From contig JAFTTJ010000006.1 of the NCBI GenBank assembly GCA_017466825.1, forward strand, positions 1 through 33,367: 33,367 nucleotides of DNA. The letters run 5' to 3'. How positions within the stretch are numbered: the stretch's first letter is position 1; every line of letters begins with the position of its first letter. A model generated the notes under the pieces. That model saw nothing but the letters and a program-made list of their open reading frames with translations. It did not search any database and was not told the origin of the DNA. The translations under genes were made by a program, and so were the position numbers. Below are positions 1-33,367 of the stretch, in pieces. This DNA comes from Clostridia bacterium (GTDB taxonomy: Bacteria > Bacillota > Clostridia > Christensenellales > Borkfalkiaceae).

Positions 1-1
1 C

Positions 2-3000
2 GAATTAGTTCTCAATACCAGAACGTTCGAAGAACATTTTGTAAACTTCGACCTTGAAGTAATTTACGACAACAACGCGTTTGCAAAACTTTGCGAAACT
101 GTAGTTGCAGACTTTGTAAAAGCAATCTTGGACGAAGAAGTTGACACTATCGACTATATCCTTGATCTCTTCGATGGAGCAAGAGTAGGCGACGTAGTAA
201 CGATTGTAAACGCAGACTTTGCAGAAAGCGAAGGTAAGTGGGCAATCGGCGAAGAAGAGCCTTTCACCGCAGTAATAAATAACGTACTTAACGTAAACGT
301 TGAAATGGTACGCGGATGGCTTGAACTTGATCCGTTCGACGTATTTGAAGTTCTTGAAGACGTATTCGGCGACGTAAGAGTAGGCGACTTTGCAATGATC
401 GCAATGCCTGACCTTTATGAAGACAAGGGCGCATGGCTTAACGACGAAGACGCAATGCCTAACATGGTAGCAGACGTATTTAACGTAACGCTTAGTGACG
501 TTAAGGCATGGCTCGATCAAGATCCTATCGACGTAATCGATATCGTAAACGATATCTTTACGGATAGAGCGATTATCGACGTAGTAGATATTATTGCAAA
601 CGTAGGCATGACCGTAAACAACGGCAACAAGGTATGGTCTATTGAAGAACAACCCACGGCGCTTATCGTAAGCGATATCTTAAGCGTTAAGTTTGAAGAA
701 ATCTTCGACTTGTTCGCAGAAGACGCTGACCTTATTGCAGACGCAGTAAGCGTAGTATTTGATAACAGAACCTTCGGCGATTATTTCGCAGACTTTGGTC
801 TTGAAGTAATTACTGAAAACAACGCATTCGCAAAACTTTGCGCAACTAAGGTCGTTGACTTTGTAAATGCAATCTTGGACGAAGAAGTTGAGACTATCGA
901 CTATATCCTTGGTCTCTTTGACGACGCAAGAATTATCGACGTAGTAGCTATCTTTGCAGACACCTTCAAGGGCGCTAAGTCAAACGGCGTAGAAGTTTGG
1001 GCTATCAACGAAAACGGCTTACCGCTTATCGTTAGCGATATCCTTGACTTAACCGCAGGCGAAATCCGCCACGCATTTGACGAAGACGTAGACGTTGTTG
1101 AAGCAATCGTAAGAGCGCTCTTCGACGACAGAAACTTCTACATTTACTTCTACGACTTTGCAGTTGAAGCAATATACGCAAACGACTCGTTTACCGCTCT
1201 TTGCGACAAGTCTGTTGCAGACTTTATAGTAGAACTTATCAATAACGACGATCCCGTAAATTACGTTCTCTCCTTCTTAGACGACGTAAAACTCGGCGAC
1301 GCAATTGGTATTTTCGTTGAAGCGTACAAGGGCGAAAAAGAAAACGGCAACCTTGTTTGGGCTATTGCTGAATACGGTATGGCTCTTATCGCAAGCGACG
1401 TTCTCGACGTCACCGTAGGTGAAATCCGCAACGTACTTGACGAAGAAACCGAAGACAAGGTAATGGCGATTGCAAATGCAATCTTCGACGGTAGAACGTT
1501 TGGCGAATATATCGCAGACCTTGACCTTACCGTTATAACCGACAACAAGGCGTTTACTGGACTTTGCGAAAAAGTAGTCGTTGATTTCGTAAGTGAAATT
1601 ACGGCTGAAGACGCAGACGTAGTTAGCGTTGTACTCGATCTCTTCAACGGTGCAAGAGTAGGTGATTTCGTAACGATTGCAAACGCAGACTTTGCAGAAA
1701 GCGAAGGCAAGTGGGCAATCGGCGAAGAAGATCCCTTCACCGCAGTAATAAATAACGTACTTAACGTAAACGTTGAAATGGTACGCGGATGGCTTGAACT
1801 TGATCCGTTCGACGTATTTGACGTTCTCGAAGACGTATTCGGCAACGTAAGAGTAGGCGACTTTGCAATGATCGCAATGCCTGACCTTTACGAAGACAGA
1901 GGCGCTTGGATTAGTGACGCAGAAACCATGCCTAATATGGTAGCAGACGTATTCAACATTACGCTTTCTGATATCAGAGCATGGCTCGATCAAGATCCTA
2001 TCGACGCAGTTCAAATCGTTGAAGACGTATTCGGCGAAAGAGCAATCGTAGACCTTGTAGACGTTATCTTTAACGTTGGTTTAACCGTAAAAGAAAACGG
2101 ACATAAGGTATGGGTTGTTGAAGAAAACGAAATGCCTCTCATCGTAAGCGACGTACTCGACGTTAAGATCGTTGAAATTCTCGACTTACTTGCAGAAGAC
2201 GCTGATATCGTAGCAGACAGCGTTGAAATGGTATTCGGCGACAGAAGCCTTCTTACCTACGTTGACGATATCGTAGAAATCGAAAACGAAGGTCTTGCAA
2301 AACTTCTCGACCTTAAGATTACCGAAAGTGTAAACGTAGTTCTCGGCAATACCGAAGGTATGGTAATTGACGAAAATATCACGGGCGACACGACTATCGA
2401 TTACTTCCTTAACCATACTGATAGCGTTAAGATTGGCGAATTCTTACTCGACACCTTCTCTTACGACGCATCAACGGGTAAGTGGAGCGACGAAGCCGGC
2501 GAAGTTGGCGATATCGTTCAATTCGTATTAGACGCGCCTGTAAGTTACGTAATTTACGCAATTGCCGTAATAGTTGATCCTAGCCTTATCCTTGATATGA
2601 TTGGCGACGACAGAATCGGTACTTACGTAATCGATATGTACAACGACCTTGACTTTGGCTCTACCATTTCTGGCGACAACGAAGCCGGATACGTTGTAGT
2701 CGGAGCGTTCAAAGCAGTTGTAGAAGAAGTTATCAACTTAAGAGTAAGAGAAATCTACGGATATATCTTTGAAACTAACAACCTTGTTGAAGAATTTGAA
2801 ACCATCCTTCTTGATAGAGAAATCGGTGACTACGCGTTTGACCTTATCAACGTAATCTTCGATCACGAACTTATGATTTGTGCGCAAGGCACGTACGCTC
2901 ACGATTACAAGACGACTGGTTCTTACGTACTTAACAAGAACTTCAAGGCAATACTTGAACCTGTATTCAACCTTAATATTAAAGACTTTATTGAAGATGA

Positions 3001-5548
3001 CGATCAAATCGAATGCTTAAAGAACTTGTATCAAGAAGTAACCGTCGGTGATATCACCTTCGACTTGTTGAGAAAGTTTGTTGAAGAAACCGTTCCTATG
3101 GGTCTTGAAACCTACGCTTTCGAAAATAAGGAAGCAAACGGTAACGCTTATGCAACTAGCAGAAACTTCAAGGCTATCGTAGACGCAATCCTTAACGTAA
3201 AAGTATTCGACGTAGTCGACGCAATCGAAAACGACGATATCAACAATTACCTTTACAATACCTTCTCGCACTTGACTATCGGTGACTTTGCATACGACGT
3301 AACGAGAAAATACTTAGCAGAATACTTCGTATTGAACGTTGAAGGCTATGCATGGAATTACAGCGAAGACAACACGCTCATGACCGGTAAAGTTGCAAAA
3401 CTCTTCAGAGCAATCTTCAACGTAACGCTTGCAAACGTTTACGACCTTGTAAAAGAAGAGATAAGCGTTGAGAACTTCATTGTTAAACACTTTGGCGCTC
3501 TCACCGTAGGCGACGTAGTTGCTCCTTGGATTGAAGGTCTTGCAGAAAGTATGGTTGACGTTAAGTTCGACTTCGATAAAGAAAACGATTACGCTCTCGC
3601 AGTTAGCGGTGACTTTGCGGAAATCGCAAACGCAGTATTCGGCGTAACCGTAGAAACTATCGTTAATACTGAATATAAGGGCAACATCGTATTCGGTGAA
3701 AACGGTATTCTTGAAAATATGCCTGTCGGTCACGTAGTTGGTTACGTACTCAAGATGGACGGCGTAAAAGAATTCTTCGAATACATGAACGTTTCACACG
3801 AATATAACGGCGAATGGGTAATCACCGGCGCGTACGTAGTACCGATGAGCATCCTTTGCAACGAATTAACCTTCGGCGCGCTTTACGCTAATAAAGATAA
3901 CGTAATGGACGGCATCGTTAAAGCATACTTCGGCGAAGTAATGGTCGGTCAATTCATGGGCGGATCTAAGATTGGCGACGTATGGTACACTCCGAGCGGT
4001 GACGCATGCGAAACTCACGGAGCAGAAGTCGTTATCATGAACGTAATTTACAACATTTCTGTAAACGAACTTCTTGATGAAGACTTTGACCCGACTTCGC
4101 TCATCGCGGATATTCAAGCAGGTCAACTTATGGGCTACTATTACTGTGGCGAATTTAAGTACACCAAGGCTGAAGACGGCGATTACCGTATTTGTGAAGA
4201 CGAAACTCACGTAGACGGTGAAGACGGATATCATACTCACTTCGATTGTGAAATCGAAGACGAAGGACACGACCACGCTACTATGGGCGCAGGTTGGTAC
4301 ACCTTAAACGAAGGCGTTTACGAAAAGGTTGGCGCAATCGAAGGCGCGGTAGCAAACGTTACCATCAGGACGCTTATCGGCGGCGGATTCGATATGGCTA
4401 AAGTTCTCGCAGGTATTAAACTTGGCGAAGCTATGAACCTTGCATACTGCGACGGCACGGCAAACTGCGCAATCAAAGCAGAAGACGCAACTCACGAATG
4501 TAGAGTTGGTTGGTACAAAGAAGTAGTAAGCGGAGGTATTACCGTTTACGAAAAAGAAGGCGTATTAGTTGACAAGATTGCAGAAATCAAACTTGACGAC
4601 TTGTTCACCGACGGTCTTAGCCTTGAAGATACCTTCCGCGGTACTACGGTAGGTGACGTACTTGATTACGCTCGTTGTTACGAAGTAGTAGAAAAAGACG
4701 AATTAGGCAACGTAATTTCAACCACTAGAGTTTGTGATCACAGACTTGGACATACCGACGAACAACACGTTAAGGATATGTGGTACGTTGAAACTGAAGA
4801 CGGCTACAGAAAGGCAACCCCGCTTGAAAGAGTAATGGCAAGCGTAGGTATGGGCGATATCGTAAGAGGCGACTTCAACGCTGAAGAAACTCTCGAACAT
4901 CTCCGCCTTGGCGAATTTATGGGTTACGAAAGATGTAGTGGTGAAGGCGACTGCTTCGTAGGTCACGACGTTCACGAAGAAGGCTCTTGGTATAAAGAAA
5001 AGACCGACGAACACGGCAACAAGACGTACGAAAAAGAAACGAGCAACTTGGCTCTCGCTATTGCAGATTACAGACTTGACGAAATGCAAGGCGAACACTT
5101 CATGACGACGCTCTTGAACAACATAACCGCAACTGTTACCGTAGAAGACATCTTTGGTAAAGAAGCATTTGAAGAAGGTTCAACTAACCCGATTAGCATT
5201 CTTGCTCCGACTACTAGGATTAACGAAATCTCTACTAAGATGAAAGAAGCTATGGGAACCGTAACGGTTGGTAAACTTTACAGCGTAGAAATGCTTCCGA
5301 TAGGTAATTCTGAAACCAGCCTTAACAACGTATTCAAGAAACTTTACGCAAACGAAAAAGACGCTAACGCTTCCAACGACTACTTGAAGGCTGCGCTCGT
5401 AGTAAGCGGAAATACTGCAAGATACGACGAGTTAATGGCTAACGCAGGCGCTGACGGTTCGGAAATGTGGAAGGCAATGACCGCTTCTGAACTCGTAAAC
5501 GTTATCGTAACCGTACTTGATACAGTTTTCCAAATTCCAGGAGTATAA
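2..5548 (+). CDS. Giant acidic repeat protein, 5' end outside window
   Basis: Not recognised as a named family. The frame is open from base 2, so 1848 residues are visible and the true start lies upstream. The TTG at 128 is only an internal codon, because homologous repeat sequence is encoded before it. The protein is very rich in Asp, Glu, Val and Ile. It is built of diverged units, each with a VGDF- or IGDx-like turn, a short W-containing hairpin and a VSDILDV-like helix. One 370-bp block recurs 491 codons later. The last third (about 4110-5090) carries Cys/His-rich inserts that end in WY. No membrane segment, LPxTG or other anchor is seen at the C-terminus, which ends IPGV. Only a T-run-less hairpin follows, then the rpsF promoter. 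A secreted or surface structural role is inference, since the N-terminus and any signal peptide are missing. Confidence 0.85.
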   Translation, partial: ELVLNTRTFEEHFVNFDLEVIYDNNAFAKLCETVVADFVKAILDEEVDTIDYILDLFDGARVGDVVTIVNADFAESEGKWAIGEEEPFTAVINNVLNVNVEMVRGWLELDPFDVFEVLEDVFGDVRVGDFAMIAMPDLYEDKGAWLNDEDAMPNMVADVFNVTLSDVKAWLDQDPIDVIDIVNDIFTDRAIIDVVDIIANVGMTVNNGNKVWSIEEQPTALIVSDILSVKFEEIFDLFAEDADLIADAVSVVFDNRTFGDYFADFGLEVITENNAFAKLCATKVVDFVNAILDEEVETIDYILGLFDDARIIDVVAIFADTFKGAKSNGVEVWAINENGLPLIVSDILDLTAGEIRHAFDEDVDVVEAIVRALFDDRNFYIYFYDFAVEAIYANDSFTALCDKSVADFIVELINNDDPVNYVLSFLDDVKLGDAIGIFVEAYKGEKENGNLVWAIAEYGMALIASDVLDVTVGEIRNVLDEETEDKVMAIANAIFDGRTFGEYIADLDLTVITDNKAFTGLCEKVVVDFVSEITAEDADVVSVVLDLFNGARVGDFVTIANADFAESEGKWAIGEEDPFTAVINNVLNVNVEMVRGWLELDPFDVFDVLEDVFGNVRVGDFAMIAMPDLYEDRGAWISDAETMPNMVADVFNITLSDIRAWLDQDPIDAVQIVEDVFGERAIVDLVDVIFNVGLTVKENGHKVWVVEENEMPLIVSDVLDVKIVEILDLLAEDADIVADSVEMVFGDRSLLTYVDDIVEIENEGLAKLLDLKITESVNVVLGNTEGMVIDENITGDTTIDYFLNHTDSVKIGEFLLDTFSYDASTGKWSDEAGEVGDIVQFVLDAPVSYVIYAIAVIVDPSLILDMIGDDRIGTYVIDMYNDLDFGSTISGDNEAGYVVVGAFKAVVEEVINLRVREIYGYIFETNNLVEEFETILLDREIGDYAFDLINVIFDHELMICAQGTYAHDYKTTGSYVLNKNFKAILEPVFNLNIKDFIEDDDQIECLKNLYQEVTVGDITFDLLRKFVEETVPMGLETYAFENKEANGNAYATSRNFKAIVDAILNVKVFDVVDAIENDDINNYLYNTFSHLTIGDFAYDVTRKYLAEYFVLNVEGYAWNYSEDNTLMTGKVAKLFRAIFNVTLANVYDLVKEEISVENFIVKHFGALTVGDVVAPWIEGLAESMVDVKFDFDKENDYALAVSGDFAEIANAVFGVTVETIVNTEYKGNIVFGENGILENMPVGHVVGYVLKMDGVKEFFEYMNVSHEYNGEWVITGAYVVPMSILCNELTFGALYANKDNVMDGIVKAYFGEVMVGQFMGGSKIGDVWYTPSGDACETHGAEVVIMNVIYNISVNELLDEDFDPTSLIADIQAGQLMGYYYCGEFKYTKAEDGDYRICEDETHVDGEDGYHTHFDCEIEDEGHDHATMGAGWYTLNEGVYEKVGAIEGAVANVTIRTLIGGGFDMAKVLAGIKLGEAMNLAYCDGTANCAIKAEDATHECRVGWYKEVVSGGITVYEKEGVLVDKIAEIKLDDLFTDGLSLEDTFRGTTVGDVLDYARCYEVVEKDELGNVISTTRVCDHRLGHTDEQHVKDMWYVETEDGYRKATPLERVMASVGMGDIVRGDFNAEETLEHLRLGEFMGYERCSGEGDCFVGHDVHEEGSWYKEKTDEHGNKTYEKETSNLALAIADYRLDEMQGEHFMTTLLNNITATVTVEDIFGKEAFEEGSTNPISILAPTTRINEISTKMKEAMGTVTVGKLYSVEMLPIGNSETSLNNVFKKLYANEKDANASNDYLKAALVVSGNTARYDELMANAGADGSEMWKAMTASELVNVIVTVLDTVFQIPGV
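164..533 (+). repeat. Intragenic long repeat, copy 1
   Basis: This block is nearly identical at the DNA level to 1637-2006 (offset 1473 bp, exactly 491 codons). The shared core encodes segments such as ESEGKWAIGEE and VEMVRGWLELDPFDVF. Intervening sequence is related but more diverged. This suggests a recent internal duplication or gene conversion that kept the reading frame. Confidence 0.85.
1637..2006 (+). repeat. Intragenic long repeat, copy 2
   Basis: Second copy of the block at 164-533, offset by 1473 bp and in the same frame. Differences are mostly synonymous or conservative, for example GEEEP versus GEEDP and FEVLEDVFGD versus FDVLEDVFGN. Confidence 0.85.
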
Positions 5549-5563
5549 AACTAAAAATCGACT

Positions 5564-5589
5564 TACGCCTTCTCGTAAGGGAAGGCGTA
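5564..5589 (+). terminator. Hairpin after giant gene, weak terminator candidate
   Basis: A perfect 9-bp stem, TACGCCTTC (5564-5572) with GAAGGCGTA (5581-5589), sits 15 nt after the stop codon. It is not followed by a T-run, so it may stabilise the 3' end of the mRNA rather than terminate transcription intrinsically. Confidence 0.4.
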
Positions 5590-5640
5590 GGGGCGACTTG
5601 CTATAACGCGGTTTTAAACGTTTTCGTACCGTAAAAACGC

Positions 5641-5669
5641 TTGACAAAACAAATCAATAATTATATAAT
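5641..5669 (+). promoter_or_regulatory. Consensus sigma-A promoter for rpsF operon
   Basis: Perfect TTGACA (5641-5646), a 17-bp spacer and perfect TATAAT (5664-5669). It lies about 140 bp upstream of rpsF, giving a long 5' leader. Confidence 0.9.
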
Positions 5670-5675
5670 GTTTAG

Positions 5676-5807
5676 GCTTGGCTTAAACTATAAGCAAAGT
5701 TGAATTACGCTTTTTGCGTTTTTCATATATATCGGCGGGCTTAAGCCTGTCGGTTACCTTGCTTACGGCAGAGTCCGTAAGCCGAATAAGTCCGGGAGGT
5801 AAAAAAA
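5676..5807 (+). promoter_or_regulatory. Structured 5' leader of rpsF, possible S6:S18 autoregulatory motif
   Basis: The leader contains a strong 8-bp hairpin, GCTTACGG (5761-5768) with CCGTAAGC (5775-5782), directly before CCG-rich sequence and the GGGAGG ribosome binding site at about 5794-5799. Upstream is a GC-rich dyad around 5732-5752 and a short ACGC/GCGT hairpin at about 5707-5719. Many bacteria autoregulate this operon through an S6:S18 complex binding a CCG-containing structure in the rpsF leader. Position and CCG content fit, but I could not test the consensus fold. Confidence 0.4.
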
Positions 5808-6089
5808 ATGAACAAGTACGAAATGATTTACATTTTGGATACTACCTGCACCGACGAAAAGAGAGATGCCTTAATCGAAAAGGTTGAAAACGTCGTTGTT
5901 AAAAATGGTGGTAGCGTCGAAAAGACGGAAAAGTGGGGCGTTAAGAAACTCGCTTATCCTATCGACTACAAAACTGAAGGTTATTACGTATATATGGCGT
6001 TTGAAGGCGATAGCAATCTCGTTCAAGAAATGAAGAGAGTTATCGGTATTGCCGAAAACGTTATTAGACGTCTTATAACTAAACGTTAA
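5808..6089 (+). CDS. rpsF: 30S ribosomal protein S6
   Basis: A 93-residue protein of the S6 family. It begins MNKYEMIYILD, the usual first beta strand, and contains the typical WGVKKLAYPIDYKTEGYYV core and an end rich in RR. S6 binds 16S rRNA in the platform of the small subunit together with S18. It is preceded by a strong GGGAGG site and is the first gene of the rpsF-ssb-rpsR operon, 13 nt before ssb. Length is normal for the family. Confidence 0.97.
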   Translation: MNKYEMIYILDTTCTDEKRDALIEKVENVVVKNGGSVEKTEKWGVKKLAYPIDYKTEGYYVYMAFEGDSNLVQEMKRVIGIAENVIRRLITKR

Positions 6090-6102
6090 TCGGAGAAAAT
6101 TT

Positions 6103-6513
6103 ATGAATAAATTATTTTTGATAGGAAACTTAACGCGTGATCCTGAAATGAGTGAAACGTCGAGCGGGGTGGCTTTTTGTCGCCTTGGCATTGCCGTAAA
6201 CAGACCTTATTCAGGAAACGATGGCGAAAGAATGACTGACTTTTTCAACGTAACCGTTTGGAGAACTCATGCAGAAAACTGTGGAAAATACCTTAAAAAA
6301 GGTAGCAAAGTTGCCATCGTAGGAAGTCTTCAAAACCGTTCTTATGAAGATAAAGACGGTAATAAAAGACAGGTTACCGATATTATCGCAAGCGAAGTTG
6401 AATTTTTATCAGTAAAGAATCAAGGTGAAGACGGTATGGACGCACCCGCTCCTATTCGTCGTAACGAAAGACCTGCGCTTGAACCTGTAAATGAAGACGA
6501 TTTACCATTTTAA
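6103..6513 (+). CDS. ssb: Single-stranded DNA-binding protein
   Basis: A 136-residue SSB with an N-terminal OB fold (MNKLFLIGNLTRDPE, FFNVTVWRTHAENCGKYLKKGSKV, VTDIIASEVEFL). A short linker follows, then the acidic C-terminal tip EDDLPF that recruits DNA-replication and repair partners. It coats single-stranded DNA as a tetramer in the family. It sits between rpsF and rpsR, the standard Gram-positive order, with a GGAG site 8 nt upstream and 20 nt to the rpsR start. Confidence 0.97.
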   Translation: MNKLFLIGNLTRDPEMSETSSGVAFCRLGIAVNRPYSGNDGERMTDFFNVTVWRTHAENCGKYLKKGSKVAIVGSLQNRSYEDKDGNKRQVTDIIASEVEFLSVKNQGEDGMDAPAPIRRNERPALEPVNEDDLPF

Positions 6514-6533
6514 TTTAAAAAGGAGTATTGAAA

Positions 6534-6797
6534 ATGGAAGAAAAGACTACTAATGCGCCTGTAGCCGCTAAAAAGCCTATGAGAAAGGCTCCCAGAAGAA
6601 AGGTTTGTACTTTCTGTGTGGAAAAGGCTACGGCTGTCGATTATAAAGACGTTGCAAAATTGAAGAAGTTCATCACCGAAAAGGGTAAAATGTTACCCCG
6701 TCGTATGACCGGTGTATGCGCTAAACACCAAAGAATCCTTGCAAGCGCTATAAAGAGAGCAAGACTCGTAGCTTTATTGCCCTTCAAAGGTGAATAA
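6534..6797 (+). CDS. rpsR: 30S ribosomal protein S18
   Basis: S18, 87 residues from the ATG at 6534. This start is preferred over the in-frame TTG at 6528 because AGGAG (6521-6525) is 8 nt from the ATG but only 2 nt from the TTG. The family core is clear: [33 protein letters not shown] and a basic [12 protein letters not shown] tail. A basic N-terminal extension precedes it. It binds with S6 to 16S rRNA. It is the last gene of the operon and a strong terminator follows. Confidence 0.97.
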
Positions 6798-6822
6798 GAT
6801 TTAAAACCTATTATAGGTAAAT

Positions 6823-6857
6823 AAAAAGTCCGCAAAGTTATCTTTGCGGACTTTTTT
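6823..6857 (+). terminator. Rho-independent terminator of rpsF-ssb-rpsR
   Basis: A 12-bp stem, AAGTCCGCAAAG with CTTTGCGGACTT, has a TTAT loop and continues into six T. Flanking A and T residues extend the pairing. It ends the ribosomal operon and could also stop transcripts arriving on the minus strand. Confidence 0.93.
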
Positions 6858-6880
6858 AGTCTAAAAATATATTTAGTTTT

Positions 6881-6934
6881 GGCTCTATCACATCTAAGCC
6901 TTTAAATTTAATTAGTCTACGCTGTGATAGCGCC
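6881..6934. repeat. Short inverted-repeat element, copy 1
   Basis: GGCTCTATCACA (6881-6892) and TGTGATAGCGCC (6923-6934) are inverted with one mismatch around a 30-nt centre. The layout resembles the element at 9229-9272: CTATCA, an internal GC-TTTAAA stretch, ACGC, then TGATAG. It lies between convergent rpsR and the SGNH lipoprotein gene. Confidence 0.45.
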
Positions 6935-6940
6935 TTAGTT

Positions 6941-8119
6941 TTAAAGGGTTTTGCCCGTTAGAGCAAACAGAATATTTTGAGCGTAAATTCTAATTAAAAA
7001 GTCGCTCGGGTGATTTATATTGTTTGCAGTCATGCTATAATAAGCCTTTTTTTCAAGCATTTCTCTATGCATAGTCGTAACTAACGCTATACCAAGACCG
7101 TATTCGTCTGCAAGTTCTTCTTGCTTTTTTTCGTATAAGGTAAGGGGAGAACTGATATAGTTGCCGTTCATTCTAAACTCTGCAACGTCGCCGTTGGGGT
7201 ACATTGAACTCACGAGCAGAATATCGGCGCTAGGACAGGCGTTTTTAATAGAGTCGAGCATTTCCCTGATTTGGTTTTTAAAGAGTTCTGCGCCCAAAAA
7301 CAGGTCGTTCATGCCCCATGCTAAAACTACTAAGTCAGGGTTTTCGTCTGTTACGAGCGAGACGTTGCGCATGCCCCACAAACTCGTTTCGCCACCCTTT
7401 GCGTGATTGACCATTTCGATATTGGGATTAGAGTATAAAACTTTTAGCCCTTCGGTAACCAAATTGGCAAAATTGGGCATATACGGGGGGATATCTATAA
7501 AACCGCTTGCATTACCGCCTACCGTAATACTGTCGCCAAAAAAGCAAATTTTAACCTTTTGACCGCTCGCTACTTTGTTTAAAAATGAAGAATATTTTTG
7601 CGAGTGGTCTTTAGGCGGTGTCAGCGTGTCGTCTTTTTTTGCTCGGTAGGTAACCGCAAGTTGCTTGTTTGAAATGAGTCCGCCTTCCTTAAAAAATAAA
7701 CCCGTTCCCATTGAAGCCGAGTGATATTGACCTGCTTCGGGGTAGTACGCCTTATTTACAAAGTACGGCATGCGCGTAGACATAGTTAAAGTCAAAAGGT
7801 TTGTTTGACAGTCAAATTCGTAGTCAACTCCGCTTTTATATTCGGTTTTAAGGTCGTACGAGCGGACGGAAATTATTTCGGTTGCGGGGTAAAGAAGTCT
7901 TTGCTCGTCCCTTTGCCCAACGAACATAACCGTTTCGTTATACACGGTGTCCCCAAGCCAAACGGGTTTAAGATAGGTTTCAAGATTGTATTCGTCAAAA
8001 GGCAGTAGTTTTGACGGCGCAGCGCTCTCGCTTTCAACGCTTTCGCTTCCGCAACACGGCGCAAAAAGGGTTGTTAGCGCAAGGCAAAAAGCGCCTAATT
8101 TTTTAAAGATACTTTTCAT
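6941..8119 (-). CDS. Lipoprotein SGNH/GDSL-type hydrolase
   Basis: A 392-residue protein, probably an extracytoplasmic esterase or deacetylase acting on carbohydrate esters. The N-terminus is a lipoprotein-like signal (MKSIFKK, a hydrophobic run, then CC at 22-23), though the lipobox is atypical. Residues about 45-165 look like a beta-rich accessory domain. The SGNH blocks follow: FFGDSITVGG with nucleophile Ser197, KGGETS around Gly242, WGMND with Asn271, and NINHPSD with His370. The usual Asp of the DxxH block is Asn367. An AAGGTGA site precedes the ATG. It is a single gene, divergent from the metallopeptidase-like gene at 8436. The substrate cannot be read from sequence. Confidence 0.88.
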   Translation of the reverse strand: MKSIFKKLGAFCLALTTLFAPCCGSESVESESAAPSKLLPFDEYNLETYLKPVWLGDTVYNETVMFVGQRDEQRLLYPATEIISVRSYDLKTEYKSGVDYEFDCQTNLLTLTMSTRMPYFVNKAYYPEAGQYHSASMGTGLFFKEGGLISNKQLAVTYRAKKDDTLTPPKDHSQKYSSFLNKVASGQKVKICFFGDSITVGGNASGFIDIPPYMPNFANLVTEGLKVLYSNPNIEMVNHAKGGETSLWGMRNVSLVTDENPDLVVLAWGMNDLFLGAELFKNQIREMLDSIKNACPSADILLVSSMYPNGDVAEFRMNGNYISSPLTLYEKKQEELADEYGLGIALVTTMHREMLEKKAYYSMTANNINHPSDFLIRIYAQNILFALTGKTL

Positions 8120-8211
8120 AAATCACCTTATTAGTGGGGCTATAAGTCGATTATTAAGTATTTTTAGTTAAAACACTTAAAAAGCATATTCTTTGCCACA
8201 AATCTAATCGT

Positions 8212-8240
8212 ATTATAGCATTTATTACTAGGCTTTGCAA
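8212..8240 (-). promoter_or_regulatory. Promoter for SGNH lipoprotein gene
   Basis: On the minus strand: TTGCAA (8235-8240), a 17-bp spacer, then TATAAT (8212-8217) preceded by TGC, an extended -10. Confidence 0.65.
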
Positions 8241-8257
8241 TACTTTAAAATAAAAAC

Positions 8258-8290
8258 GGCAAATTTTGTATTAAGTATGGCAAATTTTGT
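8258..8290. promoter_or_regulatory. Tandem GGCAAATTTTGT direct repeat, operator candidate
   Basis: GGCAAATTTTGT occurs at 8258-8269 and 8279-8290. The start-to-start spacing is 21 bp (two helical turns), with further similarity between the 21-bp units. It lies between the divergent promoters of the SGNH lipoprotein and the metallopeptidase-like gene, where a regulator could act on either. Confidence 0.4.
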
Positions 8291-8354
8291 TTTAAAGATA
8301 AGTAAAAGAGTTTTATGAAAAATAACGAAATGTCAATAAATTTGCGCTTTTGCC

Positions 8355-8383
8355 TTGCTTTTAAATGAAATTTATAATATAAT
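8355..8383 (+). promoter_or_regulatory. Promoter for metallopeptidase-like gene
   Basis: TTGCTT (8355-8360), a 17-bp spacer and TATAAT (8378-8383). A second overlapping TATAAT is at 8373-8378. The start codon is about 50 nt downstream. It may also serve the large cluster that follows. Confidence 0.65.
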
Positions 8384-8435
8384 AGTTATATTATAAAAAT
8401 TTACGGCGCATAGCCGACGGCAAGAGGGGGATAAA

Positions 8436-9224
8436 ATGGCGATAAACGCACCTTTCGTATACAACGCTCATATCGAAAGTCTAGCGGGTAAGGCGCGTAC
8501 AGCCACCGACTTGAAAACTTTGGAAACCGTTTGCGAAGATTTAAACGTCGCCGACGAAATTTATTTGGGAAAAGTAGACCTTTGGCTTGCAAAAATAGCC
8601 CTTAGCGCGGTTTACCGCACTCTTAAAAAGTTTCCTGCCATTAGGTCTAGGTTAAATTATTTCGGCACGCTAAACGGGTTTATTGAAAAGAAAGACACCA
8701 CTTTTATGGCGGTAAATCCCACGGCTAGCAAGATGCACCTTGAATATTTTAGGCAGGGCACTTTAGAAATTGCAAGGAACTGCCTTAACTCGTTTAGGGC
8801 GAACGGAATAGGACTTGCGTTTGCAGTCGGCGTTCCCCCCTTTTATATGAACGGCATTATAATAAACGGCAAGAGTTTGCATAAGCAAGAGATAATGCAA
8901 AATCTTGAGATTGGCGAAAGGGTAGGGCATAGCCCCAAGGGTTGCAATTCGGTAAAGTCGGTAATCGACCACGAAATAGGGCATTTACTTGACTACGCGC
9001 TCGATTTGAGCAATAACCGTGGGTTGCAAAAGTATATAAACGGTTTTTCGGTTGACGAAATGGGTAAAAACCTTTCGCTTTATAGCACGACGGGGGGAGT
9101 TATTTCCGTACCCGAAGTAATTGCCGAAGCCTACTCGGAATACTCTAACAATCCGTCGCCACGGCCGATAGCAAAGGCGATAGGCGAGTTTATCACGGCG
9201 AGATATAACGATAGATTTAATTAA
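8436..9224 (+). CDS. HEIGH zinc-metallopeptidase-like protein
   Basis: A 262-residue cytosolic protein with no signal peptide. VIDHEIGHLLD supplies a HExxH zinc motif (His179, Glu180, His183). PEVIAEAYSEY downstream supplies a likely third zinc ligand, Glu231, the gluzincin-like arrangement. The N-terminal 90 residues are helical and LNVADEIYLGKV-like repeats are not obvious. Similar HExxH domains occur in phage minor-head and ADP-ribosyltransferase-neighbourhood proteins, but no phage gene is nearby. It starts at ATG 8436 with an AGAGGGGG site. It is the first co-directional gene before the kinase cluster, 129 nt upstream, so it may be a protease of that system. The substrate is unknown. Confidence 0.7.
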   Translation: MAINAPFVYNAHIESLAGKARTATDLKTLETVCEDLNVADEIYLGKVDLWLAKIALSAVYRTLKKFPAIRSRLNYFGTLNGFIEKKDTTFMAVNPTASKMHLEYFRQGTLEIARNCLNSFRANGIGLAFAVGVPPFYMNGIIINGKSLHKQEIMQNLEIGERVGHSPKGCNSVKSVIDHEIGHLLDYALDLSNNRGLQKYINGFSVDEMGKNLSLYSTTGGVISVPEVIAEAYSEYSNNPSPRPIAKAIGEFITARYNDRFN

Positions 9225-9228
9225 AAAC

Positions 9229-9272
9229 GGTTCTATCACTAGCGGCTTTAAACGAATACGCAATGATAGAGC
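9229..9272. repeat. Short inverted-repeat element, copy 2
   Basis: GTTCTATCA (9230-9238) and TGATAGAGC (9264-9272) form an inverted repeat around a 25-nt centre containing GGCTTTAAAC and ACGC. The arrangement matches 6881-6934. It lies 5 nt after the metallopeptidase-like gene. Confidence 0.4.
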
Positions 9273-9353
9273 TTTGACGTAAAGGCGGACGACGAGTTTA
9301 CGCTAAAACAACGAAAATAATATAAGGAGAAGTAAAATTTACTTAAAACGCTA

Positions 9354-12300
9354 ATGGACAACAACAACGAAAAAGCGAAAGCCTTATTATCCGAATATTT
9401 ATACGAGCAGTTTAAAACTGCGCTCGTAGGCGGTTTTGCAGACAGAATTGCGCTTGCAAACGAGTTTATCAATTGTTTTGACGGAGCAAGGTTTGCTGGA
9501 AAAGCCGTTAAAACAACGCCCTTACTTTCGGTCGACACGATTGAAATGATAAAGGTTGACGGCGGTGACGAAGATTCCGCCGAGTACACCTTTGAGTTTG
9601 CAAAAGAATACTCCGGCGACGAAAGGGAAAAGTTTACCAACTATTCTTTCGGCCCTGCAAGGCTATTTGAAAAGAAGAAACTTTTTGGAGTTCACCCAAC
9701 TACGGTCGGCGAAGTAATGCGCGAGTTTACCGAAGCGGACGTTTGCCAAATCTTGGCTAAAATCGCTTTTAATATCTGTTTTTGCGTGCATCCTTTTAAA
9801 GGGCTTAAATATTTTGGCAAACTCACCGTTAGCGAAGACGAAGAAAAAGAGTTTTTCAAAAAGGAATACAAGCACGTATTCGATTTAGAAGATAACCCCA
9901 ACCGTTTTTTAAACGGTTATCAAGAGAGCGCTTTTTACCTTTGGGGAGTTTTAAACGATAGCCAAAAGGACTTTATAAACAGGGCTTTATACGGTAAAAT
10001 TACCGCCTACGACGAGTTTTTTGAAGGTTGGAAGCAAAACTTTGCAATTTACAAGTCGGAGTGTAAAGCGCCGTGCGGTGAAATTATTCCCGCAATGGTC
10101 TTTAAGGATGAAACCGCCCTTTTATACACCGAAAGGTGGATAACCGTCAAGAGAATGTACTGTTATAGATGCAAAAATGTGATTGGCGATAAGTGTAAGG
10201 CTTGTAAGATTGACGCTAGCAAACAATACGCCGAATTTTTGACCTTAAAACTCAAAGTTGCAAAGATAAATCAAGACGGCGAAGAAGATAAAGATTTTGC
10301 TAAAGAAATAGTCGTTTGTGACAAAAAGCAAATTTCGCTCAACAGTTTAAACGGCGAAGAAAAGCACGTTTACGACTTTGAAATAATAATGTCGAAAAAG
10401 GCGAACGTTCTCGGCGCAAAGGTCTTGCTCACAGAGCCCGTAACGGCTATTCACGGCGCAAAAACCCGTGATTATAAGCAAGGCGAGATAATCGGTCTTC
10501 TTCCCGGTATGGTAATTAAAGTGGGGGATATAACGTTGACCGTTCCCGGCGAACCGCCCAAGCCCCCGCAACCCCAAAAACCCAAGGCAGAGCCCCCAAA
10601 ACCGACGGATACCGACGTTAAAACGGATACCGACGGCGGTGAAAGTCAAGAAAACCCCGAAAAAGCAACGGGTGATACCGAAGAAAAACAGGTTGAACAA
10701 CCCGAAGTAGCCCCAAGCGCGGAAGATAAAGCCGAAGTTAAGGCGGAAGTAAAACCCGAATCTAAGCCCGAAGTAAAACCCGCCCCCCCCAAGCAAAGAG
10801 CCGTAAAGGTAAAATCCATATTAGAAAAGCACGAAATCCCCGAAGAATTATTGGTCGTAGCAGACGGGCAGTTGTTTAGGGTAGACGCTCAATTAGGCGA
10901 TTACCGCGGATACTCGGTATACCGCTTAAACGGTGGCGAAAAGCATTACCGCCTAGTCGTAATCGACGGCGATTTCGCCCGTGACGCGCTCGTTAATTTA
11001 GAGAGCGTAATAAACTTTGATTTAAACGGAAACGGAGGGTTTTTAGCACCGCTTGCAATAGCCGACGGCGTTGGTTTTTGCAAGGGCAAAGTAGGATACG
11101 TAACCGAGCAAGTTGAAAATCTTTTACCGGCGGCGGTTATTTTAAACGGCAGAGCAAAACTTTCAAAAGCGAATATCGTAAGGTCGTTTAAGGATATTTT
11201 TGAAGTAGTAAAAAGGGTTCACGATAAGGGTTACGCGTTTAAAAATTTAAGTTTAAAAAACTTCTACGTAGTAGATAGAATCGGTAAGATTATCCTTGCC
11301 AACACCCATTACCTTTCAAGGGAAGACGCGCCTGTTTACGCCACCGAACTCGAATTTGCGCCCGACGAGATTGCTTGCTCTATGACTAAGCAAGACTGCA
11401 TTTCGGACGTGTACTCGATAGCCCAAATTTTCTTCCAAATTTTCGTTGGGGACAGCGATTTTTCAAGAGAAGATTATTTTGGAGTAAAGAGCGGAATAGG
11501 CTCGTTTTTCGGCTCGCTAATCGGCGCGAAAACCGAAAGGTGGAAGAGCGAAATGCCCGACTACGTAGCGGATATGCTTATAAAGACGTTTACTACGGGC
11601 GTTTGCGACCCGCAATATAAAAACTTTAATTCCGAAGAAAAAATTCAAGAGCAAAACAGAATTTTAAGAGATAGGCAACTTCGCCCTACGGCGGACGATT
11701 ACCGTCGCGCTTTGGATAGGTGGATATCGCAAGAATTCCCCCAAAGCGAGCGCCCGCAGGAAAAAGGCGAGTATAAAGTTACCGACGGGATGGGCTTAGT
11801 TTATACCGTAGGCGAAAAAACACGCCAAACGGATAGCGAAATCTGGTATAAAGTTACTCAAAAATCTAGTGGGAAAGAATTCGTTTTAAAATGCGAAAAA
11901 GCGACCGCCATAGCCTACTACAACAATTTGAAAGAAATGGTGGCAAAAGGTGCGCCGTCTAAAGCCTTCGAGTGGCCGATTTCGGTCGTTAAAATGAAAA
12001 ACGAAGTAGTCGGTAGAATAGTAGAAGTCGACGACGGTAGATTCTCGACTTTTGCGGATATAATTAGCGGAAAGGCGACTTTTGTAAGCGACGAAGTTTT
12101 AGTAAAGGCTCTTTTAAATTTGGCGACCGCGATTGACCGATTACACGCAAGCGGATATTCTTACCGCGATATAACCGACAAGACGGTTAAGTTCGATATT
12201 CAAACGGGCGACATTAAAATTGCGCACAGCGGTAGAATTGCTCCCGAAGGAATTGATTTTGGTATGGTAAGAAGCGCGTTGTTCGTTGCGCCCGAAGTCG

Positions 12301-12680
12301 CCATTAAGGAAAATAAGGCGGATAAGTATTCGGACAGATTTGCAATAGGCGTAATCGCGTTTGCATTATTGACGGGCTGCCACCCCTTCTTTGGTAAACT
12401 CTCGGTAAACGAAAACGGCGAAATCGTTTGCAAAAACAAGCCCGATTATAAGACTTTTAAAGAGTATATAGCCCTTAGTCAAATGGAAACGGTAGCCCTT
12501 TCGCCCACTTGGCAAAAAGTACCCGAAGTTATTAAAAAGACTTTTGAAAAGACTTTTACGGCAACTAGAACGGATGGTAGAAAAAAGGAGATTGAGTCAG
12601 ACCGAAGTCAAAGGTCAAGTGCCAACGACTGGCGTAAAAAACTTGAAAAATGGCTTAAAGAATTAAAGGAAAACAGATAG
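9354..12680 (+). CDS. Tandem degenerate-kinase signalling protein
   Basis: An 1108-residue cytosolic protein. Residues 1-265 are unrecognised. A Cys4 cluster follows (C270, C273, C281, C284), then a beta-rich stretch to about 395 with a faintly FHA-like end, and a Pro/Lys/Glu linker at about 398-482. Two kinase folds come next. In the first (about 483-795) the catalytic Asp is Asn631 (FKNLSLKN) and the DFG Asp is Asn650. In the second (about 800-1090) Lys846 and Asp939 (YRDITDK) remain, but the metal-binding Asp is His958 (AHSG). Both are therefore probably pseudokinases, acting as scaffolds or allosteric partners of the kinase encoded 15 nt downstream, which shares KGAP(x)nFxWP signatures. 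The start is odd: AAGGAGA (9324-9330) is 23 nt from the ATG. Confidence 0.8.
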   Translation: MDNNNEKAKALLSEYLYEQFKTALVGGFADRIALANEFINCFDGARFAGKAVKTTPLLSVDTIEMIKVDGGDEDSAEYTFEFAKEYSGDEREKFTNYSFGPARLFEKKKLFGVHPTTVGEVMREFTEADVCQILAKIAFNICFCVHPFKGLKYFGKLTVSEDEEKEFFKKEYKHVFDLEDNPNRFLNGYQESAFYLWGVLNDSQKDFINRALYGKITAYDEFFEGWKQNFAIYKSECKAPCGEIIPAMVFKDETALLYTERWITVKRMYCYRCKNVIGDKCKACKIDASKQYAEFLTLKLKVAKINQDGEEDKDFAKEIVVCDKKQISLNSLNGEEKHVYDFEIIMSKKANVLGAKVLLTEPVTAIHGAKTRDYKQGEIIGLLPGMVIKVGDITLTVPGEPPKPPQPQKPKAEPPKPTDTDVKTDTDGGESQENPEKATGDTEEKQVEQPEVAPSAEDKAEVKAEVKPESKPEVKPAPPKQRAVKVKSILEKHEIPEELLVVADGQLFRVDAQLGDYRGYSVYRLNGGEKHYRLVVIDGDFARDALVNLESVINFDLNGNGGFLAPLAIADGVGFCKGKVGYVTEQVENLLPAAVILNGRAKLSKANIVRSFKDIFEVVKRVHDKGYAFKNLSLKNFYVVDRIGKIILANTHYLSREDAPVYATELEFAPDEIACSMTKQDCISDVYSIAQIFFQIFVGDSDFSREDYFGVKSGIGSFFGSLIGAKTERWKSEMPDYVADMLIKTFTTGVCDPQYKNFNSEEKIQEQNRILRDRQLRPTADDYRRALDRWISQEFPQSERPQEKGEYKVTDGMGLVYTVGEKTRQTDSEIWYKVTQKSSGKEFVLKCEKATAIAYYNNLKEMVAKGAPSKAFEWPISVVKMKNEVVGRIVEVDDGRFSTFADIISGKATFVSDEVLVKALLNLATAIDRLHASGYSYRDITDKTVKFDIQTGDIKIAHSGRIAPEGIDFGMVRSALFVAPEVAIKENKADKYSDRFAIGVIAFALLTGCHPFFGKLSVNENGEIVCKNKPDYKTFKEYIALSQMETVALSPTWQKVPEVIKKTFEKTFTATRTDGRKKEIESDRSQRSSANDWRKKLEKWLKELKENR

Positions 12681-12695
12681 ACGAAGGAGAAAATT

Positions 12696-14039
12696 ATGGC
12701 AAAAACGATACGTTGTGAAAAAAAGATATACGAACTCGGCGCAAAACTCGGCGAAGGCGGACAAGGCGCGGTATATAAAGTAAAATGTTTGGAAGACGGA
12801 AAGAGTTACGCTTTAAAGGTTTACAAAAACGCTATGTCTACCGACTTTATTAAAAACTTGAGCGACAACATAGCAAAGGGAGCGCCCAATCCGTCATTTT
12901 TGTGGCCACTCGGCTTGACCGAACCGCTCGGACCTAAGAAAGATAGGTACGGATATTTGATGGACCTTTTCAATCCTGCATACTCGTCTTTCGTAAAAAT
13001 TATGAAGGGAAAAGTAAATTTCCCGTCAAAGGAAATGCAAATTGCAGCGCTTATCGGCCTTGTAGACGCCTTTGAAGTTTTACACGCTAAAGGTTATAGT
13101 TATCAAGACCTTAACGACGGCGGTATTAGAATTAACTGCGCTACGGGTGAAGTTTTGATTTGCGACAACGACAACGTAGCCCCCTACGGCGAAAACTTGG
13201 GAATACTCGGTAAGTTTAAGTACATGGCGCCCGAAGTTGCTATAAAGATGTTCCGCCCCGACAAGCATTCGGATAGGTTCTCTTTGGCAGTACTTTTATT
13301 CTTGCTTTTGACGCACGCTCACCCTTACGACGGCGTTCAAAGGCTAGCAGGACAACTTACCCCCGCCCTTCAACAAAAGGTATACGGCACAGAGCCCGTG
13401 TTTATCTTCCACCCGACGGACGCGTCCAACCGCCCTGATCCGCAAATGGATATAAACGCTATCAAGGCTTGGCCGACTCTTCCCCCGTTTATTCAAGACT
13501 TGTTCATCAAAACTTTCACTTCGGGTATGCCTAAAATCGGCATGAAGAGAGATAAGATTGAAATAGACCGTCAGCAAAGACCTAGCGAAAAAGAGTGGAG
13601 AGACGCTTTCCACCGTTGGCTCGATACGGTTGCCGCTTGTCCTAGTTGCGGAAAGGGTATTTGCGTTGAAGTTGAAAACAATCAAATTAAAGATATCAAA
13701 TGCCCCCATTGCGGAAAGAAAGTTAAGGTTTCCGTACCCGTGCTTATCATTAGGAGAAGGGGTAAAGTCATACGTACCGTCGTACTTGAAGACGGAAAGA
13801 CGGTTGCTAAAAGTTCAGTAACTAAAGAGCGTTCAAACGAGCCTGCGTTTATTATAAGAAGAAGTAAAAAGCGCGCCGACGTTTACGGCATTGAAAACTT
13901 GCTCCCCTATCAATGGAAGTGCGTACAGCAAGGCGCAAGCGATAGGTTGGTAAAAACCCATGAAGTAGTTGCGGCGTTAAACGGCGTAAACATTGAATTC
14001 GACTACGACTTTAGCGGTGAAATTTTATACAAATTGTAA
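12696..14039 (+). CDS. Ser/Thr protein kinase with C-terminal zinc ribbon
   Basis: A 447-residue kinase of the type found in TerY-P triads. The glycine loop GEGGQGAVY is at about 19-27, ATP-anchoring Lys41 in YALKVY, catalytic Asp138 in YQDLNDGG, metal-binding DND at 157-159 in ICDNDNV, and MAPEV at the activation-segment end. Active-site residues are kept, except that the catalytic-loop Asn is Gly143. A zinc ribbon follows (C315, C318, C336, C339), then a basic beta-rich C-terminal domain of about 100 residues. An AAGGAG site lies 15 nt after the tandem-pseudokinase gene, so the two are co-transcribed. It is likely the catalytic partner whose phosphorylation is reversed by the PP2C gene downstream. 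Targets are unknown. Confidence 0.88.
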   Translation: MAKTIRCEKKIYELGAKLGEGGQGAVYKVKCLEDGKSYALKVYKNAMSTDFIKNLSDNIAKGAPNPSFLWPLGLTEPLGPKKDRYGYLMDLFNPAYSSFVKIMKGKVNFPSKEMQIAALIGLVDAFEVLHAKGYSYQDLNDGGIRINCATGEVLICDNDNVAPYGENLGILGKFKYMAPEVAIKMFRPDKHSDRFSLAVLLFLLLTHAHPYDGVQRLAGQLTPALQQKVYGTEPVFIFHPTDASNRPDPQMDINAIKAWPTLPPFIQDLFIKTFTSGMPKIGMKRDKIEIDRQQRPSEKEWRDAFHRWLDTVAACPSCGKGICVEVENNQIKDIKCPHCGKKVKVSVPVLIIRRRGKVIRTVVLEDGKTVAKSSVTKERSNEPAFIIRRSKKRADVYGIENLLPYQWKCVQQGASDRLVKTHEVVAALNGVNIEFDYDFSGEILYKL

Positions 14040-14079
14040 CGCATTTATAAAACGAGAAAGTAGAGAGGCGTAATGTAAG

Positions 14080-14766
14080 ATGGCAGGAATTATAATACCT
14101 ATTATAGAAACTTCATCGGCTACTGCTGGGAGAATCATTTGCGAAGTTAACGACAAAGTAAAGCAACTAATAGATTGCCTTATTAAAATAGAAGAAGACA
14201 CAGGTGAAAACATATTTTTTTCTCCTATAATTTTTTCAGACGACGTAAAAACCGTTGGGTTAATAGACGAAAAACCGGTTAGCGTACAAGAGTTTGTATG
14301 GAGAGACTTAAAAAGCAACGGGGTGGCAAACTTTGGGGCGGCATTAAATTTTCTTCATGACAAACTCACTGTTGAAGAAAAAGGCGGTTGGATGAAAAGT
14401 TGTGGTGGCACAGCACCCATTATTATCCTTATTTCGAATGGTAAGCCTACAGATGATTATAAGTCGGAACTTGAAAAACTTAAAAAGCGCGGTTGGTTTA
14501 AAGCAGCGTTAAAATTTGCTGTAGGTATAGGGCAAGATATAGATAAGACCACTCTAGCCGACTTTACAACAAGCGAAGAGACTGTTTTAGATGCAAATAC
14601 AGGATTGGCGTGGGAGCAAATTGTGGGAGTGATTAAATATGCTATGCGACCAACCCCTAATTTTAGGCCAGAGCCTTGTAGTTGCTCAGACGATACAGTC
14701 GCTGAGCCTTCTTCATCAAGCGCCGATTTTACACTAATAATGGATGAAACGGACGACTTGTTTTAA
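14080..14766 (+). CDS. vWA-domain protein with degenerate MIDAS (TerY-like)
   Basis: A 228-residue single vWA domain, paralogous to the next gene. They share the near-identical LTVEEKGGWMK and DDYKSELEKLKKRGWF blocks. All three MIDAS loops are changed: DxSxS is ETSSA (10-14), the loop-2 Thr is Ala83, and the loop-3 Asp is Asn120 (SNGKPTDD). Divalent-metal binding is therefore doubtful. A Cys/Ser-rich linker leads to a C-terminal DETDDLF tail that is also present in the paralogue. Codon use is visibly more A/T-rich than its neighbours. Probably a protein-protein adaptor that has lost, or regulates, metal-dependent ligand binding. A GAGAGG site lies about 11 nt before the ATG. Confidence 0.85.
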   Translation: MAGIIIPIIETSSATAGRIICEVNDKVKQLIDCLIKIEEDTGENIFFSPIIFSDDVKTVGLIDEKPVSVQEFVWRDLKSNGVANFGAALNFLHDKLTVEEKGGWMKSCGGTAPIIILISNGKPTDDYKSELEKLKKRGWFKAALKFAVGIGQDIDKTTLADFTTSEETVLDANTGLAWEQIVGVIKYAMRPTPNFRPEPCSCSDDTVAEPSSSSADFTLIMDETDDLF

Positions 14767-14803
14767 AGATTAACTAAAACTAGCAACTTATTAAAAGGTA
14801 AAA

Positions 14804-14844
14804 AGCAAAGGTTTTCTTTGCTAAAAATATACGGGCAAAAGCCC
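14804..14844 (+). other. Paired mRNA hairpins between vWA genes
   Basis: AGCAAAG (14804-14810) pairs with CTTTGCT (14816-14822), and GGGC pairs with GCCC at 14833-14844. Neither has a downstream T-run on the plus strand. They may set mRNA processing or relative expression of the two vWA genes. Confidence 0.35.
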
Positions 14845-14891
14845 AAAATAAAAACAAAAAATTTATATTTAAACTTGGAGGTTTAAAAATT

Positions 14892-15659
14892 ATGGTAGAA
14901 CTCGAAACCTTAGGTGGTGTAGCGCAAACTGACGTTATCGTCATACCCATTATCGACGTATCAGGCTCGATGTACGGCACTAAAATCGGACAAGTAAACG
15001 AAGCGATGGCAGAAGTTCCTTCTCAACTTGCAGAAATCAACGACGAATCGGTTGACTCAACCCTTCGTATTGCTCCTATGGAATTTTCAAGCGGAGCAAG
15101 ATGGTTTGCTTTAAAGAACGACAAGCCCGCTGAAGTAGAATCTTTCCGTTGGATTGATATGAAGGCTAGCGGTCTTACCGACCTTGGCGCAGCCTTCAAA
15201 CTTCTTAACGAAAAACTCACCGTTGAAGAAAAAGGCGGTTGGATGAAAGGCCGTGGTGGCGCTGCTCCCGTTCTTATTCTCATTTCGGACGGCGGTCCTA
15301 CCGACGACTATAAGTCGGAACTTGAAAAACTTAAAAAACGTGGTTGGTTTAGAGCCGCTTTAAAATTTGCAGTAGCAGTAGGCACAGACGCTGATAAAAA
15401 CGTTTTAGCAGAGTTTACTGGCAACCTTGAAGCCGTTATCGATACCGAAATGGTAAGAAACGAACTCTCTTCAATCGTTAAAGCCGTTATCGTTTCGGCA
15501 AGTAAAACCGCCAGCCAAACCGCATCCGCATCAAACGGCGGTCAACTTATCAAAGAAGTTACCGACGACGGTCCTGACGCTGACGCGCAAGCCCAAGAAG
15601 AAGCAATCGGCGCTGTTAAAGACGCTATTTCTATGGACGACACCGACGATTTATTCTAA
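14892..15659 (+). CDS. vWA-domain protein with intact MIDAS (TerY-like)
   Basis: A 255-residue cytosolic vWA protein. Its MIDAS is complete: DVSGS at 22-26, Thr96 in GLTDLGAAF and Asp133 in ISDGGPTDD, so it should bind Mg2+ or Mn2+ and a partner acidic side chain. It closely resembles TerY of tellurite-resistance-associated signalling modules. After the domain comes an Ala/Ser/Asp-rich linker of about 45 residues ending DDTDDLF, a tail shared with the degenerate paralogue. A strong TTGGAGG site precedes the ATG. The 125-nt gap upstream and 229-nt gap downstream both carry hairpins, so its expression may be uncoupled from the flanking genes. Confidence 0.9.
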   Translation: MVELETLGGVAQTDVIVIPIIDVSGSMYGTKIGQVNEAMAEVPSQLAEINDESVDSTLRIAPMEFSSGARWFALKNDKPAEVESFRWIDMKASGLTDLGAAFKLLNEKLTVEEKGGWMKGRGGAAPVLILISDGGPTDDYKSELEKLKKRGWFRAALKFAVAVGTDADKNVLAEFTGNLEAVIDTEMVRNELSSIVKAVIVSASKTASQTASASNGGQLIKEVTDDGPDADAQAQEEAIGAVKDAISMDDTDDLF

Positions 15660-15713
15660 GTCGCAATTAGCCTAATAGGGGCGGAAAAATAATTAAACAA
15701 TCTTTAAGTTTTA

Positions 15714-15738
15714 GCGGAAGGGGCTTTCACCCTTCCGC
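15714..15738 (+). terminator. Strong hairpin after vWA gene, partial terminator candidate
   Basis: GCGGAAGGG (15714-15722) pairs perfectly with CCCTTCCGC (15730-15738) across a 7-nt loop. No T-run follows. It could attenuate or stabilise the upstream transcript. Confidence 0.4.
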
Positions 15739-15804
15739 AGTAAGACTTTACTTTAAAGGTAGCCTAAAAGGCAAAAATAGTACCGCAAATGCGGGATTTA
15801 ACTT

Positions 15805-15834
15805 TGAATATTACTTGCTTAAAGCAGTTATGAT
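15805..15834 (+). promoter_or_regulatory. Weak internal promoter candidate before PP2C gene
   Basis: TTGAAT (15805-15810), an 18-bp spacer and TATGAT (15829-15834), 55 nt before the PP2C start. The 229-nt gap and upstream hairpin make a second transcription unit plausible. Confidence 0.3.
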
Positions 15835-15888
15835 AAATAGGCGATATGCCTACTAAATAAGCCTATAAGTCGAAAAAAGGAGATTTTT

Positions 15889-16761
15889 ATGGAAAACAAC
15901 TTTTTTGCAGTTTCAATAATGGGCGCTAGCCATATTAAATCGGGCAAGCCCATGCAAGACTCTTCGCTCGCGTTTAAAGGCGACGGGTTTTGCATAGGCG
16001 TAGTTTGCGACGGACACGGAGCGGATAAGCATTTTAGAAGCGAGATAGGCTCTAAATTCGCCGCCGAAGTAACGGCGGAAAAGTTTAGCGAAATTGCAAA
16101 GCAGTTTCCTACTTGGGAGTTGCTTAAAAACAATTTAAAACAAGTTAGCCATAGGGTAAAACTTGCAATACTTGCAGATTGGCACGCTAAGATAGAGCAG
16201 TACACCAAGGAAAACCCCTTTACCGAAGACGAACTAAAAAAAGCGTCTAAATCGTTTGCCCAAAAGCGCTTGTATACGGTAGCTCAGCCTTACGGCACTA
16301 CTATTTTAGGCGCGCTCGTAACCGAAGAATATTACTTTGCGCTTATGATTGGCGACGGGGCAATGTTTAAAATTTTACCCGGCTTTAAAACCGAAATAGT
16401 AGTTTTCCCCGGCAAAAAGATTTACGACGACGAGCCCCACTCTGCAACCGATTCCCTTTGCGAAGACAATGCGTACAGCAGTATGTTTATCTGTTGTAAT
16501 CCTATCGAAAAGGAAGAGTACGGCGTGGCATTCGGCATGTGCTCAGACGGTATGAGCGAAGCCTTCGCAACCGACGAAGTTTTAATAAAAAAGGTCAATA
16601 ATTACTTTGCTTATTACGCTGAAGTCGGCATTGAAAAAGCAACTCAAGACATTACCGCCCAACTCAATAATCTCTCTGCGATAAGCCCGATGAAAGACGA
16701 TATTTCCTTGGCTTTTGCAACCAACCATTTAGAGATGTATAAAAGTTCGGACGGCGAATAA
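15889..16761 (+). CDS. PP2C-family Ser/Thr phosphatase
   Basis: A 290-residue soluble metal-dependent phosphatase. PP2C motifs appear in order: SIMGASHIKSGKPMQDS, VCDGHG with Asp41, PYGTTILGAL, MIGDG, MCSDGMSEAF with Asp220, and KDDISLAF with Asp270-Asp271. All metal-coordinating acids are present, so it should be active. It presumably removes phosphates placed by the kinase at 12696. Kinase, PP2C and vWA together form the TerY-P triad. An AAGGAG site precedes the ATG, and the zinc-ribbon gene follows after 27 nt. Confidence 0.92.
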   Translation: MENNFFAVSIMGASHIKSGKPMQDSSLAFKGDGFCIGVVCDGHGADKHFRSEIGSKFAAEVTAEKFSEIAKQFPTWELLKNNLKQVSHRVKLAILADWHAKIEQYTKENPFTEDELKKASKSFAQKRLYTVAQPYGTTILGALVTEEYYFALMIGDGAMFKILPGFKTEIVVFPGKKIYDDEPHSATDSLCEDNAYSSMFICCNPIEKEEYGVAFGMCSDGMSEAFATDEVLIKKVNNYFAYYAEVGIEKATQDITAQLNNLSAISPMKDDISLAFATNHLEMYKSSDGE

Positions 16762-16788
16762 AAACAAAACTAAAAAGGAGAATAAAAT

Positions 16789-17148
16789 ATGAACGATAGA
16801 CCAAACGCGCAAGTCGTAATGGCAAAATGCTCTAAAAAGCGTTTATCCTACGGCATGAGAGTAGAAGAAAAAGAACGCAAAACTTGGCACGTTACTTGGG
16901 CATTCCCCATCTCTGACAAACGCGCCCGCGCTGAAAAATACGAAAACACCAAAATCGAAGGTTCTTTCGTTTTAGACGATACTTACAAAGGTTGCCCCTA
17001 CTGCGGAATGTCGGGATTTTTCTCTTGCTATAAATGCGGTAAAATTTCTTGTTGGGACGGCGCTCAAACGGTAACTTGCGCTCATTGCGATACCGTTTCC
17101 GATATCGGCGGAACGATTTCTGAACTCGACGTCGGGGGAGATTTGTGA
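16789..17148 (+). CDS. Stand-alone TerY-C-like zinc-ribbon protein
   Basis: A 119-residue protein. The first 65 residues form a beta-rich region (KTWHVTWAFPI, EGSFVLDD). The rest is a Cys-rich metal-binding module: C69, C72, C80, C83, C88, C97 and C100 in CPYCG, CYKCG and CAHCD motifs. This matches the TerY-C zinc-binding domain that in many TerY proteins is fused to the vWA domain. Here it is separate, but its TGA overlaps the GTG start of the next vWA gene (GTGA), so the two are translationally coupled and probably form one complex. A GGAG site lies upstream. Confidence 0.8.
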   Translation: MNDRPNAQVVMAKCSKKRLSYGMRVEEKERKTWHVTWAFPISDKRARAEKYENTKIEGSFVLDDTYKGCPYCGMSGFFSCYKCGKISCWDGAQTVTCAHCDTVSDIGGTISELDVGGDL

Positions 17149-17663
17149 TTAAATATTTTATCGTCGTCGATTGCTCGGGTAGCGCCGTTTCAGACGATAC
17201 TTCAATGGTCGGTATGATAAACGACGTAACCAGAGATTTAATATCCGAAATAGACTCTTATAACGGTGTTGACGTAAGGGTTATTTGCTATGCAAACGAC
17301 GCAAAAGTTTACTGGGAGAGTTCAAACGGGCACGGCTTTTTAGATTTGCCCGAAACGGCGTTTGGCGAGCGCTCTAACCTTGGCAAAGCCTACGAACTCA
17401 TTGAAAAACTAGTAAAAACCGAAAAAACAGCCTTAAAGGACTGCGCAATCGCCCTTATTTCGGACGGCGAGTCCACCGACGACTATAAAAAAGCCCTTTC
17501 TTCTCTCGACGAAAAAGACGAGAGTTTTAGGGTTGCCATTTCGTTTGGCAACTACCATTACACGACCGAAAGACACGGAGTAAAAGACGACCGAGTTTTT
17601 ACCAAAGGCGTTGAAGATAGGGACGATTTTATCGAAAAGGCAGTTGAAATCCTTTCAAAATAA
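17145..17663 (+). CDS. Small vWA-domain protein
   Basis: A 172-residue minimal vWA domain starting at GTG 17145, which overlaps the previous stop and has a GGGGGAG site. MIDAS motifs: DCSGS at 9-13, a Ser in place of the loop-2 Thr in ERSNLGKAY, and ISDGESTDDYKKAL. Metal binding is plausible. It is more distant from the other two vWA proteins and lacks their DDLF tail. Coupling to the TerY-C-like ribbon gene suggests a split TerY. Confidence 0.88.
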   Translation: MIKYFIVVDCSGSAVSDDTSMVGMINDVTRDLISEIDSYNGVDVRVICYANDAKVYWESSNGHGFLDLPETAFGERSNLGKAYELIEKLVKTEKTALKDCAIALISDGESTDDYKKALSSLDEKDESFRVAISFGNYHYTTERHGVKDDRVFTKGVEDRDDFIEKAVEILSK

Positions 17664-17688
17664 AAACTTTATCCTATTGTGATAACTA

Positions 17689-17713
17689 AGGCTACGCCAA
17701 AACGGCGTAGCCT
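17689..17713 (+). other. Intercistronic hairpin before the giant gene
   Basis: AGGCTACGCC (17689-17698) pairs with GGCGTAGCCT (17704-17713), a 10-bp perfect stem with a 5-nt loop and no T-run. It lies 20 nt before the giant-gene start and just ahead of its AAGGGAAAAG site. Confidence 0.5.
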
Positions 17714-17733
17714 AAATAAAAAGGGAAAAGAGT

Positions 17734-20700
17734 ATGTTGACTACCGCAAAACAAATTGCAAAATATTTACAAGATTCGGTTTTGTTTGATTTTAACAAAG
17801 AAACCGTATCTTCGCTTTCGCAAATACAGTTTCCTAGAGACCCTAGCAAGGTGAATTTTTTCACCCTTACGGATAGGGACGCTTTTTGCGCCCTTTTGCA
17901 CGACTGTTTGTCTTACGACAACCAGTTGCAAGATATATTCGTAGACTTTTTTGATTCGGGGCTAGGTTTACATAGGTTTGCGTCGCCCGACGCGAGAAAA
18001 TCACCTAGAACGATAGTAACCTATTTTTTAAGCCAACCAAAATTCCAATACCACAAAAACGACGTTGCAAAAGTATATCTTGCGGTAAATACTTGGCTCG
18101 TCTTTTTCGGCGCGCAGGAAATTACGCCCGAGTGGGACGTTTGCCCGTTTTGCGGTGGCGCTATTAAAAGCGGAAAGTGCGTAAAGTGTAAAAAGGCTAA
18201 CGCCGAGTTTAAAAAGGCGTCCGAAGAACTCACCATTATCCTTGCCGACGAGCAGAGCGGTAAGGAAACCCCAACCCCTTCCTATTGGAAGGATATAGTC
18301 GACGGTTCGGAATTTTATCTCGAATATAAAGTTCAAATAGAACTTTTGCGCAAAGGTAGAAAAAACGAAGTTCTTTTAATCGCTGAAAAGGCTAAAAAGA
18401 CGGCGGTTGACAAGGCGGATAAACAACTCAATTTAATAAAGGGCGCGCTCGCCCTTGAAATGGCTAAAGCAGAGCCTAACTTAGAGCGGTTTTTAAAGGA
18501 AATTACGGATAGCGCCGACATAAAAGAAGCCTTAAAATTTGCCGACGACGGCTTTACTAAAAGGCTTGCCGAAGTAAAAGACCAAATTTCTAAAAAGCAA
18601 AAGGAAATTGAAGATAGGCAAAAGGCGGACTTAAAGGAAAAGGAAATTGAAGATACGGTTATGGAATTTTTGCGCCATTTATCGGCGCTTGAAAAGGATA
18701 TGACCGCCAACACGCGCCCCTTTAAAGACGTAAAGGAGACGTTTTTAAAGTTAGAGCAAAACTACACTAAATTAAACGGGTTTATTAAAAGCGGAGCAAA
18801 AAAATGCGACGGCGCTTTGCTCGAATCGGTAACGAGATACGAAAAGACGGTTCGCACCTTGGCTAGCGGTTTCATCTATACGACCGAAGAGAAGAATAAA
18901 CTCGACGAAAAACAGAAAAAACTTATTGAAACGGTAAACCTTATTCTCAACATGTTCAACGGCGTAAAGCCGATTGACGACAAGGGTAAGGATATAACCT
19001 TGCGGTTTAATACCGACGTAGAGTCTAACCACTCGTACGACGATTTTAGAATTAAGCGCAAGCAAGAGTATGAAGAAGTGGTAAAACCCGTCAAAAAAGC
19101 GCTTGCAAAACTTATTTCTGAAGAAAACGAACACAAAATGTCCGATTTTTCAAAGCAATCGGACGAACTTTTAAAAGATATTTCAAATCAAGATCCGTCG
19201 GGATACAAATCGGCAACCTTTGACGTAAGACTTAAAAATATAGAAGGCAACGCCTTTTACGCGTCGATAAGAAGCAACGGCGAGTATAAGCGCGCAATCA
19301 TAAAGATAAAAGAGAGCATACAAGCCCTTATCCAAAAGGAAAAAAAGTACACGGCGGAACGCCAAAAGGAAAGGGAAAACGCCGAAAAGCGCAAAAAAGG
19401 CATTATAATAACGGCAATCGTAACGGCTATAAGTTTAGTCGCCCTTTCGATAACCGCGCTAATTTTGGAAATCGCAGGCGTAACCCCGTTTTCGATAGCG
19501 TTTGCCCCCGTAATTCAAACCTTTGACGGCGTAAACGACGGCGGAGAAGTTACCATTACAGGCGTTAAGGGCGATAGCGCGATTGAAAAGAATTTGAAAA
19601 TTCCGTCTTCGGCAAGACCTAATTGGAGTTTTGGCGAAGGTAAAATAACGGCGATAGGCGAACACGCTTTTGAAAACTCTTCGGCGATAGAAACGGTAAT
19701 TTTACCCAGCACGGTCGAAAAAATCGAGAGCAAGGCTTTCGCTAATTGTCAAAATTTGCGCAGGGTAACCCTTTTGTCTACCTTGCCACCGCAAATAAGT
19801 AAAGACTCTTTCGAGTCGTCAAACGTTACCTTCTACGTGCCCGTAGACAACTACGAAGCCTACCTTCAAGACGAAGATTGGAGCAAGTTTAGCGACAGAA
19901 TTTTCCCCAATTTCGTCAGCGACGAAGTAAGCGTGTCCGTCCTTTTCAATTCGGACGGCGGCAGTAAGGTTGACGACGTTTTATCCCACCCCATAAACTC
20001 GGTATTGACGGCGTTGCCAACCCCCGCAAAATACGGTTATATCTTTATGGGTTGGTACTATCAAGCAGGCGAAGAAACCCTTAAATTTGAAGGGGGAAAG
20101 ACCTTGCTTACCGAGAGTTTAAAACTCACCGCAAAGTGGGATTTAGGCGCTTATAGGCTTACTTTTGACTATAACGGCGGTGAAGAAGCGGAAGAGAGCA
20201 AGGGCGTATATTATCAAGGAACTTACGGTTCTTTGCCCAACACAAATAAAAAAGGATATACCTTTGGCGGTTGGTTCGTCGACGGAAAAGCCATAACTGA
20301 AGACGACCTATTCACGGGCTCTAGCGACGTTTTAGCAATCGCTAGATGGACGCCGATAGCGTACAGAGTAATCTTCGTTTATAACGGCGGAGTAGAAACC
20401 ACGCATGAAAAGGCAGTCGATTACGAAACGGCTTACGGCGAACTGCCCCAACCCCAACAAACGGGCTTTATTTTCGACGGTTGGTATTTAGACGACGTTA
20501 AAATAACCCCCGACACGATTTGTCATAGCGATTACAATCATAAATTGATGGCAAAGTGGTCGCCCATAAGTTATACGGTTGCATATCATACCGAAGGCGG
20601 TTTTTACGACCTATCGGAAAGCGTTTGCTATTATTGCGAAAGTTACGATATATTCTCGCCCACCAAAGCGGGCTATACCTTTGAATATTGGGACTGCAAC

Positions 20701-23700
20701 GGCGTAAAATACTACGCAGGCGATAAACTTTGCAATCTGACTAGCGTAAACGGTGAAGTTATAGTGCTTACCGCCGTTTGGACGGCAAACGGCAACCTGC
20801 TCACCTTTGATAAAAACGGTGGCGTCGGCAGTATGCAACCTTTAAGCGTAAAGACGGGCGACTCGGTAACGCTTGCCGAAAACGGCTTTACAAAACTCGG
20901 CTATACCTTCTTGGGTTGGTCTACAACGCCCGGCGGTGAAGTCGAATACTACGACCAAGCGACCTTCGTAATGGGGGCAAACTCTACCTTCGTGCTCTAC
21001 GCAGTATGGCAGGCGGACGAACACGTCGCAAGATTTAACAAAGTCGTCGGTGGCAAAGTTGAAGAACAGGTCGTTAAAAATCTCGTTACCGACCAAGTCT
21101 TTACCTTTGAAAGCCTTTTCACTCGCGACGGTTACACCTTCGTCGGTTGGGCTAGACAAATGAATTCACTCAGCGCTGAGTACGGCGTTGGCGACACTTA
21201 TAAAACCCCTGCAAACGACCTTGTTTTCTACGCCGTATGGAAGGCTAACAAAAACGAGATTATATTTAGGAATAACGGCGCGAGCGGTGAAGAGTTCTCT
21301 CTTTACGGCAACACCGATTCGCTTTTGACCTTGCCAGCATGCGACTTTACTAAAGACGGATACACCTTTAAGGGTTGGTCTGCTAATAAAAACGCCGTCG
21401 AGCCCGAATATACGGCAGGCGGAAACTATAAAATAGCGACTCAAAGCGAGCAATTTTTATACGCAATTTGGCAGGCAAACGGCAACGAAATAAAACTAGT
21501 AAGGCTTATAAACGGCGAGGCTACGCAAACCCAAACGGTAGTAGTGCCGACGGATGAGATTTACGTTTTTGAATCTCTATATGAGCGCGACGGTTACGTG
21601 TTGCGTGGGTGGAGCTTAGAGCCCGACGGAGAAATAGCTTATAGAAATCATCAATCGCTTACCGTTACGCAAAGTATGATGGTATACTCGGTATGGGAAG
21701 CGCGCGCAAACGTACTACGTTTCGTAAGTGGACTAGGAACGGGTTACGACTACTATAAAAAAGTTTATAGCGACGAAGAGATAATCTTGCCCGAAAGCAA
21801 GTGGACTAAAACGGGTTATACCTTTATGGGTTATTCGGCTGAAGACGGAAAACCCGTTGCCGAGTACAAGGTGGGCGACACCTTTAAAACGGGCGTTGCA
21901 GACGAGTCCAATATCTACGCCGTATGGCAAAAGGACGTATATAACGTCGTTTACAACTTAAACGGCGGAGCAAACGACCACCTTAACCCGACCGAATATT
22001 CGGTTGACACGCCCGACGTGGTTTTTGCAAATCCCACTCGCGCAGGCTACGACTTTGTCGGTTGGTATTTAGAAGAAGACTTTATTACTCAAAGTCAAGG
22101 AATTGAGTTGGGAAGCGTAGGCGATAAGGTTTTCTATGCAAAATGGCAGGCAAAGGAAAATCAACTTACTTATAATAAATTGATTGGCGAAAACGTTGAA
22201 AGTAGCCAAGTCGTAACGGCTAGCACCGACCAAAATTTAACTTTAAACCATAGGTTTAGCCGTGAAGGTTACACTCTTTTAGGCTGGGCGACTTCTGCTA
22301 GCGGAACGCTCGTTTACACCGTCGATCAACAAATAGTAATGCCCGCTCAAAATCTCGATTTATATTCGGTATGGCAGGCAAACGAAAACGTCCTTACCCT
22401 TTTAGCAGAAGGCATTGGACAGGTTGAAATTAAGATAAACACCGACCAAACCAAAGTTTTACCCGTTAACAATTTTGAAAAACTCGGTTACGAATTTATA
22501 GGTTGGGCGGAGGCAAGCGACAAAAACGCGGTAGTTTATAGCGACGGCGACGAATATAAGATGGGCGTTCAGTTCCAAAATTATCTCTACGCCGTATGGG
22601 AGAGAATCGACTATGAAATATTCTACGCGCTAAACGGCGGTATAAACGACGCCCTTAACCCAAATATTTACACCATCGATAGTCCGCTTATTACTTTAAG
22701 CGAGCCCACGAGAGCAGGTTATACTTTCGTCGGTTGGTACACGGACGAAGGCTGTACTAATTTGAGTGGCCAAATCGAAAGCGGTAGCGTAGGCGCGCTA
22801 TACTTCTACGCGAAGTGGCAGGCAAACCAAAACTCGCTCAAATTTGATGCTAACGGCGGTCAAGGTCAGATGGACGATCTCGTTATTCCGACGGACGGCT
22901 CTGCGTACTTGCCTATGAATCAGTTTACTAAAACGGGTTATACCTTCGTCGGATGGAAGACTACGGCGGACGAAGACCAACTTGAAAGTTATTTAGACGG
23001 CGATATATACCAAATGGGCAAAGAGAGCGAATATACCCTTTACGCCGTTTGGGCGCTCAATAATTATCTTATCGTATACGAATTGTACGGCGGGGCAAAC
23101 GATTTATCCAACCCCGAAAGCTACACCCTTTTAAGCGGTGATATAACCCTTAATTCGCCCGTTAGAGAAGGTTATACCTTCGGCGGTTGGTATACCGATT
23201 CGGCGTTTACCAATCAAATAGCGGTTATCTCGTCGGGCAGTTACGGCGGTTTAGTTTTACACGCTAAGTGGACGGCAAATCAAAAGCAAATAATCTTTAA
23301 CGCAAACGGCGGTAGCGGTGAAATGCAACCTATAACCGCTTATACGGGGCAAACGGTTGCCCTTACGCCAAACGCCTTTGAAAAGACGGGATACGTCTTT
23401 ATGGGTTGGGCAAAAGAAAGCGGTGAGTCGGCGTCCTATCCCGACGGCGGTAATTACGAAGTCGGTTTAGGCGACGGATATACCCTTTACGCCGTATGGA
23501 AGATAATTACTTATCAGGTACGATTCGTATTAAACGGTGGCTCTTTCGGTCATTACGTTATGTCGCATTATCAATATTACACCTATTCTGAAATCGACGT
23601 AAATTTAAGCACGCCGACGCGTAACGGTTACGACTTTGACGGTTGGTACTTAACGCCTGCTTTAAGTGGCGAAAAAACGTTTACAATCCCTGCGTGTACG

Positions 23701-25749
23701 ACGGGCAATTACACGGTTTACGCAAAGTGGATAGCAAAAACCATTACCATTACTTACGATTCAAACGGCGCGGACGGCGAGATTACTCCGCGTGAAGTTG
23801 CCGTGGGTACGACGATAACCCTTGATAAAAACGTGCTTTCGCATCCGCTAAATTATAAATTTGCAGGTTGGGGAACTAACAAAAATAGCGCAAGTTACGG
23901 CGACGAAGCAAGGTTTACGGCAGGCGCTAGTTCGGTTACCCTATACGCAATTTGGGTGCAGACGGCTTTTGCTATAACCTATAATTTAGACGGCGGTACG
24001 AATAGCACGGCAAACCCGACGGGTTATAACACGGAAGGACTTACTATAAATCTAGTAAACCCCGTTAAAAAAGGTCATACTTTCTTGGGGTGGTATACAG
24101 AATCTGCCTATACTAATAAAATTACGCAAATAGAAACGGGCAGTACGGGCGATTACGAACTGCACGCGAAGTGGCTTGTAAACGATTATAAGGTTACGCT
24201 AGACGCAAACGGCGGTGATTGTTCGGTATACGATTTCAATCAAGCCTACGGCACGACTTACGACACGTTGGCGACTCTTACTATCGAAAAGACGGGCTAT
24301 ACCTTCTTGGGTTGGTATTTAGGCGGTAGCGAACTTATAACCGAGTCTTCTACTATGCAGGAAGATTACAGTCATACTTTAAGGGCAAAGTGGGAAGCCA
24401 ACGTATATACCGTTTCCTTCAATTTCAACGGCGGACAAAACGTCAGCGGTAGCCCGACGAGCGTACAAGTTGCCTACAACGAAAGATATTCTTTGCTTCC
24501 TACCCCGCAAAAGGTGGGCTACGACTTTAGCGGCTGGTTTTTAGACGAAGCGTTAATAACTACTTCGACCGTATTAAAGACTGCAAAAGACCATATTTTA
24601 GTCGCTAAGTATACGGCTCAACGATACGACGTTACCTTCAACTATAACGGCGCTACTACCACTTACGACGCTAAGATTACCGTTACTTACGGTCAACCCT
24701 ACGGCACGCTACCCGCTCTTACTAAGACCGGTCACGACGGCGTATGGCAATTTGGCGGGGTTACTATTACTGCGTCTACCGTAGTTACCCAAACGGCAAA
24801 CCATACCCTTACCGCAAAGTGGACGGTAAAAACTTACACTTTAAAAACGAGCGCAAGCAATTGCTCCTTTACGGTTTATAACGGTTCAAATAAGGCGATT
24901 TCTTCGGGTTCACAAGTCAAATTCGGTGAAAAATTGACCTATTCAACCCCGTCGGCAAATTCGGGCTTTCAAAACGCGAGATATACGTCGAGCAATCCAA
25001 GCACGATGCCTGCAAATAATCTTACGATATCCGCAACGGCGGACGCCATTCCGCCGAGCGGTAATTCGTGTTTTGTTCGCGGAACGCAAATCATGCTTGC
25101 AAACGGCGAGTGGCAGGCGGTTGAAAAACTTTCGGTAGGGGATGAAATTTTATCCTTTAATCACTTGACGGGCGAGTATGAAGTGACTGCAATAGGTTAT
25201 AAACTCCGCGCTTACGACAAGTGCAAGACCGTAACTTTGGACTTTGGCGGCGGTATTACACTCGGTATAGTCAACGGGCACGGACTTTTCGACTTGACTC
25301 TTTCAAGATACGTGCTCATCACTCCGCAAAATGCGTTAGAGTACGTGGGGCACGAGTTCGTATACGCTATCTATGACGGCGAAAAAACGGTAAATAAGGC
25401 GGTTACTCTACTTTCAGCGGAAGTTGACGAAAGGTATATTGAGCGTTACGACTTAGTAACCGAAGGCAACCTTAACCAAGTCGCAAACGGACTTTTGGTT
25501 TGCTCGGATACTTTAGTCGGCGCTTGTAACGTCTTTGATTTTGACGGCGTAAATTACGACCTAGAAAAAATGCAAGAAGATATTGTAGCCTACGGGGTGT
25601 TTATCTATGAAGAGTGGTCTGAATTCGTAAGCCGTGAAGAATTTGAAGCCTTTAACGGCGGATATTTTAAAATAGCAATAGCAAAAGGTCTTATGACGAC
25701 TGACGAACTCTATTCGATTATAAACGATTTTAGAGTTTGGGTAGGCTAA
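17734..25749 (+). CDS. Giant single-pass membrane protein: zinc ribbon, LRR, about 22 B-repeats, C-terminal Hint
   Basis: A 2671-residue protein. Residues 1-130 are unrecognised. A zinc ribbon (C137, C140, C149, C152) is followed by a charged helical, coiled-coil-rich region to about 550. One membrane helix (about 557-580) follows basic KRKKG, so the N-terminus should be inside and the rest outside. Next come a BspA-like leucine-rich segment (about 600-720, AIGEHAFENSSAIETV) and about 22 InlB/Flg_new-type B-repeats (about 735-2362) marked by GYTFxGW; the last is degenerate. Residues 2446-2590 resemble a Hint autoprocessing domain: Cys2446 in NSCFVRGTQI, NGHGLF with His2516, and YDLVTEGNLNQVANGLLV. 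A final 81-residue domain has no known match. The TxxH Thr is Val2513 and the terminal HN is absent. It closes the kinase/vWA/PP2C cluster and is a likely client of it. Confidence 0.9.
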   Translation: MLTTAKQIAKYLQDSVLFDFNKETVSSLSQIQFPRDPSKVNFFTLTDRDAFCALLHDCLSYDNQLQDIFVDFFDSGLGLHRFASPDARKSPRTIVTYFLSQPKFQYHKNDVAKVYLAVNTWLVFFGAQEITPEWDVCPFCGGAIKSGKCVKCKKANAEFKKASEELTIILADEQSGKETPTPSYWKDIVDGSEFYLEYKVQIELLRKGRKNEVLLIAEKAKKTAVDKADKQLNLIKGALALEMAKAEPNLERFLKEITDSADIKEALKFADDGFTKRLAEVKDQISKKQKEIEDRQKADLKEKEIEDTVMEFLRHLSALEKDMTANTRPFKDVKETFLKLEQNYTKLNGFIKSGAKKCDGALLESVTRYEKTVRTLASGFIYTTEEKNKLDEKQKKLIETVNLILNMFNGVKPIDDKGKDITLRFNTDVESNHSYDDFRIKRKQEYEEVVKPVKKALAKLISEENEHKMSDFSKQSDELLKDISNQDPSGYKSATFDVRLKNIEGNAFYASIRSNGEYKRAIIKIKESIQALIQKEKKYTAERQKERENAEKRKKGIIITAIVTAISLVALSITALILEIAGVTPFSIAFAPVIQTFDGVNDGGEVTITGVKGDSAIEKNLKIPSSARPNWSFGEGKITAIGEHAFENSSAIETVILPSTVEKIESKAFANCQNLRRVTLLSTLPPQISKDSFESSNVTFYVPVDNYEAYLQDEDWSKFSDRIFPNFVSDEVSVSVLFNSDGGSKVDDVLSHPINSVLTALPTPAKYGYIFMGWYYQAGEETLKFEGGKTLLTESLKLTAKWDLGAYRLTFDYNGGEEAEESKGVYYQGTYGSLPNTNKKGYTFGGWFVDGKAITEDDLFTGSSDVLAIARWTPIAYRVIFVYNGGVETTHEKAVDYETAYGELPQPQQTGFIFDGWYLDDVKITPDTICHSDYNHKLMAKWSPISYTVAYHTEGGFYDLSESVCYYCESYDIFSPTKAGYTFEYWDCNGVKYYAGDKLCNLTSVNGEVIVLTAVWTANGNLLTFDKNGGVGSMQPLSVKTGDSVTLAENGFTKLGYTFLGWSTTPGGEVEYYDQATFVMGANSTFVLYAVWQADEHVARFNKVVGGKVEEQVVKNLVTDQVFTFESLFTRDGYTFVGWARQMNSLSAEYGVGDTYKTPANDLVFYAVWKANKNEIIFRNNGASGEEFSLYGNTDSLLTLPACDFTKDGYTFKGWSANKNAVEPEYTAGGNYKIATQSEQFLYAIWQANGNEIKLVRLINGEATQTQTVVVPTDEIYVFESLYERDGYVLRGWSLEPDGEIAYRNHQSLTVTQSMMVYSVWEARANVLRFVSGLGTGYDYYKKVYSDEEIILPESKWTKTGYTFMGYSAEDGKPVAEYKVGDTFKTGVADESNIYAVWQKDVYNVVYNLNGGANDHLNPTEYSVDTPDVVFANPTRAGYDFVGWYLEEDFITQSQGIELGSVGDKVFYAKWQAKENQLTYNKLIGENVESSQVVTASTDQNLTLNHRFSREGYTLLGWATSASGTLVYTVDQQIVMPAQNLDLYSVWQANENVLTLLAEGIGQVEIKINTDQTKVLPVNNFEKLGYEFIGWAEASDKNAVVYSDGDEYKMGVQFQNYLYAVWERIDYEIFYALNGGINDALNPNIYTIDSPLITLSEPTRAGYTFVGWYTDEGCTNLSGQIESGSVGALYFYAKWQANQNSLKFDANGGQGQMDDLVIPTDGSAYLPMNQFTKTGYTFVGWKTTADEDQLESYLDGDIYQMGKESEYTLYAVWALNNYLIVYELYGGANDLSNPESYTLLSGDITLNSPVREGYTFGGWYTDSAFTNQIAVISSGSYGGLVLHAKWTANQKQIIFNANGGSGEMQPITAYTGQTVALTPNAFEKTGYVFMGWAKESGESASYPDGGNYEVGLGDGYTLYAVWKIITYQVRFVLNGGSFGHYVMSHYQYYTYSEIDVNLSTPTRNGYDFDGWYLTPALSGEKTFTIPACTTGNYTVYAKWIAKTITITYDSNGADGEITPREVAVGTTITLDKNVLSHPLNYKFAGWGTNKNSASYGDEARFTAGASSVTLYAIWVQTAFAITYNLDGGTNSTANPTGYNTEGLTINLVNPVKKGHTFLGWYTESAYTNKITQIETGSTGDYELHAKWLVNDYKVTLDANGGDCSVYDFNQAYGTTYDTLATLTIEKTGYTFLGWYLGGSELITESSTMQEDYSHTLRAKWEANVYTVSFNFNGGQNVSGSPTSVQVAYNERYSLLPTPQKVGYDFSGWFLDEALITTSTVLKTAKDHILVAKYTAQRYDVTFNYNGATTTYDAKITVTYGQPYGTLPALTKTGHDGVWQFGGVTITASTVVTQTANHTLTAKWTVKTYTLKTSASNCSFTVYNGSNKAISSGSQVKFGEKLTYSTPSANSGFQNARYTSSNPSTMPANNLTISATADAIPPSGNSCFVRGTQIMLANGEWQAVEKLSVGDEILSFNHLTGEYEVTAIGYKLRAYDKCKTVTLDFGGGITLGIVNGHGLFDLTLSRYVLITPQNALEYVGHEFVYAIYDGEKTVNKAVTLLSAEVDERYIERYDLVTEGNLNQVANGLLVCSDTLVGACNVFDFDGVNYDLEKMQEDIVAYGVFIYEEWSEFVSREEFEAFNGGYFKIAIAKGLMTTDELYSIINDFRVWVG
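19936..24830 (+). repeat. Array of about 22 B-repeat (Flg_new) units
   Basis: Each unit is about 74 codons, with a strand ending in NGG or equivalent, then GYTFxGWxxx and YAKW or YAVW. I count 21 clear GYxFxGW-like motifs plus one degenerate unit (GHDGVWQFGG). DNA-level similarity is moderate, so the array is old rather than freshly amplified. Such repeats form elongated ubiquitin-like stalks in surface proteins. Confidence 0.88.
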
Positions 25750-25789
25750 ATTTAATCAGTTATAAGATGTGGTAGATACGTTATCAAAA

Positions 25790-25833
25790 AAAAGCGATGG
25801 CAACTTTAAAAGCAGTTGTCATCGCTTCTTTTT
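25790..25833 (+). terminator. Rho-independent terminator of the giant gene
   Basis: AAGCGATGGCAACT (25792-25805) pairs with AGTTGTCATCGCTT (25814-25827), with one G-U pair, and is followed by CTTTTT. It ends the kinase/vWA/Hint cluster. Confidence 0.92.
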
Positions 25834-25904
25834 GTAAGAGAAAAGGCGAACGTATTAAGCCTTAGTCGTTTTGTATATTTTGGACCAGTTTTTTTTAAAG
25901 CAGA

Positions 25905-25933
25905 TTGACTTTAGGGGGAAAGGGGTGTACAAT
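25905..25933 (+). promoter_or_regulatory. Promoter for tyrosine-phosphatase lipoprotein
   Basis: TTGACT (25905-25910), a 17-bp spacer and TACAAT (25928-25933), 33 nt before the start codon. Confidence 0.75.
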
Positions 25934-25966
25934 AATCGTATAAAATTTGCAAAAAGGGGAAATTTT

Positions 25967-27076
25967 ATGAAAATTTTTAAAAAGGTGATTGCTATGATAG
26001 CGTGTGTAGCCTGTTTGTTCGGCGCGTCGTGTGGAGAGTCGGAAAATCCTTTTGCGGTAACAGAGTTTGACGGAAAAGTAGATTTAGTCCATCAAGAAGT
26101 TTTAAATTACTTAAATTCGGACGGAAGTATTCCCGTAACTCACTATCTTCCAAACGGCGTTTACCGCCACGACCAAGGCAAGGCGGTAACACTTGGATAC
26201 GATACTGATTTAGACGTAAAAAGCGCCGATATTCAAATTTCTAGGACGCAAGATTTTGCGGTTATTGAAGTTGAAGACACGATTAACGTTAGAAGGAAAA
26301 AAGTTGAAATAACCAACCTATACCCGGGAGTAAATTATTATTTTAGGATAAATTTAACCTTGGCGGACGGTAGCGTTTTAACGAGCAAGGGCAGTTTTGA
26401 AACTAATAAAGGCGCGCGCTTTATCGAACTTAGTGGAGCGAGCAACGTAAGAGATTTGGGCGGTTGGAAAACTGAAAACGGCAAGCAAATCAAATACGGC
26501 TTGATTTACCGTGGCGGTGAAATAGACGGTGGTAAAAATACGGGGCATCCCGATTTTTGTCTTACCCCTTACGGCGTGGAGCAGGCAAGAAGTTTTGGCA
26601 TAAAAACGGAAATCGACTTGAGGTCGGAAAACGACAAGGCTAGCGAGCACAGTATTTTAGGTGAAGATATACAAAGGACCTTTTACAACTCGGCTCAGTA
26701 CCAAAATATTTTAAAACCCGAAAACGCTGAAAGGACGAGAAAGATTTTTTCCGACCTTGCAAAGCCTAGCGCATACCCCGTATATTTACATTGTACGCAC
26801 GGCGTTGACAGGGCGGGCTCTATTACCTTGCTTTTAGAAGGGCTTTTGGGCGTTTCAAAACAAGACCTTATCAAAGACTACGAGTTGTCGGCGTTTTATC
26901 ACAACTATAAGCACGTTCATAGAGAACTCGACAACGGCGGAACTATACTCGGTCTAATTGACGGAATCGACGCCTTTGAAGGCGAAACCTTTGCTAAAAA
27001 GGTTGAAAACTTCCTTTTGTCAATCGGCGTTACCGCGCAGGAAATATCGAGTATTAGAGCGACCTTACTTGAATAA
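25967..27076 (+). CDS. Lipoprotein tyrosine phosphatase with FN3-like domain
   Basis: The start is ATG 25967 (AGGGGA site, signal peptide directly after). The longer frame from 25871 runs across the promoter and is rejected. The protein has 369 residues. A signal peptide leads to Cys22 in LFGASC, a slightly atypical lipobox, then an FN3-like beta domain (about 70-147, LYPGVNYYFRINL). A phosphatase of the Y_phosphatase3 type follows: SNVRDLGGW, GLIYRGGEID, TEIDLRS, and the CX5R loop HCTHGVDRAG with Cys276 and Arg282. It should hydrolyse phosphotyrosine or a phospholipid or phosphosugar outside the membrane. It has its own promoter between two terminators, so it is not in the upstream operon. 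Confidence 0.88.
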   Translation: MKIFKKVIAMIACVACLFGASCGESENPFAVTEFDGKVDLVHQEVLNYLNSDGSIPVTHYLPNGVYRHDQGKAVTLGYDTDLDVKSADIQISRTQDFAVIEVEDTINVRRKKVEITNLYPGVNYYFRINLTLADGSVLTSKGSFETNKGARFIELSGASNVRDLGGWKTENGKQIKYGLIYRGGEIDGGKNTGHPDFCLTPYGVEQARSFGIKTEIDLRSENDKASEHSILGEDIQRTFYNSAQYQNILKPENAERTRKIFSDLAKPSAYPVYLHCTHGVDRAGSITLLLEGLLGVSKQDLIKDYELSAFYHNYKHVHRELDNGGTILGLIDGIDAFEGETFAKKVENFLLSIGVTAQEISSIRATLLE

Positions 27077-27117
27077 AATCTGCGTAAATAATCGCCTATA
27101 AGTTGATTAAATAAAAA

Positions 27118-27155
27118 AAGCCCCTTGCATTGAGTAAAATCAATGCAAGGGGCTT
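27118..27155. terminator. Bidirectional terminator between convergent genes
   Basis: A 16-bp perfect stem, AAGCCCCTTGCATTGA with its complement around a 6-nt loop. On the minus strand it runs into a T-rich tail (complement of ATAAAAAAA), a strong MFS terminator. On the plus strand it serves the phosphatase gene. Confidence 0.93.
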
Positions 27156-27163
27156 ATAATTGT

Positions 27164-28435
27164 TTAGGCTAACGTTTTAGGCTCGTTTTTAGGGGTAGAT
27201 TGCTTTTTTAAAAGGTTGATAATAATCAAGACGACTATGACGCCGAGTATTGGAAAGATTGAACTTACGAGCATCCCTGCTTTTAAACCGATTTGCTCGG
27301 CGGTAAGCCCAAGCGTTGCGCCTAAGTCGCTTGCAAAAGACGAAGCGGCAACGCTGTCCGTCACTATACCTAAAAGTTGGGGCGCAATTGACGCGCCAAG
27401 GTCACCGCCTGCAGCCATCAAGGCGTAGATTGCAACCCCGGGCGACGGCACGTTTTCTTCCATCATAATTAAAGTGCCCGGCCAGAGCATTGCGGTGAAA
27501 AGACCTGTTAAAATGCAGGCGATAAACGCGGGGATAATGCTAGTTGAAAGCCCTGCCACAAGATAGCAAACGGATGCGCCGATCATGCCGATAAGCAAGG
27601 TTTTCGATATGTTTTTACCAAATTTTGCGTAAGCAATTCTCGCTAAGCCCAGTAGCATTGCAAACACCGCCATACCGAGTACGTCGCCGAGCGCCTTGTC
27701 GATTTGAAGGGCGTTTTCCATGTAACTCGAAATCCAGTTGGACATTGCGTTTTCGGCGCAACTGCCAAAAAAGATACAAGCAACGCAAAGTGCTATTTTT
27801 AAAGCGCGGTCTTTGCTTTTTTCTATGGTAACGGTCGAGTTTTCACCGCTCATATCCGGCATGGGAGAAATGAAGAAAAGCACGGATGCAATTACGGGCA
27901 AAAGCGCGAAAAACAAGGTGAGATAATGCCAATTTTGTCCGCCGAAAATTTTAAGAAAGATTGAACTTAAAACTACTACCGTAAACACGCCGAAGGCGTA
28001 TAAGGAGTGAAGAGTGCTCATATCCCTTTGTGGGTTATCCGACGGCATTGCCGCAATCGTCGGGCTTAAAAGGACTTCGGAAAGCCCTGCCGAAACCGAA
28101 AAGATTATCGTGCCGAGCAGTAGCCCAAAATATGCTATGTCAGGGAAAAGTGTGGGTATAAGCGCGTAAATCGCGAGTCCTAGCGTGGTAACTAGTGGCA
28201 TCACCCTTACTATAACCTTATGATTTAACTTGTTTGAAAACACCGTAAAAAGCAGGTCGACTAAAAGTTGGGTGCAAAAGTTTGTAAGTACCAAAGTGCC
28301 TAGCAGAGTATAAGAAATATTAAAAGTTTCCCTTAGCGTTACGAATAGTAACGGTGGCAAACTGAATATTGAAGACATTGTAAAGTACGCCGTGAAACAA
28401 GCGAACTTCGTGCGTTTAAAATTAGTCGCAGTCAT
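27164..28435 (-). CDS. MFS transporter, FucP-like
   Basis: A 423-residue integral membrane protein with about 12 hydrophobic helices in two halves separated by a charged cytosolic loop around residue 205 (VTIEKSKDRALK). The overall pattern, including NFKRTKFACFTAYFTMSSIFSLPPL at the start split by a short basic segment, resembles sugar-type permeases of the fucose/glucose MFS branch, but no substrate motif is decisive. AAGGAAAAAAGGAAATG provides the ribosome binding site. Monocistronic, with its own promoter and a strong terminator. Confidence 0.88.
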   Translation of the reverse strand: MTATNFKRTKFACFTAYFTMSSIFSLPPLLFVTLRETFNISYTLLGTLVLTNFCTQLLVDLLFTVFSNKLNHKVIVRVMPLVTTLGLAIYALIPTLFPDIAYFGLLLGTIIFSVSAGLSEVLLSPTIAAMPSDNPQRDMSTLHSLYAFGVFTVVVLSSIFLKIFGGQNWHYLTLFFALLPVIASVLFFISPMPDMSGENSTVTIEKSKDRALKIALCVACIFFGSCAENAMSNWISSYMENALQIDKALGDVLGMAVFAMLLGLARIAYAKFGKNISKTLLIGMIGASVCYLVAGLSTSIIPAFIACILTGLFTAMLWPGTLIMMEENVPSPGVAIYALMAAGGDLGASIAPQLLGIVTDSVAASSFASDLGATLGLTAEQIGLKAGMLVSSIFPILGVIVVLIIINLLKKQSTPKNEPKTLA

Positions 28436-28499
28436 TTCCTTTTTTCCTTTTCGTTTTTTTGCGCCTTAGGTTTAGGCGCAACTAAATTTTTATAGTAGC

Positions 28500-28528
28500 A
28501 TTATACAATAACTATAATAAAAACACAA
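28500..28528 (-). promoter_or_regulatory. Promoter for MFS gene
   Basis: On the minus strand: TTGTGT (28523-28528), a 17-bp spacer and TATAAT (28500-28505), 65 nt before the start. Confidence 0.7.
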
Positions 28529-28700
28529 GCAAAAAAACTTGTATAAACTGCATAATTATTTCTTCCTTTAAACTCAAAACTTAAGGTCACTCTCGGTGGG
28601 GCTCGGCAAGCCGAGCGAGAAAGAAATTTGCGAAGATGCTAAGCGGTTTTAAAAGCAAGCGTTCATATCTCGCTTTAAAGGGTAAGCGTAACCGCAAATT
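28529..28700. other. Non-coding gap at putative mobile-element left end
   Basis: No supportable gene. It contains a GC-rich hairpin, GCTCGG (28601-28606) with CCGAGC (28611-28616), extended outward by CTCTCG and CGAGA. An attachment site for the serine recombinase may lie here, but it cannot be fixed without the other end of the element. Confidence 0.4.
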
Positions 28701-30212
28701 TTATCTTTTACGTCCAATGAACCAAATAAAAAAGCACCCTTTTTTGGGTGCTTTTTTATTTGGTTCACCATTTGAAAACAAAGTTGAACTTTCAAGCTCT
28801 TCAAGTTTAATGGTTTCTTCTTTTCCGTTTACGTTATATACTATTTTGAAATCGTCGTCGCTTACGTATATCGCATTAATAAACGTGTCGATGATTTTTC
28901 TTTTCCCGTCTTGCTTGCTTACGTCTATCTTGCGGAAATTATGTAGTGCCATTCTAAAATGGTCTTGTGAGAAGATAGGCGTTTTTATCTTTTCTTTGGC
29001 AATAGATTCGCCAATTTCATCACGCTCTTTTTCAAGTTCGCCTAAACGCTGTAATAACGTTTGCGTTGCAAAACCCTTTTGGACGGCATTGACAATATTT
29101 TCTATCTCTTGGTTTTTAGCCTTTAACTGTTCTTCTAATTTCGGCAACATCGTGCTTTCCGTGAATTGAAGATTGTAAAGGGCTTATGAAAGTTGTTCGA
29201 TTACGTCATCCTTTTGCAAGAACCCCATTGTCTTATAAACAACGAACGCTTCTAACTTGTCCTTATGGAGCATCTTCTTATCGCATTTGTGTTTCTTTTG
29301 ACGAACACAGGCATAGTAGCGATGAACTTTTCCCGTATGGCCTGTTCCTGCTTGCGCTACCATCATTGCATTGCACTTTGCGCAAAACAGTTTTGTCGTC
29401 AACAAATAATCGTCATCAGCGGTATGCCTTGCAGGTGCTTTTGCATTTTTAGCAATTTCCAACTGAACGGCGTTGAATATATCTACTTCAACAAGGGGCG
29501 GAACACTATTCTCAATTTTAATGCCCGAATGGTTGTATTCGCCGATATAAACACGGTTGGTCAATATGTATCTTACCGCGTTATAACGAAGTGGTTTGCC
29601 GTTTTTACGCAAGATTTTCCGTTCTTCCAAGTTCTTATGAATATCTTTAACAGTCTTGCCGTCGTAAGCCATTTGGAAAATCTCTTTTACGATAGGGGCA
29701 GATACGGGGTCAATCTCAAGTTTACGTTCTTTATTGATAACGTAACCAAACGGAATATTCCCACCGTTCCATAAACCTTTCAAAGCGTTTTCCGTTAAAC
29801 CACGTTTAACTTTTTCGGAAAGTTCAGCAGAGTAATATTCTGCCATACCTTCAAGCACCGATTCGAGCAAGATTCCTTCCGAACCCGAACTTATTGTTTC
29901 CGTTGCGGATACGACACGAACACCGTTCTTTTTAAGTAGGTGTTTATAGTGAGCCGAGTCGTAACGATTACGAGAAAAATGGTCTAACTTCCACACAAGA
30001 ATCATATCAAAAGCGCCTTTATAACTGTCTTTTATCATCTTTTGGAAGTTAGGGCGATTGTCCGTTTTCGCCGTCAATGCACGGTCAATGTACGTATCAA
30101 TGACGGATATATCGTTGTATTCGGCATATTGCATACATTCACGAAGTTGACCTTCGATAGATTCTTCACGTTGATTATCGGAAGAATACCGTGCATATAT
30201 TACAGCTCTCAT
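28701..30212 (-). pseudogene. Large serine recombinase interrupted by in-frame TAA
   Basis: The frame reads through 503 codons with one internal TAA at 29184-29186. Residues 1-342 hold the resolvase domain (YARYSSDNQ with catalytic Ser10), the recombinase domain (GLWNGGNIPFGYVI) and the zinc ribbon (CAKCN ... ACVRQKKHKC). After the stop, the same frame continues ALYNLQFTESTMLPKLEEQ into the coiled-coil and C-terminal segment typical of the family, which resumes at ATG 29150. Together they match the normal length of about 500 residues. A single base change explains the break. Either this is a recent pseudogene, or the two parts are made separately or by readthrough. An AGAGGAG site precedes the ATG. 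A terminator palindrome lies inside the last 20 codons. Confidence 0.85.
28719..28766 (-). terminator. 21-bp perfect palindromic terminator
   Basis: GAACCAAATAAAAAAGCACCC-type arms (28719-28739 and 28746-28766) pair perfectly around six T. The core GCACCC/GGGTGC is followed by T-runs on both strands, so it works in both directions. It overlaps the last codons of the recombinase frame. Confidence 0.88.
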
Positions 30213-30374
30213 TTTTATTTCTCCTCTTGATATCCAAATAGGTTACGTATTCCACAATGAGGCAATATATTTCAATCCAATATTTCCCATTTCCTATTAA
30301 CTCTACATGACTGTTTTTAATTAGCAATCTCTTATTAAAATGTTATCATTTATGCCTGCGTTAGAAAGCCTTCT
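30213..30374. other. Gap between recombinase and TOPRIM genes
   Basis: 162 bp, AT-rich. It holds the recombinase ribosome binding site (AGAGGAG on the minus strand). I see no convincing promoter, terminator or small gene. Confidence 0.5.
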
Positions 30375-31079
30375 TTATTGCCTTATCATATCTAATAAGA
30401 CTATGAAATTACTGCACCTATTGATTGAGTTGTCATTTGTCAAAATATATTCCCAACTTTTAATATAATCATTAGGCACAGCAAATAACATAGAATTCAT
30501 TATGCTATAAAAGCCCTCGGCATCTTCTCGATATATTTTGTCAAACTCATTTGATAATGCGATTTTCTCAGACATGGTTGCATTGGGCTTATCGTATAAA
30601 GCGTGCTCTAAGTTTCTAGAAAAATAAAACTTAAAATACTTAACATTTTCGATAGTTTCTTTTTCTAACAATTTTTTATAGATTTTTTGTTTTTTGTGAA
30701 ATCTCTCTATTGTCAATTCTTTATTTGGAGTCAACAAGTTATTCCCAGAAAAAATAGGACTTTCTACATTTTTATCCTCAATTATGGAAGAGTCTCGCAT
30801 AAAAACACCATCTGTATCAATAATATGAACTACCGCGAAAAAATCTGTAGCATAAAGAAAGTTTTTCGTTTTAAAGTTTTTTACTATTTGGACAACTTTT
30901 TCCACACAATTATCTTCATCTATGTCTTCCTTATAAGCTATGTCTCCATCAGTTATTTCAACTTGAATTCGTTCCACTTGCTTTTTAGCGAAATTATTAA
31001 GAGCTTTGTGTATTGTAACATCATCGCTTAACCCTTCACATATTACAAGCAAAACTTTTTTCTTAATCTTTTTCGCCAT
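30375..31079 (-). CDS. TOPRIM-domain nuclease-like partner (OLD/RloB type)
   Basis: The start chosen is ATG 31079 (MAKKIKKKVLLVICEG), with a GGGAG site about 11 nt upstream. The longer frame from 31133 lies inside the ATPase gene. The 234-residue protein has a TOPRIM-like core: the conserved Glu15 in VICEGLSDD and DxD at Asp88/Asp90 in VVHIIDTDG. A helical C-terminal half follows with FSRNLEHALYD. Its first 17 nt overlap the end of the ATPase gene, so the two are translationally coupled. ATPase/TOPRIM pairs of this kind act as anti-phage abortive-infection nucleases (OLD-related, RloB or PARIS-like). The exact subtype is not certain. Confidence 0.75.
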   Translation of the reverse strand: MAKKIKKKVLLVICEGLSDDVTIHKALNNFAKKQVERIQVEITDGDIAYKEDIDEDNCVEKVVQIVKNFKTKNFLYATDFFAVVHIIDTDGVFMRDSSIIEDKNVESPIFSGNNLLTPNKELTIERFHKKQKIYKKLLEKETIENVKYFKFYFSRNLEHALYDKPNATMSEKIALSNEFDKIYREDAEGFYSIMNSMLFAVPNDYIKSWEYILTNDNSINRCSNFIVLLDMIRQ

Positions 31080-32463
31080 ACAAACACAAGTCTCCCGCTT
31101 CCTTAAATGCTCTATAAATATCATAACCATCAATTTTATTAGATAAGCATTCCGTTTCGTTTAAGAACAAGTCTCTTAAATATTTTCTTCTAAGGTTATT
31201 AGATGACTGAACATAAGGAAGCTTAACAAATCGGTCATTCGGATTATTTGTCGTAAAAATTATATCGTCTTGAACAATTTCCAAGGCTCTTAAATTATGA
31301 GACGTGAATAATAATTGCCCTACTCCTTTAGTCTTAAATATATCTAATACTACCCCTAAAAGATACTCAAATATCCCCGAATCAAATTCATCAATAATTA
31401 AGATAGAATACGGATTATTAAATGCATCTATTAGAGAAGAAAGAAGGGAAACCATCTTTTTTATTCCATCAGATTCAAAACGCAAAGGGATAGAAAAACC
31501 ATTTTTTATTGATATGAATTGATATTTAAAACACTTTTCACCATCTTTGTCTAATGTTTCTCCTAAATTTTCAATACCAACAACAACCCCTGGTATTAAT
31601 TTATCTAGAACAATATTTATCTCTTTAATATACTCTTTTATAGTGTCTTCATGCTTTATACTTATCTTGCCATCGTTAAATAAAGTTAGGTATCCTTCCG
31701 TACTATTAACAGTGTTTGTATCTTCTGTTTTATAGAAAAAAGGAATAGTATCTAACGCTGTAATTTTACTTATTTCTCTATTGTCATATAAATGCATATA
31801 ATGTACTGAATAAATTTTTATGCGATCTATAAAGGTTGCACAGTCCTTAAAATCTTCAACATTATTAATTATATTCTTAAATTCTTCAGAAAATATAAAA
31901 CTAAAATTGCCAGAACTCTTTTCACCTTTTAAAACTAAAAGTTGAGATATGATTTCTTTATTGTCTTTAGTTAATTTTGAATAATTAGTTTTAGGAGTAA
32001 TAAAATTAGATAAATCCTCGTTGTTAATAACAAAAATAGGAGCTATTTTTGTCCACGATCCACCATTGTATTTTTTATAAGAAATTGATTCCGTTTTAAT
32101 ACTGGCTTTAACTCGTTGTTCATCAATTGTAAAAACAACTTTATACTCTACAATATAATTATTAGAGTTTGTTTCAATGAAAAAATTAATACATAATTCA
32201 CTTTCATTTTCAGTTTTTGAAACATAATTCAACAGCTCCGCAGATAATGTTTTTCCTGAAAACAATTTCTTTAAAATGGAAAAAGCATTAATCACTGTAG
32301 ACTTAGAACTCCCATTTTGTCCATATATTCCGACAATATCAGACTTTTCAAAATCAAAAGCACCTTTCAACACTTGCTTTCTAGAATTAAACTCAATATT
32401 ACCAAAGTTTAAATTTTTTAAATTTTTTATAGAAATATCTAAAATTCTTACATTGCACTTCAT
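31063..32463 (-). CDS. AAA/ABC-type ATPase (OLD-like)
   Basis: A 466-residue ATPase starting at ATG 32463. The ATG two codons earlier (32469) is only 2 nt from GGAG, whereas 32463 is 8 nt away. Walker A is GQNGSSKST (48-56). An ABC-like signature is SDGIKKM (from 331), Walker B is LIIDEFDSG (Asp358, Glu359) and the H-loop is FTSHNL (His389). The N-terminus (DISIKNLKNLNFGNIEF) is the usual first strand of AAA_15/AAA_21 proteins. The middle 100-300 is the dimerisation or coiled region. It probably senses phage infection or DNA ends and controls the overlapping TOPRIM nuclease. A/T-rich codon use sets both genes apart from the left-hand flank. Confidence 0.85.
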   Translation of the reverse strand: MKCNVRILDISIKNLKNLNFGNIEFNSRKQVLKGAFDFEKSDIVGIYGQNGSSKSTVINAFSILKKLFSGKTLSAELLNYVSKTENESELCINFFIETNSNNYIVEYKVVFTIDEQRVKASIKTESISYKKYNGGSWTKIAPIFVINNEDLSNFITPKTNYSKLTKDNKEIISQLLVLKGEKSSGNFSFIFSEEFKNIINNVEDFKDCATFIDRIKIYSVHYMHLYDNREISKITALDTIPFFYKTEDTNTVNSTEGYLTLFNDGKISIKHEDTIKEYIKEINIVLDKLIPGVVVGIENLGETLDKDGEKCFKYQFISIKNGFSIPLRFESDGIKKMVSLLSSLIDAFNNPYSILIIDEFDSGIFEYLLGVVLDIFKTKGVGQLLFTSHNLRALEIVQDDIIFTTNNPNDRFVKLPYVQSSNNLRRKYLRDLFLNETECLSNKIDGYDIYRAFKEAGDLCLYGEKD

Positions 32464-32487
32464 ATCCATTTCTCCTTTTATACCTCC

Positions 32488-32516
32488 ATTATATCATGAA
32501 TAATATTTAAAATCAA
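32488..32516 (-). promoter_or_regulatory. Promoter for ATPase/TOPRIM pair
   Basis: On the minus strand: TTGATT (32511-32516), a 17-bp spacer and TATAAT (32488-32493). The ribosome binding site follows closely. Confidence 0.75.
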
Positions 32517-32894
32517 GCGTTTAAATTTAATTTTTAAATTTTTTTATCGGATTTTTAGTTTGAACAGTTAAATTATTGACTTGTTTTATATTTTTATACT
32601 ATATTCTTATTTTTTTGTACAACAAAAAAGAATATCAAAATTACCCGCGCAGTTCTTTTTAAACTTCCTTTTTTATATTACCATTAAAAAATCCTGTTTT
32701 CAATTCGATATGACATCTAAATTAGAAATATTTTGTCGAAACTGCAAAAATTTTCAATAGAACAGCTTGGTTTATTGTATTATACCATAGTAAATATGAC
32801 AAGTTCCGTCATGTTAATAAAATTCTTTTGATAAAATTATTTTTATTGCTTTCACGTTTATGAAATAAACTTTTTGCTTAGATGTCGTTTCGAA
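32517..32894. other. AT-rich non-coding gap
   Basis: About 380 bp with no supportable gene. The only clear structure is a small hairpin, ATGAC and GTCAT, at about 32797-32813. It separates the divergent ATPase and rightmost transcription units. Confidence 0.55.
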
Positions 32895-32923
32895 TTGATT
32901 TTTCTTTGAATTAGTGCTATACT
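32895..32923 (+). promoter_or_regulatory. Extended -10 promoter for structured RNA
   Basis: TTGATT (32895-32900), a 17-bp spacer ending TGC, and TATACT (32918-32923). The predicted transcript start at about 32930 coincides with the first base of a long hairpin. Confidence 0.75.
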
Positions 32924-32928
32924 AATTA

Positions 32929-33064
32929 TGCTACACATTTTTAATATTCCCAAGTTAGGGCATACTGTTGGTAAAAACGTATGCTCTCGCCTAACTTTGG
33001 GAAAAATGTGTAGCAACATTGAGAGATGCGTTTTTCGTGCGCTCTCTAAGGGCGCACTTTTTTT
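32929..33064 (+). ncRNA. Candidate structured RNA or attenuated leader
   Basis: Beginning at the predicted start site, TGCTACACATTTTT (32929-32942) pairs with its complement at 33002-33015. It encloses CCCAAGTTAGG (32949-32959) paired with CCTAACTTTGGG (32990-33001, one bulge) and GCATAC paired with GTATGC, topped by a 13-nt loop. A terminator follows at 33037-33064. The result is a discrete transcript of about 135 nt, either a small RNA or a leader that terminates before the gene at 33089. I do not recognise the family. Confidence 0.55.
33037..33064 (+). terminator. Terminator or attenuator ahead of last gene
   Basis: GTGCGC (33037-33042) pairs with GCGCAC (33052-33057), followed by seven T. 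A competing pairing of GAGAG (about 33021-33025) with CTCTC (about 33042-33046) would break it, which would permit attenuation control. Confidence 0.7.
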
Positions 33065-33088
33065 GATAAAAATCGAGGAGAAATACAA

Positions 33089-33367
33089 ATGGGGTTCTTG
33101 AAATTATTTTTTGCCGCTATGGCTGCAAACGAAATAAGCGATAAGAAACGTGCTGAACAGGAACGAGCTAAAGGCGAGCAACAACGTAGGGATAACGCAA
33201 GCAAAATCATTAAGTTAAGTATGAGTTTTTACGATTATCAAGCTCAAATAAATTGTAATAATGCAAAATTTAAGGAGTTAGTTTCTGATGAAGATATCGA
33301 AAATAACAATGTATCTTCTTACGATGTTGTGCAAACGGAACAATTATTTAACGAGTATAAATGTCAA
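33089..33367 (+). CDS. Unknown protein, 3' end outside window
   Basis: 93 codons are visible with no stop. It starts at ATG 33089 with GAGGAG (33075-33080), 8 nt away. The N-terminus MGFLKLFFAAMAANE is hydrophobic or amphipathic. A charged, helix-prone KKRAEQERAKGEQQRR segment follows, then polar residues. I recognise no domain. It lies downstream of a terminator-bearing leader within the putative mobile element, so expression may depend on readthrough. Probably an element accessory gene. Confidence 0.7.
   Translation, partial: MGFLKLFFAAMAANEISDKKRAEQERAKGEQQRRDNASKIIKLSMSFYDYQAQINCNNAKFKELVSDEDIENNNVSSYDVVQTEQLFNEYKCQ

What the first reader, a model, noticed from the sequence alone, without database searches (positions are those of the whole stretch)
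8436..25749. Expanded TerY-P-like phospho-signalling cluster wired to a giant trans-envelope protein with a Hint domain
Seen: co-directional genes for tandem pseudokinases, an active-looking kinase with zinc ribbon, two vWA paralogues, PP2C, a TerY-C-like ribbon overlapping a third vWA, then a 2671-residue single-pass protein with about 22 B-repeats and a C-terminal Hint domain, with a HExxH protein just upstream. Known: kinase, PP2C and TerY vWA form the TerY-P triad described near tellurite-resistance genes. Inference: the triad controls or reads the cytosolic zinc-ribbon/coiled-coil part of the giant protein, making a phosphorylation-gated surface arm. I know of no described system with this membership.
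Basis: partly seen in the sequence, partly recalled or inferred. Interest (0 to 1): 0.9.

Follow-up and report, generated by a model that had tools for sequence, protein, structure and literature searches.

The report
Phospho-switch operon with giant surface protein
A bacterium carries a known type of kinase-phosphatase switch, elsewhere linked to phage defence, in one gene block with a giant membrane-spanning protein and a predicted metalloprotease, which suggests that such switches can be coupled to sensors that face outward.

Summary
At 8436-25749 nine co-directional genes encode an HExxH protein, a tandem kinase-like protein, a kinase with zinc ribbon, two vWA proteins, PP2C, TerY_C, a third vWA and a 2671-residue protein with a TM segment, LRR_5, 22 B-repeat stretches and a Hint domain; a terminator-like hairpin follows. 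The triad is TerY-P, a known switch with reported anti-phage activity. The giant's N-terminal part is in 2 of 151 family genomes, both times last in nearly the same operon. Close triads usually carry proteins sharing an N-terminal 'client' domain that reached no Pfam cut-off: 11 of 14, including a Prevotella and a Methylomonas plasmid. The two giants rank 1 and 3 of 446 other proteins as divergent members: moderate support. HExxH relatives are in 5 of 190 order genomes, each beside a kinase and vWA genes. Best reading: an expanded TerY-P conflict module whose giant is an envelope-spanning client, most likely a sensor, with the HExxH protein as candidate effector. Phosphorylation, direction of signalling and defence are untested.

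The parts
8350..8378 (+). promoter-like site before the first gene (10 of 12 matches; weak evidence)
   Evidence: 22 sites found in the region, 14.5 in shuffles
8436..9224 (+). HExxH protein, 262 aa, candidate zinc metallopeptidase effector (activity untested)
   Evidence: (phrog_324 C-terminus 1e-11)
9354..12680 (+). 1108-aa protein with two kinase-like halves (about residues 505-795 and 805-1105), pseudokinase by reading; Pro-rich linker
12696..14039 (+). Ser/Thr kinase with C-terminal zinc ribbon and beta-rich tail; TerY-P kinase
14080..14766 (+). vWA protein 1, degenerate MIDAS (reading)
14892..15659 (+). vWA protein 2, intact MIDAS (reading)
15889..16761 (+). PP2C phosphatase, metal-binding Asp residues kept
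16789..17148 (+). TerY_C metal-binding protein
17145..17663 (+). vWA protein 3, overlaps TerY_C gene by 4 bases
17734..25749 (+). giant 2671-aa envelope-spanning protein
17863..18132 (+). giant residues 44-133: divergent client-domain-like region (moderate support)
18142..18189 (+). giant residues 137-152: four-Cys zinc ribbon, also in the G042 giant
18259..19368 (+). giant residues 176-545: charged, presumably helical cytosolic region (inferred from composition, 38% K/R/E/D)
19402..19458 (+). giant residues 557-575: transmembrane segment, N-in/C-out by charge rule
19645..19827 (+). giant residues 638-698: LRR_5 (BspA type)
19966..25053 (+). Listeria-Bacteroides (B) repeats, 22 stretches; outer limits approximate
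25069..25509 (+). Hint domain, residues 2446-2592; first Cys and later His kept, C-terminal Asn absent (reading)
25510..25746 (+). C-terminal tail shared with other large Hint proteins of the family
25792..25827 (+). terminator-like hairpin closing the block

Best explanation
This is an expanded, accessory TerY-P phospho-signalling module, probably for conflict with phages or rivals. The kinase, PP2C, vWA proteins and TerY_C form the switch; the pseudokinase is a scaffold. The giant is an envelope-spanning client: a cytosolic adaptor-like domain, zinc ribbon and helical region couple it to the switch, one TM helix crosses the membrane, and LRR_5 plus B-repeats reach out. The Hint domain probably self-processes or anchors the outer end. 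Binding or damage outside most likely alters the cytosolic part, the kinase/phosphatase balance shifts, and the HExxH protein, freed or activated, acts as effector. Shown: gene content, order, conservation in one relative, domain architecture, linkage of the client domain and of the HExxH family to kinase/vWA clusters. Inferred: topology, sensor role, direction, protease activity, defence function.
For: Content matches TerY-P (definition in passages of PMC11090510; activity against T7-like phages in a passage of PMC7699616; same gene types on annotated Prevotella and Klebsiella plasmids). The giant's N-terminus is in 2 of 151 family genomes and in both ends the same operon. A client domain is in 11 of 14 close triads and 0 of 11 clusters with a more distant kinase. 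In 13 genomes with triad-type kinases it gave 12 hits in 7 genomes, 11 of the 12 on the triad contig, against 0 of 200 order genomes. Its partners include LRR_5, DUF6273, FGE-sulfatase and Sel1. Giant residues 44-133 align with it in register; G042 giant rank 1 and window giant rank 3 of 446; two-giant profile 27.4 against at most 15.5 in 100 column shuffles. HExxH relatives: 5 of 190 genomes, each beside a kinase and vWA genes. No gene of the cluster lies beside S6-SSB-S18 in the 10 genus stretches fetched.
Against: Only one relative has the full cluster. The client-domain call for the giants is below usual significance: hhalign probability 44% for the two-giant profile and 10% for the window giant alone; hmmsearch does not pass its threshold for either giant, and the genome searches with the domain found it in neither the window genome nor G042. 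The seed members were first grouped by eye. PADLOC gives only generic kinase models, nothing TerY-P-specific. B-repeats and LRR_5 are common on surface proteins, so the ectodomain alone does not prove sensing.
Confidence: 0.45

Rival explanations
1. Inside-out control: the switch phosphorylates the giant's cytosolic part and so controls display or adhesion of the surface arm; the giant is output, not sensor.
For: The same co-occurrence data; some client-domain proteins look like outputs (helicase-like by reading; FtsK as annotated, its client domain by reading).
Against: Several client proteins carry sensor-like C-termini, LRR_5 and FGE-sulfatase; CLec folds, FGE among them, are proposed as antigen sensors in other conflict systems (PMC10907252, passages).
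Confidence: 0.22
2. Envelope or metal-stress response: the module senses envelope damage or metal ions, as hypothesised for Ter systems, and the giant is a structural envelope part whose state is monitored; phages are not the target.
For: TerY_C and zinc ribbons; a metal-sensing role of TerY-P is hypothesised (PMC11090510 passage); L018 shows a triad beside TerD-like genes (by reading), C-C_Bond_Lyase and StiP.
Against: No Ter biosynthetic gene was named by Pfam among the window ORFs scanned; the block is rare and accessory; an AbiL-like pair lies in the right flank.
Confidence: 0.18
3. Ordinary surface adhesin that happens to share an operon with a TerY-P triad, without functional coupling.
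For: B-repeat, LRR_5 and Hint-tail modules also occur in large proteins of the family away from triads.
Against: The giant's N-terminal part keeps its place in the operon at 33% identity in another genus and was not found without the triad in 151 family genomes; the two giants resemble the triad-linked client domain.
Confidence: 0.12

Closest known systems
TerY-P triad (tellurite-associated; anti-phage system of Gao et al. 2020, seen only through passages of PMC7699616 and PMC11090510)
   Same: kinase with C-terminal zinc ribbon, PP2C, TerY-like vWA, TerY_C; vWA duplicated, one MIDAS intact and one degenerate, as described for CoCoNuT-linked triads
   Different: adds a pseudokinase, HExxH protein, third vWA and a 2671-aa envelope protein; the stand-alone anti-phage TerY-P-like modules have an OB-fold in place of the ribbon
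CoCoNuT type II / III-A systems with TerY-P (PMC11090510, passages)
   Same: TerY-P triad attached to a larger conflict system; vWA duplication
   Different: no McrB-type GTPase, helicase or HEPN nuclease among the Pfam hits of the block
GAP1-N2 GTPase systems with kinase-zinc ribbon, PP2C and vWA (PMC7159879, passages)
   Same: same three-gene phospho-module with a beta-rich domain on the kinase, and use of small helical adaptor domains in related systems
   Different: no GTPase in the block; the client-domain proteins scanned matched no EAD model in Pfam
Hedgehog-type / bacterial intein-like Hint domains
   Same: first Cys and conserved His; profile matches 1at0 and 2lwy
   Different: C-terminal Asn absent in the window giant; sits at the end of a B-repeat protein

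Membership tests
TerY-P triad | Ser/Thr kinase fused at its C-terminus to a zinc ribbon | tested here: met
   Pkinase 1e-13 and CxxC...CxxC; Lys41, Asp138, Asp157 and Asp159 invariant in 10 of 10 aligned kinases
TerY-P triad | PP2C phosphatase beside it | tested here: met
   PP2C_2 6.2e-26
TerY-P triad | TerY-like vWA (and TerY_C) | tested here: met
   VWA in three genes, TerY_C 1.4e-7 above cut-off
TerY-P triad | phosphorylation switch or anti-phage activity | not testable with these tools
   needs experiment
TerY-P client domain (defined in this work) | helical N-terminal domain with an invariant Asp, in a protein beside a triad | tested here: inconclusive
   giants rank 1 and 3 of 446 and keep the Asp; hmmsearch stays below threshold
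Hint domain | N-terminal Cys and conserved His of the Hint fold | tested here: met
   Pfam itself below cut-off
Splicing intein | C-terminal Asn followed by a nucleophile | tested here: not met
   window giant reads LLVCSD there (by reading); so cleavage or ligation is likelier than splicing
CoCoNuT | McrB-type GTPase and coiled-coil nucleases | tested here: not met
   no such Pfam match in the block
VMAP/MoxR ternary conflict system | MoxR ATPase | tested here: not met
   no such Pfam match in the block
HExxH metallopeptidase | HExxH with downstream Glu | tested here: met
   kept in window and G042 and HExxH in three further relatives; activity not testable here

The most novel reading that the evidence does not exclude
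TerY-P switches are hubs into which a so far unnamed adaptor domain plugs interchangeable sensors and effectors in at least three phyla, and in this lineage the plug has become the cytosolic head of a 2671-residue trans-envelope receptor that signals through kinase, phosphatase and vWA proteins to a phage-related zinc protease: a receptor-kinase-like bacterial immune pathway that reaches outside the cell.
Probability: 0.3. Interest if true: 0.85.

Novelty: new variant of a known kind. Interest (0 to 1): 0.62.

Why it matters
If right, it ties a known intracellular phospho-switch with reported defence function to the cell surface. I saw no such case in the listings of six paper searches, which do not cover the two founding papers. 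The client domain gives a handle for asking what TerY-P triads act on, for which only hypotheses (metal sensing, nucleic-acid binding) appear in the passages read. The pairing of an HExxH protein with two different kinase/vWA cluster types offers a testable effector.

Tried and rejected
Tried without result: genome-contig scan with PP2C; viral contigs with the kinase and the giant N-terminus; plasmids with the giant N-terminus; phages with the HExxH protein; solved structures for the HExxH profile. Four weak giant-N-terminus hits in order genomes (E 3e-5 to 8e-4) cover only model positions 525-606, around the TM stretch, and I reject them. The first client-domain comparisons were weak (in one search the window and G042 giants ranked 3 and 11 of 382 non-training proteins); with more members they ranked 4 and 1 of 414, 7 and 5 of 451 (the top four being true members) and 3 and 1 of 446. 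The window giant alone never passed 10% probability. Considered and rejected: CoCoNuT, MoxR/VMAP ternary system, splicing intein, chance neighbourhood. The G150 cluster (L011/L079: vWA, PP2C, kinase, B-repeat protein with HTH N-terminus) is not counted as the same system: its kinase is distant (1e-11) and the N-terminus differs.

Rows and cautions on the counts. One search examined 26 stretches, which are 25 clusters because L010 and L092 are one (G001). Left out of it: L045 (kinase at a contig end), the L046 triad of G452 (kinase 2e-70; G452 gave no client-domain hit), L020 and L021; L017 is the same contig as L008. L047 was kept although its contig ends just after the kinase. The kinase model was built from five of the 14 close clusters, so their E-values are flattered. 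The first six client-domain members were grouped by eye, and 10 of the 11 positive clusters supplied sequence to the final profile; L041 did not, but is close to L040. Found before being added to the profile: L043/L094, L074 and L075, two L092 proteins and L093, three of four L116 proteins (2.5e-6 to 8e-6) and five L118 proteins. The fourth L116 protein, FtsK, scored only 0.37 and was added by reading. An earlier count said 0 of 12 weak clusters; the table gives 0 of 11. Of the three other HExxH contexts, Pfam names the kinase in all three, vWA above cut-off in L125, below cut-off in L126, and in L127 the vWA is a motif reading; PP2C is just below cut-off in L127 and my reading in L125 and L126. 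The G042 TerY_C-like protein is a BLAST match (9e-12); Pfam did not name it.

Full report
What is there. The window is contig C29 of a 1.65-Mb assembly in 39 contigs. Between 8436 and 25749 nine genes run in one direction with gaps of 15 to 229 bases and one 4-base overlap, and a 14-pair terminator-like hairpin follows the last stop. Pfam gives Pkinase, VWA in three genes, PP2C_2, TerY_C, LRR_5 and 22 stretches of the Listeria-Bacteroides repeat. The kinase keeps Lys41, Asp138, Asp157 and Asp159 in 10 of 10 aligned relatives, so it looks active. The 1108-residue protein has two kinase-like halves that lack catalytic residues by my reading (homology). One vWA of the first pair has an intact MIDAS and the other does not (reading), as a paper reports for duplicated vWA genes of CoCoNuT-linked triads (passage of PMC11090510).

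The giant. It has a cytosolic part of about 550 residues with a four-Cys ribbon and a charged region, a TM segment with K/R on the N side only (a weaker hydrophobic stretch follows directly), one LRR_5 region, 22 B-repeat stretches and a C-terminal Hint domain. The Hint call rests on the two-giant profile against solved structures and on Pfam Hint in the G042 giant, slightly under the cut-off. The first Cys and a later His are kept; the C-terminal Asn is not. So cleavage or ligation is likelier than splicing (inference). A search of 61 relatives found the Hint and tail in 6 genomes, with a second copy in the window's own genome. In the six stretches fetched around the copies other than the giant, none shows a kinase, PP2C or vWA hit; one gene (L069) is cut by its contig and one contig (L070) is short. 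Five of these six proteins have signal-like N-termini by eye. The module thus looks like a general outside-facing end, which supports the topology.

Conservation. The giant's first 599 residues have a relative in 1 further genome of 151 in the family. That genome, G042 (same contig as CANQMQ010000010.1 by length and position), has HExxH, TerY_C-like, pseudokinase, kinase, two vWA, PP2C, third vWA and giant in a row. Two differences: the TerY_C-like gene stands second, and the vWA with intact MIDAS comes first of the pair. Identities run from 26% (pseudokinase) and 30% (giant) to 63% (kinase). Neighbours differ: a ClpC-like gene upstream in G042 (by reading), S6-SSB-S18 in the window. In 10 stretches fetched around SSB in other members of the genus no gene of the block was matched; all three of S6, SSB and S18 were recognised in 8 of the 10, and some stretches reach only 2-4 kb past them. 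So the block is an accessory unit, rare but kept together. None was found in plasmids or viral contigs with the giant N-terminus.

A client domain of TerY-P triads. Kinase searches gave 16 of 396 order genomes and 5 of 321 class genomes at 1e-20, the window's own included. Near the close triads lie proteins with unrelated C-termini and one shared N-terminal domain of about 100 residues: LRR_5 (L018, L092), DUF6273 (L010), helicase-like (L040-L042, by reading), Sel1 (L118 by Pfam; L075 by reading), FGE-sulfatase (L116), TM proteins (L074, L093, L116 by reading). No Pfam model reached its cut-off over the domain in the members scanned. In one search it is in 11 of 14 clusters with a close kinase (1e-100 or better) and 0 of 11 with a distant one. 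In 13 genomes with triad-type kinases there were 12 hits in 7 genomes, 11 on the triad contig, the positive control for the empty search of 200 order genomes. The three close triads without it are the window, G042 and L044. In the first two a giant stands at that place. Profile comparison aligns giant residues 44-132 with nearly the whole domain, with the invariant Asp kept. The giants rank 1 (G042) and 3 (window) of 446 non-member proteins, and the two-giant profile scores 27.4 against at most 15.5 in 100 column shuffles. This is moderate support: probability is 44% for the pair and 10% for the window giant alone, and hmmsearch stays below threshold.

The HExxH protein. Relatives are in 5 of 190 order genomes, window and G042 included; the other three lie beside a kinase (Pfam) and vWA genes (Pfam in one, weak in one, motif in one), with a PP2C-like neighbour that Pfam names only in one, just below cut-off. 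Its residues 138-260 resemble the end of a phage head-morphogenesis family (1e-11). A metallopeptidase effector under phospho-control is the simplest reading; activity is untested.

Mechanism. Known for other members: TerY-P is a vWA/phosphatase/kinase system reported to act against T7-like phages (passage of PMC7699616; the primary paper is not held). Shown here: membership, operon layout, conservation, domain order. Inferred: the giant senses outside, its cytosolic part feeds the switch, the pseudokinase holds the complex, and the HExxH protein is the effector. The inside-out reading and an envelope or metal-stress role remain open. The right flank holds an AbiLi-like gene and a serine recombinase, which fits a defence neighbourhood but proves nothing.

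Novelty. TerY-P is known. In the listings of six paper searches I saw no paper on TerY-P with a B-repeat/Hint surface protein or on this client domain; the founding papers could not be read, so earlier notice cannot be excluded. I class it as a new variant of a known kind.

Noticed in passing
window 30375-32469 (-): AAA_21 ATPase with AbiLi match (PADLOC 2.9e-27) overlapping a 252-aa gene with a TOPRIM-like start (by eye, no family hit): a likely AbiL-type anti-phage pair in a low-GC stretch (about 30%).
   Followed up: partly
window 29184-30212 (-): Serine recombinase next to the AbiL-like pair; possible edge of a mobile element.
   Followed up: no
window 2-5548 (+): 1848-residue open frame of repeated acidic units with no Pfam family; runs off the contig start.
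   Followed up: no
window 25871-27076 (+): Y_phosphatase3 protein with lipoprotein-like N-terminus (by eye) after the terminator-like hairpin; a short partial match lies in the G035 stretch past S6-SSB-S18 (L107), so probably not part of the cluster.
   Followed up: partly
L092 and L010 (G001:C146), same genus: A different TerY-P triad with four client-domain proteins (LRR_5, Cys-rich repeat, two DUF6273-type) and a transglutaminase-like gene (by reading).
   Followed up: partly
L050-L054: Distant kinase/vWA clusters followed by a protein of about 1560-1610 residues, perhaps a helicase by analogy with L020 (by eye): maybe a separate defence system.
   Followed up: no
L118 (Methylomonas plasmid) 14882-19418: Five tandem genes with near-identical client domains; two start like ClpX and Clp-N proteins (by eye), as if the domain had been copied onto host proteins.
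   Followed up: no
L078 13600-19323 (G452:C10): 1907-aa protein with 13 LRR_5 stretches between two different kinase/PP2C/vWA clusters; no client domain found.
   Followed up: no
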